Shown here one piece after another: positions 1 through 64,000 of a stretch of DNA of 64,000 nt. The notes beneath the pieces are model-generated. The model saw only the letters and a list, made by a program, of their open reading frames with translations, was not told the origin of the DNA and made no database searches. The translations under genes were made by a program, and so were the position numbers. The stretch covers positions 930,001 through 994,000 of the forward strand of contig NZ_CP085345.1 of the NCBI RefSeq assembly GCF_020618415.1, written 5' to 3'. How positions within the stretch are numbered: position 1 is the first letter of the stretch; every line of letters starts with the position of its first letter. This DNA is from Cupriavidus sp. MP-37 (GTDB lineage Bacteria; Pseudomonadota; Gammaproteobacteria; Burkholderiales; Burkholderiaceae).

Positions 1-962
1 CGCCGATGGGCCTGAAGATGGTGGCGCCGGTGATCATGAAGTACGGCACGCCCGAGCAGAAGCAGCGCTTCCTGCCGCCCATCCTCAGCTCCGATGTCTG
101 GTGGTGCCAGGGCTACTCCGAGCCCAACTCCGGCTCCGACCTGGCGTCGCTGCAGCTGCGCGCCGACCACGGCACCGACAGCGACGGCGAGCACTACCTG
201 CTGAACGGCTCCAAGATCTGGACCACGCACGCGCAATGGGCCGACTGGATGTTCTGCCTGGTGCGCACCAGCCGCGAATCGAAGCGCCAGGAGGGGATTT
301 CGTTCCTGCTGCTCGACATGCACTCGCCCGGCATCACGGTGTCGCCGCTGCCGACGCTGGACGGCCCGATGCCGGGCCAGCAGGAGGTGAACCAGGTCTT
401 CTTCGAGAACGTGCGGGTGCCGGTGGCCAACCGCATCGGCGAGGAAGGCAAGGGCTGGACCTACGCCAAGTACCTGCTGGAGTTCGAGCGCGGCGGCACG
501 TATAGCCCAACGCTGCGCAAGCAGTTGTCCAAGATCGCGGAAATCGCGGTGGAGCAGGCTGGCGACGACGGTGGCCGGCTGCTGGACGACCCCATGTTCC
601 GCCGCAAGCTGGCGGCGCTGCACCTGCGTACGGCCGCGCTGGAAGCGGTGGAATGGCGGGTGTTTTCCGGTGTGGAATCGGGCACCTCGATCGGTGCTGT
701 GTCGAGCATGCTCAAGCTCACGGGCACCGAGACGCTGCAGGCGGCGAGCGAGCTTGCGGTAGAGGCGGCGGGGCCTGCGGCGCTGCCGTTTGTGCAGGAC
801 ACCTGGGCAGAGTTGCAGGGACGCGAGGCATCCCCGCGGGTCGGGCCGGATTATGCGGCGGTGCTGGCGCCGCGCTATTTCAACTATCGCAAGGCTTCGA
901 TCTATGGGGGGTCTAATGAGATTCAGCGGAATATTATTGCTAAGGTTGTGTTGGGGCTTTGA
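1..962 (+). CDS. Acyl-CoA dehydrogenase, C-terminal part (5' end outside window)
   Basis: FAD-dependent dehydrogenase that would introduce an alpha,beta double bond into an acyl-CoA thioester. The frame is open to the left edge, so the ATG at 6 is internal and the N-terminal helical domain is missing. Visible parts are the middle beta-domain motif SEPNSGSDLASL, then KIWTTHAQ, and the C-terminal helical domain ending in IYGGSNEIQRNI. The residue before GSNEIQ is Gly where medium-chain enzymes carry the catalytic Glu; this is common in the large subunit of pimeloyl-CoA-type dehydrogenases, which the sequence resembles. Substrate unknown. It ends at a TGA followed by non-coding DNA, so it is the last gene of an operon lying mainly upstream. 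Confidence 0.9.
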   Translation, partial: PMGLKMVAPVIMKYGTPEQKQRFLPPILSSDVWWCQGYSEPNSGSDLASLQLRADHGTDSDGEHYLLNGSKIWTTHAQWADWMFCLVRTSRESKRQEGISFLLLDMHSPGITVSPLPTLDGPMPGQQEVNQVFFENVRVPVANRIGEEGKGWTYAKYLLEFERGGTYSPTLRKQLSKIAEIAVEQAGDDGGRLLDDPMFRRKLAALHLRTAALEAVEWRVFSGVESGTSIGAVSSMLKLTGTETLQAASELAVEAAGPAALPFVQDTWAELQGREASPRVGPDYAAVLAPRYFNYRKASIYGGSNEIQRNIIAKVVLGL

Positions 963-1600
963 GGTCGGGGGGCGGCGTTCGATCTGTTTTTTGGGGTGTT
1001 CGCTGTTGGTGACATGCTGGTGGTTTTTGAACCGCCTGGTTCCGCCCTCCTGGGCGGGTCACTTTTTGTCCGAGCGACAAAAAGTAACCAAAAAGCGCGT
1101 TTACTGCCCTGCGGGCGGCATGTCTTATCGTAGTGTGCCTGGGGGTTTTCGTACGGGGCTTTGCTTCCTCACATAGCTGGACTGCCTGCCGCGGTGGTGC
1201 ACCACGGTGGCAGGGGCGTTGAAGGGGTGATTGAACGAGCCCAGAGCGCGGAGTGGCCGCCTGCTGCTGGTCTTATCGTAGGAACGCCTACGGCTGCTGC
1301 GCCGTCAGTATCGCGGGGCGCCGGCTCTGGCACGGAACGCGTCGCTGCGCTCGCTTGGCGCTGCCGGTCGGGTCGGTGATCGCAGGGACCGCCCCTGAGT
1401 CACATAGCGTAGCAGGGCCGAACGGGCACCCCCGCCCAAACGGAAAGCACCACCGCCAGAACCACCGTCAAATTGATTCGCACAGGCGACGCGTTTCTTG
1501 CCGCGCCCGCCAAGAACGACAAATCACCGCATTTCTCCCAAAAGCTCCCTCCTAGGGTTCCCCCTTAATTGACGCTCACCTCTCTCATCCATATATTTTT
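963..1600. other. Non-coding stretch with hairpin repeats
   Basis: No convincing gene is seen here. Two adjacent inverted repeats stand out: CCGCCC-TCCT-GGGCGG at 1042-1057, and a 10-bp perfect stem ACTTTTTGTC / GACAAAAAGT with a 5-nt loop at 1061-1085. The first, followed by a T-rich arm, could end the upstream acyl-CoA dehydrogenase transcript. The region beyond it, to about 1550, is low-complexity GC-rich sequence with only short open frames and looks like dispersed intergenic repeat DNA. Confidence 0.5.
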
Positions 1601-1625
1601 ATGAACATCTAGTTCATTTTTGAAC
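1601..1625. promoter_or_regulatory. Overlapping palindromes before the flavin monooxygenase
   Basis: ATGAAC-ATCTA-GTTCAT (1601-1617) is a perfect 6-bp inverted repeat with a 5-nt spacer. GTTCATTTTTGAAC (1612-1625) overlaps it and is also palindromic at its ends. The block ends 24 bp before the chosen start codon at 1650. Its size and AT-rich core fit an IclR-family operator, and an IclR gene follows at 2857. Regulator assignment is inference. Confidence 0.5.
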
Positions 1626-1649
1626 AAACACAGCATCAACTGGGAAAAC

Positions 1650-2786
1650 ATGCCTCTCAAAATCGGAATCAACGGCGCCGGCATAGGCGGCCTCGCCGCC
1701 GCTATCGCACTACGCAAACTCGGGCTGGACCCGATCGTCTACGAACAAGCCCCCCGCTTTGCCCGCGTCGGCGCCGACATCAACCTGACACCCAACGCCG
1801 TGCGCGCGCTGGACGGGCTTGGCGTTGGCGAGGCCCTGCGCGACACCGCCGCGCGCCCCAGCCACCGCATCAGCCGCATGTGGGATACCGGCGCCGAAAC
1901 CTCGCGGCTGCCGATGCAGGAAGAGGCCGAGCGCCGCTACGGCGCGCCCCAACTGACCATGCACCGCGCCGACCTGATGACTGCACTGGAAGCCGCCCTG
2001 CCCGCCGCCTGCGTGCGGCTCGACCACAAGGCCGTGGCGATCGAGGCCCGGGCCGATGGCGCCACGCTGCGATTCGCCAATGGCGCGCAGGAGCAGGTCG
2101 ATGTGCTGGTCGGCGCCGACGGCATCCATTCCACCGTGCGCACTGCTCTGTTCGGCCAGGAAAGCCCGATCTTCACCGGCGTGGTGGCCTATCGCGCGGT
2201 GGTGCCGGCTGCGCGCCTCGCCGGCGTGCCCAACCTCGGCGCCTTCACCAAGTGGTGGGGCCCGGACGCGGCCACGCAGATCGTCACCTTTCCGCTCAAC
2301 CGCGGCCGCGACATCTTTATCTTCGCCACCGTCGCGCAGGAAGCCTGGCGTCATGAGTCATGGACCACGCCGGGCCGCGTGGAAGAGCTGCGCAACGCCT
2401 ATGCCGGCTTCCATCCCGAGGCGCGCGCGCTGCTCGACGCCTGCGACGAGGTGCTGATCTCCGCGCTGTACGTGCGCGATCCGCTGCCGGCCTGGTCGGC
2501 GGGGCCGGTCACGCTGATGGGCGACGCCTGCCATCCGATGATGCCGTTCATGGCGCAGGGCGCGGGCATGGCGATCGAGGACGGCGTGGTGCTGGCGCGC
2601 TGCCTGGCCGATGCCGCCGGCGACCGTGCCGCCGGCGTGCCGGCCGCGCTGGCGCGCTATCAGGCCGCGCGCCACGCGCGCACCAGCCGCATCCAGATCG
2701 GCTCGCGCAGCAACGCCTGGCTCAAGGAAGGCGGCAATGCCGACTGGGTGTACGATTACGACGCCTGGAACGTCGCGCTCGGCTGA
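1650..2786 (+). CDS. FAD-dependent aromatic monooxygenase, NicC / salicylate-hydroxylase type
   Basis: Single-component NAD(P)H-dependent flavin hydroxylase of 378 residues. The N-terminal GAGIGG (about residues 9-14) is the Rossmann FAD-binding motif, VGADGIHS near 155-162 is the DG motif, and GDACHPMMPFMAQG starting at 291 is the GD motif contacting the FAD ribityl chain. The region from KWWGPD to the C-terminus resembles 6-hydroxynicotinate 3-monooxygenase, so a hydroxylated (N-hetero)aromatic acid is the likely substrate; salicylate- or hydroxybenzoate-type substrates remain possible. A TTG at 1620 is in frame but lies inside the operator palindrome, so ATG 1650 (MPLKIGI) is preferred. 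A hairpin terminator and an IclR gene follow. Confidence 0.85.
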   Translation: MPLKIGINGAGIGGLAAAIALRKLGLDPIVYEQAPRFARVGADINLTPNAVRALDGLGVGEALRDTAARPSHRISRMWDTGAETSRLPMQEEAERRYGAPQLTMHRADLMTALEAALPAACVRLDHKAVAIEARADGATLRFANGAQEQVDVLVGADGIHSTVRTALFGQESPIFTGVVAYRAVVPAARLAGVPNLGAFTKWWGPDAATQIVTFPLNRGRDIFIFATVAQEAWRHESWTTPGRVEELRNAYAGFHPEARALLDACDEVLISALYVRDPLPAWSAGPVTLMGDACHPMMPFMAQGAGMAIEDGVVLARCLADAAGDRAAGVPAALARYQAARHARTSRIQIGSRSNAWLKEGGNADWVYDYDAWNVALG

Positions 2787-2812
2787 GCCGCCGGCCCGCG
2801 TTCCACGCCAGC

Positions 2813-2835
2813 ACGGCCGCCTGCGCGGCCGTTTT
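2813..2835 (+). terminator. Rho-independent terminator
   Basis: Perfect 8-bp stem ACGGCCGC / GCGGCCGT with a CTGC loop followed by TTTT, 27 bp after the monooxygenase stop codon. It would separate that transcript, at least partly, from the IclR gene starting at 2857. Confidence 0.75.
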
Positions 2836-2856
2836 CCATGGATTGCCCACGCCAAC

Positions 2857-3702
2857 ATGCCCAAGTCACGCCTGCCGACCGAACCTGACCTCGACGACGC
2901 CGCCGCACCGGAAGATGCCCGCGAGGCCCAGCTGGTGTCGCCGGTGATCCGCGGCCTGCGCCTGCTGCGCTTTATCGCCGAAGGCGGCGCCACCGCCAAC
3001 CTGAGCGAGGTCGGCCGCCGCATCGACGTGAACCGGGTCACCGTGATGCGCCTGCTCGATACGCTGGAGCATGAAGGCATGGTCGAGCGGCTGCCGCAAG
3101 GCGGCCATCGGGTCGGCTTCAACTTCCTCAAGCTGGCGTCGCGCGTGCTGGCCTCCAATGACCTGACCAGCTTTGCCGGGCGCGTGCTGGCCCGGCTCAG
3201 TGCTTCGCTGCAGCTGTCGGCCTACCTGGCGGTGCGCGACGGCGGCGATGCGCTCTACCTGCTGCGGCAGATGCCGGCGGCGGCGCTGGTCAGCAATATC
3301 CAGGTGGGCAGCCGCGTGGCGGCGCACCTGACCACGCCGGGCCGGATGCTGATTGCCGAACTGCCGCCCGAGACGCTGCGCGAATTGCTGGGGCCCGATC
3401 CGCTGCCGGCGGTCACCGGGCAGAGCCCGGCCACCCACGCGCGGCTGGCCGAGATCCTGGCGGCCGACCGCGAACGCGGCTGCGCGTGGAGTTTCTCCGC
3501 CTACGAACCCGGCATCGATGCCTGCGCGGCGCCGGTGCGCGGCACCGACGGCGCGGTGATCGCCGCCATCAGCGTGGCCGGGCCGCAGCAGCGCTTCGAA
3601 GCCGACAGTGCGCTGCGCGAGCGCGTCGCCAGGGAAGTGCGGCAGGCCGCGCGCGACCTGTCCGGGCTGATGGGTTACCGCGGCGACACTGCTGCGCGGT
3701 GA
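2857..3702 (+). CDS. IclR-family transcriptional regulator
   Basis: 281-residue regulator. An N-terminal winged helix-turn-helix (motif VGRRIDVNRVTVMRLL, roughly residues 50-65) precedes the IclR effector domain, which ends in the typical acidic and Arg-rich helix before the stop. The open frame extends upstream to 2611 inside the monooxygenase, but ATG 2857 gives the usual family length. It probably controls the flavin monooxygenase just upstream, whose promoter carries overlapping palindromes at 1601-1625. The effector is unknown; an aromatic acid is likely by context. Its HTH differs from that of the IclR pair at 3713 and 26621, so it should bind a different operator. Confidence 0.85.
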   Translation: MPKSRLPTEPDLDDAAAPEDAREAQLVSPVIRGLRLLRFIAEGGATANLSEVGRRIDVNRVTVMRLLDTLEHEGMVERLPQGGHRVGFNFLKLASRVLASNDLTSFAGRVLARLSASLQLSAYLAVRDGGDALYLLRQMPAAALVSNIQVGSRVAAHLTTPGRMLIAELPPETLRELLGPDPLPAVTGQSPATHARLAEILAADRERGCAWSFSAYEPGIDACAAPVRGTDGAVIAAISVAGPQQRFEADSALRERVAREVRQAARDLSGLMGYRGDTAAR

Positions 3703-3712
3703 TCCCGTCTTG

Positions 3713-4564
3713 TCAGGCGAAAGGCCTGGGCACCTCAGGCCGGTAATCGAGCAGCCGCGACAGCTCCGCCGCGGCCCGCCGCACCTGTTCCACCATGTGG
3801 TCGAGCTGGTCCGGATCGATGCGCGCGGCCGGAATGGTCGCGCCCAGCGCCGCCGTCACCTTGCCGCTGCGGTCGCGCACCGGCGCCGCGATGGTGGAGA
3901 TGCTGGCCTCGAAGAAGCCTTCGTGCAGCACATAGCCGCGCTGGCGGTCGCGCTGGACCATTTCGTACAGCTCTTCGACCGTGCGCGGCGTGCTTTCCGA
4001 ATAGACTTCCAGCCGCTCTTCCGGATAGAGCGCGCGCAGTTCGGCCAGCGACAGGTCTTCCAGCAGCACGCGCCCCAGCACCGTGGCATGCGCCGGCAGC
4101 CGGGTGCCGACATTGACGGTGCTGGCAAACGGGCGCGATGCCACCGACTTGGCCACATAGACGATGGAGCGCCCGTCGCGCACGACCAGGTTGCACGGGT
4201 AGTGGATCTCGTCGCGCAGCCGGTCCAGCAACGGGCGGCCCAGCTCGGTCAGCTCGAGCGAGGCCAGGTAGTCGAAGCCGAGGCGCAGCACCGCCATGCC
4301 CAGCCGGAACTCGCGCCCGCCGTCGGTGCGCTCGACGAAGCCCATCATTTCCAGCGTGGCCAGCAGCCGGAACACGGTCGAGCGCGGCACCTTGAGCCGA
4401 CGCGCCAGCTCGGCGGCCGACAGGGTGCGCTCGCGGCTGCTGAATTCGCCCAGCAGGCGCAGGCCGCGCTCCAGCCCCGGCACGATGTACTTGTCCTGCG
4501 CACCCTCCGGTGCACTCTCCTGGCCGCCTTCCTGCGTATCTTCCTGCGGCGAATCGGTCGTCAT
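3713..4564 (-). CDS. IclR-family regulator A (paralogue of 26621-27472)
   Basis: 283-residue IclR/PcaR/PobR-type regulator. The HTH segment SAAELARRLKVPRSTVFRLL is followed by the effector domain with VNVGTRLPAHATVLGRVLL and STIAAPVRDR. ATG 4564 (MTTDSPQ) is preferred over an in-frame upstream start because it matches family length. It is the last gene of the minus-strand Mo-hydroxylase operon, 102 bp after the CoxG-like gene. It is about 80% identical by eye to the regulator at 26621, with an identical stretch through the recognition helix. Both should therefore read the same operator, proposed here as the 16-bp palindrome at 10192, 30329, 31374 and 31588. Activation or repression cannot be decided from sequence. 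Confidence 0.9.
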   Translation of the reverse strand: MTTDSPQEDTQEGGQESAPEGAQDKYIVPGLERGLRLLGEFSSRERTLSAAELARRLKVPRSTVFRLLATLEMMGFVERTDGGREFRLGMAVLRLGFDYLASLELTELGRPLLDRLRDEIHYPCNLVVRDGRSIVYVAKSVASRPFASTVNVGTRLPAHATVLGRVLLEDLSLAELRALYPEERLEVYSESTPRTVEELYEMVQRDRQRGYVLHEGFFEASISTIAAPVRDRSGKVTAALGATIPAARIDPDQLDHMVEQVRRAAAELSRLLDYRPEVPRPFA

Positions 4565-4666
4565 GGTCTGTCTCTGCAATATTCGGTGTTGGCGCAACGC
4601 TCTCATATATCACGCCCGCACCCGATAGGGTACCCGTATTGCGGACCATCCCTCGCCGGCCAGCCG

Positions 4667-5410
4667 CTATACGCCCGCGCGCAGGTACTCGCGCAGCCAC
4701 GCCGCGCACTGCTCGCCATGCGCCGCGGGCCAGCGCACCACGATGGTCTCGTCGGCACGGCGCAGCTCGATGCAGATCTCGGCAAGCGGTCCGCGCGCGG
4801 CGTCGCCGCGCCCGAACAGGCGCGCCCACAGCCCGGCCGGAGCGGCTTGCGGCACCTCCAGGCGCGCCGGCAGCACTGCGTGGCCGTTGGCGGCCGTACG
4901 CGGCGCGACGGCGGCCGCCTGCGCCAGCGCGGGCGCCTGCCGCGCCGCCTCGGCCTGTCCGCCCTTCGACTCCAGCCGCGCCAGCAGGTTGGCGCCGAAC
5001 TCGTCCCACATGCGGTCAGCCTTGGTCTTCATCACGCTCAGGCCGAAGGTACCCAGCCGGCCCAGCACATCCACCTGCACCTTGATGCGCAGCTGCGTGC
5101 CGCCATCGTCCAGCGGCGTCAGGAACAACTCGCTCGACTGCCGCAGCGAGCTGGCCACCGAAGCGTCCTCGCCGGTGCCCTCGGTGCGCAGGTAATGGGG
5201 CACGCGGGTCTCGACGATCTTGGTATGCAGCCGGAAGCGCGCGTTGATGAAAGCGATCTTTACCGCCATGTGCGCGACGTACTCGGCCTCGCTGAGCACT
5301 TCGATCGATTCCATGCCGGGCACGCATGCGCCCATCACGTTGGGGTCGAGCAGCAGCTCCCACACGCGCGCCGGCGGCGCCGCGGTGACCAGGGTCTTTT
5401 CAATTTCCAC
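4667..5410 (-). CDS. CoxG-like SRPBCC-domain protein
   Basis: About 247 residues. The N-terminal part (VEIEKTLVTAAPPARVWELL..DPNVMGACVPGM) is the SRPBCC/START-like fold of CO-dehydrogenase subunit G proteins, which are accessory proteins found beside molybdenum hydroxylases and thought to help enzyme assembly or membrane association. The C-terminal third is Ala-rich and variable. GTG 5410 is chosen as start: it overlaps the end of the small-subunit gene by 11 bp, and residues before it do not fit the family. It is co-transcribed with the three hydroxylase subunits. The annotation name does not imply CO oxidation; the catalytic subunit lacks the CO-dehydrogenase signature. Confidence 0.8.
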   Translation of the reverse strand: MEIEKTLVTAAPPARVWELLLDPNVMGACVPGMESIEVLSEAEYVAHMAVKIAFINARFRLHTKIVETRVPHYLRTEGTGEDASVASSLRQSSELFLTPLDDGGTQLRIKVQVDVLGRLGTFGLSVMKTKADRMWDEFGANLLARLESKGGQAEAARQAPALAQAAAVAPRTAANGHAVLPARLEVPQAAPAGLWARLFGRGDAARGPLAEICIELRRADETIVVRWPAAHGEQCAAWLREYLRAGV

Positions 5411-5876
5411 GCATTGCCTCCGCGGCGGACAGGACCGATTCGACGATGCCGACATAGCCGGTGCAACGGCACAGGTTGCCGTTCAGGCCATGACGGACTT
5501 CCTCTTCGGTCGGATTGGGATTGTTGGCGAGCAGCGCGCACGCCGCCATCAGGAAGCCCGGCGTGCAATAGCCGCACTGCAGCCCGCCGTGCTCCATGAA
5601 GCTTTGCTGCAGCGGATGCAGCTGGCCGTCGGCGGCCAGGCCTTCCACCGTCATCACGTGGCGGCCGCGCGCCTGCACCGCGAGCATCAGGCAGGACTTG
5701 ACCACCTCGCCGTCGACCAGCACCGAGCAGGCGCCGCAGATGCCGGTCTCGCAGCCGCGCTTGGTGCCGGTCAGGTTCAGGTCGTCGCGCAGCAGGTCGG
5801 CAAGCAGGCGCCGCGCCGGCACCTGCACCTGGTGTTCTTCACCGTTGACGGTGAGTTCTATGCTGACTGGAATCAT
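5400..5876 (-). CDS. Molybdenum hydroxylase small subunit, two [2Fe-2S] clusters
   Basis: 158-residue iron-sulfur subunit of a xanthine-dehydrogenase-family enzyme; it passes electrons from the Mo site to FAD. The plant-ferredoxin-type cluster ligands are C42, C47, C50 and C62 (GCETGICGAC). The second, helical cluster is bound by C100, C103, C135 and C137 (QCGYCTPG and CRCTGY). All eight Cys are intact. The ATG at 5876 follows the medium-subunit stop by 9 bp. Nicotinate, isoquinoline and quinaldine hydroxylases use the same subunit type, so ring hydroxylation of an N-heteroaromatic or aldehyde oxidation are both possible. Confidence 0.93.
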   Translation of the reverse strand: MIPVSIELTVNGEEHQVQVPARRLLADLLRDDLNLTGTKRGCETGICGACSVLVDGEVVKSCLMLAVQARGRHVMTVEGLAADGQLHPLQQSFMEHGGLQCGYCTPGFLMAACALLANNPNPTEEEVRHGLNGNLCRCTGYVGIVESVLSAAEAMRGN

Positions 5877-5885
5877 GGGAACTCC

Positions 5886-6752
5886 TTATTCCGATGCCAC
5901 GCCGAACAATGCGGCAATGGTGCGGCGCGCGACCACGCGCACCATCTCGCGGCGGTAGGCCGCTGATCCGCGCGCGTCCGACACCGCGTTGATATCTTCT
6001 GCAACCAGGTCGGCGGCCTGCGCGGCCAGTTCCGCCGTCACGTTGTGGCCGGCCAGCAGCGCCTCGGCGCGCGCCAGCCGGCATGGCACCGGCGTGGAAG
6101 CGCCCACCGCCAGGCGGGCCTCGACGCAGAACGCGCCCTCGCGCCGCACCGCCAGTGCCACGCTGGCCAGCGGGCGGTGCTCGGCCGCCGTGCGCAGGAA
6201 GCGCGCATAGTGGCCATCGGCGCCGGCACCCGGCGCCGGCACACGGATCTGCGTGACGATTTCATCCGGCGCCAGCGCCGTGACGTAGTAGTCGACCAGA
6301 AAGTCCTCGATGCCGATCACGCGCTCGCCGCCGCGGCCGCTGACCACGACCTGCGCACCCAGCGCCATCAGGCAGCCGGGCGGATCGGTGGCCGGGTCGG
6401 CATAGCAGAGATTGCCGCCAACGGTGCCCTGGTTGCGCACCTGCGGGTTGGCCACGCGCGCCGCCATGCTGGCCAGCATCGGATAGTGCGCCTGCACCAG
6501 CGGCGAGCGCGCGAGCTCGGCATGCAGGGTCAGCGCACCGATGCGCAGGCCCTCGCGCGCATCGAAGGTGATGCCGCGCAGCGCATCGAGCCGGCCCAGC
6601 GACACCAGGTGGCTGGGCGCCAGCATGCGCTGGCGCATGCCGAGCATCAGCGCGGTGCCGCCGGCAAAGACGCGGCAGCTGTCGCCCAGGTCGGCCAGCA
6701 TGTGGCTGGCTTCGGCCACGGTGGCCGGCTCCAGGAAGGCAAAGTCACGCAT
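5886..6752 (-). CDS. Molybdenum hydroxylase medium subunit, FAD-binding (CoxM type)
   Basis: 288-residue FAD subunit of the molybdenum hydroxylase. FAD pyrophosphate-binding motifs AGGTAL (30-35) and TVGGN (110-114) are present, followed by the CO-dehydrogenase flavoprotein C-terminal domain. The ATG at 6752 (MRDFAFLEPA) overlaps the end of the large-subunit gene by 8 bp, suggesting translational coupling; an ATG at 6770 is also in frame but adds residues unusual for the family. Gene order from the promoter is Bug, large, medium, small, CoxG, IclR. Confidence 0.93.
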   Translation of the reverse strand: MRDFAFLEPATVAEASHMLADLGDSCRVFAGGTALMLGMRQRMLAPSHLVSLGRLDALRGITFDAREGLRIGALTLHAELARSPLVQAHYPMLASMAARVANPQVRNQGTVGGNLCYADPATDPPGCLMALGAQVVVSGRGGERVIGIEDFLVDYYVTALAPDEIVTQIRVPAPGAGADGHYARFLRTAAEHRPLASVALAVRREGAFCVEARLAVGASTPVPCRLARAEALLAGHNVTAELAAQAADLVAEDINAVSDARGSAAYRREMVRVVARRTIAALFGVASE

Positions 6753-9036
6753 GGGCGGCCTCCTTGTCATGCAGTTCGCGCAGGCCCGCCAGCACCTTCT
6801 CCGGCGTGATCGGCAACGACTGGATGCGCACGCCGACCGCGTCGAACACGGCGTTGGCGATCGCCGCCGCGCCCGGCAGGATCGCGGTCTCGCTGGCGCC
6901 CTTGGCGCCGTAGGGGCCGTTGGGGTCGTTCGATTCCACCACGTCGGTGCGCAGCATCGGCACCGCGTCGGCGGTGGGCATGGTGTAGTCGGCGAAGTTG
7001 CCGTTCATCAGGCGGCCGTCCTCGTATTGCAGGTGCTCGTACAGGGTCCAGCCGATCGCCTGCACGGTGGCGCCGTGGGTCTGGCCATGCACGGCGAGCG
7101 GGTTGATGGCCTTGCCGCAGTCGTCGGCGACAAAGCTGTCGATTACGCTGACCTGGCCGGTACAGGTGTCGACCTCCACTTCGACCGCCTGCGCCGCGAA
7201 CGAATGCGCGGGCGCGACGTTGCCGTAGTAGTCGGCGTCGTGCATCACCGTGGGCGCGTCGTAGCTGGCGCGTACGTGGATGCCCTCGCCGCCGTGGCGG
7301 AAGATGTGCAGGCGCGCGATCTCGGCCAGCGTGGCGGACCGCTCCGGCTGGTCCGCCACGGCGATGCGGCCATCGGCGATCACCAGTTGTTGCGCATCCA
7401 CGCCGAGCTTTTCCGCCGCCAGCGCCAGCAGCTTTTGCCGCGCCTCGCGCGCCGCGCGCAGCACCGCGTTGCCGGCGATGATGGTCACGCGCGACGCCAG
7501 CGAGCCCAGGCAGAACGGCGCGGTATCGGTATCCGTCGCCATCACGGTGACGTGCGCCAGCGGAATCCCCAACTCCTGCGCGCAGATCTGGCTGAGCATG
7601 GTGTTGGCGCCCTGCCCCATGTCGCACTCGCTGGTCTGCAGCATCACGCGGCCGTCCTCGTTGAGCTTGAGCAGGATGGTCGAGCCGTCCCAGTTGCCGA
7701 GCGTGCGGTTGCCGCTGACATGCATCGCCGCGGCAATGCCGACGCCGCGCCGGCGCGTGCCGCTGCCGCGCGGGGCCGCGCGCTTTTCGTCCCAGCCGAT
7801 GGCGCGGCGCGCCATGTCGAGGCATTCGGCCATGCCGGTGCTGCTGATCTTCCAGCCGTGCACGCTGGTCTCGCCAGCGCCGATGGCATTGCGCTTGTGC
7901 ACTTCGACCGGGTCGATGCCGAGCATGCCGGCCAGCACCGTCAGGTGGCAGTTCAGCGGAAACTGCATCTGCTGCCCGCCGAAGCCGCGGAAGGCGCCGC
8001 GCGGCGGGTTGTTGGTATAGGCCAGCACCGCGTGCGAGCGCACGTTGCGCACGCGATGCATGTTGTCGCTGCGCATGGCGGTGACGTGCATCACATCGCC
8101 GGCAAGTCCGGAGTAGGCGCCGCACTCGGCCGTGATGCGCACGTCCTTGGCCATGATCACGCCGTCGGCGGACAGGCCCAGGCGCAGCCAGACCTGCATC
8201 GGCACGCTGGCGCGCGCGCCCTGGAAATCTTCCAGGCGGTTGTTGACCAGCCGCACCGGGCGCTCCAGCCGGCTTGCCAGGAAAGCGCAGATCAGGCTGT
8301 TGTTCTCCTCGACGATCTTGGCGCCGAAGCCGCCTCCGGTGGTGGCCTGCACCACGCGGATGGTCGAGACCGGCCGGTCCAGCGCCTCGGCCAGCCGTGC
8401 GCGCGCCAGGAACACCGACTGCGTCGACGCCCACAGCGTGAGCCGCCCGTTGCCGTCCTGCGCCGCGACCGAGGCCATCGGCTCGAGGTAGCCGGGGTAC
8501 TGCGAATGCATGTCGTAGGTAGCTTCGTACACCGCGGCGCACGATGCGAACGCGGCCTCGACGTCGCCGCGCTCGATGCGCATTTCATGGCCGATATTGC
8601 CGGTGCCGGCGTGGATCTCCGGCGCGCCCGCGGCCAGCGCCGCGGCCGGCGTCAGCAGCGCGGGCAGCGTCTCGTACTCGACGTGGATCAGGTCCAGCGC
8701 ATCGCGCGCGATCTCCTCGCTGACGGCCACCACCGCGGCCACTTCCTCGCCCACATGCCGCACCACGCCGCAAGCCAGGATGCGCTGCTCCTTGCGGTGC
8801 GGGCCCCAGTGGCGGGCGGGCACGTCGTGGCCGGTCGCGACCAGCTTCACGCCGGGCAAGGCCTTCGCGGCGGCGGTGTCGATGCGCACGATGCGCGCGT
8901 GCGGGTGCGGGCTGCGCAGCACCTTGGCGTGCAGCATGCCGGGCAGCTTGATGTCGCCGGCATACTGTGCGCGCCCCATGACCTTTTCGCGCGCGGTCAC
9001 CTGCGGCGTGGATGTGCCCACGATGGCCCTGCTCAT
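6745..9036 (-). CDS. Molybdenum hydroxylase large subunit, molybdopterin-binding
   Basis: 763-residue catalytic subunit of the xanthine-dehydrogenase family. GGGFGAK (234-240) and PPRGAFRGFGG (345-354) are molybdopterin-contact motifs, and the C-terminal GAKGASE supplies the expected catalytic Glu. The active-site loop reads GAFRGFGG, not the AYRCSFR of true form-I CO dehydrogenase nor the AYRGAGR of form II, so this is a generic hydroxylase and not CODH. ATG 9036 (MSRAIVG) is chosen because AGGAGG lies 6 bp upstream. A Bug receptor gene precedes it in the same operon, implying that the enzyme acts on the imported organic acid or a product of it. Substrate unknown. Confidence 0.93.
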   Translation of the reverse strand: MSRAIVGTSTPQVTAREKVMGRAQYAGDIKLPGMLHAKVLRSPHPHARIVRIDTAAAKALPGVKLVATGHDVPARHWGPHRKEQRILACGVVRHVGEEVAAVVAVSEEIARDALDLIHVEYETLPALLTPAAALAAGAPEIHAGTGNIGHEMRIERGDVEAAFASCAAVYEATYDMHSQYPGYLEPMASVAAQDGNGRLTLWASTQSVFLARARLAEALDRPVSTIRVVQATTGGGFGAKIVEENNSLICAFLASRLERPVRLVNNRLEDFQGARASVPMQVWLRLGLSADGVIMAKDVRITAECGAYSGLAGDVMHVTAMRSDNMHRVRNVRSHAVLAYTNNPPRGAFRGFGGQQMQFPLNCHLTVLAGMLGIDPVEVHKRNAIGAGETSVHGWKISSTGMAECLDMARRAIGWDEKRAAPRGSGTRRRGVGIAAAMHVSGNRTLGNWDGSTILLKLNEDGRVMLQTSECDMGQGANTMLSQICAQELGIPLAHVTVMATDTDTAPFCLGSLASRVTIIAGNAVLRAAREARQKLLALAAEKLGVDAQQLVIADGRIAVADQPERSATLAEIARLHIFRHGGEGIHVRASYDAPTVMHDADYYGNVAPAHSFAAQAVEVEVDTCTGQVSVIDSFVADDCGKAINPLAVHGQTHGATVQAIGWTLYEHLQYEDGRLMNGNFADYTMPTADAVPMLRTDVVESNDPNGPYGAKGASETAILPGAAAIANAVFDAVGVRIQSLPITPEKVLAGLRELHDKEAAHA

Positions 9037-9097
9037 GCCGGCCTCCTGTCTGTCGTTGTCCATGACGTGGCGCTGCAATGCGATGCGCTGGCGTCGT

Positions 9098-10096
9098 TCA
9101 TTCCGCGGTGATCGCCAGGTCGCGGATCACCTTGCCCAGGCGCTCGTAGTCGGCCGCGTTGACCTTCTCCAGCGCGGCCGGCGCGCCGCCGACGGGGGTG
9201 GCGCCGAAGGTCGCCATCTTGTCGGCCACGTCGGGCTGGCGCAGCACCTCGTTGAGCTGCTGGTTCAGCGTCCTGACCACCTCGGGCGGCGTGCCTTTCG
9301 GCGCCATCACGCCGTGCCACGCACCGACCACCACGTCCTTGTAGCCGAGCTCGGCCAGCGTCGGCACGTTGGGCAGCAGCGGCGAGCGCCGCGCATCGGT
9401 GATCGCCAGCGGGATCAGGCGGCCGGTGTTGAGGTATTGCGCCACCGGGCCCAGCGTGACGTAGGCAAACGGCACGTGCCCGGCGACCACGTCGTTGACC
9501 GCTGGCGCCACGCCCTTGTACGGCACGTGCTGGATCTTCACGCCGGCGGCACGGTTCAGCATCTCGCCGGCGATGTGCATCGGCGAGCCCGCGCCCGGGC
9601 TGCCATAGGTCAGCGTCTTGCCGGCCCGGGCAGCGGCCACCATCTCGCCCACGGTCTTCACGCCCGCCTGCGGGTTGGCCACCAGCAGCACCGCCTGCAC
9701 GGCGGTCTGGATCACCGGGGTGAAGCCGTGCAGCGGGTCATAGCTGGCCGACGGCGCCAGCTTCAGCACCATCGGCGCCAGCGTGAACGGGTTGGGCGTG
9801 TACAGCAGCGTGTAGCCGTCCGCCGGCGCGCGGCTGACGAATGCGGCACCCACCACGCCGCCGGCGCCGGGACGGTTCTCGACGATGACCGGCTGCTTCA
9901 GGCGGGCCGACAGCTTGTCGGCGTAGAGGCGGGCCATGGCGTCGGTATCGCCGCCTGGCGGGTAGGCCACCACCATGGTCACGGCCTTGGACGGATAGGT
10001 GGGCGCGGCCAGCGCGGTGCTCGCGCTCAGCGCAAGCCCGGCCATGGCAGCGGTGGCGACGGCGGCAGCGGCGCCTCGGGGACGTTGTTGTCTCAT
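9098..10096 (-). CDS. Bug/TctC-family periplasmic substrate-binding protein
   Basis: 332 residues with a Sec signal peptide (Ala-rich, ending STALA-AP, residues 1 to about 30) and the Bug-family start YPSKAVTMVVAYPPGG. Bug proteins bind carboxylic acids in the periplasm as the extracytoplasmic part of tripartite tricarboxylate transport or as sensors. No TctA/TctB gene is nearby, so it is an orphan receptor. It is the first gene of the Mo-hydroxylase operon and shares length and long conserved blocks (GSPMHI.GE, PNVPTLAELGYKDV) with the receptor at 32906, which lies in the same predicted regulon. The operator at 10192-10226 lies about 96 bp upstream of its start. Confidence 0.9.
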   Translation of the reverse strand: MRQQRPRGAAAAVATAAMAGLALSASTALAAPTYPSKAVTMVVAYPPGGDTDAMARLYADKLSARLKQPVIVENRPGAGGVVGAAFVSRAPADGYTLLYTPNPFTLAPMVLKLAPSASYDPLHGFTPVIQTAVQAVLLVANPQAGVKTVGEMVAAARAGKTLTYGSPGAGSPMHIAGEMLNRAAGVKIQHVPYKGVAPAVNDVVAGHVPFAYVTLGPVAQYLNTGRLIPLAITDARRSPLLPNVPTLAELGYKDVVVGAWHGVMAPKGTPPEVVRTLNQQLNEVLRQPDVADKMATFGATPVGGAPAALEKVNAADYERLGKVIRDLAITAE

Positions 10097-10191
10097 CTAC
10101 AGCTCCCGTGGGGGCGCATTCGCGATGCGGGAGTCAGCGGGTTGTGCACATCGCGAAAACAGGGGTGGTGTTGGTACAACTCTCTTCGGTT

Positions 10192-10226
10192 GTTTTATTA
10201 ATGAAACGCAGGTTCAAAAAAGGAAC
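10192..10226 (-). promoter_or_regulatory. Tandem operator, Mo-hydroxylase operon (IclR A/B candidate)
   Basis: Proximal palindrome GTTTTATTAATGAAAC (10192-10207), 4-bp spacer, then distal GTTCAAAAAAGGAAC (10212-10226). The same 16-4-15 arrangement, in the same orientation relative to the gene, occurs at 30329-30363 and in weaker form at 31374-31408. It lies in the 323-bp region between the Bug gene and the divergent marR. Proposed as the binding site of the paralogous IclR regulators encoded at 3713 and 26621. Confidence 0.7.
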
Positions 10227-10246
10227 ATAACCATCGTAGGTAATGC

Positions 10247-10264
10247 AAGTTGACAACTCAACTT
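10247..10264. promoter_or_regulatory. MarR-type palindrome in the divergent region
   Basis: AAGTTG-ACAACT-CAACTT is a perfect 6-bp inverted repeat with a 6-bp spacer, the size of typical MarR operators. It contains TTGACA (10250-10255), which could be a -35 element for the plus-strand marR gene starting at 10420. Autoregulation of marR is inferred. Confidence 0.5.
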
Positions 10265-10419
10265 ACGTTATGCACCTATTGACTGCTGTTGTTTTTTGAG
10301 GGTTTATTTTTGCTCATCGGAATCGCCACACAGTGGCGGCAACGGCAAGCGCCTGTGAGACAATCTGCCCCGCCCACCGGCCACGCATCCTGGCCGGCAG
10401 ACCAGACCAAGAGGAACGC

Positions 10420-10947
10420 ATGTCCCGTGATGCCGCGCCCGCCAACGGCAAGCCAGCGCCCGCCACTGCCCCCGCCGCCAACACCAGTCCCTGGACCGAC
10501 CTCGACGAGGACGGCAGCGGCCTGACTGTCGACAACTTCCTGACCACGATGCTGAGCCAGCTGGTGACCGCGCTGCGCAGCACGGTCACCAAGCCTTATG
10601 CGGAACAGTTCGGCCTGACCGTGCCCGAATGGCGCATCCTGGCGCTGCTGGCCCATGCGCGCGCGTTGCCGTTTGCCGAGCTGGTGACGCAGTCGACCTC
10701 GGACAAGGCGCTGGTCAGCCGCACCCTGCGGCTGCTGGAAGACCGCGGGCTGGTGCAGCTGACCTCCGCCGGCAATACGCCGCGCAAGAAGCTGATGTGC
10801 GCCATCACCGAGGCCGGCACCGCGCTGCACGACCAGGTCATGCCGCTGGCGCGGCGCGGACAGGCCGAGGTGATCCGGCAGCTGTCGCCGCAGGAGCGCG
10901 AGGCGGTGTACCAGGGGCTGCGCAAGCTGTTGCGCGCGCAGGCATAA
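10420..10947 (+). CDS. MarR-family transcriptional regulator
   Basis: 175-residue winged-helix regulator. Residues 1 to about 30 are a low-complexity Ala/Pro-rich tail; the core runs from the dimerisation helix (VDNFLTTMLSQLVTALR) through TVPEWRILALL and the recognition helix region STSDKALVSRTLRLLEDRGLV to the wing. ATG 10420 is preceded by AGAGGA at good spacing. It is transcribed away from the Bug/Mo-hydroxylase operon, and a palindrome sits between them. It probably senses an aromatic or other anionic ligand of the adjacent pathway and may co-regulate it with the IclR proteins. A hairpin with a short T stretch follows the stop. Confidence 0.85.
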   Translation: MSRDAAPANGKPAPATAPAANTSPWTDLDEDGSGLTVDNFLTTMLSQLVTALRSTVTKPYAEQFGLTVPEWRILALLAHARALPFAELVTQSTSDKALVSRTLRLLEDRGLVQLTSAGNTPRKKLMCAITEAGTALHDQVMPLARRGQAEVIRQLSPQEREAVYQGLRKLLRAQA

Positions 10948-10960
10948 GGAAAACACGGCC

Positions 10961-10986
10961 GCGCCGGTTGCCTGCCGGCGCAGTTT
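10961..10986 (+). terminator. Hairpin terminator after marR
   Basis: GCGCCGG (10961-10967) pairs with CCGGCGC (10975-10981) across a 7-nt loop, followed by AGTTTC. The T stretch is short, so termination may be partial. It sits between marR and the next plus-strand operon. Confidence 0.5.
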
Positions 10987-11094
10987 CATCCCGCAAAACT
11001 TCTCCGCGCCAGGGAATGACGGCGCTTTCCACATCGCCTATAACGTCTGCTACCGGTTTCACCTGACGAAAGCCGGACCCAGGAGACGAACGGC

Positions 11095-11949
11095 GTGACC
11101 ATCCCGAGCACTTCATTGCAGAAGGCTTGCCGCCTGCTGCGCGCGCTGACCGATGCCCGCAACCGCCGCCTGACCGACCTGGCGCTGGCCGCCGGGGTCG
11201 ACAAGGCCTCGGCGCTGCGGCTGCTCGACACCCTCGCGGCCGAGGGCGTGGTGCAGCGCGATCCGGCGACCAAGGCCTTTGCACCGGGACGCGAATGGCT
11301 GGCGTTGCATGCCGCCGCCCTGCATCGCACCGACCTGCGTCCGCTGGTGCGTCCGGCGCTGATCCGGCTGGCCAATGCCTTCGAAGACAGCGCCATCCTG
11401 TCGGTGCCGAGCGGCTGCGAATCCGTTTGCATCGAACTGCGCCTGGGCACTTTCCCGATCCGCGCCAACTACCTGGAGATCGGCAGCCGCCGGCCCCTGG
11501 GCGTCGGCGCCGGCAGCCTGGCGCTGCTCGCCGCGCTGCCCGATGCCGAGGTCGACGCGGTGCTCGAAGGCATCGCGCCGGCCTTGCGCCGCTACCCGCG
11601 CTTCAGCCGCTCCATGCTGCTGGAGCATGTGCGCGCGACGCGCGAGCGCGGCTATGCGGTGCTGCTTGACGTGGTGATCGAGCGCATGGGCGGCATCGCC
11701 ATCGCCCTGCCCGGCCCCGACGGCTACCCGCTGGGCGCCCTCAGCATCGCCGCGCTCAATGACCGCATCACCAGTCGCGAGGCCGCCATGGCCCGCGCAT
11801 TGAAACGCGAGGCCGATGCCATCTGCCAGGCCTGGCGCCAGCACGCCGGCGCAAGCGCCGACACCGGGCGGCCCGCGGCCCGCCCGCGCAAACCCGGCCA
11901 CGCCCCTGCCGCAACCAGAAACCACGAAACACCGGAGGAGACACCATGA
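11095..11949 (+). CDS. IclR-family regulator heading an acyl-CoA operon
   Basis: 284 residues starting at GTG 11095 with AGGAG just upstream. The N-terminal HTH reads LTDLALAAGVDKASALRLLDTL; the effector domain follows (for example YLEIGSRRPLGVGAGSLALL), then a Pro/Ala-rich basic tail of about 35 residues that is not part of the fold. It overlaps the next gene by ATGA (11946-11949), so regulator and binding protein are translationally coupled. It probably senses the ligand or CoA product of the operon running to 17909. It is clearly distinct from the IclR pair at 3713 and 26621. Confidence 0.88.
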   Translation: MTIPSTSLQKACRLLRALTDARNRRLTDLALAAGVDKASALRLLDTLAAEGVVQRDPATKAFAPGREWLALHAAALHRTDLRPLVRPALIRLANAFEDSAILSVPSGCESVCIELRLGTFPIRANYLEIGSRRPLGVGAGSLALLAALPDAEVDAVLEGIAPALRRYPRFSRSMLLEHVRATRERGYAVLLDVVIERMGGIAIALPGPDGYPLGALSIAALNDRITSREAAMARALKREADAICQAWRQHAGASADTGRPAARPRKPGHAPAATRNHETPEETP

Positions 11950-13187
11950 CGCTTCGCCATTCGATCCGACGCCGCGCCGCCGGCGCCCTTGCGGCTGCCA
12001 CGGCGGTGGCCTGCGGCGCCGCGCAGGCCCAGCCCGTTGCCGCGATCTCCGACGACGTGGTCAAGCTCGGCATGCTGCTCGACATGAGCGGCCTGTATGC
12101 CGACGTCACCGGCCGCGGCAGCGCCACCGCGGCGCAGATGGCCATCGACGATTTCGGCGGCAAGGTGCTCGGCAAGAAGATCGAGCTGGTGGTGGTCGAT
12201 CACCAGAACAAGGCCGATATCGCCGCCAACAAGGCGCGCGAGTGGTACGACACCGGCCATGTCGATGCCATCCTCGACGTGGCCGCGTCGGCGCCGGCGC
12301 TGGCGGTGCTGGAAGTGGCGAAGCAGAAGAACCGCATCGTGGTGTTCTCGGGGCCGGGCACCGAGCGCATTACCAACGACCTGTGCACGCCGGTGTCGGT
12401 GCACTACGCCTACGACACCTACGCGCTGGCCAACACCACCGCGCGCGCCACGGTGCAGCGCGGCGGCAAGAGCTGGTTCTTCCTGACCGCCGACTACGCC
12501 TTCGGTCACACGCTGCAAGACTCAGCCACCGCGGTCATCAACGAAACCGGCGGCAAGGTGGTGGGGGCCGCGCGCCACCCGATCGGCGCCAGCGACTTTG
12601 CCTCGTACCTGCTGCAGGCGCAGGCCAGCAAGGCCCAGATCGTGGGACTGGCCAACGCCGGCGGCGACACCATCAACGCGATCAAGGCGGCATCCGAGTT
12701 CGGCCTCACGCGCAACAACGCCCAGCGCATGGCGGGCCTGCTGCTGTATGTCAACGACATCCACGCCATCGGCCTCAAGACCGCGGCCGGCCTCATGCTG
12801 ACCGAAGGCTTCTACTGGGACATGAACGATGCCACCCGCGCCTGGTCGCGGCGCTATTTCGAGAAGCTGAAGAAGATGCCCAACATGAGCCAGGCCGGCG
12901 CGTATTCGTCGGTGACGCACTACCTGAAGGCGGTGCAGGCCGCGGGCACCGACGACACCGCGGCGGTGATGAAGAAAATGAAGTCGATGCCGATCAACGA
13001 CTTCTTCGCGAAGAACGGCCGCATCCGCGAGGACGGCCGCATGATCCACGACATGTACCTGTTCGAGGTGAAGACCCCGGCCGAATCGAAATACCCGTGG
13101 GACTACTACAAGGTGGTGGCGACGGTGCCCGGCGAGCAGGCCTTCATGCCGGCCGCGAAGTCGAAATGCCCGCTGCTGCGGCACTGA
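11946..13187 (+). CDS. ABC-transporter substrate-binding protein, LivK-like (Peripla_BP_6)
   Basis: 413 residues with a signal peptide (basic start MTLRHSIRRRAAG, hydrophobic Ala core, cleavage after AQA near residue 28). The mature part begins with KLGMLLDMSGLYADVTG, typical of branched-chain amino-acid type periplasmic binding proteins, which in this subgroup often bind aromatic or other organic acids. No permease or ATPase genes lie in the window, so it may use a transporter encoded elsewhere. It is embedded between an IclR regulator (4-bp overlap) and a thiolase-fold gene (1-bp gap), so its ligand is probably the substrate of this operon. Confidence 0.9.
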   Translation: MTLRHSIRRRAAGALAAATAVACGAAQAQPVAAISDDVVKLGMLLDMSGLYADVTGRGSATAAQMAIDDFGGKVLGKKIELVVVDHQNKADIAANKAREWYDTGHVDAILDVAASAPALAVLEVAKQKNRIVVFSGPGTERITNDLCTPVSVHYAYDTYALANTTARATVQRGGKSWFFLTADYAFGHTLQDSATAVINETGGKVVGAARHPIGASDFASYLLQAQASKAQIVGLANAGGDTINAIKAASEFGLTRNNAQRMAGLLLYVNDIHAIGLKTAAGLMLTEGFYWDMNDATRAWSRRYFEKLKKMPNMSQAGAYSSVTHYLKAVQAAGTDDTAAVMKKMKSMPINDFFAKNGRIREDGRMIHDMYLFEVKTPAESKYPWDYYKVVATVPGEQAFMPAAKSKCPLLRH

Positions 13188-13188
13188 C

Positions 13189-14331
13189 ATGAACGCCACC
13201 TATGTACGCGGCACCGGCAATACGCGCTTCGGCCGCATCGATGGCAGCACGCCGCTGACGCTGATGGCGCAGGCCGCCGATGCCGCGATCGCCGACGCCG
13301 GGCTGGCGCGCGCCGAACTCGACGGCGTGCTGTGCGGCTATGCCACCACGCTGCCGCACCTGATGCTGGCCGACCGCTTCTGCGAATACGCCTCGCTCAG
13401 GCCGGCCTACGCCCACGGCGTGGCCGCGGGCGGCGCCACCGGCGGCGTGATGGCGATGCTGGCGCACGAACTGGTGCGCGCCGGGCGCTGCCGCCATGTG
13501 CTGGTGGTCGCGGGCGAGAACCGCCTGAGCGGCCAGAGCCGCGACCAGTCGATCCAGACGCTGGCGCAGGTGGGCGAGCCGCATGCCGAGGTGCCCAACG
13601 GCGCCTCGGTGCCGGCCTACTACGCGCTGCTGGCATCGCGCTACCTGCACCAGACCGGCATGGATGCCGACGCGCTGTCCGGCTTTGCAGTGCTGATGCG
13701 CGCGCATGCCGCCGGCCATCCGGATGCGCACCTGCGCGAGCCGCTGACGCTCGCGCAGGCCCGCACCGCGCGTGCGATCGCCACGCCGCTGCGGCTGTCC
13801 GACTGCTGCCCGATTTCCGATGGCGCGGTTGCGGTGATCGTCTCCGCCCAGCCTGGCGCCGGCACGCCGGTGCGCATCGCCGGCGCCGGCCAGGCACACC
13901 GGCATCAGCACCTCGGCGCGCTCGACGACGTGATGCAGACCGGCGCCGCCGACGCCGCCCGGCGCGCCTTTGCCGAGGCCGGCGGCGACGTGGACAGCAT
14001 CGATTGCCTGGCGATCTACGATTCCTTCACCATCACCCTGGTCATGCTGCTGGAAGAACTGGGACTGGCGCCGCGCGGGCAAGCGCACGCGCGGCTGCAT
14101 GCCGGCGATTTCGGCTGCGATGGCGCGCTGCCGCTCAATCCGCATGGCGGACTGCTGGCGTTCGGCCACTCCGGCGTGGCGGGCGGGCTGATGCATCTCG
14201 CCGAAGCCGCGCGCCAGCTCGCCGGCCGCGCCGGTGAACGCCAGCTGAGCCGGCGCCGCCGCGCGCTGTTCCATGCCGACGGCGGCGTGCTGTCGTCGCA
14301 TGTCAGCCTGGTGCTGGAGGCCGCAACATGA
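13189..14331 (+). CDS. Thiolase-superfamily protein lacking the nucleophilic Cys (probable acyl-CoA lyase)
   Basis: 380-residue protein with the SCP2/lipid-transfer-type thiolase fold. At the usual active-site Cys region the sequence reads AAGGATGGVMAML (around residues 82-94), so the thiolytic nucleophile is absent. The second half keeps AIYDSFTIT near residues 275-285 and the C-terminal Gly-rich HADGGVLSSH. This pattern, with a DUF35 partner gene overlapping by ATGA, matches the Ltp2/ChsH2-type retro-aldolases that cleave beta-hydroxyacyl-CoA side chains. Thiolysis is therefore unlikely and C-C lyase activity is inferred; a non-catalytic role cannot be excluded. Confidence 0.82.
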   Translation: MNATYVRGTGNTRFGRIDGSTPLTLMAQAADAAIADAGLARAELDGVLCGYATTLPHLMLADRFCEYASLRPAYAHGVAAGGATGGVMAMLAHELVRAGRCRHVLVVAGENRLSGQSRDQSIQTLAQVGEPHAEVPNGASVPAYYALLASRYLHQTGMDADALSGFAVLMRAHAAGHPDAHLREPLTLAQARTARAIATPLRLSDCCPISDGAVAVIVSAQPGAGTPVRIAGAGQAHRHQHLGALDDVMQTGAADAARRAFAEAGGDVDSIDCLAIYDSFTITLVMLLEELGLAPRGQAHARLHAGDFGCDGALPLNPHGGLLAFGHSGVAGGLMHLAEAARQLAGRAGERQLSRRRRALFHADGGVLSSHVSLVLEAAT

Positions 14332-14693
14332 GCGGTCCCGCCCGTCATCCCTATGCCGACGGACTCGCTGCCGGCGTGGTGCGCTACCAGTGCTGCGGCG
14401 ACTGCGGCGCCTGGCAGCCGCTGGAACGCCACGCCTGCCGCGCCTGCGGCAGCCTGCAACTGCACTGGCGCGATGCCGGCGGCCTGGCCACGGTCTATGC
14501 GGTCACCGAGGTGAGCCGCGCCCCGACCGATGCCTTCCGCTCCCTGGCACCTTACACGCTGGTGCTGGCCACGCTGGACGAAGGCCCGCGCGTGATGGGC
14601 CATGCCGAGCCCGGCGTGGCGATCGGCGAGCGCGTGCGCGCGGGCTTCCTGCGCTTCGGCGAAGCCACCCTGCTGCGTTTCCTGCGCGAATAG
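14328..14693 (+). CDS. Zn-ribbon / OB-fold protein (DUF35), partner of the thiolase-fold protein
   Basis: 121 residues. An N-terminal rubredoxin-like zinc ribbon has C23-x2-C26 and C37-x2-C40; the OB-fold follows (LATVYAVTEVSRAP..., then APYTLVLATLDEGPRVMGH). DUF35 proteins bind acyl-CoA and form complexes with thiolase-fold partners, and in steroid side-chain degradation the pair is required for aldolase activity. The start overlaps the preceding gene by ATGA, in keeping with a stoichiometric complex. Confidence 0.88.
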   Translation: MSGPARHPYADGLAAGVVRYQCCGDCGAWQPLERHACRACGSLQLHWRDAGGLATVYAVTEVSRAPTDAFRSLAPYTLVLATLDEGPRVMGHAEPGVAIGERVRAGFLRFGEATLLRFLRE

Positions 14694-14761
14694 CTGCCCG
14701 CGGGCGCCAGCCGGCGCGCCCGTTCCCATCCCGACCGGCAATCCCAACCCGGAGAATTCCC

Positions 14762-15748
14762 TTGGCACCGAATCTATCCCGGCGGCACGCGCTCGCCCTG
14801 TTTTCCTGCCTGGTCCTGTCCGCGGCGGCCGCGCCGCCCGTGCTGGCGCAATCCTTCCCGGCCAGGCCGGTCCGGCTGGTGGTGCCCTACCCGCCGGGCG
14901 GTCCCACCGACATCGTCGCGCGCGTGGTGGGCCAGAAGCTCTCTGAGCGGCTCGGCCAGCCACTGGTGGTGGAGAACCGTCCCGGCGCCGGCGGCAATAT
15001 CGGCGCCGAGGCAGTGGCCCGCGCCGCGCCCGACGGCTACACGCTGCTGGTCGCCACCACCGCGCATGCGATCAACATGACGCTGTTCCGCAAGCCCGGC
15101 TACGACACCCGCAAGGACTTCGCGCCGGTGAGCCTGCTCACGCGCGGCCCGCTGGTGCTGGTGACGGCGCCCGCCACGCCCGCGGCCAATGTCGCGGAGC
15201 TGATCGCCATGGCCAGGGCCAGGCCGGGGCAGGTCACCTTTGCCAGCTCCGGCAACGGGCAGTCCACCCATCTCGCCGCGGAGCTGTTCAACAGCATGGC
15301 CGGCGTGCGCATGACGCACGTTCCATACAAAGGCAGCGCGCCCGCGCTGACCGACGTGATGGGTGGCCAGGCCACGGTGATGTTCGACACCATGCTGTCG
15401 GCGATGCCGTTCGTGCGCGACGGCAAGCTCAGGGCGCTGGCGGTCACCGGTGCGCAGCGCTCGCCGGCCGCGCCGGACACCCCGACCATCGCGCAGTCAG
15501 GCCTGCCCGGCTACGAGGCCACCGCCTGGAATGCGCTGCTGGCCCCCGCCGGCACGCCGCCCGCGGTGCTCGAAACGATCGCTGCGGCGCTGAAATCCGT
15601 GCTCGACGACGCCGACGTGCGCGCGCGTTTTGCGACCCAGGGTTTTGCCGCGGAATGGACCTCGCCACCCGCCACCGCGAAGTTCCTCGACCAGGAAATC
15701 GACAAATGGGCGCGGGTGGTCAAGGCCTCCGGCGCCACCATCGACTAA
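14762..15748 (+). CDS. Bug/TctC-family periplasmic receptor
   Basis: 328 residues. A TTG start at 14762 is proposed: it gives a proper signal peptide (LSRRHALALFSCLVLS..., cleavage after VLAQS), has CGGAG upstream, and no ATG gives a sensible alternative, since the open frame upstream overlaps DUF35 in another frame. The mature protein starts FPARPVRLVVPYPPGGPTD, the Bug signature, and shows VENRPGAGGNIG and TFASSGNGQSTHLAAELF. It is an orphan receptor in an acyl-CoA operon and probably delivers or senses the carboxylate that the following CoA synthetase activates. Confidence 0.85.
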   Translation: MAPNLSRRHALALFSCLVLSAAAAPPVLAQSFPARPVRLVVPYPPGGPTDIVARVVGQKLSERLGQPLVVENRPGAGGNIGAEAVARAAPDGYTLLVATTAHAINMTLFRKPGYDTRKDFAPVSLLTRGPLVLVTAPATPAANVAELIAMARARPGQVTFASSGNGQSTHLAAELFNSMAGVRMTHVPYKGSAPALTDVMGGQATVMFDTMLSAMPFVRDGKLRALAVTGAQRSPAAPDTPTIAQSGLPGYEATAWNALLAPAGTPPAVLETIAAALKSVLDDADVRARFATQGFAAEWTSPPATAKFLDQEIDKWARVVKASGATID

Positions 15749-15797
15749 GCCCCACGCACCCGCCACGCACCAGCCACCCATACGCCACGCCCCCGCC

Positions 15798-17909
15798 ATG
15801 ACCGCTTCCCTCCAGTCCCTGCTCGCGCCCCGCTCCATCGCCGTGATCGGCGCCTCCGACAACGTCCACAAGATCGGCGGCCGGCCGATCCATTACATGA
15901 AGACGCACGGCTATGCCGGCACGCTCTACCCGGTCAACCCGCAGCGCGACACCATCCAGGGCCTGCGTGCCTTTCCCACGCTGGACGCGCTGCCGGAAGT
16001 CCCGGAGCTGGCCATCGTCATCGTCGCCGGCGACGCCGCGGTGCAGGCGGTGCGCGACTGCGCCCGGCTGGGGGTGGCGGCGGCGATCGTGATCGCGTCA
16101 GGCTTCGGCGAGGCCGGTGCCGAAGGCCGGCGCCAGCAGGACGAGATGGTGCGCGCCGCGCGCAGTGCCGGGATGCGGCTGGTCGGCCCCAACAGCCAGG
16201 GGCTGGCCAACTTCGGCAGCGGCGCCATCGCCAGCTTCTCCACCATGTTCATCGAGGTGCCGCCGCAGGTCGGCCCGGTGGCCGTGGTCAGCCAGAGCGG
16301 CGGCGTGGCGGCAATGGTCTACGGGCTGCTGCGCGGCCAGGGCATCGGCGTGCGGCACATGCACGCCACCGGCAACCAGGCCGACATCACCGTCAGCGAA
16401 CTGGCGCTGGCGGTGGCGCACGATCCCGGCGTGCGGCTGGTGCTGCTGTACCTGGAAAGCCTGGCCGATCCCGAGGTGCTGGCCGAGGCCGCACGCGTGG
16501 CGCGCGCGCGCAATGTGCCGGTGGTGGCGGTCAAGGCCGGACGCTCGCACGACGGGCAGCGTGCGGCGGCCTCGCACACCGGCGCGATAGCCAGCGAGGA
16601 TCGCGCGGTCGACGCCTTCCTTGCGCGCCACGGCATCTGGCGTGTCGACGATGCGCACGCGCTGGCGCGCTGCGCGCCGCTGTACCTGCGCGGCTGGCAG
16701 GCCAGTGGGCGCCGGCTGGTGGTGGTCAGCAATTCGGGCGCCAGCTGCGTGATGGCGGCCGATGCCGCGCAGTCCTTCGGCCTTGCGCTGGCGCCGCTGT
16801 CCGACGCCACCCAGGCCGCGCTGGCCGAACGCCTGCCGGGATTTGCCGCCACCGCCAACCCGATCGACGTCACCGCGGCGCTGCTGACCAACAGCGCACT
16901 GTTCGGCGAGGTGCTGCCGGTGGCGGCGCGCGATCCGGCCGCGGACCTGTTCCTGCTCGACATCCCGGTCTCGGGCATGGGCTACGATGTGCCGCGCTTT
17001 GCCCGCGACGCCGCCGCTTTTGCCGACACCGCGGGCAAACCCATCGCCGTCGCCGTGTGGCAGGCCACGGTGGCAAAGGCCTTCCGCCAGGCCGGCGTAC
17101 CCACCTTCGCAAATGCTGCCGAAGCGCTGGCTGCCTTCGCGCAACTGGCGTCGCACCAGCAGCGCCTGCGGCAGATCGCGCAAGAAGGCGAGCCGCCGCT
17201 GCCGGCGGCCCCGGCGCGGCCGCCAGTCAACCCTGCGAGCATGACGCTGAGCGAGGCCGCCAGCCTGGCACGCCTGTCTGCCGCCGGAATTTCGGTGGTC
17301 GAGCACTACTTGTGCCAGGACGTCGACGCGGCGGTGGCCGCATGGCGGCGCATCGGCGCGCCGGTCGCGGTCAAGGCCAGCTCGCCGCAGGTCCCGCACA
17401 AGAGCGAGCACGGGCTGGTCGCGCTGCACTGCGACGATGCCGAGGCAGTCGCCAGCGCCTTCACCGCGCAGGTCCGCACCCTGAAGGCCATGGGCGCCGC
17501 GTGCGAAGGCATCGTGGTCGCGCGCATGTCGCGCGGCCAGCGCGAATGCATGGTCGGCGCGCACTGGGATCCGGTGTTCGGCGCGGTGCTGGTGGTGGGC
17601 GATGGCGGCAAATATGTGGAAGTGCTGCGCGACACCGCGGTGCTGCTGGCGCCGTGCCGGGAGACCGACGTTGCCCGGGCGCTAAACCGCCTGCGTATCG
17701 CGCCGCTGCTGCGCGGCGTGCGCGACGAGCCCGCGCTCGACATCGGCGCGCTGTGCCGGCTGGCGGTACAGGTGGGCGAGCTGGTCCATGCCGCCGGCGG
17801 TGCGATCCGCTCGGTCGATCTCAACCCGGTGATGGCAAGTGCGGAGGGCGTGGTGGTGGTCGATGCGTTGATCGAGGTACCAGATGCCGCACTGCCCATG
17901 CGCTCCTGA
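15798..17909 (+). CDS. NDP-forming acyl-CoA synthetase (acetate-CoA ligase family)
   Basis: 703-residue fused alpha-beta enzyme converting an organic acid, CoA and ATP to acyl-CoA. Order: CoA-binding domain (RSIAVIGASDNVHKIG, from residue 10), succinyl-CoA-ligase-like domains with AASHTGAIASED, whose His is the phosphorylated residue in the family, then a C-terminal ATP-grasp domain (from about 490: AVKASSPQVPHKSEHGLV, GDGGKYVEVLRD). ATG 15798 is preferred over longer in-frame starts that encode Pro-rich residues and overlap the Bug gene. It is the last gene of the IclR-led operon and likely performs substrate activation. It converges on the MFS gene with a 26-bp gap. Confidence 0.9.
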   Translation: MTASLQSLLAPRSIAVIGASDNVHKIGGRPIHYMKTHGYAGTLYPVNPQRDTIQGLRAFPTLDALPEVPELAIVIVAGDAAVQAVRDCARLGVAAAIVIASGFGEAGAEGRRQQDEMVRAARSAGMRLVGPNSQGLANFGSGAIASFSTMFIEVPPQVGPVAVVSQSGGVAAMVYGLLRGQGIGVRHMHATGNQADITVSELALAVAHDPGVRLVLLYLESLADPEVLAEAARVARARNVPVVAVKAGRSHDGQRAAASHTGAIASEDRAVDAFLARHGIWRVDDAHALARCAPLYLRGWQASGRRLVVVSNSGASCVMAADAAQSFGLALAPLSDATQAALAERLPGFAATANPIDVTAALLTNSALFGEVLPVAARDPAADLFLLDIPVSGMGYDVPRFARDAAAFADTAGKPIAVAVWQATVAKAFRQAGVPTFANAAEALAAFAQLASHQQRLRQIAQEGEPPLPAAPARPPVNPASMTLSEAASLARLSAAGISVVEHYLCQDVDAAVAAWRRIGAPVAVKASSPQVPHKSEHGLVALHCDDAEAVASAFTAQVRTLKAMGAACEGIVVARMSRGQRECMVGAHWDPVFGAVLVVGDGGKYVEVLRDTAVLLAPCRETDVARALNRLRIAPLLRGVRDEPALDIGALCRLAVQVGELVHAAGGAIRSVDLNPVMASAEGVVVVDALIEVPDAALPMRS

Positions 17910-17935
17910 CGGCAGCGGCATGGGCACGTGCCCGT

Positions 17936-19396
17936 TCAGACCTCCAGCTCCTCCAGCACCCGCCCCTTGGTCTCGATGCCAAGGCAGTGCACGGTGATGG
18001 CCGCCAGCGCCGGCACCACCGACAGTGCGAAGAAGGCGAAGCTCAGGTCGCCGCTGCCGATGGTGCTGGCGATCAACCCCGGCGCAAAGATCGCCGCCAG
18101 CTTCAGCCAGGCCCCGCCGAGGCCGCAGCCCATGGCCCGCACGCTGGTCGGATACAGCTCCGGCGTGTAGACATAGGCAGTGATGAAGCCGCTGGCGAGG
18201 AAGCCCATCGCCAGCGCGCAGAAGGTCGCGACCACGTACACGCTGGCGGCGTGGAACACGCCCGCCAGCACCAGCGACAGCGCGCACAGCAGGAACGACA
18301 CGTTGATCACCGGCTTGCGCCCGACCTTGTCGACGATCATGGCGCAGACCAGCGAGCCCACCACGCCCAGCACCGACGCCGCGGCGGCCAGGTTCAGCGC
18401 CAGCTGCAGCGGCGCGTGGTAGACGGTCTTGTAGACCGTCGGCAGCCAGGTCGAGAGCCCGTACTGGATAAATCCGCAGGTGGCCCACAGCATCCATACC
18501 GCCAGCGTGCGGCCCAGATAGGCCTTGCTGACGAGGTCGCGCAAACGGCGGCGCGGATGGTTGGCCATGCGTTCGTAGGCACTGGCGTCGCCCGGCGGCG
18601 GCAGCGGCGTGCGGGCGCGCGCCTCGAACGCGCGCAGCGCGGCGTCGGCCTCTTCCAGCCGGCCCTTTTCGGCCAGCCAGCGCGGCGATTCCGGAATCAC
18701 GCGGCGCAGGATGAAGAACAGCACCAACGGCACGCCGCCGATGAAGTACATCACTTCCCAGCCGTAGTGGGGCACCAGCCAGGCGCCAATGCCGTTGGAC
18801 ACCATCAGCCCGATCGGGAACACCACTTCGTACAGCAGCACGAAGCGCCCGCGGCCATGGGCGCGCGTGACTTCGTTGATATAGGTCGCCGCCACCGGCA
18901 GCTCTCCGCCCAGGCCCAGGCCCTGCACGATGCGCAGCAGCGCGAAGATCTCGAACGACGGGGCAAAGCCGCACGCCAGGCTCATCAGGCCGATGATGCC
19001 CGCGCTCCAGCCGATCGAGCGCAAGCGTCCGAAGCGCTCGGCCAGCCCCGGGAACAGCAGTGCCCCGACCAGCTGGCCCACCGACGGCGCCGCGATCAGG
19101 AAGCCGATCTGCCCCGGCGTGAGCGACCACTGCGCGATCAGCAGCGGCAGCGTGGCGGCGATGGCAATCACGTCGAAGCCATCGAAGAAGGTGGCCAGGC
19201 CGATCAGCAGCCGGGCCCGCACATGCATGGCATTGCCGGGCATGCGCTCGATGCGGGCGACGATATTGCCGCGCGTGAGCGGGCCGGTGCGCGCGGTGGT
19301 CGCGCTGTGGCCGGCGCTGTCGGCCGTGGTCACGATGCCTGCGGTGGCGGCCACCGGTGCGCCGGGGGACGCTGCGTCTTGTCTCTGGGTTAGCAC
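17936..19396 (-). CDS. MFS transporter, aromatic-acid/niacin-like
   Basis: About 486 residues with twelve predicted membrane helices. The signature GQLVGALLFPGLAERFGRLR between TM2 and TM3 and the loop ESPRWLAEKGRLEEA are typical of the sugar-porter/AAHS side of MFS; DKVGRKPVIN follows TM8. Such proteins import aromatic acids or niacin-like compounds. The start is uncertain: GTG 19396 is chosen because the longer frame to 19522 would translate a REP palindrome into LTPGPSPARGRG, a known artefact. ATGs near 19250 are alternatives. It may be the last gene of the Rieske cluster, 196 bp after the reductase. Confidence 0.82.
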   Translation of the reverse strand: MLTQRQDAASPGAPVAATAGIVTTADSAGHSATTARTGPLTRGNIVARIERMPGNAMHVRARLLIGLATFFDGFDVIAIAATLPLLIAQWSLTPGQIGFLIAAPSVGQLVGALLFPGLAERFGRLRSIGWSAGIIGLMSLACGFAPSFEIFALLRIVQGLGLGGELPVAATYINEVTRAHGRGRFVLLYEVVFPIGLMVSNGIGAWLVPHYGWEVMYFIGGVPLVLFFILRRVIPESPRWLAEKGRLEEADAALRAFEARARTPLPPPGDASAYERMANHPRRRLRDLVSKAYLGRTLAVWMLWATCGFIQYGLSTWLPTVYKTVYHAPLQLALNLAAAASVLGVVGSLVCAMIVDKVGRKPVINVSFLLCALSLVLAGVFHAASVYVVATFCALAMGFLASGFITAYVYTPELYPTSVRAMGCGLGGAWLKLAAIFAPGLIASTIGSGDLSFAFFALSVVPALAAITVHCLGIETKGRVLEELEV

Positions 19397-19443
19397 GGGA
19401 CTTTTTGGGTTGGGTCTTGGGCGTCCCGCCTGGCGGGAGCTTT

Positions 19444-19560
19444 GCTCCCCTCTCCCGCGCGCGGGAGAGGGGCCGGGGGTGAGGGCCGGCGGTTCTGGGG
19501 GCGTGGCGCCTTGCCAGACCACCCCTCACCCTGCCCTCTCCCCGTGAGGGGAGAGGGGAA
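19444..19560. repeat. REP/BIME-like palindromic pair
   Basis: CTCTCCCGC-GC-GCGGGAGAG followed by a GGGGGTGAGGG arm (19444-19488), and an inverted partner with CCCTCACC...CTCTCCCCGTGAGGGGAGAG (19521-19560). The same family recurs at 23136-23269, 43596-44252, 45690-45793 and 61294-61343. It occupies the gap between the reductase and MFS genes. Confidence 0.85.
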
Positions 19561-19592
19561 CACCGTCGGCATGCGATGGCGCTACGGCAGGA

Positions 19593-20549
19593 TTACAAAT
19601 CCAGCACCAGCTTGCTGCCCTTGCACCCCGACACGCACACCATCATGGTCTTGTTGCCGGCGCGCTCGCTGTTGCTCAGCACGCTGTCGCGGTGGTCGGG
19701 GCAGCCTTCCAGCACGGCGGTCTCGCACGAGCCGCATACGCCTTCGCGGCAGCTGTACTCGACCTCCACGCCGGAGTCGAGCAGCGCGTCCAGCAGCGAC
19801 TTGCCCGACGGCACCTTCACCAGCGAACCGGTGCGCGACAGCTGCACCACGTACTCGCCTTCCTGCACCGCTTCGGTCGACGGGTCGGCGGCGAAGCGCT
19901 CGATATGGACGTTGGGATAGGCATGCGCCGCGCATGCGGCCTCGAACGCGTTCAGCATCGGGCCGGGGCCGCAGCAGTAGAAGTGCGTCTGCGCGTCCTG
20001 CCCGGCCAGCATGGCCTGCAGGTCGGGCGGCGCGCCGGCTTCGTCGTCGAAGTGGAAGCGCACGGTGTCGCCGTACGCCGACAGCTGTTCGACGAACGCC
20101 GCCTCGGCGCGCGAGCGCGCGCAGTAGATCAGCGTGAACGAGCGGCCCAGCTCGGCCAGCCGGCGCGCCATGCAGACGATCGGGGTGACGCCGATGCCGC
20201 CGGCGACCAGCACGGTGTGCGCGGCGCTCTCGTCCAGTTCGAAGTTGTTGCGCGGCGCGCCCACCGTCAGCGTGGCGCCGACGCGCAGCTGCTCGTGCAC
20301 GTAGCGCGAGCCGCCGCGGCTGCCGCGGTCCAGCAGCACGCCCACGGTGTAGCGCTCGCGCGCTTCCGGCGCGCCGCACAGCGAGTAGCTGCGCACCAGG
20401 CCGTTGCCCAGGTGCAGGTCGATATGGGCGCCCGGGCTGTACGCGGGCAGGGTCTTCCCTTCGGGGTCTTGCAGTTCGATGCTGACCACGCCGCGCGCTT
20501 CGTAGCGCATGGCCTGGACCCGCAGGGTCAGGGACTGGTGGGCACTCAT
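19593..20549 (-). CDS. Phthalate-dioxygenase-type reductase (FMN, NAD, C-terminal [2Fe-2S])
   Basis: 318-residue class IA oxygenase reductase. Domains in order: FMN-binding barrel with RSYSL (53-57), NAD domain with GGIGVTP (117-123) and CCGPGPM (192-198), and a C-terminal plant-type ferredoxin with C267, C272, C275 and C305. It transfers electrons from NADH to the Rieske oxygenase encoded at 28852 in the same strand cluster. The ATG at 20549 is 27 bp after the VOC gene. All ligands are intact, and it is the only candidate reductase in the cluster. Confidence 0.93.
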   Translation of the reverse strand: MSAHQSLTLRVQAMRYEARGVVSIELQDPEGKTLPAYSPGAHIDLHLGNGLVRSYSLCGAPEARERYTVGVLLDRGSRGGSRYVHEQLRVGATLTVGAPRNNFELDESAAHTVLVAGGIGVTPIVCMARRLAELGRSFTLIYCARSRAEAAFVEQLSAYGDTVRFHFDDEAGAPPDLQAMLAGQDAQTHFYCCGPGPMLNAFEAACAAHAYPNVHIERFAADPSTEAVQEGEYVVQLSRTGSLVKVPSGKSLLDALLDSGVEVEYSCREGVCGSCETAVLEGCPDHRDSVLSNSERAGNKTMMVCVSGCKGSKLVLDL

Positions 20550-20576
20550 TGCTGCTTCCTTCTGTTGCGCTGCTGC

Positions 20577-21551
20577 TTACCGCTTCTCGGTCAGGAACTT
20601 GCCTGCCGGGCCACCGGCGTTCTTCTGGCGGCGGGTGTTGCCGTCGATGCCGCCCTCGATCGCCCATTCGGCGAACATGGTCGGGCCCGGCTCGAAGGCG
20701 CGCGGCTCCCAGTGTTCGTCGAGCTGGTCTTCGTCGGCGTAGTACTCGATCAGGCCGCCGGCCGGGTTCTTGAAGTACCAGAAGTAGGCCGAGGAGATCG
20801 GGTGCCGGCCCGGGCCGAGCTGCGTGTCCCAGCCCTTGCGCGACACGTGCATGCCGCCGCCAAAGACCTCGTGGATGTCGCGCACGGTGAAGGCGACGTG
20901 GTTCAGGCCGCTCTTCGGTTCCGGCAGCTGCAACAGGAACAGGTCGTGGTGGCCGCCGTCGGCGGTGCAGCGCAGGAACGCGCCGCGGTCGGGGTAGCGA
21001 TCGGACGGCACGAAGCCGAACTTCTCCACGTAGAACTGCTCGGTCGCCTTGACGTCCTTGACGAAGAACACCACGTGGCCGACTTCGATCGGCGTGGCGT
21101 GGTCGTAGATCGGGCTGCGCTGGTTCATGCGCGGCTTGTCGTTCCACGTGTTCATCAGCGCGCATTCGATCTGCACGTCGTGCTTGCGCGTGACCTGGAA
21201 GCGCACCGCCAGGCCGTTCGGATCGGTGCAGCCGAGGCGCAGTGCGTCGCCTTCGCCCTGCGTCACAAAGCCGGGCGCATCCGCGATCGCCTCAGCAAGA
21301 TGGTCGAGCGAGGCCTGCGACTCGACCCCCCACACCACTTCGCGCAGCGTCGGGCCGGCCTCGATCGCCGGCGGCAGCGACGGGTCGTCGATGCGGCGCA
21401 CCAGCACGCGGCAGCCGTTCAGCGTTTCGAAGTCCAGGCCCTGCGCGTCGTCGCGCTTGATGGCCAGGCCCCAGTCGGTGAAGAAACCGCGGCAGGCGTC
21501 CAAGTCATCCGCGCCGTACACGATCTCGTCGATTCCCAATACCTTGATCAT
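20577..21551 (-). CDS. VOC-family extradiol dioxygenase-like protein
   Basis: 324 residues with two vicinal-oxygen-chelate modules, the layout of type-I extradiol ring-cleavage dioxygenases. The second module keeps the 2-His-1-Glu metal site: H159 (EVGHVVFF), H218 (LNHVAFT) and E269 (LIEYYAD). It therefore probably cleaves a catechol-like ring formed by the Rieske oxygenase and an SDR of this cluster. ATG 21551 (MIKVLGI) is chosen; the open frame continues 63 codons upstream into the aldehyde dehydrogenase gene without family similarity. Spacing to both neighbours is 23-27 bp. Confidence 0.88.
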   Translation of the reverse strand: MIKVLGIDEIVYGADDLDACRGFFTDWGLAIKRDDAQGLDFETLNGCRVLVRRIDDPSLPPAIEAGPTLREVVWGVESQASLDHLAEAIADAPGFVTQGEGDALRLGCTDPNGLAVRFQVTRKHDVQIECALMNTWNDKPRMNQRSPIYDHATPIEVGHVVFFVKDVKATEQFYVEKFGFVPSDRYPDRGAFLRCTADGGHHDLFLLQLPEPKSGLNHVAFTVRDIHEVFGGGMHVSRKGWDTQLGPGRHPISSAYFWYFKNPAGGLIEYYADEDQLDEHWEPRAFEPGPTMFAEWAIEGGIDGNTRRQKNAGGPAGKFLTEKR

Positions 21552-21574
21552 GGCTTCTCTCCAGCTTGCCGGGT

Positions 21575-23053
21575 TCAGTGGTTGGCCCACGGCAGCGGTT
21601 GTTCGTTCAGGCCCCAGTACACGCTTTTCTGCTCCATGTACTGCAGGATGCCCAGCCGTCCCTTCTCGCGGCCCAGGCCGCTGTCGCGCCAGCCGCCGAA
21701 CGGCGTCGCGATCGAGAACTGCTTGTAGGTGTTGATCCATACGTTGCCGGCCTGCACCGCGCGGGCCACGCGCCAGGCGCGCTTGTAGTCGCGCGTCCAG
21801 ATGCCGGCGGCGAGCGCGTAGACGCTGTCGTTGGCCTGCGCGATCAGGTCGTCCTCGTCGTCGAATGGGATTGCCACCAGCACCGGCCCGAAGATTTCCT
21901 CCTGGCAGATGCGGGCGTGGTTATCCAGCCCTTCGATGATGGTCGGCGTGTAGAAATAGCCGTGGGGCAGCCCGGCCACGTCGGGACGCACGCCGCCGGT
22001 GCGCAGCTGCCCGCCTTCGTCCACGCCCGCCGCGACGTACGATTCGATCGAATCGCGATGGCGGTCGGTGATCAGCGGGCCCATCTGGGTGCGCTCGTCG
22101 GCCGGGTCGCCCACGCGCAGCTGCGCGGCGCCATGCGCCAGCCGGTCGATGAAGGCCTCGTACTGCGAGCGCGCCACGAACAGGCGCGAGCCCGCGATGC
22201 AGGATTCGCCCGACGAGCTGAAGATGCCGTACAGCACGCCGTTGACCGCGTGGTCCAGGTCGGCATCGTCGAACACCATGGTCGGCGACTTGCCGCCCAG
22301 CTCCAGCGACACCGGCATCATCTTGTCGGCGGCGATATGGGCGATGTGCTTGCCGGTGGTGGTGCCGCCGGTGAACGACACGCGGCGCACCAGCGGGTGC
22401 TTCGTAATGGCGTCGCCGATCACCGAGCCCTTGCCGGGCAGCACGCTGATCAGGCCCCTGGGCACCCCGGCCTCTTCGCAGATGCGCGCCAGTTCCAGCG
22501 CCATCAGCGGCGTGACCTCGGCGGGCTTGACCACCACGGCGTTGCCGGCGGCGAGCGCGGGCGCCATCTTCTGCGCCTCGCTGGCGATCGGCGAGTTCCA
22601 CGGCGTGATCGCCGCAACCACGCCCATCGGCTCGTAGACGCTCATGGTGAGGCAGTCGCCGCGCTGCGGCGTGATGGTCTCTTCCAGCGTTTCGCAGGCG
22701 GCGGCAAAGAACTGGAAGGTGCCGGCGGCGCTGGCAACCAGCGCGCGCGTTTCGCTGATGGGCTTGCCGTTGTCGAGGCGCTGGCGCTGGGCCAGCTGCT
22801 CGCCCTTGGCGCGGATCAGCTCGGCCACGCGGTACAGCACGGCGGCGCGTTCGTGGGGCTTGCGTTGGGCCCAGCCGCTGGTGAGGAAGGCGTGGTGGGC
22901 GCCCTGCACGGCTTCTTCCACGTCAGCCAGGCTGGCGGCGTTCAGTTCGGCGACGACTTCGCCGGTCGCTGGATAGCGCGTGCCGTAGCGGTCGCCGGTC
23001 CCCAGGCGCCATTCGCCTGCGATGCAGATGGGGAGTACTTCTTGTGGGTTCAT
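21575..23053 (-). CDS. NAD(P)-dependent aldehyde dehydrogenase
   Basis: 492 residues of the ALDH superfamily, similar to hydroxymuconic-semialdehyde/betaine-aldehyde types. Active-site residues are present: N153 (TPWNSP), E251 (LELGGKSP) and C285 (SSGESCIAG). The cofactor loop FTGGTTTGK (227-235) is intact. ATG 23053 is preferred to an upstream in-frame TTG at 23083. In this operon it most likely oxidises a semialdehyde or aldehyde from ring cleavage or from the ThDP enzyme. A 237-bp gap containing REP palindromes separates it from the upstream aspartate dehydrogenase gene. Confidence 0.92.
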   Translation of the reverse strand: MNPQEVLPICIAGEWRLGTGDRYGTRYPATGEVVAELNAASLADVEEAVQGAHHAFLTSGWAQRKPHERAAVLYRVAELIRAKGEQLAQRQRLDNGKPISETRALVASAAGTFQFFAAACETLEETITPQRGDCLTMSVYEPMGVVAAITPWNSPIASEAQKMAPALAAGNAVVVKPAEVTPLMALELARICEEAGVPRGLISVLPGKGSVIGDAITKHPLVRRVSFTGGTTTGKHIAHIAADKMMPVSLELGGKSPTMVFDDADLDHAVNGVLYGIFSSSGESCIAGSRLFVARSQYEAFIDRLAHGAAQLRVGDPADERTQMGPLITDRHRDSIESYVAAGVDEGGQLRTGGVRPDVAGLPHGYFYTPTIIEGLDNHARICQEEIFGPVLVAIPFDDEDDLIAQANDSVYALAAGIWTRDYKRAWRVARAVQAGNVWINTYKQFSIATPFGGWRDSGLGREKGRLGILQYMEQKSVYWGLNEQPLPWANH

Positions 23054-23135
23054 GTCGTTGCCTGCTGTGTCTGTCGTGGCCAAGGCGCTGCTGCGGTCTC
23101 TTGCTGCGACGGCGTTGTCAAATGTTGCTGCGTAA

Positions 23136-23269
23136 CTCCCCTCTCCCGCTTGCGGGAGAGGGGTGGGGGTGAGGGCGGGCGCTTCTCACGGAGTGCAGCG
23201 CCTCGTCCTTGGCACACACCGGCCCTCACCCCCGGCCCCTCTCCCGCTCGCGGGAGAGGGGAGCAAACC
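23136..23269. repeat. REP/BIME-like palindromic pair
   Basis: ACTCCCCTCTCCCGCTTGCG and its continuation GGAGAGGGGTGGGGGTGAGG (23136-23180) face an inverted copy, CCCTCACCCCCGGCCCCTCT then CCCGCTCGCGGGAGAGGGGA (23221-23269). It lies within an otherwise compact operon, between the aspartate dehydrogenase and aldehyde dehydrogenase genes, and could stabilise or attenuate the mRNA there. Confidence 0.85.
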
Positions 23270-23290
23270 GGCAGCATGGATTGGCGCCCT

Positions 23291-24091
23291 TCAAATCGAT
23301 ACCGCGTGCGCCCTATTCCCCAGCGCCCGCACCACGCTGAACACCGTCAGCGCCGAGGTCTTCGGGTTCGCCGCCAGCGGCTTGCCGCGCATGGTCAGCT
23401 CGAACCCCCCGAACGCCCCGCGCGCTTCCACGTGATGCACGTTCTCCACCGCATGCGGATCGGCCAGCAGCTTCACCGAAGTGCGGTCCAGCCCCAGGCC
23501 GGCCAGCGACACGGTGGCGGCGACGTTGGCGTTCTTCGGGTACAGGCGCGCGGCGTCGCGCGCCGTGCCTTCGAAGATCACCGTGGTCTCGGTCAGCGCG
23601 TCGAGGTCGAACAACTGCTCGGCCGGCGTGCCGGTCCATGCCCGCGCCGGCTTGCGGCCGGTGTAGATGACTTCGTCGAGCCCGCCGACACGCGCCGCCG
23701 CCAGCGCGTCGATGGCGCCGATCGCGCCGGACAGCAACTGCACCTGCGTGCCGCCGCTGCGCGCCGCGGCTTCCAGGCGCTCGGCCATGCCGGGCTCGGA
23801 CAGCGCGCCCACCGACACCACCATGCACGGGATGCCGCGTTCCAGCGCCGGCACGATGTGCTCCTCCAGCGCATGGTGGCCGGCGCACTCGACCAGCAGG
23901 TCGGGCCGCTGGTCGTCCAGGTGCGTGGCGACGCGGGCGCGCGGCGCCAGCGCGGAGACCGCGCCGCGGGCCTCGTCCATCGTGTGCTCCGGCACGATCA
24001 CCACGTCAAACACTACGTCCGGATCGCTCTTGAGCAATTCCAGCACGCCGCGGCCGATCGCGCCGCAGCCAACCATGGACACATGCAGCAT
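23291..24091 (-). CDS. nadX: L-aspartate dehydrogenase (NadX family)
   Basis: 266-residue NAD(P)-dependent dehydrogenase. The Rossmann motif GCGAIG (8-13) opens the protein; YPKNANVAATVSLAG near residues 185-200 is the conserved substrate and catalytic segment of aspartate dehydrogenases, which interconvert L-aspartate with iminosuccinate or oxaloacetate plus ammonia. Family members of this type occur in Cupriavidus. Placement 12 bp after a ThDP enzyme and inside a Rieske/VOC operon suggests a catabolic job, perhaps ammonium release from an amino-acid intermediate, and not NAD biosynthesis. Specificity for aspartate itself is inferred from the family. Confidence 0.85.
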   Translation of the reverse strand: MLHVSMVGCGAIGRGVLELLKSDPDVVFDVVIVPEHTMDEARGAVSALAPRARVATHLDDQRPDLLVECAGHHALEEHIVPALERGIPCMVVSVGALSEPGMAERLEAAARSGGTQVQLLSGAIGAIDALAAARVGGLDEVIYTGRKPARAWTGTPAEQLFDLDALTETTVIFEGTARDAARLYPKNANVAATVSLAGLGLDRTSVKLLADPHAVENVHHVEARGAFGGFELTMRGKPLAANPKTSALTVFSVVRALGNRAHAVSI

Positions 24092-24103
24092 CGCGGGTCT
24101 CCC

Positions 24104-25819
24104 TCAGGCGGTGACAGTGGTTTGTTCGCGCGCCGGCTCTTCGTTGTCCTGGTTCACCGGCGGGCCGGCGAAGATGGTCTTGAAGGAGCCGATCGACAGC
24201 ATGTCGATTTCCAGCAGGAACGGGCCGGACTCGGCCCTGGCCGCGTCGAGCGCGGCGCCGACCTCGGCCAGGTTGCTGACGCGCGCGTGGCGCAGCGACA
24301 GCGACTTCGCCAGCGTGGCGTAATCCGGCGTATGCAGGTCCACATAGTGGCGGCGGCCGCCGTACTGCGCGTCCTGGATGTTCTTGATCACGCCGTAGCC
24401 CTTGTCGTTCATCAGCACGATCACCATGTCGGCGCGCTCCTGCACCGCGGTCGCCAGCTCACCGAGGTTCAGGATAAAGCCGCCGTCGCCGGCCAGCGTG
24501 AAGGTCTTCTTGCCCGAGCCGGTGGCCGCGGCGCCGATCGCGGCGCCGATGCCCATCGCCAGGCCCTGGCCGATGCCGCCGCCCAGCGCATGCACGCCGG
24601 CACGCGAGTCGAAGATGCGCAGCTGGCGGTTGCCCCAGGTGCTGTTCGACACGGTCACGTCGCGCACCCAGTTGAAGTTGCGGCCGACCGCCTCCTGCAA
24701 CGCCTGCACCAGCGCCGAGTACGGGCCCAGGCCGTCGACCAGGCTGTTGACCGCGGTGTCGTGCGCGCGGCGCAGGTCGGCGGCGAAAGCCGGGTCGATC
24801 TGCATGCGCCGCTCGAGCCGGTCGGCCAGCGCGTCCAGCGCCAGCGCGGCGTCGCCGCTGACAAAGTAGTCGCTCATGTAGCAGCGGCCTTCGGCGGCCG
24901 GATCGGCGTCGATGCGCAGCAGCGGGCGCGGCAGCTTCAGCTCGTACTTCAGGGTTTCATTGCCGCGCAGGCGCGAGCCCACCACCAGCATCGCATCGCA
25001 GGTCTGGTAGAAGGCCTCGACCGGCTTGTGCAAGTTGAACGCGCCCAGCGAGCGCGGATCGTCCTCGGGCACGATGCCGCGGCCCTGGGTGCTGGTGACC
25101 ACGCCGAAGCCCAGCTCCAGCAGTCGCTGCACCTGCTTGCTGGCATGGCGCGCGCCGCCGCCCAGCCACAGCAGCGGGCGCCTGGCCTTCACCAGGCGCT
25201 CGGCCAGCGCGTCCAGCGCATGCGCCGACGGCACATGCTGCGGCACCGGCAGCGGCTGCAGGTCCACCGGCATGTCGATCAGCGCGGCCTGGATGTCGAT
25301 GGGGATCTCCACGCTGACCGGGCCGGTCGGCGCCGTCAGCGCGGTCTGCACCGCCAGCTTGATGGTGCTGAGCGCGGTGTCGGCGCTGCGGATGCGGAAC
25401 GCGGTTTTGGACACGGCCTTGAGCATGGTCAGCTGGTCCGGCGCTTCGTGGATGTAGGCCAGGCTCTGGTCCAGGTACGGGGTCTCGATCTGGCCGGTGA
25501 TATGCAGCATCGGCGTGCCGGCGGTCAGCGCTTCGACCATGGCGCCGGCGGCGTTGCCGGCGGCGGTGCCGGTGCTGGTCAGGCACACGCCCAGGCCGCC
25601 GGTGGTGCGGGCATAGGCGTCGGCCATGTTGGTGCCGCCCGCTTCGCCGCGCGCCGGCACGAAGCGGATCTTGCCGCGCTCGCCCATGGCGTCGAGGATC
25701 GGCATGTTGTGGATCGAGATCACGCCAAAGGCGGCCTTGACGCCGCACTGCTCGAGAAACGCCGTGATGGCGCAGCCGACCGTGACCTGCTGTTGTTCGT
25801 ACGGTTGTTGATTAGGCAT
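24104..25819 (-). CDS. ThDP-dependent enzyme, acetolactate-synthase superfamily
   Basis: 571 residues with the three-domain POX/ALS layout. The catalytic Glu lies in VPARGEAGGTNMADAYAR near residue 50; the ThDP-Mg motif is GDGGFILNLGELATAVQ, closing with the Asn of VLMND. No FAD- or regulatory-subunit-specific features are evident and no ilvN-like gene follows, so it is a 2-oxoacid decarboxylase or lyase of catabolic type and not biosynthetic acetolactate synthase. ATG 25819 overlaps the SDR gene upstream by 8 bp. In context it may decarboxylate a 2-oxo acid to an aldehyde that the downstream aldehyde dehydrogenase oxidises. Confidence 0.87.
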   Translation of the reverse strand: MPNQQPYEQQQVTVGCAITAFLEQCGVKAAFGVISIHNMPILDAMGERGKIRFVPARGEAGGTNMADAYARTTGGLGVCLTSTGTAAGNAAGAMVEALTAGTPMLHITGQIETPYLDQSLAYIHEAPDQLTMLKAVSKTAFRIRSADTALSTIKLAVQTALTAPTGPVSVEIPIDIQAALIDMPVDLQPLPVPQHVPSAHALDALAERLVKARRPLLWLGGGARHASKQVQRLLELGFGVVTSTQGRGIVPEDDPRSLGAFNLHKPVEAFYQTCDAMLVVGSRLRGNETLKYELKLPRPLLRIDADPAAEGRCYMSDYFVSGDAALALDALADRLERRMQIDPAFAADLRRAHDTAVNSLVDGLGPYSALVQALQEAVGRNFNWVRDVTVSNSTWGNRQLRIFDSRAGVHALGGGIGQGLAMGIGAAIGAAATGSGKKTFTLAGDGGFILNLGELATAVQERADMVIVLMNDKGYGVIKNIQDAQYGGRRHYVDLHTPDYATLAKSLSLRHARVSNLAEVGAALDAARAESGPFLLEIDMLSIGSFKTIFAGPPVNQDNEEPAREQTTVTA

Positions 25820-26609
25820 GACGGGAGTGTCCTCCGGAGATATCGATATGGCTGCCCGTGGTGTACGAAGACAACGGCGAGGCAAGGAACAGGATGGCGC
25901 GGGCTGCCTCGACGGGCAGGCCCAGGCGGCCAAGGGGAATGTGCTTCTGCCGGGCCAGGCGCGCGGTCCACGCGGCCCAGTCCAGGTGGCGGTCTTCTTC
26001 GGGGCGGGCGTCGAAGCGGCGGCGCCACTGGCCCGACTCGACCAGCCCGATCAGGATGCCGTTGACGCGCACGCCCTTGGGCGCGAACTCGGTCGCCATC
26101 GAGCGCACCAGGTTGAGCACGCCGGCGCGCGCGGCGGAGGTTGCCACCATGTGCGGCTCGGGCTGCTGCGCCAGCAGCGAGTTGACGCAGACGATGGCGC
26201 CCTGCCCTGACTTTTCGAGCTGCGGCAGGAACGCGCGCGTCGGGTGGATCACCGAGAAGAACTTGAGCTGCAGCTCGTCCATCCAGGCCGCGTCCTCGGT
26301 ATTGGCGAAGGTGGACACGCGGCCCTGGCCGGCGTTGTTGACCAGCATGTCGACGTTGCCCAGCGTGGCCTGCACCTCGGTGGCAAAGGCGGCGACCTGC
26401 TCCGGCCTGAGCACGTCGCAGGGGGCGGCATAAAGCCGGCACCCGGGGAATTGCTCGCGCAGCTGCGCTTCGGCGCTGCGCAGGCGGGCTTGGTCGCGGC
26501 CGCACAGGGCGACGGCGGCGCCCGCCTCGAGCAGCAGTTCGACGGTCGCCAGCCCGATGCCGGAGGACCCGCCGGTAACGACGGCAACCTTGCCGTCGAG
26601 ATCAATCAT
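25812..26609 (-). CDS. SDR-fold protein with substituted YxxxK catalytic pair
   Basis: 265 residues of the classical short-chain dehydrogenase fold. The cofactor motif TGGSSGIG (12-19) and NNAG (91-94) are intact, and Ser144 of the triad is present (VNSLLA). The catalytic Tyr and Lys positions read T157 and R161 in the stretch MVATSAARAG, so the usual proton-relay pair is missing. ATG 26609 is chosen because AGGA lies 8 bp upstream; ATG 26615 is too close to it. The C-terminus (SYTTGSHIDISGGHS) is normal. It may bind cofactor without classical reductase activity or use another mechanism. Confidence 0.85.
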   Translation of the reverse strand: MIDLDGKVAVVTGGSSGIGLATVELLLEAGAAVALCGRDQARLRSAEAQLREQFPGCRLYAAPCDVLRPEQVAAFATEVQATLGNVDMLVNNAGQGRVSTFANTEDAAWMDELQLKFFSVIHPTRAFLPQLEKSGQGAIVCVNSLLAQQPEPHMVATSAARAGVLNLVRSMATEFAPKGVRVNGILIGLVESGQWRRRFDARPEEDRHLDWAAWTARLARQKHIPLGRLGLPVEAARAILFLASPLSSYTTGSHIDISGGHSRHA

Positions 26610-26620
26610 GGACATTGTCC

Positions 26621-27472
26621 TCACTCCCGATACAGATTCACCACCTTGCCGGCGCTGTGCAGCGACGGCCGGTAGTCGAGCAGGCGCGACAGCTCGCCCG
26701 CGCTATCCCTGACTTTCTCCACCATCGCGTCCAGCTGCTCGGGATCGATATGCGCGGCGGGGATGGTCGCGCCCAGCGCTGCCACCACCTTGCCGGTGCG
26801 GTCGCGCACCGGCGCCGCGATGGTCGAGATGCTCGATTCGAAAAAGCCTTCCTGCAGCACGTAGCCGCGCTCGCGGTCGCGCTGGACGATGGCGAACAGC
26901 GCATCGGCCGTGCGCGGCGTGCTGTCGGAGAACACTTCGAGCTGCGCCTCCGGATACAGCGCGCGCAATTCCGCCAGCGACAGGTCTTCCAGCAGCACGC
27001 GCCCCAGCACCGTGGCATGCGCCGGCAGGCGCGTGCCGACATTGACCGAGCTGGCGAACGGCCGCGGCGACACCGCCTTGGCCACGTAGACGATCGAACG
27101 GCCGTCGCGCACCACCAGGTTGGTCGGGTAGCCGATCTCGTCGCGCAGCCGCTCCAGCAGCGGGCGGCCCAGCTCGGTCAGCTCCAGCGACGCCAGGTAC
27201 TCGAAGCCGAGCCGCAGCACCGCCATGCCCAGCCGGAAATCGCGGCCGCCGTCGGCGCGCTCGACGAAGCCCAGCATTTCCAGCGTCGCCAGCAGGCGGA
27301 ACACGGTGGAGCGCGGCACCTTCAGGCGGCGCGCCAGTTCCGCGGCCGACATGGTGCGGTCCTTGTTGCTGAACTCGCCGAGCAGGCGCAGGCCGCGCTC
27401 CAGCCCCGGGACGATGTACTTGTCCGGGGTTTCGTTGGCGGCGGGCGTCGTCGGGATGGCGTGGGTGCTCAT
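26621..27472 (-). CDS. IclR-family regulator B (paralogue of 3713-4564)
   Basis: 283 residues. The DNA-binding segment ARRLKVPRSTVFRLLATLEM is identical to that of regulator A, and long blocks of the effector domain (VNVGTRLPAHATVLGRVLL, STIAAPVRDR) are shared, so both probably read the same operator and similar effectors. It sits in the middle of the Rieske operon, 32 bp after the cupin gene and 11 bp before the SDR gene, so it would be induced with the pathway it controls. Paralogy plus shared operators suggests cross-regulation between the Mo-hydroxylase and Rieske operons. Confidence 0.92.
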   Translation of the reverse strand: MSTHAIPTTPAANETPDKYIVPGLERGLRLLGEFSNKDRTMSAAELARRLKVPRSTVFRLLATLEMLGFVERADGGRDFRLGMAVLRLGFEYLASLELTELGRPLLERLRDEIGYPTNLVVRDGRSIVYVAKAVSPRPFASSVNVGTRLPAHATVLGRVLLEDLSLAELRALYPEAQLEVFSDSTPRTADALFAIVQRDRERGYVLQEGFFESSISTIAAPVRDRTGKVVAALGATIPAAHIDPEQLDAMVEKVRDSAGELSRLLDYRPSLHSAGKVVNLYRE

Positions 27473-27504
27473 ACGTCAGTGCGTGCGGTCGGGCCGATGG
27501 CGCC

Positions 27505-28041
27505 TCAGCGCTTGATCTTCGCCAGCGGGTGCTCGGGCGGGTAGGTCGGCGTGATCGGCTTCTTGGCGCCGAGCATCACGCACATCAGGACGTCCTCGTC
27601 GCCGATGTTGATTTCCTCGCGGTACACGCCCGGCGGCACCGACACCAGGTCGCGCTCGGTCAGGATGGTCTCGAAGCGCTCGCCGTCCTTTTCCAGGATC
27701 AGCTTGACCTTGCCGCGCAGGATGAAGAACACCTCTTCCACGTCGGTGTGCAGATGCGACGGGCCTTCATGGCCGGCCGGAATGACCATGGTGGAAAAAG
27801 TGAAGTGCTCGCTCGGCACGGTGTTGGTGTCGGCGGCCACGCCGGTGCCGCCGGTGCCCAGGTAGCGCATCTGCGCGCGGCGGTACTTGGGGTCGTAGTC
27901 GGCCTGGAACTTCAGCGCGTCCCAGTCGTACTTGCGCGTGGCAAAGCGCGCGACGCGGCTTTCCATCCACTGGTCGAACGAGGCGCCCTCCGGCTGGTCC
28001 CAGGAACGCTTGATGTTTTGCTGTTGGGAAAGATCGCTCAT
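27505..28041 (-). CDS. Single-domain cupin protein
   Basis: 178 residues with a C-terminal cupin barrel. Motif 1 supplies H96, H98 and E103 in GPSHLHTDVEEVFFILRG; the second motif (PPGVYREEINIG) lacks the usual third His, so metal binding may use three ligands or be weakened. The N-terminal 70 residues (WDQPEGASFDQWMESR...) are specific to proteins found near aromatic oxygenases. It could be an isomerase, decarboxylase or oxygen-activating step in the pathway. ATG 28041 (MSDLSQQ) gives the whole protein; the frame upstream overlaps the neighbouring SDR gene. Confidence 0.82.
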   Translation of the reverse strand: MSDLSQQQNIKRSWDQPEGASFDQWMESRVARFATRKYDWDALKFQADYDPKYRRAQMRYLGTGGTGVAADTNTVPSEHFTFSTMVIPAGHEGPSHLHTDVEEVFFILRGKVKLILEKDGERFETILTERDLVSVPPGVYREEINIGDEDVLMCVMLGAKKPITPTYPPEHPLAKIKR

Positions 28042-28085
28042 TTGGATTCCTTGTGCTTGGATGTGGCTATCGGTAGATCGGTGGA

Positions 28086-28859
28086 TCAATGCATGACAAA
28101 GCCGCCGTTGACCGCCAGGGTCTGGCCGGTGACGAAACGGGCAAGGTCGGACAGGGCGAACAGCACCGCGCCGCAGACATCGTCGGGCAGCTGCTCGCGC
28201 GGGATCGCGCGCTGCTCGCGGTAGAGGTCGTGCCGGTGCTGGGGCACGTATTCGGTCGCCTCGACCAGCGTCAGGCCCGGTGCCACCGCGTTCACCGTGA
28301 TCTGGTCCTTGCCGAGTTCGCGCGCCAGCGAACGGGTCATGCCGATGATGGCGCTCTTGCTGGCGACGTAGGCCAGCAGGTTGGGCGCGCCCCATAGCGG
28401 CGTGTCCGAGGCCAGGTTGACCACCGCGCCGCGGCCGCTGGCACGCAGCGCCGGCAGGCAGGCCGTGGTCATCAGCCAGGTGCCGCGCACGTTGACGTTC
28501 ATCACGCGGTCCCAGGTGGCGATGTCGATGGCGCCTGCGTCGCGGCCGCCCGAGTCGGTCACGGCGGCGTTGTTGACCAGGCCGTCGAGGCCGCCCAGGG
28601 CCTTCACCGCGGCGTCGGCGCAGGCCTGCACCGAGGCCGGATCCGACAGGTCCAGCGTGACCGGCACCACCTTCAGGCCGTGGGCGCGCAATGCATCGGC
28701 TTCCTGCTGCAGGCGCTCGGCCAGGATGTCGGCCATGGCCACGGCGGCGCCGGCTTCGGCCAGCGACCTGGCGAAGGCCAGGCCCAGGCCGCGCGCGGCA
28801 CCGGTGACCAGCACCTTGCGGCCGGCCAGCAGCGTGTTGTGCTCGATGGCCTCAGGCAT
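28086..28859 (-). CDS. SDR oxidoreductase, probable dihydrodiol/alcohol dehydrogenase
   Basis: 257-residue classical SDR with all key residues: TGAARGLG (19-26), NNAA (96-99), catalytic S151, Y164 and K168. It overlaps the Rieske oxygenase gene by 8 bp, so the two are translationally coupled. The simplest role is NAD-dependent rearomatisation of the cis-dihydrodiol made by the Rieske enzyme, giving the catechol for the VOC dioxygenase. A reductive role on a side-chain ketone is an alternative. Confidence 0.87.
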   Translation of the reverse strand: MPEAIEHNTLLAGRKVLVTGAARGLGLAFARSLAEAGAAVAMADILAERLQQEADALRAHGLKVVPVTLDLSDPASVQACADAAVKALGGLDGLVNNAAVTDSGGRDAGAIDIATWDRVMNVNVRGTWLMTTACLPALRASGRGAVVNLASDTPLWGAPNLLAYVASKSAIIGMTRSLARELGKDQITVNAVAPGLTLVEATEYVPQHRHDLYREQRAIPREQLPDDVCGAVLFALSDLARFVTGQTLAVNGGFVMH

Positions 28860-29922
28860 GGCTGGCGGCTCCCGAGGCTTGCGCGGGCTTCAGCATGGCC
28901 ACCGGCTCGTCGGCGACTTCCTGCTCGGCGCGGCGCTTCAGCAGCCGGCGCACGCGCGTGATGCCGGCATCGTGCTGGTACAGCATCTCGTGGTCGCGCG
29001 CGTTCGGCGCCATCATTTCCAGCACCACGCGGTCCTGTTCCAGCACGTCCCAGTGCAGCTGCTCCAGGCGGTTGCGATACAGGAAGCGCCACACATCGCG
29101 CTCCCAGCCCTGCACGTGGCGGGTGCGCCAGAAGAACACCATGCAGTGGTCCTCATCCACCGGCGTGGCCATGCCGACGATGCCGAACGGGCCGCCGGGG
29201 CCGACCTTGGCGCGGTACGGGATGGCCAGGCGCAGCCACAACGTGCCGGTCTCGCCGAACTCGACCCAGTCGAAGTTGACACCGCGCTGGCCGGTCTTCT
29301 CGAACACCAGCCCGTGCTCGGTCTCGCGGATCTGCATCACGGCGGACTTTTCGCCGGACGCCATCGAGTGCGACACCGCGTGCAGGTAGGCGCCGTGCAT
29401 CGGGTCCATAACGTTGTCGATGGCGTAGCGGTAGTTGCAGTCCCAGTGCGCCACACACAGGAAGTGGCTGTGCTCGTCGCTGACCAGTTCTTCCGGCAGG
29501 CGCAGTTCGTCGGGGCTGCCCTCGCCCTGCGGGGCCTGGTCGCCGAACCACAGGAAGATCGCGCCGGCCTGCTCCTGCACCGGGTAGCTGCGCACGCAGG
29601 TGCGGCCTTCCAGCGGGCAGCTTTCCACCGCCGGCACGCTCTTGACCTGGCCGTCGCCGCCGACTTCGACGCCGTGGTACCAGCAGGCGACGCGGTCGCC
29701 CAGGTTCCAGCCCATCGACAGGCGCGCGCCGCGGTGCGGGCAGCGGTCTTCCAGCGCGTGAACCTGGCCGGCGCCGTCGCGCCACAGCACGATGTTCTGG
29801 CTCAGGCGGGTGATGCCGATGGGGGCGCGCGATACCGCCCACGAGGCGGCGACGGGGTACCAGTAGTTGCGCAGGCCGGTGTTCAGGCGGGCTTCGGCGC
29901 GGGCTTGCTTGTTCGATTCCAT
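28852..29922 (-). CDS. Rieske oxygenase alpha subunit (phthalate-dioxygenase-like)
   Basis: 356 residues. The N-terminal Rieske domain has C61-x-H63 and C80-x2-H83 for the [2Fe-2S] cluster; the catalytic domain has N170-x2-D173-x2-H176-x4-H181 for the mononuclear iron and bridging Asp. No beta-subunit gene is present, fitting the alpha-only phthalate/vanillate-type group that pairs with an FMN/[2Fe-2S] reductase such as the one at 19593. It would dihydroxylate or O/N-demethylate an aromatic acid. ATG 29922 (MESNKQAR) lies 22 bp after the small upstream gene. Confidence 0.93.
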   Translation of the reverse strand: MESNKQARAEARLNTGLRNYWYPVAASWAVSRAPIGITRLSQNIVLWRDGAGQVHALEDRCPHRGARLSMGWNLGDRVACWYHGVEVGGDGQVKSVPAVESCPLEGRTCVRSYPVQEQAGAIFLWFGDQAPQGEGSPDELRLPEELVSDEHSHFLCVAHWDCNYRYAIDNVMDPMHGAYLHAVSHSMASGEKSAVMQIRETEHGLVFEKTGQRGVNFDWVEFGETGTLWLRLAIPYRAKVGPGGPFGIVGMATPVDEDHCMVFFWRTRHVQGWERDVWRFLYRNRLEQLHWDVLEQDRVVLEMMAPNARDHEMLYQHDAGITRVRRLLKRRAEQEVADEPVAMLKPAQASGAASHA

Positions 29923-29944
29923 GTTGTTCTCGCTATCGACCGGT

Positions 29945-30250
29945 TCAGGCGCCCAGGCGGCGCATTTCGGAGAGGAAGCGCGCTTCGGTCCAGGGCTGGC
30001 CGTCGACGCCGAGGAAGCCGGCGTCATTGAAGGCGCGCACGATGTCCTGCGGGTTCTGCGCGCCGCCTTCGAAGGCAGCTTCGAGGGCGTCGCCGAGCGC
30101 GTTCTCGTACGCGCTCGGTGCGGCGGCGCGGGTCTGCCAGACGATGTTGGCGACCTTGCCGGGTTGCTCGATATGGCCCTTGCCCGCCACGTTGTTCGGC
30201 GCCGGACGCTCCCAGGGCACCAGGTTCGGGTTGTACGAGAGGCTTTCCAT
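29945..30250 (-). CDS. Small recombinase-like HTH-domain protein
   Basis: 101 residues, acidic, with no signal peptide. The C-terminal half (PQDIVRAFNDAGFLGVDGQPWTEARF...) looks like the helix-turn-helix domain of serine recombinases without any catalytic domain. Such small proteins recur at the head of Rieske oxygenase operons; their role is not known, and DNA binding or a pathway-accessory function are both possible. ATG 30250 is chosen because GGAG lies 9 bp upstream; ATG 30265 lacks a ribosome-binding site. It is the first gene of the long cluster and starts 79 bp downstream of the operator. Confidence 0.75.
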   Translation of the reverse strand: MESLSYNPNLVPWERPAPNNVAGKGHIEQPGKVANIVWQTRAAAPSAYENALGDALEAAFEGGAQNPQDIVRAFNDAGFLGVDGQPWTEARFLSEMRRLGA

Positions 30251-30328
30251 TGCGCTTGGCTCCATGTCTTGCAGCAGGGGGACCGTGTTCCGCGTGCGCG
30301 GTCGACCGTCTTCCGGTTGCCGCGCTAC

Positions 30329-30363
30329 GTTTTACTAATGAAACACTGGTTTAGATATTGAAC
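30329..30363 (-). promoter_or_regulatory. Tandem operator, Rieske operon (IclR A/B candidate)
   Basis: GTTTTACTAATGAAAC (30329-30344) differs from the 10192 site by one base. A second palindrome, GTTTAGATATTGAAC (30349-30363), follows after exactly 4 bp as at 10212. It sits 79 bp upstream of the first gene of the Rieske operon on the minus strand. Confidence 0.72.
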
Positions 30364-30501
30364 ACAGGTACGACTATAGACAACGACGGCGCAAAAATTG
30401 ACTGGGGTTAACCCGCGCTCGGGCAGATTGCCCGGTACGTGCGGCGCAAACGGGGCACCGCCGATGCGGCGATCGCGGCGGCAGAACGCCGCCGACGGGA
30501 A

Positions 30502-31380
30502 TCACTGGCCGGCAGGCAGGGCGGAACGGATCAGCCGCGCGGTGGCGGCGGCCTGGTCGATATAGCAGGCATGCCCGGCGTCGGGGATCAGCGCGAACGG
30601 CAGGCCGAAGCGCTCGGCCAGCGCCGCGCAGGCGGGCGGCGTGGTGACGAGGTCGCGGCCGCCGCAGGCGATCTGTGTCGGCAGATGCGCCGGACGTCGC
30701 GCCAGGTAGGCGTCGATGTCGTCGCCGCACAGCATGGCCACGGCCTGGCGGTAGCCGTCCGGGTTCAGCCGCCGCATGTTCCAGCGCACCCAGGCCTGCG
30801 CGCCCGCATCGGCCGCTTCACCGAGCAGCCGCGCCGGCCCGCGTTGCGCCAGCCCGTCGATACCCAGCGTCTCCAGCGCTTCCAGCCGCTGGCTGGCGAC
30901 CGCGCTGGCCTGCGCTTCCTTGCCGGCCGCGCCGTAGCCTTGCGCCACGCTCAGCAGCAGCATACGGGCCGGCAGCGCGCGCGCCGAGGCGGCATAGGCG
31001 GCCGCCATCAGCGCTCCCAGCGAATGCCCGACCAGTAATGCCGGCTGCACCTCGAGCACCGCCAGCAGGCCCTCGAGCCGGCGCGCATAGTCCGCGGCCA
31101 GCGGCCGCGCCTGCGGCAACGGAGAGGAATCGCCGTAGCCAGGTGCGTCCCAGGCGATCACGCGCGCATGCGCGGCCAGCAGGCTGGCGCAAGGCAGCCA
31201 CGACGCCGCCCCGGAGCTGATGCCGTGCAGCACCACCACCACCGGCCCGGTCCCGCCACCGCAGCGGTAGGCCACGCGCGCGCCCTCCACTTGCGCCACG
31301 CGCTGGGCAAACCCGCTGTCGAGGGCCTCCAGCAAGCCGTGGTCCGGTTCGGCCGGCGTCTGGGGCTGATTTTGTTTCAT
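30502..31380 (-). CDS. Alpha/beta-fold hydrolase
   Basis: 292 residues. The catalytic triad is Ser120 in GHSLG, Asp243 (GGRDLV) and His270 (DAGHACY); the oxyanion region is HGISSG (52-57). This resembles meta-cleavage-product or ester/enol-lactone hydrolases, which act after extradiol ring cleavage, so it may complete the VOC-initiated pathway. No signal peptide, so cytoplasmic. The ATG at 31380 lies inside a copy of the 16-bp operator, so either the message is leaderless or nearly so, or the true start is further in; a GTG about 27 residues downstream is the main alternative. Confidence 0.83.
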   Translation of the reverse strand: MKQNQPQTPAEPDHGLLEALDSGFAQRVAQVEGARVAYRCGGGTGPVVVVLHGISSGAASWLPCASLLAAHARVIAWDAPGYGDSSPLPQARPLAADYARRLEGLLAVLEVQPALLVGHSLGALMAAAYAASARALPARMLLLSVAQGYGAAGKEAQASAVASQRLEALETLGIDGLAQRGPARLLGEAADAGAQAWVRWNMRRLNPDGYRQAVAMLCGDDIDAYLARRPAHLPTQIACGGRDLVTTPPACAALAERFGLPFALIPDAGHACYIDQAAATARLIRSALPAGQ

Positions 31381-31408
31381 ATATAAAACTATAGTTGGCA
31401 AATAAAAC
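31374..31408 (-). promoter_or_regulatory. Operator copy over the hydrolase start
   Basis: GTTTCATATATAAAAC (31374-31389) is identical to the porin-side copy at 31588. After 4 bp comes GTTGGCAAATAAAAC (31394-31408), in which only the outer halves keep the palindrome. The spacing (16-4-15) and orientation match the 10192 and 30329 sites. It covers the ATG of the hydrolase gene. Confidence 0.6.
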
Positions 31409-31587
31409 CCTTGAAGCATAGGCGCTGCCGCAGGGCCTCCGGCATCAGGGTTAACGATAGGCCTGCCGGAAACGGCGTCGCGACGCCAGAGCTGGCCATC
31501 CGGGCCGGTCGCTTTAGGGATAACCCTCCTCACATGTTCCGGAAAGTCGCGGCTATATTCTGCTCAACGTTTCTTATGTTGTTTGAC

Positions 31588-31603
31588 GTTTCATATATAA
31601 AAC
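31588..31603 (+). promoter_or_regulatory. Operator copy before the porin gene
   Basis: GTTTCATATATAAAAC, identical to 31374-31389, placed 98 bp before the porin ATG, as far as the 10192 site lies from its gene. TATATA within it could serve as a -10 element with TTCTTA (31571-31576) 17 bp upstream. The distal partner palindrome is poorly kept here (only a left GTTTC half at 31569). Confidence 0.62.
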
Positions 31604-31701
31604 ACAAAGAGACCGAGCCGACATCCAGTGCCGCCATCCGCAGGGGTACCGGAGCACAAGAGCAAAACACCACAAGACGGAAAACGGAAGGAAACCGGTA
31701 G

Positions 31702-32805
31702 ATGAAACTTGCACGAACCGCCGCGGCGCTGCTTGCGGCTTTCCCCCTGCTGGCCTCGGCGCAAGCATCGCCATCGTCGGTCACGCTGTACGGCGTGATC
31801 GACAGCGGCGTCGAGTACGTGAGCAATGTCGGCGCCAACGGCGACGGCCTGGTGCGCATGCCCAACAACACCGCCACGGTGCCGTCGCGCTGGGGCATCC
31901 GCGGCACCGAAGACCTCGGCGGCGGGCTGAAGGGCCTGTTCGTGCTGGAATCGGGCTTTTCGCCCGACACCGGCAGCGCCAACCAGGGCGGCCGGCTGTT
32001 CGGGCGCCAGGCGCTGGTCGGCCTGAGCAATCCCTACGGCCAGCTGTCGTTCGGCCGCCAGTACACCATGCTGTTCTGGGCCATCCTCGACAGCGATATC
32101 CTCGGGCCCAATGTCTACGGCTCCGGCTCGCTCGACAGCTACCTGCCCAATACGCGCGCCGACAATGCGGTTGCGTACAAGGCCAATTTCAAGGGCTTCG
32201 TGGTCGGCGCCACCTACAGCTTCGGGCGCGACGCGGTCAACGCCGGGCCCAGCCCCGCCGGCACCAACTGCGCCGGCGAAAACCCCGCCGACAAGAAGGC
32301 GTGCCGCGAATGGTCGGCCATGGTCGGCTACGACAACAAGACCTGGGGCGTGATCGCGGCGTACGACTCGCAGCGCGGCGGCCCGGGCGCCTTCGGCGGC
32401 CTGACCAGCAGCAACCTGAGCGACGACCGCCTGTCGCTGGGCGGCTACATGCTGCTGAAGAACACCAAGCTCGGCGCCGGCTGGATCCGCCGCGACAACG
32501 AGGGCAGCCCGACCCCGGTCAGCGACCTGTACTACGCCGGCGTCTCGCACGACATCACGCCGGCGGTCAACCTGGCCGGGCAGGTGTATTTCCTGAACTA
32601 CCACGGCAGCGACAACCAGGCCATGCTGTACGCGCTGCGCGCGACCTACAGTTTCAGCAAGCGCACCTCGGTCTATGCCACCGCGGGCTTTATCAACAAC
32701 GGCGGCCAGCTGGCGATGTCGGTCAGCGGCGGCTCGCCCGGTTCCGCCCCGCGCCCGGGCGAAAACCAGTGGGGCTCGATGCTCGGCATCAAGCATATTT
32801 TCTGA
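31702..32805 (+). CDS. Gram-negative outer-membrane porin (Burkholderia type)
   Basis: 367 residues. A signal peptide of about 21 residues ends in ASAQA, followed by SSVTLYGVIDSGVEYVSNVG, the hallmark first strand of Burkholderiales 16-stranded trimeric porins; SRWGIRGTEDLGGGLKGLF and LFGRQALVGLSNPYGQLSFG are further family blocks, and the protein ends in the typical C-terminal Phe (KHIF). It likely forms an anion-preferring channel for the pathway substrate. It shares the regulon operator, and the Bug gene follows 100 bp downstream on the same strand. Confidence 0.93.
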   Translation: MKLARTAAALLAAFPLLASAQASPSSVTLYGVIDSGVEYVSNVGANGDGLVRMPNNTATVPSRWGIRGTEDLGGGLKGLFVLESGFSPDTGSANQGGRLFGRQALVGLSNPYGQLSFGRQYTMLFWAILDSDILGPNVYGSGSLDSYLPNTRADNAVAYKANFKGFVVGATYSFGRDAVNAGPSPAGTNCAGENPADKKACREWSAMVGYDNKTWGVIAAYDSQRGGPGAFGGLTSSNLSDDRLSLGGYMLLKNTKLGAGWIRRDNEGSPTPVSDLYYAGVSHDITPAVNLAGQVYFLNYHGSDNQAMLYALRATYSFSKRTSVYATAGFINNGGQLAMSVSGGSPGSAPRPGENQWGSMLGIKHIF

Positions 32806-32905
32806 GCCCGCCGATCCATCGCAGTCGCCGGCGCCGCGCGCCGGGTTCCACTCCACGCGGCACCGCCTCCGGGCCGGTGCCCGGTTTTACCGAGGTCTGA
32901 AGATC

Positions 32906-33904
32906 ATGAAGTCTGCACGACGCCACCTCCTGGCCACGCTGGCCGCCGCCACGCTCGCTCCCGCCGCGCTGTTCGGCGCCGGCAGCGCGCTGGCCCAGGG
33001 TTCGTACCCGAGCAAGACCGTCACCATCGTCGTCGCCTACCCCGCCGGCGGCGACGTCGACGTGCTGGCGCGCATGCTGGCCGAAAAGCTGGCCCCGCGC
33101 CTGAAGCAGTCCGTGGTGGTGGAAAACCGCACCGGCGCCGCCGGCACCATCGGCAGCGCCTACGTCGCGCGCGCCAACCCGGACGGCCACACGCTGCTGC
33201 TCGCGCCCAACACCGTCGCGATCGCGCCGCTGGTGCTGCGCGCCGGCACCGGCGCCAGTTACGACGTGCAGCAGGACTTCACGCCGATCAGCCAGATCGG
33301 CACGCAGTCGCTGTTCGTGGTGGTCAACAAGGGCACCGGCATCACCAAGGTCAGCGACCTGGTGGCGCGCGCCAAGGCCGGCAAGGTCGAGACCTATGCC
33401 ACCCCGGGCAACGGCTCGCCGATGCACATCATGGGCGAGCTGTTCAACAAGTCCGCCGGCATCAAGATCAGCCAGGTGCCGTACCGTGGCCTGGCGCCGG
33501 CCATCGTCGACGTGATCGGCGGCCAGGTGCCGGTCACCTACGTCACCTACGGCGCGATCTCGCAGTACGTCGGCAACGGCAGCCTGGTGCCGCTGGCGGT
33601 CGCCGACCAGAAGCGCTCGCCGTTCGCGCCCAACGTGCCGACGCTGGCCGAACTGGGCTACAAGGATGTCGAGATCGGTGCGTGGCAGGCGCTGCTGGGA
33701 CCGAAGAACATGCCGGCCGAGGTGGTGCGCACGCTCAATGCGCACGTCAACGAGATCCTGAAGATGCCCGACGTGGTCGCGCGCATGGCGACCATCGCGG
33801 TCACGCCTTCGGGCGGCGAGCCTGCCGTGCTGAGCAAGCTGATCGCCGCCGACACGGCCCGCTACACCAGGGTCGTGAAGGAGTTCGGCATCCAGGCCGA
33901 CTGA
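32906..33904 (+). CDS. Bug/TctC-family periplasmic receptor (relative of 9098-10096)
   Basis: 332 residues with a signal peptide ending ALAQG and the Bug start SYPSKTVTIVVAYPAGG. It is the same length as the receptor at 9098 and shares the blocks GSPMHIMGELFN, VPYRGLAPAI and NVPTLAELGYKDV, more than with the other Bug proteins here, suggesting a common ancestor and related ligands. It follows the porin, so outer-membrane entry and periplasmic capture are encoded together. ATG 32906 is selected by the signal peptide. Confidence 0.9.
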   Translation: MKSARRHLLATLAAATLAPAALFGAGSALAQGSYPSKTVTIVVAYPAGGDVDVLARMLAEKLAPRLKQSVVVENRTGAAGTIGSAYVARANPDGHTLLLAPNTVAIAPLVLRAGTGASYDVQQDFTPISQIGTQSLFVVVNKGTGITKVSDLVARAKAGKVETYATPGNGSPMHIMGELFNKSAGIKISQVPYRGLAPAIVDVIGGQVPVTYVTYGAISQYVGNGSLVPLAVADQKRSPFAPNVPTLAELGYKDVEIGAWQALLGPKNMPAEVVRTLNAHVNEILKMPDVVARMATIAVTPSGGEPAVLSKLIAADTARYTRVVKEFGIQAD

Positions 33905-33916
33905 CCGCGGTTTGCA

Positions 33917-33944
33917 GGCACGGGCAGCCCGGCCGGCCCGTGCC
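33917..33944 (+). terminator. GC hairpin after the Bug gene
   Basis: GGCACGGGC (33917-33925) pairs perfectly with GCCCGTGCC (33936-33944) over a 10-nt loop, 13 bp after the stop codon. No T run follows, so it is a possible terminator or 3' stabiliser only. Confidence 0.4.
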
Positions 33945-34047
33945 GGTAAGAATTACCATTCGATATCTCCGGTATAGCGGCGCCGGCGCCACGCGCGGCC
34001 GCTGGCCGCTGCGCCACCGCTGGCAAGAAATTTGCACCGTTGCCAGC

Positions 34048-34539
34048 ATGGACTTTTCGTTCGACTGGCGCGAAGCGCTCTTCTTCAGCATCTCTCCGCT
34101 CGAAATCATCGTGCGCGGCACGGTGATGTACTGGTCGCTGTTCGTGCTGTTCCGCTTCGTGGTGCGGCGCGACATCGGCTCGATGGGCATCGCCGACCTG
34201 CTGCTGATCGTGATCGTCGCCGACGCGGCGCAGAACGGCATGGCCGGCAAGGGCGAAGGTGTCGCCGACGCGGTGCTGCTGGTGATCACGCTGATCGCCT
34301 GGAACCGGCTGATCGACTTCCTCTCCTACAAGTACCCGGCCTTCCAGCGCTTCGCCGAAGCCAAGAAGGTGCTGCTGGTGCGCGACGGGGTCAAGCTGCA
34401 AGAGAACATGCGGCGGGAGAACATCACCGACGAAGAACTCGAAGCCAAGTACCGCCAGCATGGCGTCGATTCGATCGACGGCGTCAAGGCGCTCTACCTG
34501 GAAGCCGACGGCAAGGTCAGCGTGATCAAGAAGGAGTAG
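34048..34539 (+). CDS. DUF421 / YetF-like membrane protein
   Basis: 163 residues. The N-terminal half holds about three membrane segments (LEIIVRGTVMYWSLFVLFRF, MGIADLLLIVIVADAA, VADAVLLVITLIAW), then the cytoplasmic DUF421 domain with KVLLVRDGVKLQENMRRENI and a C-terminal YLEADGKVSVI strand. The family is widespread and of unknown function. It stands alone between the Bug gene and a convergent acyl-CoA ligase gene, with a palindromic repeat at its 3' side. ATG 34048 (MDFSFDWREA) is chosen by family fit. Confidence 0.85.
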   Translation: MDFSFDWREALFFSISPLEIIVRGTVMYWSLFVLFRFVVRRDIGSMGIADLLLIVIVADAAQNGMAGKGEGVADAVLLVITLIAWNRLIDFLSYKYPAFQRFAEAKKVLLVRDGVKLQENMRRENITDEELEAKYRQHGVDSIDGVKALYLEADGKVSVIKKE

Positions 34540-34603
34540 GGACGCGGGCTCGGTAGTCCGCCGGGTTGCGGCTAACGCCGGCAGATAAGGGTTCAATTCC
34601 TAC

Positions 34604-34674
34604 CGTCATTCCCGCGAAAGCGGGAACCCAGCGTCGTTAAAAGTCACTGGGTCCCCGCTTTCGCGGGGACGACG
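34604..34674. repeat. Long inverted intergenic repeat (CGTCATTCCCGCG family)
   Basis: CGTCATTCCCGCGAAAGCGG with GAACCCAG pairs with CTGGGTCCCCGCTTTCGCGG with GGACGACG, giving a stem of about 28 bp with few mismatches around a short AT-rich loop. This is a dispersed repeat common in beta- and gammaproteobacteria. Between the convergent DUF421 and ligase genes it may act as a two-way terminator. Confidence 0.85.
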
Positions 34675-34714
34675 CTCACTTGACTGAACGGCATGAGCCG
34701 GGTTGCGACGGGCC

Positions 34715-36298
34715 TCAGTTCACCTGCCGGTTCATCCCCTGCCAGAACGGCTCGCGCAGCTTGCGGCGCAGCAGCTTGCCCGACGGGTTGCGCGGCAGCG
34801 CCTCGACGAACTCGATGCTCTTCGGCACCTTGAAGCCGGCCACGCGCTGGCGCGTCCAGGCCAGGATGGCATCGCGGTCGGCCGCCTCCCCGGGCTTGAG
34901 CACGACGATGGCCTTGACCGCCTCGCCCCACTTCTCGTCCGGCACGCCGATCACGGCCACGTCGGCCACCTGCGGATGGCCGTAGATCGCGCTTTCGACC
35001 TCGGCCGGATAGACGTTTTCGCCGCCGCTGATGATCATGTCCTTGACGCGGTCGTGGATGTACAGGTAGCCCTCGGCGTCCATGTAACCCGCATCGCCGG
35101 TGCGCAGCCAGCCGTCGGCGTCGATGGTGCGCGCGGTCTCTTCGGGCTGCTTCCAGTAGCCGGCCATGTTGTGCTGCGAGCGCACCACCACCTCGCCGAC
35201 CTCGCCCGGGGCCAGCTCGCGCCCCTCGTAGTCCACCACTTTCAGTTCGACCCCCGGCAGCGCCTTGCCGGCGGCGCGCATGCGCGGCACCTCTTCGGTG
35301 GTGTGGTCCTCGGGCGGCAGCGCGACGATGGTGCCGGTGGTCTCGGTCATGCCGTACTGCTGCACGAAGCCGCAGCCGAACACCTCGATGCCTTCGCGCA
35401 GCAGCGCCGCCGGAATCGGCGCGGCGCCGTACAGCAGGTACTTCAGGCGCGAATAGTCGACCTGGCGCGCGCGCGGGTCGCGCAGCACGATCTGCATCGC
35501 GGCCGGCACCAGGAACAGCTTGCTGACGCGCTCCTTCTCGATGAAGTCGAGCACCGCGCGCGGATCGAACTCGCGCGCGACCACGCCCTTGGCGCCGGAC
35601 AGCAGGTTGCGCAGGCCCCAGCCGGAGCCGCCGATATGCGCCACCGGCATCGCCACCAGCGAAATATCGTCGGCCACCCAATGCGACCAGGCCAGCTGTT
35701 CGCGCTCGCTGACCTCGGTGCCGATGGTCAGGTTGCGGTGCGTCAGCATCGCGCCCTTGGGACGCCCGGTCGTGCCCGACGTGTACAGCTGCAGCACCAC
35801 GTCGTGCGCCGCCGGCTCATGCGCGGGCGGCGTGGCCGGATGCGCGTCGCGCCAGTCGGTGTAGCACGGCCAGTCGCCCTGCCCGTCGCACGGCTCCATC
35901 ACCACCACCTTGCGCACCAGCGGCAGCGCCGGCAGCAGGTTGCGCACCATCGCCACCGACTCGGCGCCGACAAACAGCACCACCGCATCGCAATGCCCGA
36001 GGATGAACTCCACCTCGGGCGGCGCCAGCCGCCAGCTGGCCGGCGCCATCACCGCGCCGGTCTTGCCCGCGCCCAGCAGCAGCTCAAAGTAGTGGTCGCT
36101 GTTCTTGCCGATATAGCCGATACGATCGCCGGCGCGCACGCCTTCGGCCAGCAAGGCCTGCGCCACGCGATCGGTGTTGCGCTCGAATTCGGCGTAGGTG
36201 GTCTGCCGGCCTTCGAACGAATACGCCACCGCCTCGGGCCGCAGGCGCGCGAAATGGCGCACCGCGTGAGGCAGCGTCGTCAGGTAGCTGAAATCCAT
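34715..36298 (-). CDS. AMP-forming acyl-CoA synthetase
   Basis: 527 residues of the ANL superfamily. The P-loop YTSGTTGRPKGAMLTH (172-187), the A5 motif QQYGMTETTG and the hinge TGDAGYMDAEGYLYIHDR are present; the catalytic Lys of the A10 motif is in NPSGKLLRRKL near the C-terminus. It activates a carboxylic acid (fatty or aromatic) with ATP and CoA. The preceding gene of the same strand is an SDR 79 bp upstream, suggesting a two-gene acyl-CoA unit. Substrate is not predictable from sequence alone. Confidence 0.92.
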   Translation of the reverse strand: MDFSYLTTLPHAVRHFARLRPEAVAYSFEGRQTTYAEFERNTDRVAQALLAEGVRAGDRIGYIGKNSDHYFELLLGAGKTGAVMAPASWRLAPPEVEFILGHCDAVVLFVGAESVAMVRNLLPALPLVRKVVVMEPCDGQGDWPCYTDWRDAHPATPPAHEPAAHDVVLQLYTSGTTGRPKGAMLTHRNLTIGTEVSEREQLAWSHWVADDISLVAMPVAHIGGSGWGLRNLLSGAKGVVAREFDPRAVLDFIEKERVSKLFLVPAAMQIVLRDPRARQVDYSRLKYLLYGAAPIPAALLREGIEVFGCGFVQQYGMTETTGTIVALPPEDHTTEEVPRMRAAGKALPGVELKVVDYEGRELAPGEVGEVVVRSQHNMAGYWKQPEETARTIDADGWLRTGDAGYMDAEGYLYIHDRVKDMIISGGENVYPAEVESAIYGHPQVADVAVIGVPDEKWGEAVKAIVVLKPGEAADRDAILAWTRQRVAGFKVPKSIEFVEALPRNPSGKLLRRKLREPFWQGMNRQVN

Positions 36299-36377
36299 CC
36301 GCGTCTCCCAAGAATTTCATGCCACCGGCGCACGCGCGTGGCGCGGGTTCGCCGGTGGCGACAGGCCCGTCAGCGGT

Positions 36378-37160
36378 TCAGCGCGGCGCCATGCGGATGG
36401 CACCGTCCAGGCGCACCGACTCGCCGTTGAAATAGCCGTTGCGGCACATCTCGACCGCCAGCGAGGCAAACTCTTCCGGCTGCCCCAGTCGCTTCGGAAA
36501 CGGCACCGAGGCCGCCAGCGCGGCCTTGACGTTCTCGGCCGCGCCCTGCAGCAGCGGGGTATTGAAGATGCCGGGCAGGATGGTGTTGACGCGGATGCCT
36601 TCGCCGGCCAGGTCGCGCGCAATCGGCAGCGTCATGCCGACCACGCCGGCCTTCGACGCCGAGTACGCCGCCTGCCCCATCTGGCCGTCCTGCGCCGCCA
36701 CCGACGCGGTGTTGATGATCACGCCGCGCTCGCCGCCGGCGGTGTCGAGCGTCAGCATGCCGGCGGCCGAACGGGCGATGCAGCGGAACGTGCCGATCAG
36801 GTTGATCTGGATGATGCGCTCGAAGGCATCGGACGGGAAATGCTTGATCTGGTCCGGCGCTTCCTTGGAACGCGACGCGGTCTTGATGGCGTTGCCGGTG
36901 CCGGCGCAGTTGACCAGGATGCGCTCCTGGCCGATGGCGGCGCGGGCCTTGGCAAAGCCGGCCTCCACCTCTGCTTCGGAGGTCACGTTGACCTGGCAGA
37001 ACACGCCGCCCAGCTCGCGCGCCAGCGCTTCGCCCTTTTCGGCGTTCAGGTCGAACAGTGCCACGCGCACGCCCTGTGCCGCCAGCGCCCGCGCCGTCGC
37101 CGCGCCCAGCCCCGAAGCCCCGCCCGTCACCACTGCCGATACCGATGCATTGAGTTCCAT
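36378..37160 (-). CDS. SDR, 3-hydroxyacyl-CoA dehydrogenase type II-like
   Basis: 260 residues. The cofactor motif TGGASGLG (13-20), the Ser of NTASVAA and the YSASK catalytic pair are all present; Asp in LFDLN suggests NAD preference. The internal insertion AIKTASRSKEAPDQIKHFP before the FERIIQINLIGTF helix and the ending RLDGAIRMAPR are typical of HSD10/FabG-like 3-hydroxyacyl-CoA dehydrogenases. ATG 37160 (MELNASVSA) has GGAAAG upstream. It is likely co-transcribed with the acyl-CoA synthetase downstream for a beta-oxidation-like step. Confidence 0.9.
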   Translation of the reverse strand: MELNASVSAVVTGGASGLGAATARALAAQGVRVALFDLNAEKGEALARELGGVFCQVNVTSEAEVEAGFAKARAAIGQERILVNCAGTGNAIKTASRSKEAPDQIKHFPSDAFERIIQINLIGTFRCIARSAAGMLTLDTAGGERGVIINTASVAAQDGQMGQAAYSASKAGVVGMTLPIARDLAGEGIRVNTILPGIFNTPLLQGAAENVKAALAASVPFPKRLGQPEEFASLAVEMCRNGYFNGESVRLDGAIRMAPR

Positions 37161-37444
37161 GCCGTCTTTCCTTTGTCTCTTGTTGCTGTGCGGCCGATGC
37201 TGCGACCGCGATCTGGTTGAAGCCGGCAGGCGCGCAGGCGCCGGTACCGGAGTGGGTTCGAGATTCGGGGATCGGGGCCGCCGATGCATCGTCCGAAGCG
37301 ACGAATGCGCCGAATGCGCCTGAATGCTCGCGAATGCGCGCCCGAGCGCGCGCGGACACCGGCACACCACGCGACCGATGCGCTACAGTGGCGCGATCGA
37401 TGGCCACTCCGGCGCCGGCGCCGCCCGGCAGACGATCACCCGCC

Positions 37445-39787
37445 ATGCGCAAACCCGACCCTCACGCCTTCGCCCGGCACCGCCGGCCTGCGGTTCAGAC
37501 CACGGCGCAGGCCACGGCACTGGCCTTGCTGGCCGGCCTGCTCGCGCTGCTGTGCGCCATGCCGGTGCGCGCCGCGCCGGCCGGGCCGTTCGCCGCGTTG
37601 CTGGCGCCGGCGGAAAAACCCGCGACAGCGGCCAGCGCCCCTGCCGCCAGCGTGCCGCTGGCGCAGTCGCTGGACCAGGTGATCACCACGCTGCAGGACG
37701 ATGGCGAGCGGCGTGCGCTGGTGCGCCAGCTGCAAACCCTGCGCCAGGGCCTGGCGGCTTCCGCGGCCATGGCGGCGCCGGCCGCGCCGGCCTCGGCTTC
37801 GGCGCCCGGGCTGATCGGTGCCATGGCGCAGGTGCTGGACGAGGTCGACGCGCACCTGCGCGAAGACCGCGGCCCGTGGCAGTACTGGGGCTGGCGCACG
37901 CGCTTCGCCGCCGACGAATGGCGCGCCGCGCTGACGCAGGGCGGCACGCGCTCCGGCCTGGACTCGCTGCGCGAATTCGCACTGGTGCTGGCGGCATGGG
38001 CGGCGTGCGGCTGGCTGCTGCGCGAGGCCGGCCATCGGCTGCGGCGGCGGCGCACGACCGGCGCCCCGGCGGTCCTGCGCGCGCCGCGCGGCAAGCTGCC
38101 CGACCTGCCGTCGTGGGTCGACGTCGGCGTCTACATGCTGCGCCATATCGGGCCGTGGGTGGTGGCGTTCGGGCTGACGCTGCTGCTGGCGCGGCAACTG
38201 TTCGCGCAATCGCCGGCCAGCGTCGCCGCCGTGCTGCTGGCCTATGCCATCGTCGCCGGCGCGGTCGCGGCGGCGGTGTGCCAGGTCATCTTCGCGCTGT
38301 TCCGCAGCGCGCATCGGCAACTGGCGGTGCGGCAGCTGCTGGCGCGTTCGCCGTGGCTGCTGTTCTGCACCGGGGCGCTGGCGGCCCTGGGCAACGGCGC
38401 CGCCGACGCCCGCATGGCCGCGGTGCTGGGCAGCAACTTGTCGGCGCTGCTGTCGACCCTTGCCAATATCGCCGCGGCGCTGGGCATCGGCGTGTTCGCA
38501 CTGTGTTTCCGGCGCCAGGTGGGCCAGTTGATCAGCCAGCGGCCGCTGGCTTTCCGCCAGGCCCATCCCGCCGTGACCGACCTGCTGCGCCTGGCGGGCC
38601 ATGCCTGGCATTTGCCGGTGCTGGCCGTGGTGGTGGCGTCGGTGATCGGCACCGTGCTGGCCACCGGCCATGCCGATGTGTTCCTGCGCCGCACGGTGGC
38701 GTCGGTGGCACTGTTCGTCGCCGCGCTGCTGCTGACCATGGTGCTGGGGCGCTCGCCCAAGGCCGGCGCGCGCGCGCCGCGCATCCGCGACCGCCGCCGC
38801 TCGGCCTACCTGCAGCGCTTCGGGCGCTTTGCGCTGGCGCTGGTGCGCGTGCTGGTCTGGGCCGTCTTCGTCGAAGTCGTGATGCGCGTGTGGGGTTCGT
38901 CGCTGGTGCGGCTGGCCGAATCGTCGGCCGCCGGGCGCCACCTGACCGAGACCGCGTTCCGCGTCACCAGCACCGTGCTGCTGGCCTGGCTGGTCTGGCT
39001 GCTGATCGACACCGCCATCATGCAGTCCTTGTCGCCCGCGCACGCGCGCGCCACGCAGCCCAGCCTGCGTGCCAGGACCATCCTGCCGCTGGTGCGCAAT
39101 GCCTCCTTCATCGGCCTGCTGGTGATCACCGTGATCGCGGTGCTGGCCAACCTGGGCGTCAACGTGACGCCGCTGCTGGCCGGCGCCGGCGTGGTCGGCC
39201 TGGCCATCGGCTTCGGCGCGCAAAGCCTGGTGCAGGACCTGATCACCGGCCTGTTCATCGTGGTCGAGGACTCCATCGCCATCGGCGACTCGATCGAGCT
39301 GCCCGACCACGCCGGCGTGGTCGAGGCCATGACCATCCGCACCGTCAAGCTGCGCGACGGCCGCGGCGCGCTGCACACGCTGCCGTACAGCCAGATCAAG
39401 GCGGTCAAGAACCTGTCGCGCGGCTACGGCTACGCCGTGCTCAATATCGGCATCAGCTACCACAGCGACCTGGACCGGGCGCTGGAACTGATCCGCGCCA
39501 CCGGCGCCGAACTGGCGCGCGACCTGCGCTACGGCCGCAAGCTGCTGTCCGGACTCGAGATCCTGGGCCTCGACCGCTTCGACCCGAGCGGGCCGGTGGT
39601 GATGGCGCAGATCAAGACCCGGCCGCTGATGCAGGCGGAGATCACGCGGGCCTTCAATGCCCGGCTCAAGCGCAATTTCGACGCCAACGGCATTCGCATG
39701 GCGTCGCCGAGCCTGACCATCCAGGTCGATGGCGGTACGGTGGAAGTGCCCGCCGGGGAACTGGTGCCAAAGGGGGCACCCCGGTGA
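37445..39787 (+). CDS. Large MscS-family mechanosensitive channel
   Basis: 780 residues: signal or first membrane segment (ATALALLAGLLALLCAMP), a periplasmic Ala-rich/coiled region to about 150, a multi-helix membrane part (180-560), then the MscS core. The pore helix and following segment read LLAGAGVVGLAIGFGAQSLV near 571-591, followed by the beta-domain (VVEDSIAIGDSIELPDHAGVVE) and the C-terminal alpha/beta cage. Larger than E. coli MscS (286 aa), it belongs to the YbdG/YnaI/MscK-like size class. It protects against hypo-osmotic shock in the inner membrane. ATG 37445 is chosen; ATG 37400 is in frame but less favoured. Confidence 0.9.
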   Translation: MRKPDPHAFARHRRPAVQTTAQATALALLAGLLALLCAMPVRAAPAGPFAALLAPAEKPATAASAPAASVPLAQSLDQVITTLQDDGERRALVRQLQTLRQGLAASAAMAAPAAPASASAPGLIGAMAQVLDEVDAHLREDRGPWQYWGWRTRFAADEWRAALTQGGTRSGLDSLREFALVLAAWAACGWLLREAGHRLRRRRTTGAPAVLRAPRGKLPDLPSWVDVGVYMLRHIGPWVVAFGLTLLLARQLFAQSPASVAAVLLAYAIVAGAVAAAVCQVIFALFRSAHRQLAVRQLLARSPWLLFCTGALAALGNGAADARMAAVLGSNLSALLSTLANIAAALGIGVFALCFRRQVGQLISQRPLAFRQAHPAVTDLLRLAGHAWHLPVLAVVVASVIGTVLATGHADVFLRRTVASVALFVAALLLTMVLGRSPKAGARAPRIRDRRRSAYLQRFGRFALALVRVLVWAVFVEVVMRVWGSSLVRLAESSAAGRHLTETAFRVTSTVLLAWLVWLLIDTAIMQSLSPAHARATQPSLRARTILPLVRNASFIGLLVITVIAVLANLGVNVTPLLAGAGVVGLAIGFGAQSLVQDLITGLFIVVEDSIAIGDSIELPDHAGVVEAMTIRTVKLRDGRGALHTLPYSQIKAVKNLSRGYGYAVLNIGISYHSDLDRALELIRATGAELARDLRYGRKLLSGLEILGLDRFDPSGPVVMAQIKTRPLMQAEITRAFNARLKRNFDANGIRMASPSLTIQVDGGTVEVPAGELVPKGAPR

Positions 39788-39794
39788 ACGCACC

Positions 39795-39814
39795 GGCGGC
39801 GCAAATGCGCCGCC
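39795..39814 (+). terminator. GC hairpin after the MscS gene
   Basis: Perfect 8-bp stem GGCGGCGC / GCGCCGCC with loop AAAT, 7 bp after the stop codon. No T run follows, so termination strength is doubtful. Confidence 0.45.
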
Positions 39815-40056
39815 CGATAAGGCCTGGCGGGGACTTACGCCCACAATCGGGTCTTCCCCCCCCCAACACGGGGTATAAAACATACAACATTGTTTGGCAT
39901 GATTGCGGTACGGCAAGCGCCGCCGACGAGCGCGCTGCCTGCAGCAGGCCGTATCGGCGCCACTACAGAACGCCAGAACGGAACCGATAACACCAAGGGA
40001 AGTGGCCACTTGCCGTGGCGCAGAGCAAGAGGCGTTTGCCACCGGGGGATCTGAAC

Positions 40057-41217
40057 ATGGGCGAACACCCGACAACGGACGAGGATTTCCATCGTCTGGT
40101 CGATTCTATCTATGAGTCTGCGCTGGACGTCGCGGCCATGCCCGCCGCCCTCGATCTTTTTTCCCGCTACACCTGCACGGGCAGCCCGCGCTACCTGATC
40201 TGGGACAAGCTGGCCGGCCATGCCCGCCTGGGCGTGACCCCGCATGGCTGTTTCACCAGCGGCGCCAGCCTGCCCGACTGCCTGCCCGGCCCTCTCGACC
40301 TGCCCCGGATCGACGCCGGGCGCACCCCATCGGATGCGATGGCGCTGTACAGCGCCGGCACCGCGACTGGCGCCGCCACGCCGGCCTGCAGCGAGCTGGA
40401 GCAAGGCATCCGCCTGGTTGAAAACGCCGAAGTCTGCGTGCTGATGAGCGGCACCAACGCCGGCAGCATCAGCACCGGCCAGCGCGAGCGGCGCCTGGCC
40501 CATGTCATGCCGCACTGGGTGCGCGCTGCGCGCATGCAGCAGCGCAACTTTGAACTCAGCGGGCTGGCCAGCCTGGGCCTGGCCGGGCTCGATACGCTGG
40601 ACTTCGGCGTGATGGTGCTGCAGGCCGACCTGCGCGTGCGCTATGCCAACAGCTGGGCCGAGGCGCTGGTGCAGGCCGACAGCCACCTGTCGCTGCAGGA
40701 CGGCGTGCTGCGCGCCCACAGCGACACGCTGCAGGCGGTGCTGCGCAAGCTGCTCGACGGCGCCATGCGCGGCCGCGGCGCCGACGCCGCGTCGGGCTCG
40801 TGGATGCATATCACTTCGGGCGGGCAGCCGGTGCCGATCATCGTCACGCCGCTGGTCTCGCGCCAGCCGGTCGAGGGCCCGTGGCAGCTGCCGGCGGCGA
40901 TGCTGCTGCTGGGCAACTCCGAATCGCGCTCGGTGCTGGATGCGGGCGTGCTGACGTCGCTGTTCGGGCTGTCGCGCAAGGAGAGCATCATCGCCATCCG
41001 GCTGGCCGCCGGCGAAACCCTCAACGAGATTGCCGAGCGCGAGTTCCTCTCGCCCCACACCGTGCGCGTGCATATCCGCGACACGCTGCGCAAGACCGGC
41101 ACGCACCGCCAGTCCGAACTGGTGCGGCTGCTGCATCTGCTGCCCGGCGTCAACCTGGAGCGGGCCGGCGTGACCCCGGCGATCCGGCCGCGCGCCCCGC
41201 GCCCGCGGGCCGCATAA
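40057..41217 (+). CDS. LuxR-type HTH transcriptional regulator
   Basis: 386 residues. The C-terminal LuxR/FixJ HTH is clear: FGLSRKESIIAIRLAAGETLNEIAERE..SPHTVRVHIRDTLRKTG near residues 303-350. The N-terminal 290 residues are an undefined sensor region with a PAS-like segment (LDFGVMVLQADLRVRYANSWAE). No autoinducer-binding or receiver domain is recognised, and no LuxI or histidine kinase gene lies nearby. ATG 40057 (MGEHPTTDED) has GGGGGA upstream and fits better than the frame start at 40015. It stands alone, so its target is not evident. Confidence 0.85.
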   Translation: MGEHPTTDEDFHRLVDSIYESALDVAAMPAALDLFSRYTCTGSPRYLIWDKLAGHARLGVTPHGCFTSGASLPDCLPGPLDLPRIDAGRTPSDAMALYSAGTATGAATPACSELEQGIRLVENAEVCVLMSGTNAGSISTGQRERRLAHVMPHWVRAARMQQRNFELSGLASLGLAGLDTLDFGVMVLQADLRVRYANSWAEALVQADSHLSLQDGVLRAHSDTLQAVLRKLLDGAMRGRGADAASGSWMHITSGGQPVPIIVTPLVSRQPVEGPWQLPAAMLLLGNSESRSVLDAGVLTSLFGLSRKESIIAIRLAAGETLNEIAEREFLSPHTVRVHIRDTLRKTGTHRQSELVRLLHLLPGVNLERAGVTPAIRPRAPRPRAA

Positions 41218-41246
41218 CGGCGCCATAACGCGGCACGGCTGGCCAG

Positions 41247-42137
41247 CTACTGCACCGCCGCCTGCGCCGCCGCCAGGAAGCGCTGCACCTGGCGGTCGCC
41301 GTCATCGGGCCGCGCCGCCAGCGCAATGCCGATGCGGCCCGCCGGCCGCGGGCTCGACAACGGCAGGAAGCGCACGCGCCGGTTGGCGTAGCGCGCCGCC
41401 ACGCTGGGCACCAGCGCCACCCCCAGCCCGCTTTCCACCAGGCTCACCTGGGTCTGCACCTGCACCGCCTCCTGCGTGACGCGCGGCACGAAGCCCGCCT
41501 GCTGGCACAGCAGCATCGCCACCGCATGCAGGTTGGGCACCTGCGCCGCCGGATACATGATGAAGGGCTCCTCGGCCAGCGCGCGCAGCGCGACGGCGTC
41601 GGCACGCGCCAGCGGGCTGTCGGCCGGCACGGCGGCGACAAAGACATCATTCTCGAGCGGCGTCAGCGCATAGCCGCCGCTGCTCAGGATCGGGAAGCGC
41701 ACCAGCCCGGCATCGATCTGGTGCTTCTCCAGGCGGTCCAGGATCGCGGCGGTGGTGGATTCATGCAGGATCAGCTCGATGCCGGGATGCGCGGCGCGGA
41801 ATGCCGGGATCAGCTTGGGCAGCAGCGCATAGGTGGCCGAGCCGATAAAGCCGATGCGCAACGCGCCGCGCTCGCCCTGCCCCGCTGCCATCGCCGCGGC
41901 GCGCGCCTGCTGCGCGTGAAACAGCGCCCGGCGCGCGTCATGCAGCGCGGCCTCGCCCGCCTGCGTCAGCCGCACCCCGCGCGAGGTGCGCACGAACAGC
42001 ACCGTGCCGAGCTGTTCCTCGAGCTTGCGGATCGAAATCGAAAGCGGCGGCTGCGCCATGTGCAGCCGTTCGGCGGCGCGGTGGAAGTTGCCGGTCTCGG
42101 CCAGGGCGACGAACTGCTGCAGTTGGCGCAGGTCCAT
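41247..42137 (-). CDS. LysR-family regulator of the CoA-transferase operon
   Basis: 296 residues. The HTH MDLRQLQQFVALAETGNFHR, then AAERLHMAQPPLSISIRKLE, is canonical; the effector domain follows (GALRIGFIGSATYALLPKLI). It is close to the CatR/BenM subgroup by pattern. Divergent from the CaiB/BaiF gene with a 105-bp shared region that contains a T-N11-A palindrome (42146-42160), so it probably activates that operon in response to an aromatic or CoA-pathway intermediate and represses itself. Confidence 0.92.
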   Translation of the reverse strand: MDLRQLQQFVALAETGNFHRAAERLHMAQPPLSISIRKLEEQLGTVLFVRTSRGVRLTQAGEAALHDARRALFHAQQARAAAMAAGQGERGALRIGFIGSATYALLPKLIPAFRAAHPGIELILHESTTAAILDRLEKHQIDAGLVRFPILSSGGYALTPLENDVFVAAVPADSPLARADAVALRALAEEPFIMYPAAQVPNLHAVAMLLCQQAGFVPRVTQEAVQVQTQVSLVESGLGVALVPSVAARYANRRVRFLPLSSPRPAGRIGIALAARPDDGDRQVQRFLAAAQAAVQ

Positions 42138-42145
42138 GGTCTGCA

Positions 42146-42184
42146 ATATCCACGGGATATCAATTGCTAAAAAACTAATATTAG
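42146..42184. promoter_or_regulatory. LysR operator candidates
   Basis: ATATCC-ACG-GGATAT (42146-42160) is a perfect palindrome with the T-N11-A spacing of LysR sites. A second perfect palindrome, CTAATATTAG, lies at 42175-42184. Both fall between the divergent lysR and CoA-transferase genes. Confidence 0.6.
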
Positions 42185-42242
42185 ACCAGCCCGCGCCCGC
42201 TGATCTACCCTGTGGCCCACAGTACAAAACTCCGGAGACTCT

Positions 42243-43466
42243 ATGCTGCCGCTTGCAGGCATCCGCGTGGTCGACCTGTCGACGGTGGTGATGGGGCCGT
42301 ATGCGAGCCAGTGGCTGGCCGACCTGGGCGCCGAGGTGATCAAGGTCGAGCCGCCCGAGGGCGATTCCACGCGCCGCACCGGGCCCGCCGCCGAAGCCGG
42401 CATGGCGGCGATCTTCCTGGGGGTCAACCGCGGCAAGCGCAGCGTGGTGCTGGACCTGAAGCAGCCGGCGGCGCAGGCCGCGCTCGAGCGCGTGCTGGCG
42501 CGCGCCGACGTGCTGATGCACAGCATGCGCCCGCAGAAGCTGGCGGCGCTCGGGCTGGCGCCCGACGCGGTGCGGGCGCGCCATCCGGAGCTGGTCTTCG
42601 TCAGCCTGCTGGGCTTTGCCGAGGACGGTCCCTATGGCGGCCGCCCGGCCTACGACGACATCATCCAGGGCCTGTCTGGCAATGCCGCGCTGATGGCGGC
42701 GCAGACCGGCGACAGCCGCTACTTCCCCACCATTGCCGCGGACAAGACCAGCGGGCTGGTGGCGGCACTGTCGGTGTGCGCGGCACTGGCCGGGCGCGCG
42801 CGGCGCCGCGCCGATGGCAGCGCCGGGTCTGGCACGCTGGTCGAGGTGCCGATGTTCGAATCGATGGTGGCGTTCAACCTGGTCGAGCACTTCTACGGCC
42901 GCCACTTCGAGCCGCCGCGCGGCCCGAGCGGTTATCCGCGCGTGCTGGCGCCGCTGCGCCGCCCCTACCGCAGCGCCGACGGCCATGTCTGCATGATGCC
43001 GTACACCGACGCGCACTGGCGCGACTTCTTCCACGCCGCAGGACGCCCGGAACTGGCCGCCGATCCGCGCTTTGCCGACATCGCGGCCCGCACCGAGCAT
43101 ATCGAGACCCTGTATGAACTGACCGGCGAGATCGTGCAGGCACAGAGCACCGCGCACTGGGTGGCGCTGTGCGAGCGGCTGCAGATCCCGGTCGCGCGCA
43201 TCAATACGCTGGACGATCTGCCGGCCGATCCGCACCTGGCCGCCACCGGATTCTTTGAAAGCGTCGACGACCCGGCCATGGGCACGCTGCGCTTTCCCGG
43301 GGCGCCGGTGCGCTTCGACGGCCAGCGCGCACCGCTGGCGCTGCCGCCGCGGCTGGGCGAACACACCCGCGCGGTGCTGGCCGAGGCCGGCCTTGGCCCC
43401 GAACAGATCGAACAACTGCAACAGAGCGGCGCCGCGCGCTGCGGCGCCGCCACGGAGACACCATGA
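42243..43466 (+). CDS. CaiB/BaiF family-III CoA-transferase
   Basis: 407 residues. The protein begins PLAGIRVVDLSTVVMGPY, the family hallmark, and the catalytic Asp138 lies in AYDDIIQG (formyl-CoA-transferase D169 equivalent). It moves CoA between a donor thioester and a carboxylate, activating the substrate without ATP. The stop codon overlaps the start of a truncated MaoC gene by ATGA. Two acyl-CoA dehydrogenase genes beyond the repeat/IS block (45842, 47041) were probably in the same operon originally. Confidence 0.92.
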   Translation: MLPLAGIRVVDLSTVVMGPYASQWLADLGAEVIKVEPPEGDSTRRTGPAAEAGMAAIFLGVNRGKRSVVLDLKQPAAQAALERVLARADVLMHSMRPQKLAALGLAPDAVRARHPELVFVSLLGFAEDGPYGGRPAYDDIIQGLSGNAALMAAQTGDSRYFPTIAADKTSGLVAALSVCAALAGRARRRADGSAGSGTLVEVPMFESMVAFNLVEHFYGRHFEPPRGPSGYPRVLAPLRRPYRSADGHVCMMPYTDAHWRDFFHAAGRPELAADPRFADIAARTEHIETLYELTGEIVQAQSTAHWVALCERLQIPVARINTLDDLPADPHLAATGFFESVDDPAMGTLRFPGAPVRFDGQRAPLALPPRLGEHTRAVLAEAGLGPEQIEQLQQSGAARCGAATETP

Positions 43467-43561
43467 CGCACGCCGAACTGCCCCGCCTGGGCCAGGGCTT
43501 CTACTGGCAAGACCTGCATGAGGGCCAGGCCTTCCGCTACAGCGCGCCGGCTGCTGGATGA
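43463..43561 (+). pseudogene. Truncated MaoC-like hydratase, N-terminal fragment
   Basis: The start overlaps the CoA-transferase stop (ATGA), and the first residues (MTHAELPRLGQGFYWQDLHE) look like the beginning of a MaoC-type mesaconyl/itaconyl-CoA hydratase. The frame then changes abruptly and stops after 32 codons (TGA 43559-43561). No remainder of the gene is found; the next 35 bp, ending in DEAMRLRLDGIKVA in another frame, may be the tail of a second lost gene, and the repeat array follows. A deletion associated with the repeats is the likely cause. Confidence 0.6.
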
Positions 43562-43595
43562 AGCCATGCGCTTGCGCCTCGATGGTATCAAGGTG

Positions 43596-44252
43596 GCGGT
43601 ATGCCAGCGCCTGCCCTCACCCCCTGCCCCTCTCCCGCAAGCGGGAGAGGGGAGCAAACCAGCGGCGGCGGCAAGCGCCTCAGGTCTTCAAACTCCCGAT
43701 TGCGTACTCCCTCTCCCGCTTGCGGGAGAGGGTTGGGGTGAGGGCCGGCGTGTCGACAAGGTCCTGCGCAGCGGTATGCCAGCGCTGGCCCTCTCCCCCG
43801 CCCCTCTCCCGCAAGCGGGAGCGGGGAGCAAACCAGCCGCGGCAGCAATCGCCTCAGGTCTTAAAACTCCCGATTGCGTACTCCCTCTCCCGCTTGCGGG
43901 AGAGGGTTGGGGTGAGGGCCGGCGTGTCGACAAGGTCCTGCGCAGCGGTATGCCAGCGCTGGCCCTCTCCCCTGCCCCTCTCCCGCAAGCGGCAGAGGGG
44001 AGCAAACCAGCCGCGGCAGCAAGCGCCTCAGGTCTTCAAACTCCCGATTGCGTACTCCCTCTCCCGCTTGCGGGAGAGGGTTGGGGTGAGGGCCGGCGTG
44101 TCGACAAGGTCCTGCGCAGCGGTATGCCAGCGCTGGCCCTCTCCCTTGCCCCTCTCCCGCAAGCGGGAGAGGGGAGCAAACCAGCCGCGGCAGCAAGCGC
44201 CTCAGGTCTTCAAACTCCCGATTGCGTACTCCCTCTCCCGCTTGCGGGAGAG
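43596..44252. repeat. Tandem array, about four copies of a 174-bp REP-containing unit
   Basis: The phrase GCGGTATGCCAGCG recurs at 43596, 43771, 43945 and 44119, giving a period of 174 bp (175 for the first). Each unit holds two divergent REP palindromes (CCCGCAAGCGGGAG and CCCGCTTGCGGGAG) and GTGTCGACAAGGTCCTGC. Copies are nearly identical, so amplification is recent. Because 174 is a multiple of three, long artificial open frames run through it. The array continues past the IS element at 45690. Confidence 0.93.
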
Positions 44253-44257
44253 ATGGA

Positions 44258-44270
44258 ATGAACACCGCCC
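44258..44270 (+). repeat. IS left subterminal inverted repeat
   Basis: ATGAACACCGCCC, 5 bp inside the left border, matched perfectly by the inverse copy at 45672-45684. Confidence 0.85.
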
Positions 44271-44385
44271 ATCTACCGCCAAGCCAGGCCGCGGCCTAGA
44301 AAACAAAGGGGCTCTCGCTTGACCGACGGCATCGATGTGCCAGAGTGAAAGTTCGATCCAACACTCAAGGTCGAGGAGAGCCCAA

Positions 44386-45407
44386 ATGAATGCTATGACA
44401 TATGGGCTGGACATTGCAAAGACAGTGTTCCAGATGTACTGGATAGACCCCATTACGGGGAAGCCCCAGAACCGGCGATTCAGCCGCACCGCGCTCATCG
44501 AATTCCTGTCCAATTGCCAGCCTGGGCAGATCGCACTGGAGGCCTGTGGCGGTGCCCACTGGTGGGCGCGCAAGATCCAGAGCCTTGGCCACGAAGTGGT
44601 GTTGCTCAACCCGGGTTACGTACGCGCCTTCGTGCGTACGAACAAGAACGACGCGGCGGACGCCCGAGCCATCTGGACTGCAGCCCGGCAACCCGACATG
44701 CCGGTCGTGTCGGTCAAGACCGAAGCGCAGCAGGCTGTGCTCTCGTTGCATCGTATACGGGACGGGCTGGTCAAGACGCGCACCCGGCAGAGCAACCAGA
44801 TGCGCGGGCTGCTGGGCGAATATGGCCTGCACTTCCGCACGGGGCGGCTGGCCTTCCGGGCCGAGCTGCGCCAGCGCTGGGCTGAGGTCGCTCAGGTCGT
44901 ACCGCCCTTGTTGATGCGCGCGCTGGAGCGGCAGGTCTGTGCGCTGCGCGAACTCGACGAACAGATCCAACTGGTTGAGCGTGACCTCCAGAATGGCTGA
45001 GGTCTGATCCGGCCGCGCAGATCGTGGAGAAGATTCCCGGCGTCGGCCCCATTACCGCCACCGCCTTGGTCGCGACCATGGGCTGTGCCCAGGCCTTCCG
45101 CTCAGGCAGAGCCTTCGCTGCAAGCCTGGGACTGGTTCCCGCGCAGACCGGCACGGGCGGCAACGTACGGCTCGGTCACATCAGCAAGCGCGGCGACGCT
45201 TACGTGCGACGACAGTTGGTCAACGCCGGACGCACGATGCTCACGCGCACCAAACATCCGCCGGCCTGGGCACTGTCCATGCTGCAGCGGCGCCCCAAGA
45301 ACGTGGTGGTCGTGGCGCTGGCCAACAAGATCGCCCGGACAGCCTGGGCATTAATGGCCCATGGGCGCCAATACGATCCCGGACATGTGAGCTTGCGCCC
45401 GGCCTGA
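44386..45407 (+). pseudogene. IS110-family DEDD transposase, frameshifted
   Basis: Starts MNAMTYGLDIAKTVFQMYW with GAGGAG upstream. DEDD residues are visible in GLDIAK, LEACGG and NKNDAADARAIW; the C-terminal transposase_20 domain is IPGVGPITATALVATMG..FAASLGLVPAQTGTGG with the conserved Ser. The first frame ends at TGA 44998-45000 (VERDLQNG), while the second part continues in another frame from EWLRSDPAAQIVEKIPG. Adding one G after CAG near 44990 would join them, so a single-base deletion is the simplest explanation. IS110 elements do not normally use programmed frameshifting, so this copy is probably inactive on its own. Confidence 0.85.
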
Positions 45408-45671
45408 GCCGGGGGGCATCACCTTCCCTTAACCAGCGCTTGATTAACCTTCACGGCTGCACAGGCAAGAAACAGCAATGACGAAACAGGTAGGACCGTG
45501 GGAACCCAAACCTGCCCCAACCCAAGCGGCTTACAAGCCCGTGGCGAGAGATTGAGGACGGTTCTCAGCAGCTTCCATTGTGGCCCGCGAGAACAAGTAC
45601 TCGCTCCAGGCCGGATATAAGGCAGCAGCCCCATCCTGCGACGTCAAGCTGGTTCCAAAACCTTGCAACCG
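45408..45671 (+). ncRNA. Non-coding right end of the IS, possible seekRNA/bridge RNA region
   Basis: 264 bp without a credible gene between the transposase stop and the right inverted repeat. In IS1111-group elements the guide RNA that specifies target and donor is encoded downstream of the transposase, which is where this segment lies; the left non-coding end is only about 130 bp. No loop matching the REP target was worked out by eye, so the call rests on position alone. Confidence 0.3.
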
Positions 45672-45684
45672 GGGCGGTGTTCAT
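45672..45684 (-). repeat. IS right subterminal inverted repeat
   Basis: GGGCGGTGTTCAT, the exact reverse complement of 44258-44270, 5 bp inside the right border. Confidence 0.85.
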
Positions 45685-45689
45685 ATAAG

Positions 45690-45793
45690 GGTTGGGGTGA
45701 GGGCCGGCGTGTCGACAAGGTCCTGCGCAGCGGTATGCCAGCGCCGGCCCTCTCCCCCGCCCCTCTCCCGCAAGCGGGAGAGGGGAGCAAACC
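45690..45793. repeat. Displaced end of the 174-bp repeat array
   Basis: The interrupted unit resumes here with GGTTGGGGTGAGGGCCGGCG, GTGTCGACAAGG and GCGGTATGCCAGCG, and ends with the REP palindrome CTCCCGCAAGCGGGAGAGGG. Together with 43596-44252 this shows the IS landed inside a pre-existing array. The remaining 48 bp to the acyl-CoA dehydrogenase start (45842) show no clear promoter. Confidence 0.9.
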
Positions 45794-45841
45794 GCTGGCA
45801 TCTGCAACACACTTCGCAGTATCAAGCCACAGGATTTCACC

Positions 45842-47002
45842 GTGACCGCATTGCTCTCCACCTTCAGCCTCACCACACTGCCGCCGCACGCCGTCGCGTT
45901 CCGCGCCGAGGTGCGCGCCTTCCTCGCTCAACACCTGCCGGCGCTGCCTCCGGAAACGCGGGCGCGCTCGTGGATGGGCTTCGATGCCGGCTTCAGCCGG
46001 GCGCTGGCCGCGCGCGGCTGGGTCGGCATTACGCTGCCGGCGCAATACGGCGGCGCGGGGCTGGACCCGTTTTCTCGCTTCGTGCTGGTGGAAGAGCTGC
46101 TGGCGTGCGGCGCGCCGGTATCGGCGCACTGGATTGCCGACCGCCAGAGCGGCCCGCTGATCCTGCGCTACGGCAACGACGCGCAGAAGGCGCGCTACCT
46201 GCCCCCGATCAGCCGCGGCGAGGCCTTCTTCTGCATCGGCATGAGCGAGCCCAATTCCGGCTCGGACCTGGCCAGTGTGGCCACGCGCGCGGTGCGCCAG
46301 CCGGATGGCAGCTGGCGCCTGAACGGGCGCAAGATCTGGACCACCAACGCCGACCGCTGCCACTTCATGATTGCGCTGGTGCGCACCTCGGGCACGCCGC
46401 AGGACCGCCACGCCGGACTTTCGCAGTGCATCGTCGACCTGCACGCGCCGGGCGTCACGGTGCGGCCGATCCATGACCTGACCGGCGATGCGCACTTCTC
46501 GGAAGTGACCTTCGACGACGTCGTGCTGGCCGCGGATGCGCTGATCGGCAACGAAGGCAGCGGCTGGGAGCAGGTCAACGCCGAGCTGGCGTTCGAGCGC
46601 AGCGGCCCGGAACGGCTGTATTCCAGCGTGGTGCTGCTCGACACCTGGCTCGATGCCCTGCGCCGGCTGCCCCCCGCGCGCCGCGACACCGTCACCGCGG
46701 GCCGCCTTGCCGGCCACCTGGCGGTGCTGCGCGCGATGTCGCTCGCGGTCACGGCGCGGCTGGCCGCGGGCGAAAGCCCGGTGGTCGAGGCGGCGCTGGT
46801 CAAGGACCTGGGCACCACCTTCGAGCAGTCGGTGCCGGCGCTGGTGGAAGCCGCGCTCGGCGACGAACCGGCACTCGCGGCCGACGGGGCCTTGTACCGC
46901 ACCCTGGCCTATGTGACGCAGATCGCGCCATCGTACTCGCTGCGCGGCGGCACCCGCGAAATCCTGCGCGGCATGATCGCGCGCGGGCTGGGCCTGCGCT
47001 GA
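45842..47002 (+). CDS. Acyl-CoA dehydrogenase (large-subunit type)
   Basis: 386 residues starting at GTG 45842 (MTALLSTFSL after start decoding). Helical N-domain, then the middle domain MSEPNSGSDLASV and KIWTTNAD, and the C-domain ending SLRGGTREILRGMIARGLGLR. The usual catalytic Glu position reads Gly (RGGTRE), as in pimeloyl-CoA-dehydrogenase-like large subunits that work with a second subunit; the next gene (47041) encodes such a partner. Originally part of the CoA-transferase operon at 42243, now separated by the repeat/IS block, which may have removed its promoter. Confidence 0.9.
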   Translation: MTALLSTFSLTTLPPHAVAFRAEVRAFLAQHLPALPPETRARSWMGFDAGFSRALAARGWVGITLPAQYGGAGLDPFSRFVLVEELLACGAPVSAHWIADRQSGPLILRYGNDAQKARYLPPISRGEAFFCIGMSEPNSGSDLASVATRAVRQPDGSWRLNGRKIWTTNADRCHFMIALVRTSGTPQDRHAGLSQCIVDLHAPGVTVRPIHDLTGDAHFSEVTFDDVVLAADALIGNEGSGWEQVNAELAFERSGPERLYSSVVLLDTWLDALRRLPPARRDTVTAGRLAGHLAVLRAMSLAVTARLAAGESPVVEAALVKDLGTTFEQSVPALVEAALGDEPALAADGALYRTLAYVTQIAPSYSLRGGTREILRGMIARGLGLR

Positions 47003-47040
47003 TCCGGTCCCGTCGACTGCCATCCTGAACGAGATTGCCC

Positions 47041-48039
47041 ATGCATAACGCCTACTCCGATGCCCTCGACGCGCTGCTGCGCGACTGCTGCACGCCCGCC
47101 ACGGTGCGCGCGCTGGAACAGCAGGCCGACCCGCAGCCGCTGTGGCAAGCGCTGCGCGAAAGCGGCTTCGCCGACTGCCTGTTGCCGGAAGCCGCCGGCG
47201 GCGCCGCGCTGCCGCTGCGCGAGCTGGCGCCGGTGCTGTTCGTCACCGGCCGCCATGCCCTGCCGCTGCCGCTGGCGCAGACCATCTTTGCGCGCGTGCT
47301 GCTGCATGGCGCCGGCGTTGCGCTGCCAGACGGCCCGATCGCACTGGCAAGCTTTGACGACGGCGCCGCCGCCACGCTGGTGGCGGACGCGCGCCACGCG
47401 CAGTGGTTGCTGCTGCAGGACGGCGAGCGCTGCGTGCTGCTGCCTGCCGCGGCGGCGCGCGCCGAGGCCACCGGTGCGCACGGCGACCTGACGCTGCGCG
47501 TCCCGCGTCGCGAGGCCACGGCGCCGGCGGCATGCCTGCTGCCGGCCGGTACCGTGCGCACGCTGGGCGCCTGCCTGCATGCGGCGCAGCTGGCCGGGGC
47601 GCTGTCGCAGGTGCTCGACCTGACGCTGCAATACGCCAACGACCGCCAGCAGTTCGGCCGCGCCATCGGCAAGTTCCAGGCGATCCAGCACCAGGTCAGC
47701 GAGATGGCCGAGCATGTCGCCGCGGCACGCGTGGCGGCGCAGCTGGCCTGCGACAGCGACGGCGCCACGCCAGACCCGCTGCGCGCGGCGATCGGCAAGC
47801 TGCGCGCCAGCGACGCGGTCACGCCCGTGGCCGCGATCGCCCATGCGGTGCACGGCGCCATCGGCATTACCGAGGAATACGACCTGCAACTCTATACGCG
47901 CCGGCTGCATGCGTGGCGCGTGGCGGACGGGTCGGAACGCTGGTGGAGCCGCGTGCTAGGCGAAGCGGTGTGCGCCGACGCGGGCCGCACGGCGGTGGAA
48001 CTGGTGCGTGGCTGGTGCGAGCCGGCGCCCGCCGCCTGA
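47041..48039 (+). CDS. Acyl-CoA dehydrogenase (small-subunit type)
   Basis: 332 residues, shorter and more divergent than catalytic acyl-CoA dehydrogenases. The middle-domain flavin motif is not kept, but the C-terminal helical bundle is recognisable (AAQLAGALSQVLDLTLQYAN, then DRQQFGRAIGKFQAIQHQVSEMA, HGAIGITEEYDLQLYTRRLH), with GITEEYDL near the expected catalytic region. It is 38 bp after the large-subunit gene, so a heteromeric dehydrogenase is likely. ATG 47041 is preferred over TTG 47035. Confidence 0.87.
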   Translation: MHNAYSDALDALLRDCCTPATVRALEQQADPQPLWQALRESGFADCLLPEAAGGAALPLRELAPVLFVTGRHALPLPLAQTIFARVLLHGAGVALPDGPIALASFDDGAAATLVADARHAQWLLLQDGERCVLLPAAAARAEATGAHGDLTLRVPRREATAPAACLLPAGTVRTLGACLHAAQLAGALSQVLDLTLQYANDRQQFGRAIGKFQAIQHQVSEMAEHVAAARVAAQLACDSDGATPDPLRAAIGKLRASDAVTPVAAIAHAVHGAIGITEEYDLQLYTRRLHAWRVADGSERWWSRVLGEAVCADAGRTAVELVRGWCEPAPAA

Positions 48040-48068
48040 AGCGACGGGCCCGGGGATGAGCCTGCCGC

Positions 48069-49622
48069 TCAGGCGGCCAGGCTCAGTCCGCTGCCGTGCG
48101 GGCGGCGGTGGCGACGCTCAGGCTTGCATTCGTACTTCAATTCGGTGCGGCCGTCTTCGTAGGCCACCTCCAGCCGCACGGTAAAGCCCCACAGCCGCGT
48201 CACATGCCGCACCACCTCGTCGAAGTTGTGCGCCAGCGGCCGCCGGTCGCTCTGCAGGTGGCGCAGCGTCAGCGAGCGGTCGCCGCCGACGTCGACGTTG
48301 GTGACCTGGATGTTGGGCTCCATGCTCGAAAGGTCATACTGCGCCGCCATCAGCTGGCGGATGGCGCGGTAGCCCTCGTCGTCGTGGATCGCGGTCACGC
48401 GCAGCTTGCCCTCGCGGTCATCGTCCAGCACCGAGAACAGCTTCAGTTCGCGGATCACGCGCGGCGACAGGAACTGCAGCAGGAAGCTCTCGTCCTTGAA
48501 GTTACGCATGGCAAAGTCCAGCGTCTTGCGCCAGTCGGTGCCGGCGATCTCGGGCGCCCAGCGGTAGTCTTCGTCGGTCGGGTTCTCGCACATGCGGCGC
48601 AGGTCCTGGAACATCAGGAAGCCCACCGTGTAGGGGTTCATGCCGCTGTAGTAGGGGCTGTGGTACGGCGGCTGGTAGATGACGTTGGTGTGGGCCTGCA
48701 GCAGCTCCATCATGAAGGCATCGTTGACCAGCTTTTCCTCGTACAGCTGGTTGATGATGGTGTAGTGCCAGAACGTGGCCCAGCCTTCGTTCATCACCTT
48801 GGTCTGGCGCTGCGGGTAGAAGTACTGCGCGATCTTGCGCACGATGCGCACGATCTCGCGCTGCCACGGCGCCAGCTTGGGCGCGTTCTTCTCGATGAAG
48901 TACAGCAGGTTCTCCTGCGGCTCGGGCGGGAACGGCACATCCGGCTCGGCGGTTTCATCTTCCGACGCCAGCGCGTGCGGCCGGTGCTTGGGCAGCGTGC
49001 GCCACAGGTCGTTGACCTGCATCTGCAGGTAGTTCTCGCGATCGGCCTGGCGCGCCTTTTCCTCGGTGATCGACAGCTTCTTGGGCCGCTTGTAGCGGTC
49101 CACGCCGTAGTTCTGCAGCGCGTGGCAGGAGTCCAGCAGCAGCTCCACCTCCTGCTCGCCGTAGCGCTGCTCGCACTCGGCCACGTAGTTCTTGGCGAAC
49201 AGCAGGTAGTCGACGATGGCGTCGGCGTTGGTCCAGGTGCGGAACAGGTAGTTGCCCTTGAAGAAGGAATTGTGGCCGTAGCAGGCGTGCGCGATCGTCA
49301 GCGCCTGCATCGGCATGGTGTTCTCCTCCATCAGGTAGGCGATGCAGGGATTGGAGTTGATGACGATCTCGTAGGCCAGCCCCATGTGGCCGCGCTGGTA
49401 GCTGCGCTCCGACGCCAGGAAGTGCTTGCCGTAGGACCAGTGGCTGTAGCCTACCGGCAGCCCCGCCGACGCGTAGGCGTCGAGCATCTGCTCCGCGGTG
49501 ATGATCTCGATCTGGTTGGGATAGGTATCCAGGCCGAATTCGCCGGCAATGCGGGCAATCTCGCGGTCATACCGGTTGATCAGTTCAAAGGTCCATTCCG
49601 AACCCGTGGACAGATAAGCCAT
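48069..49622 (-). CDS. spoVR: SpoVR-family protein
   Basis: 517 residues. The conserved stretch GLPVGYSHWSYGKHF, the HACYGHNSFFKGNYLF segment, the motif VMNEGWATFWHY with its His/Glu residues, and NPYTVGFLMFQDLRR define the family. Named after a Bacillus sporulation gene, it is widespread in non-sporulating proteobacteria (YcgB), where its function is unknown; it is consistently linked with yeaG and yeaH and with stationary-phase or nitrogen stress. ATG 49622 (MAYLSTGSEW) has a GGGGCGAAG upstream. It is the third gene of the prkA-yeaH-spoVR operon, 164 bp after yeaH. Confidence 0.95.
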   Translation of the reverse strand: MAYLSTGSEWTFELINRYDREIARIAGEFGLDTYPNQIEIITAEQMLDAYASAGLPVGYSHWSYGKHFLASERSYQRGHMGLAYEIVINSNPCIAYLMEENTMPMQALTIAHACYGHNSFFKGNYLFRTWTNADAIVDYLLFAKNYVAECEQRYGEQEVELLLDSCHALQNYGVDRYKRPKKLSITEEKARQADRENYLQMQVNDLWRTLPKHRPHALASEDETAEPDVPFPPEPQENLLYFIEKNAPKLAPWQREIVRIVRKIAQYFYPQRQTKVMNEGWATFWHYTIINQLYEEKLVNDAFMMELLQAHTNVIYQPPYHSPYYSGMNPYTVGFLMFQDLRRMCENPTDEDYRWAPEIAGTDWRKTLDFAMRNFKDESFLLQFLSPRVIRELKLFSVLDDDREGKLRVTAIHDDEGYRAIRQLMAAQYDLSSMEPNIQVTNVDVGGDRSLTLRHLQSDRRPLAHNFDEVVRHVTRLWGFTVRLEVAYEDGRTELKYECKPERRHRRPHGSGLSLAA

Positions 49623-49786
49623 CTTCGCCCCTTTTGTCCGCGCAGGACAGGCAGGCCGATGCTGCGGCACGGGCGCGCCGCCGGGTCCCCTGTCTTGCCA
49701 ATCTTGCCTTCATTCACCGCGGCGTGCCGGCAACCTTGCCAACAACCCGCCGACAATCCGTCGACAACCAGGCCAGCCAGCACTGA

Positions 49787-51049
49787 TTATGCCGCGCGTT
49801 TCTGGAACAGGTCGTGCAGCACCGGGTAGATCTCGTCCGCGCCGATGATGCGCTGCATCGCAAAGTGATCGAACTGGCTCTTCACCGTCAGATACTCTTC
49901 CCAGAGGTTCTGCGGCTCTTCCGAGGCCACCTCCACATAGGCGTAGTACTGCACCAGCGGCAGGATGGACTCGCGCAGCAGCCGGCCGCACAGCTCGGAA
50001 TCGCCGGCCCAGTTGTCCCCGTCGGAAGCCTGCGCGCAGTAAATGTTCCACTGGCTGGGCGGATAGCGGTCGTGGATGACTTCCACCATCAGCTTCAGCG
50101 CGCTCGACACCACCGTGCCGCCGGACTCGCGCGAGTGGAAGAAGTCTTCCTCTTCGACTTCCTTCGCCACTGTGTGATGACGGATAAACACCACGTCGAT
50201 GCGCTCGTAGTTGCGCTTCAGGAACAGGTACAGCAGCATGAAGAAGCGCTTGGCCAGGTCCTTGCGGCTCTCGTCCATCGAGCCGGACACGTCCATCAGG
50301 CAGAACATCACCGCCTGCGCCTGCGGGCGCTTCTTCAGCACGCGGTTGTTGTAGCGCAGGTCGAGCTTCTCGATAAAGGGAACGCGGTCGATGCAGGCAC
50401 GCAGGTGCCGCATTTTCTCCATCAGCTCGAGCGTGCCCTCGGCGTAGGGGCCGTCTTTTTCCAGCGCCTCGGCATAGGCCAGCTCCAGTTCGCGCAGGCG
50501 CTTCTGGTAAGGGCTGGACAGTGCGATGCGCCGCCCCAGCGAACTGCGCATGGTGCGCAGGATCGACAGGTTGGACGGCGTGCCGTCGATGGAAAAGCCG
50601 GCGCGCACCTTGCGCACCTCGGCAATCTTGGCGAGGTGGCGCTTGGCCAGGTCCGGCAGCGCCATGTCCTCGAAGAAGAAGTTGAGGAAATCCTCGCGCG
50701 ACAGCGTGAAGACGAAATCGTCCTCGCCCTCGCCGCTGTCGCTGGCCCGCGAACCGGTCCCGCCGCCGCCCTGCTGCTGGCGGTCGAAGGAATCGCCCTT
50801 GACGAACTTCTTGTTGCCAGGGTGAATCCACTCGCGCCGCCCGCCCGGGCCGTGGTGGAAGATCGGTTCGCTGATGTCCTTGACCGGAATGGACACCTGG
50901 CCGCTCTGCTCGATGTCCATGATCTTCCGGCCGGACACCGCCTTTGCCACCGCTTGCCGGATCTGCTCGCGGTAGCGCTTGATGAAGCGTTGCTGGTTGA
51001 CGGCACTCTTGTTGCCGCCGTTTTCGCGCCGATCGATGACCGTAGCCAT
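49787..51049 (-). CDS. yeaH: YeaH/YhbH family protein (UPF0229)
   Basis: 420 residues. An N-terminal basic helix (RRENGGNKSAVNQQRFIKR) is followed by a Gly/Gln-rich linker (QQQGGGGTGS, 91-100) and a C-terminal von Willebrand A-like domain with the MIDAS-type DVSGSMD (253-259). It is a partner of the PrkA kinase in stationary-phase and nitrogen-stress signalling in enterobacteria. It starts 37 bp after prkA and is plainly in the same operon. Confidence 0.95.
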   Translation of the reverse strand: MATVIDRRENGGNKSAVNQQRFIKRYREQIRQAVAKAVSGRKIMDIEQSGQVSIPVKDISEPIFHHGPGGRREWIHPGNKKFVKGDSFDRQQQGGGGTGSRASDSGEGEDDFVFTLSREDFLNFFFEDMALPDLAKRHLAKIAEVRKVRAGFSIDGTPSNLSILRTMRSSLGRRIALSSPYQKRLRELELAYAEALEKDGPYAEGTLELMEKMRHLRACIDRVPFIEKLDLRYNNRVLKKRPQAQAVMFCLMDVSGSMDESRKDLAKRFFMLLYLFLKRNYERIDVVFIRHHTVAKEVEEEDFFHSRESGGTVVSSALKLMVEVIHDRYPPSQWNIYCAQASDGDNWAGDSELCGRLLRESILPLVQYYAYVEVASEEPQNLWEEYLTVKSQFDHFAMQRIIGADEIYPVLHDLFQKRAA

Positions 51050-51086
51050 ATGTTGCCCTCGTTGAGAGACCTGTTCCGCGGCGCCG

Positions 51087-53009
51087 TTACGATGACTTTC
51101 TTACGCGCAGATACCACTCCACCAACAGTCTCACTTGCTTGGGCGTGTACCCCTTCTCGACCATGCGGTTGACGAAGTTCTCGTGCTTGTCCTGGTCTTC
51201 GCGCGAAGACTTGGCATTGAACGAGATCACCGGCAGCAGGTCCTCCGTGGTGGAGAACATGCGCTTCTCGATCACCATCCGCAGCTTTTCATAGCTGGTC
51301 CAGACCGGGTTCTTGCCGCCATTGTTGGCCCGCGCCCGCAGCACGAAGTTGACGATCTCGTTGCGGAAATCCTTCGGGTTCGAGATCCCCGCGGGTTTTT
51401 CCACTTTCTCCAGCTCGTCGTTCAGCGCGTTGCGGTCGAGGATTTCGCCGGTGTTGGGATCGCGGTACTCCTGGTCCTGGATCCACAGGTCGGCGAACAC
51501 CACATAGCGGTCGAAGATGTTCTGCCCGTACTCCGAATACGACTCCAGGTAGGCGGTCTGGATCTCCTTGCCGATGAACTCCACGAATGGGGTGGTCAGG
51601 TACTCCTTGATATACGACAGCAGCTTGGCTTCCTGCTCCGGCGGGAACTGCTCGCGCTCGATCTGCTGCTCGAGCACGTACAGCAGGTGCACCGGGTTGG
51701 CCGCCACTTCGGTGTTGTCGAAGTTGAAGACCTTGGACAGGACCTTGAACGCGAAGCGCGTCGACAGCCCGTTCATGCCTTCGTCGATGCCGGCGTAGTC
51801 GCGGTATTCCTGGTACGACTTGGCTTTCGGGTCGACATCCTTCAGGCTCTCGCCGTCGTAGACGCGCATCTTCGAGAAGATGTTCGAGTTCTCGGGCTCC
51901 TTGATGCGGGTGAGCACCGCGAACTGCGCCATCATCTTCAGCGTGTTGGGCGCGCATGGGGCGGCCGACAGCGAACTGCTGCGCAGCAGCTTGTCGTAGA
52001 TCTTCACCTCGTCGGACACGCGCAGGCAGTACGGCACCTTGACGATATAGATCCGGTCGAGGAAAGCCTCGTTGTTCTTGTCCGCCTTGAAGGTCTGCCA
52101 CTCGGCCTCGTTCGAGTGCGCCAGGATGACGCCGTCGAACGGGATCGCGCCGAAGCCTTCGGTGCCCTTGTAGTTGCCTTCCTGGGTCGCGGTCAGCAGC
52201 GGGTGCAGCACCTTGATCGGCGCCTTGAACATTTCGACGAACTCGAGCAGGCCGCGGTTGGCCAGGCACAGGCCGCCGGAATAGGAGTACGCATCCGGGT
52301 CGTCCTGCGGGAAGTCCTCGAGCTTGCGGATGTCCACCTTGCCCACCAGCGACGAGATGTCCTGGTTGTTCTCGTCGCCCGGCTCGGTCTTCGAGATCGC
52401 GATCTGCGACAGCACCGACGGACGCAGCTTCACCACCTTGAACTTGGTGATGTCGCCGTTGAACTCGTGCAGGCGCTTGACTGCCCATGGCGAGGCAATC
52501 GTGTTCAGGTAGCGGATCGGGATGCCGTAGTCCTCTTCCAGGATCTTGCCGTCTTCTTCGGGCGAGAACAGACCCAGGGGCGACTCGTGGATGGGCGAGC
52601 CCTTCAGCGCGTAGATGGGGATCTGCTCCATCAACGCCTTCAGCTTCTCCGCGAGCGAGGACTTGCCGCCGCCCGGAGGCCCGAGCAGATACAGGATCTG
52701 CTTGCGCTCTTCCAGGCCCTGCGCGGCGTGCTTGAAGAACGAGACGATCTGCTCGATCGTGTCCTCCATGCCGTAGAAGTCGCGGAAGGCCGGATAGATG
52801 CGGATGACCTTGTTGAAGAACAGGCGGGACAGCCTGGGATCGTGGTGGGTATCCACCAGCTCAGGCTGACCGATCGCGGCGAGCATGCGTTCGGCAGCGG
52901 TCGCGTAGGCAGTCGGATCCTTCTTGCAGATCTCCAGGTATTCCTGGATGCTGTATTCCTCTTCCTTGCGAGCTTCGAACCGCGTAGCGTAATGGCCAAA
53001 AATGTCCAT
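51087..53009 (-). CDS. prkA: PrkA/YeaG serine protein kinase
   Basis: 640 residues. The AAA+ domain carries the Walker A GPPGGGKS (110-117); the C-terminal half is the PrkA kinase-like region (EEYGIP-type DYGIPIRYLNTIASPWAVKRL, then SNEAEWQTFKADKNNEAFLDRI). Known family role: RpoS- or nitrogen-controlled serine kinase affecting stationary-phase survival and transcript levels. It is the first gene of the operon prkA-yeaH-spoVR; the regulatory region lies in the 467-bp gap to 53477. Full family length, no lesions. Confidence 0.96.
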   Translation of the reverse strand: MDIFGHYATRFEARKEEEYSIQEYLEICKKDPTAYATAAERMLAAIGQPELVDTHHDPRLSRLFFNKVIRIYPAFRDFYGMEDTIEQIVSFFKHAAQGLEERKQILYLLGPPGGGKSSLAEKLKALMEQIPIYALKGSPIHESPLGLFSPEEDGKILEEDYGIPIRYLNTIASPWAVKRLHEFNGDITKFKVVKLRPSVLSQIAISKTEPGDENNQDISSLVGKVDIRKLEDFPQDDPDAYSYSGGLCLANRGLLEFVEMFKAPIKVLHPLLTATQEGNYKGTEGFGAIPFDGVILAHSNEAEWQTFKADKNNEAFLDRIYIVKVPYCLRVSDEVKIYDKLLRSSSLSAAPCAPNTLKMMAQFAVLTRIKEPENSNIFSKMRVYDGESLKDVDPKAKSYQEYRDYAGIDEGMNGLSTRFAFKVLSKVFNFDNTEVAANPVHLLYVLEQQIEREQFPPEQEAKLLSYIKEYLTTPFVEFIGKEIQTAYLESYSEYGQNIFDRYVVFADLWIQDQEYRDPNTGEILDRNALNDELEKVEKPAGISNPKDFRNEIVNFVLRARANNGGKNPVWTSYEKLRMVIEKRMFSTTEDLLPVISFNAKSSREDQDKHENFVNRMVEKGYTPKQVRLLVEWYLRVRKSS

Positions 53010-53360
53010 ACCTCACTCCCGTCAGAGTTCACGTCCGAGGCGTAGGTAGTGCTACCTCAAAGGCTTCGCGCAACGTTCGCGGTACACCACCCCGGCCTGG
53101 CGACCTGTCATGTTGCGAAGTCTTTACTTCATCATAGTCAAATAACGGCGATGGTGGAGTCCGAGTTGACGATTCCGGCATCGACGCAACGGATGTTTCG
53201 GTGCTGCCTTGCCGCTGCCTTTGCCGCCGGACTTTCCTGTCAGCGTCCGGCTGATTTTTACTCGGCTTCGCCCCCGCGCGCGACGGGCCATTGACCATGC
53301 TTGTGACACACCTTACACCTTTCCCGCCATCCGTGCACATCCGGTTTTGTAACCATAAGC
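53010..53360. other. Non-coding region upstream of prkA
   Basis: No convincing gene. It should contain the prkA promoter on the minus strand: TTTGACTATGATGAAG lies at about 53131-53146 when read on the minus strand, but no clear sigma-54 or -10 element was identified by eye. Short open frames here lack coding-type composition. A strong terminator facing the plus direction closes the region at 53361. Confidence 0.45.
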
Positions 53361-53393
53361 ACGAAGGCCGGCACAGGTGCCGGCCTTCGTTTT
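53361..53393 (+). terminator. Strong rho-independent terminator facing the plus direction
   Basis: A 14-bp perfect stem, ACGAAGGCCGGCAC pairing with GTGCCGGCCTTCGT, followed by TTT on the plus strand. No plus-strand gene lies upstream: prkA runs leftwards from 53009 and the acyl-CoA dehydrogenase runs leftwards, ending at 53477. The hairpin itself could also work weakly for the dehydrogenase operon, but the T tract is on the wrong side. A plus-strand small RNA ending here is possible. Confidence 0.75.
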
Positions 53394-53476
53394 CCGCATG
53401 CCGTCAGGCGTTTTACGCATCTTGCGCGCACTAGCACACCGACAGTGCTGATAGCGCGGCGTCCGCGCGGGCGGGG

Positions 53477-54664
53477 TCAGAGCGTGCGCGCAACCAGCTC
53501 CTTCATGATCTCGTTGGAGCCGCCGAAGATCTTGCTCACGCGTGCGTTCGCGTACATGCGCGCGATCGGGTATTCCAGCATGTAGCCATAGCCGCCGTGC
53601 AACTGCAGGCACTCATCGATGACCTGGCAGTTCTGTTGGGTACACCACCATTTGGCCATCGCCGCGGTCGCCGCGTCGAGCTGGCCGTCCATCAGGCGCT
53701 GCATGCAGTCATCGACGAAGGTCGCGGCGATGGTGGCCACGGTCTTGCATTCGGCCAGCTTGAAACGCGTGTTCTGCAGGTCGCCGAGCGGCTGGCCGAA
53801 CACCTTGCGCTGACGCACGTATTCGGTGGTCAGTTCGATCGCGCGCTGCATGGTCGCCACCGCGCCCAGCGCAATGATCATGCGCTCCTGCGGCAGCTGC
53901 TGCATCAGCTGGTAGAAGCCCTGCCCCTCCTGCGTGCCGAGCAGGTTGTCGCACGGCACCAGCACGTCGTCGAAGAACAGCTCGGCGGTGTCCTGGCCCT
54001 TCTGCCCGATCTTTTCGAGAATGCGGCCGCGGCGGAAGCCCGGCAGGTCACGGGTTTCCACCATGACCAGCGACACCCCGCGCGAGCCCGCTTCCGGATC
54101 GGTCTTGGCGACCACGCAGATCAGGTCGGCGTGGTAACCGTTGGTAATAAAAGTCTTGGCGCCGTTGATGCGATAGCAGTCTCCGTCCGCGGTCTGTTCC
54201 CGCAGCGCGCGGGTGCGTATCGCTTTGAGGTCGGAACCGGCGCCAGGTTCCGACATGGCGATGGCGGCCACCAGTTCGCCGCTGGCCATCTGCGGCAGCC
54301 ACTTCTGCTTCTGCGCTTCGGTGCCGTAGCGCAGCAGGTAATGCGCCACGATGCCGCTGTGCACGTTGTTGCCCAGGCTGGTGCAGACCGCGCGCGACAT
54401 CTCCTGGGTGATGATGGCCTCGTGGGCGAAGGTGCCGCCGCCGCCGCCATATTCCTCGGGGATGCTGGCGCACAGCAGGCCGATCTGGCCGGCGCGGCGC
54501 CACATGTCGCGGTCAATGTAGCCTTGCTCGGCCCAGCGCGCCTCGTTGGGGGCGAGTTCGCGCTCGACGAAGCGGCGCACGGTGTCCTGGAACATTTCCA
54601 GCTCTTCGTTCATCCAGGGGGTCTGGCGGGCGGCGGGCGCCGCGTGTTGGTCTTGGGATCCCAT
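53477..54664 (-). CDS. Acyl-CoA dehydrogenase
   Basis: 395 residues. MSEPGAGSDLKAIRTRAL and KTFITNGYHADL are the flavin-facing middle-domain motifs; RQRKVFGQPLGDLQNTRFKLA and LHGGYGYMLEYPIARMYANAR belong to the C-terminal bundle. The segment FGGSNEIMKE has Gly at the medium-chain catalytic Glu position. It is the last gene of a minus-strand operon: Bug, acyl-CoA ligase, Bug, enoyl-CoA hydratase, dehydrogenase. Together these would activate and oxidise an acyl substrate by a beta-oxidation-like route. ATG 54664 is chosen; MNEELEMF, 17 residues in, is an alternative. Confidence 0.92.
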   Translation of the reverse strand: MGSQDQHAAPAARQTPWMNEELEMFQDTVRRFVERELAPNEARWAEQGYIDRDMWRRAGQIGLLCASIPEEYGGGGGTFAHEAIITQEMSRAVCTSLGNNVHSGIVAHYLLRYGTEAQKQKWLPQMASGELVAAIAMSEPGAGSDLKAIRTRALREQTADGDCYRINGAKTFITNGYHADLICVVAKTDPEAGSRGVSLVMVETRDLPGFRRGRILEKIGQKGQDTAELFFDDVLVPCDNLLGTQEGQGFYQLMQQLPQERMIIALGAVATMQRAIELTTEYVRQRKVFGQPLGDLQNTRFKLAECKTVATIAATFVDDCMQRLMDGQLDAATAAMAKWWCTQQNCQVIDECLQLHGGYGYMLEYPIARMYANARVSKIFGGSNEIMKELVARTL

Positions 54665-54800
54665 AAGTCGGACTGGTATCAGGGTAAACGTGAACAATGA
54701 AGCGGCAGGCTTCGGCCGAGGCCGGGATACCTGCCTATATAAATAAGGGCGAAAACTTCCGGGTGGCCGATGCTGCGGGGCAGCAAGCACGGCCCCCCCG

Positions 54801-55580
54801 TCAGTCCGGCCAGCGGTAGCGCAGCGGCTGCTTGGCCATGAAGCGGTCGGCGGCTTCGCGGCGGTAGCCGGTGGAAAAGGCGATGCCCTGCGCGTCGGCC
54901 TCCATCGCCAGCATGGTGCCCAGATCCTGCCCCAGCGACGCATTCAGCGCCTGCTTGGTCAGGCTGACCGCCACCGGCGAGGCCTCGGTGAACGCTTGCG
55001 CGAGGGCCCGGGCGCGTGCCTGCAGGCCCTCGGCCGGGACGATTTCCATGACGATGCCAAGGTCTTGCGCGGCCTGGGCACTGAGTTCGCGCATCGAGAA
55101 CATCAGTGCCTTGGCCCGCTGCAGGCCGATCATGCGCGGCAACGTGTAGAACACGCCACAGTCCGGCACCAGGCCCATGCGCAGGAACGGCAGCCCGAAG
55201 CGCGCGCGCGGCGTGGCCAGGATGATGTCGGCCGTCAGCGCCAGGCTGAAGCCCGCGCCATAGGCGGCGCCGTCGACCGCGGCGATGACCGGCACGTCGA
55301 GCTGGATCAGGTCTTCGAGCCAGCCGTGGAGCTTGCGCAGGCGCTTGCGGCCCTGCTCGGCGCTGATCTCGACCTGCATCGAGCTGATGTCGCCGCCCGA
55401 CGAGAAATCGGTGCCGGCCGCGGTCAGGACCAGCGCGCGCACGCTGTCGTCGTCCCGTATCCGGCGAATCACTTCGCCGATCTCCTCGCGCATCGGCAGC
55501 GACAGCGCATTCTTGCGCGCCGGCGCGTCCAGCGTCAGCGTGGCGACGCCGTCCTCGACGGCAAAGCGGATGGTTTCCAT
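54801..55580 (-). CDS. Enoyl-CoA hydratase/isomerase (crotonase family)
   Basis: 259 residues. Crotonase landmarks are the oxyanion segments GTDFSSGGDISSM (about 63-75) and DGAAYGAGFSLALTADI (about 103-119), followed by a normal C-terminal helix pair. The catalytic Glu pair of true hydratases is not evident: the second position lies in LPRMIGLQRA. Isomerase or other crotonase activity is therefore possible. It begins 21 bp after the Bug gene at 55602 and is followed by the dehydrogenase after 136 bp. Confidence 0.9.
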   Translation of the reverse strand: METIRFAVEDGVATLTLDAPARKNALSLPMREEIGEVIRRIRDDDSVRALVLTAAGTDFSSGGDISSMQVEISAEQGRKRLRKLHGWLEDLIQLDVPVIAAVDGAAYGAGFSLALTADIILATPRARFGLPFLRMGLVPDCGVFYTLPRMIGLQRAKALMFSMRELSAQAAQDLGIVMEIVPAEGLQARARALAQAFTEASPVAVSLTKQALNASLGQDLGTMLAMEADAQGIAFSTGYRREAADRFMAKQPLRYRWPD

Positions 55581-55601
55581 GGCCAGGTCTCCGGTACGGT
55601 G

Positions 55602-56585
55602 TCAGTCCAGCTGGATGTTGGCGTCGCGCACGATCTTGGCCCACTTGGGCGTGTCACCCGCCACCACGGCTGCCAGTTCCTGTGGCGTGGAGCCGACCGG
55701 TTGCAAGCCCATGCCGGCCAGCTTCTGCGTCACTTCAGGCAGGCGCACGATGCGCGCGGTCTCGGCGGCCAGCCTTGCCGTCACGTCTTTGGGCGCGTTG
55801 CCGGGCAGGAACAGCCCGAACCAGCCATTGGGCTCGAACCCCGCCAGGCCCAGTTCGGAGAATGTCGGCACATTGGGCAGCGCCTTGTAGCGCTGGGTCC
55901 CGGTGATGCCCAGGATCTTGAACTTGTTGCTGGTGAGGTAGGGGTTGGCCGAGGTCACGTCGACAAAGGCGCTGTCCACCTGGCCGCCCAGCAGGTCGCT
56001 CATCAGCGGCGCCGCGCCCTTGTACGGGATATGCGCGAGCTCGATGCCGGCCTGCTGCCGCAGCAGTTCGCCATGCAGGTGCGACGAGGTGCCGTTGCCG
56101 TACGAGCCGTAGCTGAGCTTGCCGGACCTGGCCAGCGCCAGGAACTCGCGCATGGTGCTGGCCGGCACGCGGTTGGGCACCACGAACAGGTCGGACGACT
56201 TGGCGACCAGCGAGACCGGGGTGAAGTCCTTGGCCACGTCATAGGGGGTGCGCTTGTACAGCGCCGGCGACTGGATCAGCGCGGTGATCGCCAGCAGCAG
56301 GGTGTAGCCGTCGGCCGGCGCCTTGGCGACGGTGTCGTTGCCGAGCATGCCGCTGGCGCCGGGCTTGTTTTCCACCACCACTGGCTGGCCCAGGCTTTCG
56401 GCCAGGCGCTGGCCGATCAGCCGCCCCACGGTATCGGTGCCGCCGCCGGCCGGGTATGGCACGATCAGTCGGATCGGCTTGGCGGGGTACGGCTGCTGGG
56501 CGAAGGCGTGGCCCATGCCGCCGAGAACGGCCGCGCCGGCCAGGGTGCCGGCCTGCGCCAGCCAGTTGCGTCTGCTTTGCTGCAT
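55602..56585 (-). CDS. Bug/TctC-family periplasmic receptor
   Basis: 327 residues with a signal peptide carrying a twin-Arg-like start (QQSRRNWLAQAGTLAGAAVLGG) and ending AFAQQ. The mature protein starts PYPAKPIRLIVPYPAGGGTD. It shows VENKPGASGMLGNDTVA and SYGSYGNGTSSHLHGELL. The receptor lies between the acyl-CoA ligase gene (34-bp gap) and the enoyl-CoA hydratase gene, so its ligand is probably the substrate of that ligase. SRRNWL resembles a Tat motif, so export by Tat is possible. Confidence 0.9.
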   Translation of the reverse strand: MQQSRRNWLAQAGTLAGAAVLGGMGHAFAQQPYPAKPIRLIVPYPAGGGTDTVGRLIGQRLAESLGQPVVVENKPGASGMLGNDTVAKAPADGYTLLLAITALIQSPALYKRTPYDVAKDFTPVSLVAKSSDLFVVPNRVPASTMREFLALARSGKLSYGSYGNGTSSHLHGELLRQQAGIELAHIPYKGAAPLMSDLLGGQVDSAFVDVTSANPYLTSNKFKILGITGTQRYKALPNVPTFSELGLAGFEPNGWFGLFLPGNAPKDVTARLAAETARIVRLPEVTQKLAGMGLQPVGSTPQELAAVVAGDTPKWAKIVRDANIQLD

Positions 56586-56619
56586 GCTGTCTCTCTCTTT
56601 GCTGATGATCCCGCCGGCG

Positions 56620-58332
56620 TCAGGCGCGCGGGTTGCCTGCCTGCATCTCGCGCTCCTGCAGGGCGCGCCACAGGATCTTGCCGGTCGCCGACTTGGGCAG
56701 CGCGTCGACCACGTCGACGATGCGCGGCACCTTGTACGCCGCCATGTGCTCGCGGCACCAGGCCATGATCCGCTCCGGGTCGGCCTCCGCCGTGCCGCGC
56801 GCCTCCGGGCGCAGCGCCACCACCGCCTTGACGGTTTCGCCGCGGCGCTGGTCGCGCGCCGCGATCACGCAGGCCTCGTGGATCGCCGGGTGGCCGTACA
56901 GCATGTTCTCGACCTCGGCCGGCCAGACCTTGTAGCCGGACGCATTGATCATGCGCTTGAGGCGGTCGCGCATGAAGAAGTAGCCCTCCTCGTCCATGAA
57001 GCCGAGGTCGCCGGTGCGCAGGAAGCGCTTGCCGTCGAGTTCGATGAAGGTGGCGGCGTTGGCGTCTTCGTTGTGCCAGTAGCCCAGCATCACCTGGCCG
57101 CCGTGGACCACGATCTCGCCGGTCTCGCCGTGGGGCAGTTCGCGCAGGGTCTCGGGGTCGACCACGCGCGCGTCCACGCCGAAGGTGGCGATGCCCAGGC
57201 ATTCGCGCTTGGGCTGGTTGCGCGGGTTCGACAGGATGAAGGCGGCGGTCTCGGTCATGCCGTAGGCCTCGACATAGGGCAGGCCGAAGCGCTGCTGCAG
57301 CATGTTGGCCACCGCTTCCGGCATGGCCGCGCCGCCGCCGCCGACGTAGGCCAGGCTGGACAGGTCGCGCGCGTCGATGCCAGGCTGCGAGAAGAAGTCC
57401 ACCATCATCGCCGGCGGCGCGCCCCACACCGAGACGCGGTAGCGCTCGATCAGGTCCGCGGCCAGCGCCCGGTCCCAGCGCGGCATCAGCACCACTGTCG
57501 CGCCCAGGTAGAGCGGCGAGTTCATGCAGTTCTGCATGCCCAGCAGGTGGAACATCGGCGCCACCGCCAGCACCACCGATTCCGGCGAGCCGCCGCGCCA
57601 GATCACCGAACCGGCGGCCGCGGTCATCAACGTGCCGTGGGTATGCATGCAGCCCTTGGGATTGCCGGTGGTGCCGGAGGTATAGGCCAGCATGCACAGC
57701 GTGTCGTAGCCGGCCTGGTGCGGCAGCGGCCGGTGCCCGGCACCGCTGGCCGTGGCCCAGGCCACCGGCATCGCGCCCGCGGGCGCGGCCTGCGGCGCGG
57801 GCGGGGGCTCGCGCAGCCAGGCCGGCACCGGCAGGCCGCCGTCGTCGCGCAGCATGCCGGCGTAGTCGTGCAGGATCACGTGGCGCAGCGCCGGGCCGTG
57901 CAGCGGCGCCATGCGCGGGTACAGCTCGCTGCCGGCGAAGGCGGCGACCGCGCCGCTGTCCTGCACCACGTGGGCCAGTTCGGCTTCCAGCCACATCGGG
58001 TTGGCGGGCACGACCACGCCTTCGGCGCGCAGGATGGCGTAGTAGGCAATGATGAACTGCGGGCAGTTCTGGCTGAACAGCACCACCCGGTCGCCCGGCT
58101 GGATGCCGCAGGCCTGCTGCAGGTAGCCGGCCATGCGCTCGATCTCATCGCGCAGCTCCCCATAGGAGATCGCGGTGCCGAAGTACTGGATCGCGGGCTT
58201 GTCCGGATAGCGCTGCGCCGCCACCTCGACGTTGTAGAACAGGCTGGTGCGCGGCGCATGCAGCGTCGCCGGCAGGCCGGGCGGCCAGGCGGGGGAGCGG
58301 AACGGCTGGGTGGTGCGTGTGGCAGGCTTCAT
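56620..58332 (-). CDS. AMP-forming acyl-CoA synthetase
   Basis: 570 residues of the ANL superfamily, long-chain/4-coumarate-like. P-loop YTSGTTGNPKGCMHTH near 235-250, A5 motif EAYGMTETAAF, hinge TGDLGFMDEEGYFFMRDR, and catalytic Lys in KSATGKILWRAL close to the C-terminus. It activates the carboxylate presumably bound by one of the two flanking Bug proteins. ATG 58332 is 54 bp after the upstream Bug gene. Substrate class is not predictable from sequence. Confidence 0.92.
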   Translation of the reverse strand: MKPATRTTQPFRSPAWPPGLPATLHAPRTSLFYNVEVAAQRYPDKPAIQYFGTAISYGELRDEIERMAGYLQQACGIQPGDRVVLFSQNCPQFIIAYYAILRAEGVVVPANPMWLEAELAHVVQDSGAVAAFAGSELYPRMAPLHGPALRHVILHDYAGMLRDDGGLPVPAWLREPPPAPQAAPAGAMPVAWATASGAGHRPLPHQAGYDTLCMLAYTSGTTGNPKGCMHTHGTLMTAAAGSVIWRGGSPESVVLAVAPMFHLLGMQNCMNSPLYLGATVVLMPRWDRALAADLIERYRVSVWGAPPAMMVDFFSQPGIDARDLSSLAYVGGGGAAMPEAVANMLQQRFGLPYVEAYGMTETAAFILSNPRNQPKRECLGIATFGVDARVVDPETLRELPHGETGEIVVHGGQVMLGYWHNEDANAATFIELDGKRFLRTGDLGFMDEEGYFFMRDRLKRMINASGYKVWPAEVENMLYGHPAIHEACVIAARDQRRGETVKAVVALRPEARGTAEADPERIMAWCREHMAAYKVPRIVDVVDALPKSATGKILWRALQEREMQAGNPRA

Positions 58333-58386
58333 TGCAGCGATTGGTGGGTCGAATGCGAGTTCAGATGCAGGTCAAACGAAGAAGGC

Positions 58387-59415
58387 TCAGTCCAGGCGGA
58401 TATTGCGCGTGCGGATCACCTTGCCCCAGCGCACGTAGTCGGCCTGGATGGTCTGGGCGAACGCGTCGGGCGTGCTGCCGGTCAGGATCACGCCAAGCTC
58501 GTTCATGCGCTTGCGCACGTCGGGCTGGGCCAGCACGCGGTTGACGTCGGCGGAAAACTTCTCGACGATCGGGCGCGGCGTGGCGGCCGGCAGCAGCAGG
58601 CCGAACCAGCCCATGGCGTCCATGCCCTCGATGCCGGCCTCGCGGAAGGTCGGCACGTCCGGCAGTTGCGGCGCGCGCGCCGGTCCGGTCACCGCCAGCG
58701 CGCGCAGCCGGCCGGTGGCGACATGCGGCTTGGCCCCCATCACCGAGATCACCGCCGCCGGCACCTGGCCGCCGAGCAGGTCGTTCAGTTCCGGCGCCTC
58801 GCCCTTGTACGAGACATGGAGCATGTCGATCTTGGCGGCGTCGTTGAAGACTTCGCCATACAGGTGGCCGCTGGAGCCCGCGCCAAACGAGCCATAGGAG
58901 AACTGCCTGGGCTTGGTGCGCACCAGCGCGATGAAGTCCTTCAGGTTGGTGGCCGGCACGGCGTTGGCATTGACCGCGAACACCAGGTTGGTAGTGCCGA
59001 GCTCCGACACGGCGGCGAAGTCCTTTACCGGGTCGTACGGTGCGCGGGCATACAGGCTGGGCGCCTGCACCAGCGGCGTGATCGTCAGCAGCGCGGTATG
59101 GCCGTCGGCCTCGGCGCGGGCGACCACTTCGGCGCCCAGCATGCCGCTGGCGCCCGGGCGGTTCTCCACCACCACCGGGCGCTTCCACTGCTTGCCCAGG
59201 CCCTCGGCCAGCGCGCGCGCCAGCACGTCGGTGGCGCCGCCGGCCGGGAACGGCACCACCATGCGCACGGTGCGCGCCGGGAATTCCTGCGCGTGCGCCA
59301 GGCCGGCGCCGAGCATGCCGGCGGCCAACCCGCTCCACACCAGCAATCCGGCGCCCAGGCGGCCGAGGGTACGGCGACGCGGACTACGCTCCCCACTACG
59401 ACGATCTGCCTGCAT
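58387..59415 (-). CDS. Bug/TctC-family periplasmic receptor
   Basis: 342 residues. ATG 59415 (MQADRRSGERSPRRRTLG) is selected by AAGGAG 8 bp upstream and a long basic n-region preceding the hydrophobic core; cleavage is after GLAHAQ. The mature part starts EFPARTVRMVVPFPAGGATD and shows VENRPGASGMLGAEVVA and SYGSFGAGSSGHLYGEVF. It is the first gene of the acyl-CoA operon and is divergent from the AraC regulator at 59738. Two Bug genes in one operon suggest two related substrates or a sensor/transporter division. Confidence 0.9.
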   Translation of the reverse strand: MQADRRSGERSPRRRTLGRLGAGLLVWSGLAAGMLGAGLAHAQEFPARTVRMVVPFPAGGATDVLARALAEGLGKQWKRPVVVENRPGASGMLGAEVVARAEADGHTALLTITPLVQAPSLYARAPYDPVKDFAAVSELGTTNLVFAVNANAVPATNLKDFIALVRTKPRQFSYGSFGAGSSGHLYGEVFNDAAKIDMLHVSYKGEAPELNDLLGGQVPAAVISVMGAKPHVATGRLRALAVTGPARAPQLPDVPTFREAGIEGMDAMGWFGLLLPAATPRPIVEKFSADVNRVLAQPDVRKRMNELGVILTGSTPDAFAQTIQADYVRWGKVIRTRNIRLD

Positions 59416-59737
59416 GTGCTGTCTCCTTGGTTTTTTTCGGTGGGCGGGAACGGGCCGTTTTGCCCTGCGGATTCCGCCCTGGCCGGTGGGCCGGCCTTGT
59501 AGAGGTACTTGCCGGAGAGTGCGCGATGCTGCGGTGCCCGGACAATGACCAGACGCGCCAAAATGATTGGCCGAATCGCTCAGGCGGAAGGCAGGCTTTG
59601 GCAAATCCCGATTGTGCGGCGCCGCGCGGGCTTGCTAAGGTGGCGGCAAGATGTGGCCAGAGGCCCGGCCCCGCCGGAGAGCGCCGGAGAGCGCCGGAAC
59701 CGGCCGGCACCGGCGCGTCGCCGTGACGAGGAGACCC
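59416..59737. promoter_or_regulatory. Divergent control region between Bug and araC-type genes
   Basis: 322 bp with no gene. It should hold the promoters of the acyl-CoA operon (minus) and the AraC regulator (plus). A tandem GCCGGAGAGC repeat occurs near 59676-59692; no clear AraC direct-repeat site or -35/-10 pair could be fixed by eye. Confidence 0.4.
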
Positions 59738-60916
59738 ATGCAAACAGCCGTTCTGCCATCGCTGCGCCCGCCGCTGCCGGGCAATCAGCACATTTCCGGC
59801 CACGCCTTGCCGGGCGCGCGCCAGCGCGATGCCGGCAGCCGGGCGGCCCCGGGCGCGACGGCTGAATTGGCCGCGCCCGCTCCGGCACGGCACACCATCG
59901 CCATCCAGCACGTAACGCACATCCTGCAGGGGGCGCGCCGGCTCGGCCTCGACATCGATGCCCTGCTGCGGCGCGCGGACATCTCGCCGGCGCTGCTGGC
60001 CTCGCCCACTGCGCGCGTGACGCAGGGCCAGTATGCGGCGCTGATCCGCACGCTGCGCCGGGTCATGCGCGACGAACTGTGGGGATTGCTGGACCGGCCC
60101 GTGCCCCCCGGCGTGTTCGCGCAGGTGTGCCGCAGCCTGATCCATTGCGCCACGCTCGAGGACGCCATCCGCACCGGGCTGCGCCTGTACCGGCAGCACA
60201 TCGACGCCTTCGCGCCGCGCCTGCATGTCGGCGCCGACGGCAGCACCGCGGCAGTGGTGCTGCACCCGCGCGCGCCCGCCTCGGCCTGCCGCAGCTTTGC
60301 CGAATCGACCTTCGTATTCCATGCCTATGCGCTGGTCAGCTGGCTGGTCGCCGGGCAGATCCCGCTCGCGCGCGTCGACCTGAGCGCCGCGGCGTCGCCG
60401 GGCCGCACCGATACCGAGCGCGTGTTCAAGGCTGCGGTCAGCTACGGCCAGCCCGTTACCGCCCTGCATTTCGACGCCGCCTCGCTGCGCCTGCCGGTGA
60501 TGCAGGACGCCGCCAGCCTGCGCGACTTCCTGCGCGAGACCCCGCGCAACCTGCTGATCCGCTACCGCGACAACAGCTGCCTGGCCGAACGCATCCGCCA
60601 GCACCTGCGCTCGCACCTGGACGACGAACTGCCGTCGCTGGAGCAGATGGCGCAACTGCTGCGGCTCACGCCGCAGACGCTGCGCCGCCGCCTGCGCGAC
60701 GAAGGCCGCGGCTACCAGAGCATCAAGGACAGCCTGCGGCGCGACGTGGCCATCGGCATGATGGAGCGCCCCGGCATGACGCTGCAGGACGTGGCGCTGC
60801 GGCTGGGCTTTTCCGAGCCCAGCACCTTCCACCGCGCCTTCAAGAAATGGACCGGCGTGGCGCCGGGGGAATACCGGATGCGGGGCATGCGGGCGGAAGG
60901 CGTGCCGGCGGCATAG
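59738..60916 (+). CDS. AraC-family regulator with arabinose-binding-like N-domain (OruR/ArgR type)
   Basis: 392 residues. After a variable start, an N-terminal ligand domain of the Arabinose_bd class spans about 60-280 (ADISPALLASPTARVTQGQY and VFHAYALVSWLVAGQIPLAR). The C-terminal double HTH reads LEQMAQLLRLTPQTLRRRLRDEG, then LQDVALRLGFSEPSTFHRAF and KKWTGVAPGEYR. Such regulators control fatty-acid or hydroxy-acid catabolism, which fits the divergent acyl-CoA operon. ATG 59738 has CGAGGAG upstream. Confidence 0.92.
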   Translation: MQTAVLPSLRPPLPGNQHISGHALPGARQRDAGSRAAPGATAELAAPAPARHTIAIQHVTHILQGARRLGLDIDALLRRADISPALLASPTARVTQGQYAALIRTLRRVMRDELWGLLDRPVPPGVFAQVCRSLIHCATLEDAIRTGLRLYRQHIDAFAPRLHVGADGSTAAVVLHPRAPASACRSFAESTFVFHAYALVSWLVAGQIPLARVDLSAAASPGRTDTERVFKAAVSYGQPVTALHFDAASLRLPVMQDAASLRDFLRETPRNLLIRYRDNSCLAERIRQHLRSHLDDELPSLEQMAQLLRLTPQTLRRRLRDEGRGYQSIKDSLRRDVAIGMMERPGMTLQDVALRLGFSEPSTFHRAFKKWTGVAPGEYRMRGMRAEGVPAA

Positions 60917-60934
60917 CCGCTGCGGGCAGCGTGC

Positions 60935-61141
60935 TTATTCCAGCCGGATCTCGCCGTCGAAGCGCGCCTGCAGCTTCACCGCCGCCAGCTCCAGGGTCAC
61001 CGACACCGGCAGGTGTTCGCTGCCGACCAGCGTGCCGTCGGCCACGGCCCGGGCGATGGCCTGCTCGATCTCGCGCTGGGAATTCACGCCGACCACCTTC
61101 AGGAACTTGCGGATGCTGAGGTTGAAGGTTTCTTCGTCCAT
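60935..61141 (-). CDS. DUF6494-family small protein
   Basis: 68 residues, one alpha/beta domain: MDEETFNLSIRKFLKVVGVN then SQREIEQAIARAVADG, ending KLQARFDGEIRLE. The family is small, found mainly in proteobacteria, and has no known function. GGAG lies 8 bp before the ATG. It converges with the AraC gene (18-bp gap). No membrane or signal segment. Confidence 0.8.
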   Translation of the reverse strand: MDEETFNLSIRKFLKVVGVNSQREIEQAIARAVADGTLVGSEHLPVSVTLELAAVKLQARFDGEIRLE

Positions 61142-61293
61142 GGCTGTCTCCGGAAAGGAAGCGGCATGCGGCCGCTACCCGGACAGCCTACGCCAGGGAC
61201 GGAATCCGTGCAGCGGCGCTTGGCCGGTTCATCGCGGAATTCCGGGAGTGGTGTGGGTGCAGGGGATTGATGCGGTTGAATGCGTGGAGGCGC

Positions 61294-61343
61294 CGGCCCT
61301 CTCCCCCGGCCCCTCTCCCGCAAGCGGGAGAGGAGAGCAAACC
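61294..61343. repeat. REP-like palindrome
   Basis: GGCCCTCTCCCCCGGCCCCT followed by CTCCCGCAAGCGGGAGAGG, one copy of the family seen at 19444, 23136 and 43596. It lies 38 bp after the stop codon of the CoA-transferase gene at 61382. Confidence 0.8.
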
Positions 61344-61381
61344 AGCGGGAGAGAACAGCCTTTGGGCTGGCCCAATCGCCC

Positions 61382-62626
61382 TTAAATTACGCCCTGCTCG
61401 CGCATCAGCGCAATGCGCTCCGCCGACAGCCCCAACACCGTCTGCAGCACCTGCTCGGTATGCTGCCCCAGCCGCGGCGGCGGCGCGTCGTATTGCACCG
61501 GGGTGGCCGACAGCCGCAGCGGGCTCTTGACGGTGGGGCACAGGCTGCCGTCGTCGCGCACCAGGTCGAGCTGCAGTTCGCGATGCCGCACCTGCGGGTC
61601 TTCCAGCACCTGGCCGTAGTCGTTGATCGGACCGCACGGGATGCCCTGCGCTTCCAGCGCCTGCACCCAGTGCGCGGTCGGGCGCGTGCGCATGTGCGCC
61701 TCGAGCAGCGGCACCAGCGTGTCGCGATGGATGATGCGGCCGGGGCCGGTGGCGAAGCGCTCGTCGGCGGCGAGGTCGGGACGCTCGACTCCGCGGCAGT
61801 ACGCCTGCCACTGCCCGTCGTTGCCGGCCGCGACGATCATGTAGCCGTCGGCGGTGGCGAACACATGGTAGGGCACCATGTTGGCGTGCGCATTGCCGTA
61901 GCGCGGCATCGCCTGGCCGGTCACGCGCTGCGCGATGATGGGGGTGGCGCCGACCGCCACCACCGCGTCGAGCAGCGCCATGTCGATATGCTGGCCCTCG
62001 CCGGTGCGTTCGGCATGGCGCAGCGCGGCCAGCACCGCCACGGTGGCGTACATGCCGGTCAGCATGTCGACCACCGCCACGCCCACCTTCTGCGGCCCGC
62101 CGCCGGGCAGGTCGTCGCGCTCGCCGGTGACGCTCATCAGGCCGCCCAGGCCCTGGAAGATGAAGTCATAGCCCGGCTTGTGCGCGCTCGGCCCGGTCTG
62201 GCCATAGCCTGTGATCGAGCAGTAGACCAGCGCCGGGTTGACGGCCTTCAGGCTGTCGTAGTCCAGCCCGTAGCGCTTGAGGTCGCCGACCTTGTAGTTC
62301 TCCAGCACGATCTGCGACTTCGCGGCCAGCTCGCGCACGATCTGCTGCCCCTGCGCGCTGGCGATATCCAGCGTGACCGACTGCTTGCCGCGGTTGGCGC
62401 CGGCAAAGTAGGTGGCGTCGCGCGACGGCTGCCCGTCCGCGCCGGGCAGCCACGGCGGCCCCCACGAACGGGTATCGTCGCCGGCGCCGGGGCGCTCCAC
62501 CTTGATCACCTCGGCGCCCAGGTCCGCCAGGTTCTGCGCGCACCACGGGCCGGCCAGGATGCGCGACAGGTCCAGCACGCGCACGCCGGCCAGCGCGCCG
62601 CGCGCCGGCGCTTGGCCGCCGGCCAT
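61382..62626 (-). CDS. CaiB/BaiF family-III CoA-transferase
   Basis: 414 residues. ALAGVRVLDLSRILAGPW is the family opening; catalytic Asp154 lies in PGYDFIFQ with Y153 and Q158. The start codon ATG 62626 shares a base with the stop of the upstream SDR gene (TGATG), so the two are translationally coupled. It would transfer CoA to the carboxylate that the SDR acts on, or to an intermediate of that route. It is distinct from the enzyme at 42243. Confidence 0.93.
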   Translation of the reverse strand: MAGGQAPARGALAGVRVLDLSRILAGPWCAQNLADLGAEVIKVERPGAGDDTRSWGPPWLPGADGQPSRDATYFAGANRGKQSVTLDIASAQGQQIVRELAAKSQIVLENYKVGDLKRYGLDYDSLKAVNPALVYCSITGYGQTGPSAHKPGYDFIFQGLGGLMSVTGERDDLPGGGPQKVGVAVVDMLTGMYATVAVLAALRHAERTGEGQHIDMALLDAVVAVGATPIIAQRVTGQAMPRYGNAHANMVPYHVFATADGYMIVAAGNDGQWQAYCRGVERPDLAADERFATGPGRIIHRDTLVPLLEAHMRTRPTAHWVQALEAQGIPCGPINDYGQVLEDPQVRHRELQLDLVRDDGSLCPTVKSPLRLSATPVQYDAPPPRLGQHTEQVLQTVLGLSAERIALMREQGVI

Positions 62627-63540
62627 CAGATCGGGTCCCAGCTGATCACGTCGGGCGAGCGCTCCAGCTTGAAGAAGCTGTTGCGCATCGCCGGCATGGC
62701 GATCTCGCCCACCGACTCGGGCGTCCAGCCCTCGCTCATGTGGACCGAGCGCACCGGACGCGGCTGGCTCATCAGGATGATCTCGTTGGCACGCACCGCG
62801 AAGATCTGGCCGTTGACCTCGCTCGCCGCCGGGCTGGCCAGGTAGACCGCGACCGGGCCGATCTTGCCGGCTTCCATCTTCTGCAGCTTGGCCACGCGCG
62901 CCTTTTCTTCCGGGGTCTCGGCCGGGATCGAGCTGGTCATGCGGCTCCACGCGAACGGCGCGATGCAGTTCGAGCGCACGTTGAAGCGCTGCATGTCCAG
63001 CGCGATCGACTTGGACAGCGCGGCGATGCCCAGCTTGGCCGCCGAATAGTTGGCCTGGCCCAGGTTGCCGATCAGGCCCGAGGTGGAGGTCATGTGCACG
63101 TAGGCGCCGCTCTCCTGGTCCTTGAAGTAGTTGGCCGCGGCGCGGCTGACGAAGAAGGTGCCGTTCAGGTGCACGTCGATCACCGCGCGCCATTCTTCCT
63201 CGTTCATCTTGAAGAACATGCGGTCGCGCAGGTTGCCGGCGTTGTTGACCACGGCGTCGATGCGGCCGAAATTGTCGAGCGCGCATTGCACGATGGCATT
63301 GGCGCCGGCCCAGGTCGACACGCTGTCGGTGTTGGCCACGGCTTCGCCGCCGGCGGCGCGGATTTCTTCGACCACGCGTTGCGCGGGGCCGGCGTCGCCG
63401 CCCTCGCCCGACATCGATACGCCCAGGTCATTGACCACCACCCTGGCGCCCGCGGCCGCCATGGCCAGCGCGATGCCGCGTCCGATCCCGCCCCCAGCGC
63501 CCGTCACCAGCGCGACCTTGCCTGCCATCAAACCGCTCAT
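62626..63540 (-). CDS. SDR, (3R)-hydroxyacyl-CoA dehydrogenase type
   Basis: 304 residues, longer than typical SDRs owing to a C-terminal extension (SEGWTPESVGEIAMPAMRNS). TGAGGGIG (14-21), NNAGNLRD, the Ser of TSTSGL and YSAAK are intact; the segment VVVNDLGVSMSGEGGDAGPA is typical of peroxisomal MFE-2/HSD17B4-like dehydrogenases that act on 3-hydroxyacyl-CoA. It forms an operon with the CoA-transferase, and the LysR gene at 63730 is divergent. Confidence 0.92.
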   Translation of the reverse strand: MSGLMAGKVALVTGAGGGIGRGIALAMAAAGARVVVNDLGVSMSGEGGDAGPAQRVVEEIRAAGGEAVANTDSVSTWAGANAIVQCALDNFGRIDAVVNNAGNLRDRMFFKMNEEEWRAVIDVHLNGTFFVSRAAANYFKDQESGAYVHMTSTSGLIGNLGQANYSAAKLGIAALSKSIALDMQRFNVRSNCIAPFAWSRMTSSIPAETPEEKARVAKLQKMEAGKIGPVAVYLASPAASEVNGQIFAVRANEIILMSQPRPVRSVHMSEGWTPESVGEIAMPAMRNSFFKLERSPDVISWDPI

Positions 63541-63566
63541 TGCTTGCTCCTCTGAATACTTTTTTG

Positions 63567-63583
63567 TGCGGTCACCGACCGCA
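63567..63583. promoter_or_regulatory. Palindrome in the SDR-lysR divergent region
   Basis: TGCGGTC-ACC-GACCGCA, a perfect 7-bp inverted repeat. A further half-site TGCGGTC occurs at 63626-63632. A likely binding site of the LysR regulator at 63730. Confidence 0.55.
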
Positions 63584-63729
63584 AACCCGGCGAAACAGCC
63601 CCGCGCAGCGGGCAGCGCCCGCCCGTGCGGTCAATCCGGATGTCCATGCCGCAGCGGATACGATAAATTGACGCCCGACCCTTTGGAATTCACGAATCAC
63701 AAAACTGGCCTTTGGCCTGACAGAAGCCC

Positions 63730-64000
63730 ATGCATTACGACCTGACCGACCTCCGCCTCTTCCTGAATGTCGGCGAGACGGAGAACCTGACCCGTGCCGC
63801 CGAGCGCAGCTTTCTGTCGCTGCCCGCCGCCAGCACGCGGATCAAGCAGCTGGAAGAGGCGTTCCAGACACAATTGCTGATCCGGCAGGTCAAGGGCGTG
63901 CGGCTCACGCCGGCGGGCGATGCGCTGCTGCGCCATGCGCGCGAGGTCTTCCGCGAGCTCGAATGCCTGCACGCGGACCTGCGGCCGTATGCCAAGGGCG
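63730..64000 (+). CDS. LysR-family regulator, N-terminal part (cut by window end)
   Basis: The first 90 codons of a LysR-type regulator. The HTH reads LRLFLNVGETENLTRAAERS then FLSLPAASTRIKQLEEAFQT, followed by LRHAREVFRELECLH of the linker helix. It is divergent from the SDR/CoA-transferase operon at 63540, with palindromes between, and probably regulates it. The rest lies outside the window. Confidence 0.92.
   Translation, partial: MHYDLTDLRLFLNVGETENLTRAAERSFLSLPAASTRIKQLEEAFQTQLLIRQVKGVRLTPAGDALLRHAREVFRELECLHADLRPYAKG

Follow-up and report, generated by a model that had tools for sequence, protein, structure and literature searches.

We propose that four copies of a 16-bp palindrome, GTTTYANNNNTRAAAC, act as the operators of a single catabolic regulon that is read by two paralogous regulators, IclR_A (encoded at 3713) and IclR_B (26621). 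Based on comparative sequence evidence, we put the probability of this reading at about 0.8. The genes concerned and the putative operators, the latter located by pattern search and conservation, are the following.

3713..4564, minus strand: IclR_A regulator, final gene on the same strand after the Mo-hydroxylase genes
4667..9078, minus strand: Mo-hydroxylase genes CoxG, CoxS, CoxM and CoxL
9098..10096, minus strand: TctC-type binding protein, which opens the Mo-hydroxylase operon
10192..10207, minus strand: operator 1, 16-bp palindrome of the Mo-hydroxylase operon
17936..30265, minus strand: Rieske operon, as inferred from an unbroken run of same-strand genes
26621..27472, minus strand: IclR_B regulator, within the Rieske operon
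30329..30344, minus strand: operator 2, 16-bp palindrome of the Rieske operon
30502..31380, minus strand: alpha/beta hydrolase
31374..31389, minus strand: operator 3, overlapping the hydrolase start codon (31378-31380)
31588..31603, plus strand: operator 4, 16-bp palindrome of the porin
31702..32805, plus strand: porin (Porin_4)

The Rieske operon encodes an HTH_62 protein, a Rieske oxygenase, an SDR, a cupin, IclR_B, another SDR, a TPP enzyme, an aspartate dehydrogenase, an ALDH, a VOC dioxygenase, an FNR reductase and an MFS protein.

The sequence-only reading had placed the palindrome at 10192, 30329, 31374 and 31588, and all four copies were found there. A pattern search of the 6.11-Mb genome returned four exact sites, every one of them in this 21-kb stretch. 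Fourteen additional sites carried exactly one mismatch, all of them outside the window (the whole stretch of 64,000 nucleotides that was analysed), and a backwards control pattern had four genome sites at up to one mismatch. When up to two mismatches were allowed, the window held just the four sites (8 matches, both strands counted), while shuffled windows contained a mean of 0.43 matches and reached 8 in none of 100 shuffles. The original observation stands, in a stronger form than first described. Nor is the motif scattered at background frequency: apart from the confinement of all exact sites to this stretch, 180 of the 182 sites with up to one mismatch lay within about 330 bp upstream of a searched-for gene in 1.80 Mb of scanned DNA, which comprised the window and partly overlapping stretches from 91 relatives, so that some sites were counted twice. 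The genome-unique clustering, together with the presence of sites at the same promoters in relatives, supports the earlier proposal of a single catabolic regulon.

Each 16-mer is accompanied by a putative partner palindrome and by a -10 box.

10212..10226, minus strand: operator 1 partner, 15-bp palindrome
10233..10238, minus strand: -10 box TACGAT, with -35 box TTGAGT at 10256-10261 and a 17-bp spacer
30349..30363, minus strand: operator 2 partner, 15-bp palindrome
30373..30378, minus strand: -10 box TATAGT, Rieske operon
31394..31408, minus strand: operator 3 partner, degenerate
31415..31420, minus strand: -10 box TATGCT, hydrolase
31569..31583, plus strand: operator 4 partner, left half-site only
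31554..31559, plus strand: -10 box TATATT, porin

Read in the direction of the gene, all four sites follow the same order: -10 box, 6 or 9 bp, 15-bp partner, 4 bp and 16-mer. The 16-4-15 spacing described for 10192, 30329 and 31374, with a degenerate partner at the last of these, was confirmed. For the site at 31588 no partner had been described; half of one was overlooked at 31569-31583, 4 bp upstream of the 16-mer, where the left half-site GTTTC alone is kept. Because this partner sits upstream, all four sites run partner, 4 bp, 16-mer, gene, and the common orientation relative to the gene that had been claimed holds throughout. When the better half of each partner was scored against GTTYY, the four partners summed to 19 of 20, compared with 11 for the opposite-side 15-mers; when the letters of the partners were shuffled 20,000 times, this score was never matched. 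Symmetry extended to 4, 4, 3 and 0 of 7 pairs, making the partner clear at two sites, degenerate at one and a half-site without symmetry at the porin. In each of the five promoter classes, whose distance windows were fixed after a first look at the data, the best -10 hexamer had an offset of -31 or -34. The -35 boxes of the Mo-hydroxylase and IclR_A promoters were good (2.9 and 3.8 of 6 matches on average), whereas those of the Rieske, hydrolase and porin promoters were poor (2.2 of 6 matches or fewer).

The sites are conserved across the genus. With up to two mismatches, a site was detected at the TctC/Mo-hydroxylase promoter in all 32 genomes whose scanned stretches contain the gene, our own included, at the Rieske operon promoter in 45 of 46 (the sole miss being cut at a contig end), at the hydrolase promoter in 44 of 45 and at the porin promoter in 45 of 45. 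It should be noted that genomes from one genus are not independent samples and that two of them are partial and on short contigs, G073 being 78% and G012 54% complete. The 44 hydrolase sites comprised 5 exact copies of the 16-mer, 31 with one mismatch and 8 with two; conservation and -10 figures for this class derive from the 41 of 44 promoters with an ATG at the fixed position. The hydrolase start codon sits inside its own operator. The start-codon test took in 42 of the 44 loci, those of G082 (L107) and G079 (L053) having no match to the pattern used.

The occurrence of the two regulators parallels that of the sites. These IclRs are present in 48 of 60 genus genomes, and in the 12 genomes from which they are absent the site cluster was never found at zero mismatches. 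Both proteins scored above the Pfam cut-offs for the N-terminal HTH_IclR domain (E values of 1.9e-15 and 3.7e-16) and the C-terminal IclR_C domain (5.3e-36 and 5.1e-35), as is expected of the IclR family. They share 85% identity over 255 residues and an identical recognition helix. In an alignment, PRSTVFRLL was invariant among 40 A, 46 B, 10 Ralstonia-group and 9 Herbaspirillum/Collimonas/Duganella proteins. Within the aligned core, the positions that told A from B at 80% consensus were residue 259 and the end of the B-type C-terminal tail (282-283), and no others. With almost no fixed differences, the idea that the two are clearly different sensors was unsupported. A tree of 113 of the 124 IclR sequences (those dropped were too short, lacked the core motif or were duplicates) resolved A and B weakly, and a single A/B duplication is therefore not established. 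The comparative evidence favours both proteins, named as candidates by the sequence-only reading, as the likely operator binders.

The arrangement is consistent with repression. A 4-bp gap separates the two palindromes, whose centres lie about two turns of the helix from each other; this geometry would suit two IclR dimers or a tetramer. The operator begins at the expected transcription start and spans about +1 to +36, so that a bound protein would block promoter clearance; at the hydrolase it would also mask the start codon. Both IclR genes are themselves part of operons that these operators should govern, and negative autoregulation would follow. If these proteins behave as IclR regulators do, a pathway compound would release them and turn on all four units at once, from the porin and the Mo-hydroxylase to the Rieske operon and the hydrolase. 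Autoregulated IclR repression lifted by a catabolite appears the most likely mode of control.

Activation by the same paralogues would instead make the sites activator sites. Some IclR proteins do activate, and the three promoters with poor -35 boxes (Rieske, hydrolase and porin) may need an activator. However, in every class the sites are downstream of the -10 box at a constant distance, which is unusual for an activator, and we consider activation improbable. It is rather unlikely, too, that one paralogue alone reads the operators while the other has a separate role. Two near-identical copies could diverge, the IclR_A locus is operator-less in G034, G065 and G081, and G082 manages with a single IclR; against this stand the identical recognition helix and the few residues that tell A from B.

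Other regulators encoded nearby were judged by co-occurrence, which led us to reject all three as binders, less cleanly for the IclR at 2857. Numerous MarR proteins recognise palindromes of about this length, and the MarR gene at 10420, divergent from operator 1, adjoins that operator in most genomes and was found in 47 of the 60 from the genus. Yet G082 has no match to it at 1e-30 and G081 just a half-length match of 65%, though both keep the operators; the gene is present in G022, G031 and G060, which have neither the IclR pair nor the cluster of operators, and is unlinked in G010, G013, G075 and G078. That MarR reads the motif is therefore highly improbable. The IclRs at 2857 and 11095 belong to the same family and neighbourhood as the proposed pair, and the former was found in 40 of the 48 pair-bearing genomes and in none of the other 12. 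Nevertheless, it lacks a 1e-60 match in seven operator-bearing genomes (G006, G007, G024, G034, G065, G066 and G080), as well as in the 54%-complete G012, and is on a separate contig in several further genomes. The IclR at 11095 had a 1e-60 match in 12 of 12 genomes without the cluster versus 34 of 48 with it. The recognition helices of both differ from that of IclR_A and IclR_B, and it is very unlikely that either is the regulator.

Among known regulators, BlcR of Agrobacterium binds as a tetramer to two inverted repeats. It is a sequence relative (3mq0, E value of 3.2e-28), and our sites likewise have two palindromes at a fixed short spacing (15-4-16 at 4 of 4 sites). BlcR serves a different pathway, as the IclR-type repressor of the blcABC operon (PMC3907764). 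PheR of Sphingobium, an IclR repressor that controls how phenanthrene is taken up and catabolised, yields a 44-bp footprint from +23 to -21 around the start site, which its authors call consistent with cooperative binding (excerpts of PMC13273656). It resembles the proposed system in family, in its catabolic operon and in an operator around the start site, but has the core GCAACG and one regulator, and the excerpts describe no 15-4-16 double palindrome. TIGR02431 (PcaR/PcaU/PobR), a subfamily of aromatic catabolism, was the best NCBIfam match of both IclRs, with scores (177.4 and 182 bits) far under the 284.75-bit cut-off; its operator, GTNCG-N5-6-CGNAC as quoted in the same excerpts, has halves that differ from ours. 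The IclR "group 1" consensus also quoted there, GKTYCRYW3-4RYGRAMC, shares outer half-sites of the GTTTCAT...ATGAAAC type, whereas by eye our sites have a 2-bp core instead of 3-4 and several GTTTTA halves, which places them outside that class.

PDB and NCBIfam relatives of the pathway enzymes were too distant to name a substrate. Literature searches on the operator motif, on PA3505-PA3511 of Pseudomonas PAO1 (which may be a counterpart of the locus), on IclR with aspartate dehydrogenase and on a Cupriavidus regulon gave no recognisable description of the regulon; for the aspartate dehydrogenase cluster, none was recognisable among the matches listed. What emerges is the complete prediction of a genome-unique regulon, which names its sites, its start points and two candidate regulators; of the catabolic pathway itself, the literature searched held no description. 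If the prediction is true, knowing the ligand would turn the operator and its IclR protein into a ready sensor.

At the IclR_A locus, the operator was present in 43 genomes, in 32 before TctC-CoxLMSG and in 11 before IclR_A-TctC-IorAB. Loss of the Mo-hydroxylase operon from these 11 was rejected, as IorAB stands in its place. CoxLMSG and IorAB are non-orthologous, and close copies of both occurred together in none of 60 genomes; G034, G065 and G081, which lack the operator at this locus, have neither enzyme. We give slightly less than even odds to a wider reading, in which the operator serves a modular catabolic regulon as an address that can be moved about: a single pairing of IclR and operator would be kept across several genera while front-end modules (Mo-hydroxylases, Rieske oxygenase, ABC/MFS transporters, porins and perhaps a chemoreceptor) are exchanged, CoxLMSG or IorAB would perform the same hydroxylation step on one undescribed substrate, and the hydrolase operator would double as a translation start. 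Two unrelated Mo-hydroxylases under one operator should then catalyse the same reaction, which would help to identify the substrate. Beyond the genus, all 10 Ralstonia-group loci have the exact site before the Rieske operon and keep both the 15-4-16 arrangement and the -10 spacing; each of these 10 genomes has one such IclR. In remoter relatives carrying PRTTVFRLL or PRTTTFRLL, 9 of 10 loci examined had GTTCCATATATGGAAC-like sites at the promoter of the operon or of the porin, this 16-mer having been picked by eye from sites in some of the same loci. A GTTCCATATATGGAAC-like site was found on a Caballeronia plasmid stretch (L211) as well.

A scan of the 6,114,217-bp two-contig genome for the operator motif GTTTYANNNNTRAAAC returned four sites with 0 mismatches, every one in the window. 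They are the near-identical palindromes (16-mers) that the sequence-only reading had placed before the Mo-hydroxylase operon (10192; operator 1), the Rieske operon (30329), the hydrolase (31374) and the porin (31588), and all four were found there. One mismatch admitted 14 additional sites outside the window. A loose composite 35-bp pattern at up to 3 mismatches recovered the four sites and four scattered weak matches outside the window, together with some off-register rows within it. The 15-bp partner palindrome at 4-bp spacing, previously described for three of the sites, was borne out and can be extended to the porin site, where a partner with one good half-site sits upstream, 4 bp away. 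All four therefore share one layout in gene direction: partner, 4 bp, 16-mer, gene.

To follow these sites in relatives, 91 stretches around the IclR genes of 47 relatives were compared with the window. At two mismatches or fewer, a site was present at 32/32 promoters of TctC (the binding protein gene heading the Mo-hydroxylase operon; 22/32 exact), 45/46 Rieske-operon promoters (41/45 exact), 44/45 hydrolase promoters (5/44 exact) and 45/45 porin promoters (35/45 exact); 11 sites, 8 of them exact, lie directly before the gene for IclR_A. The sole Rieske-promoter miss, G072, is a stretch starting at a contig end, and the hydrolase miss is G082, where the hydrolase is located within the operon. 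Of the 182 sites at up to one mismatch across 1.80 Mb, where stretches overlap and some sites are counted twice, only two were not just upstream of a searched-for gene, and both are one G009 site, seen twice. Close carriers beyond Cupriavidus in the scan were Ralstonia, Herbaspirillum, Collimonas and one Duganella bin. The hydrolase start codon lies within the 16-mer (GTTTYATAT-ATG-RAAC). This ATG-holding palindrome was present in 42 of the 44 hydrolase loci examined, each time in frame with an open hydrolase reading frame, and the two-mismatch version in G079 retains the ATG.

Equivalent promoters from relatives were aligned in five classes. The best -10 hexamer begins 31 bp before the 16-mer in the Mo-hydroxylase, hydrolase and IclR_A classes and 34 bp before it in the Rieske and porin classes. 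The commonest hexamers are as follows:
Mo-hydroxylase class: TACGAT/TACAGT
Hydrolase class: TATGCT/TATAGT
IclR_A class: TACAGT/TACATT
Rieske class: TATAGT
Porin class: TATATT

Given this -10 position, transcription should start at the beginning of the partner, and the operator would span approximately +1 to +36. Mean information per column in the aligned promoters was 1.62 to 1.85 bits for the 16-mer and 1.42 to 1.78 bits for the partner. The downstream flank (+5 to +35) held 0.29 to 0.73 bits in four classes and 1.03 bits in the 11-genome IclR_A class; the far-upstream flank held 0.70 to 1.30 bits, with the maximum at the Rieske promoter, where it is conserved too. Because the -35 boxes are weak at three promoters, we leave room for an added activator.

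IclR_A (encoded at 3713, behind the Mo-hydroxylase genes) and IclR_B (26621, inside the Rieske operon) are 85% identical. Proteins of this type occur in 48/60 genus genomes, with exactly two copies in 44, one in three, and one whole copy plus two fragments in one. None was found in the other 12, where exact motif matches occurred only singly or as an unrelated pair offset by 33 bp. Two other nearby IclR proteins, encoded at 2857 and 11095, are very improbable regulators of these sites: the former largely tracks the cluster (40/48 genomes with it, 0/12 without) but is absent from seven operator-bearing genomes, each at least 91% complete, and the latter occurs in 12/12 genomes without the cluster and only 34/48 with it. 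The MarR protein encoded at 10420, divergent from operator 1, was rejected as the reader, since co-occurrence fails both ways, although G081 retains a half-length match. The 33-bp-offset pair of GTTTCA...TGAAAC palindromes lies at a different locus (G001 C1:1549304, G020 C7:89370, G032 C88:162430, G034 C19:9549, G067 C36:14681); it is likely read by another regulator, because three of its five carriers (G020, G032, G067) are without the IclR pair.

All aligned Cupriavidus, Ralstonia-group and Herbaspirillum/Collimonas/Duganella proteins of the IclR_A/IclR_B type have the same recognition helix, PRSTVFRLL. More distant relatives carry PRTTVFRLL or PRTTTFRLL, and their sites are GTTCCATATATGGAAC or near it; this joint shift is suggestive, not proof, of co-evolution of regulator and operator. 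With a search string picked by eye from the same 10 distant loci, 21 sites were found at up to 4 mismatches; 20 first-order shuffles gave 1.95 on average and 5 at most. Sixteen of the 21 are at an operon or porin promoter, and five are off those promoters or doubtful (L150 4690, L151 5652, L151 18997, L157 17356, L158 5240).

The enzymes behind the operator are exchanged between relatives. Operator 1 precedes TctC-CoxLMSG-IclR_A in 32 genomes, and in 11 further genomes it is IclR_A that follows the same operator, together with a TctC-like gene and a Mo-hydroxylase of the unrelated IorAB type. Genome-wide, close CoxL copies (76 to 100% identity) occur in 33/60 genomes and close IorB copies (79 to 100%) in 11/60; G012 shows a partial copy, situated at the end of a contig, and the G011 match contains one internal stop. 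The two were found together in 0/60 genomes, and neither was found in any of the 12 IclR-less genomes. Three CoxL genomes (G017, G023, G068) carry a 61 to 62% IorB relative elsewhere; by the same thresholds G034, G065 and G081 had neither Mo-hydroxylase, and their IclR_A locus is without an operator. In G082, which has one IclR, an operator with a CTATAGT -10 box stands directly before non-orthologous IorAB, adjoining the porin (L107 2669-5359). Judged by eye from ORF translations, the operator is followed by an apparent ABC transporter and the core operon in Herbaspirillum (L192 885-3722) and by an MFS-like gene and the core operon in Collimonas (L202 2086-3474); a Rieske gene was not found in these two fetched stretches.

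Site positions and conservation are observations, and the best reading of them, in which binding, sign, oligomer and ligand are inferred, is IclR repression. The proteins would repress at and just past the transcription start site, their genes would be autoregulated through the operators, and a pathway compound would lift repression. Two different sensors are unsupported, because IclR_A and IclR_B are nearly indistinguishable in fixed residues in the alignment; the pair is more simply explained by gene dosage or by each of the two operons having its own autoregulation. The IclR gene tree leaves the timing of the copies' origin unsettled.

IclR control of aromatic catabolism via sites near the start site is already known from PheR (PMC13273656). 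A literature search of openly accessible papers found no description of the regulon. New here are the specific regulon, the double-palindrome arrangement at its four promoters, an operator that contains a start codon, and the Mo-hydroxylase exchange behind one operator.

In Ralstonia soli (L140 3963), a perfect site precedes a methyl-accepting chemoreceptor-like ORF, which perhaps adds chemotaxis to the regulon. On plasmid pSBC2-4 of Caballeronia sp. SBC2 (L211), typed as mobilizable, the core cluster includes two IclR genes and is accompanied by a divergent porin. The product of the first Rieske-operon gene (window 29945-30265) is a small HTH_62 protein, with a recombinase-like helix-turn-helix; the gene is kept next to that of the oxygenase in relatives.
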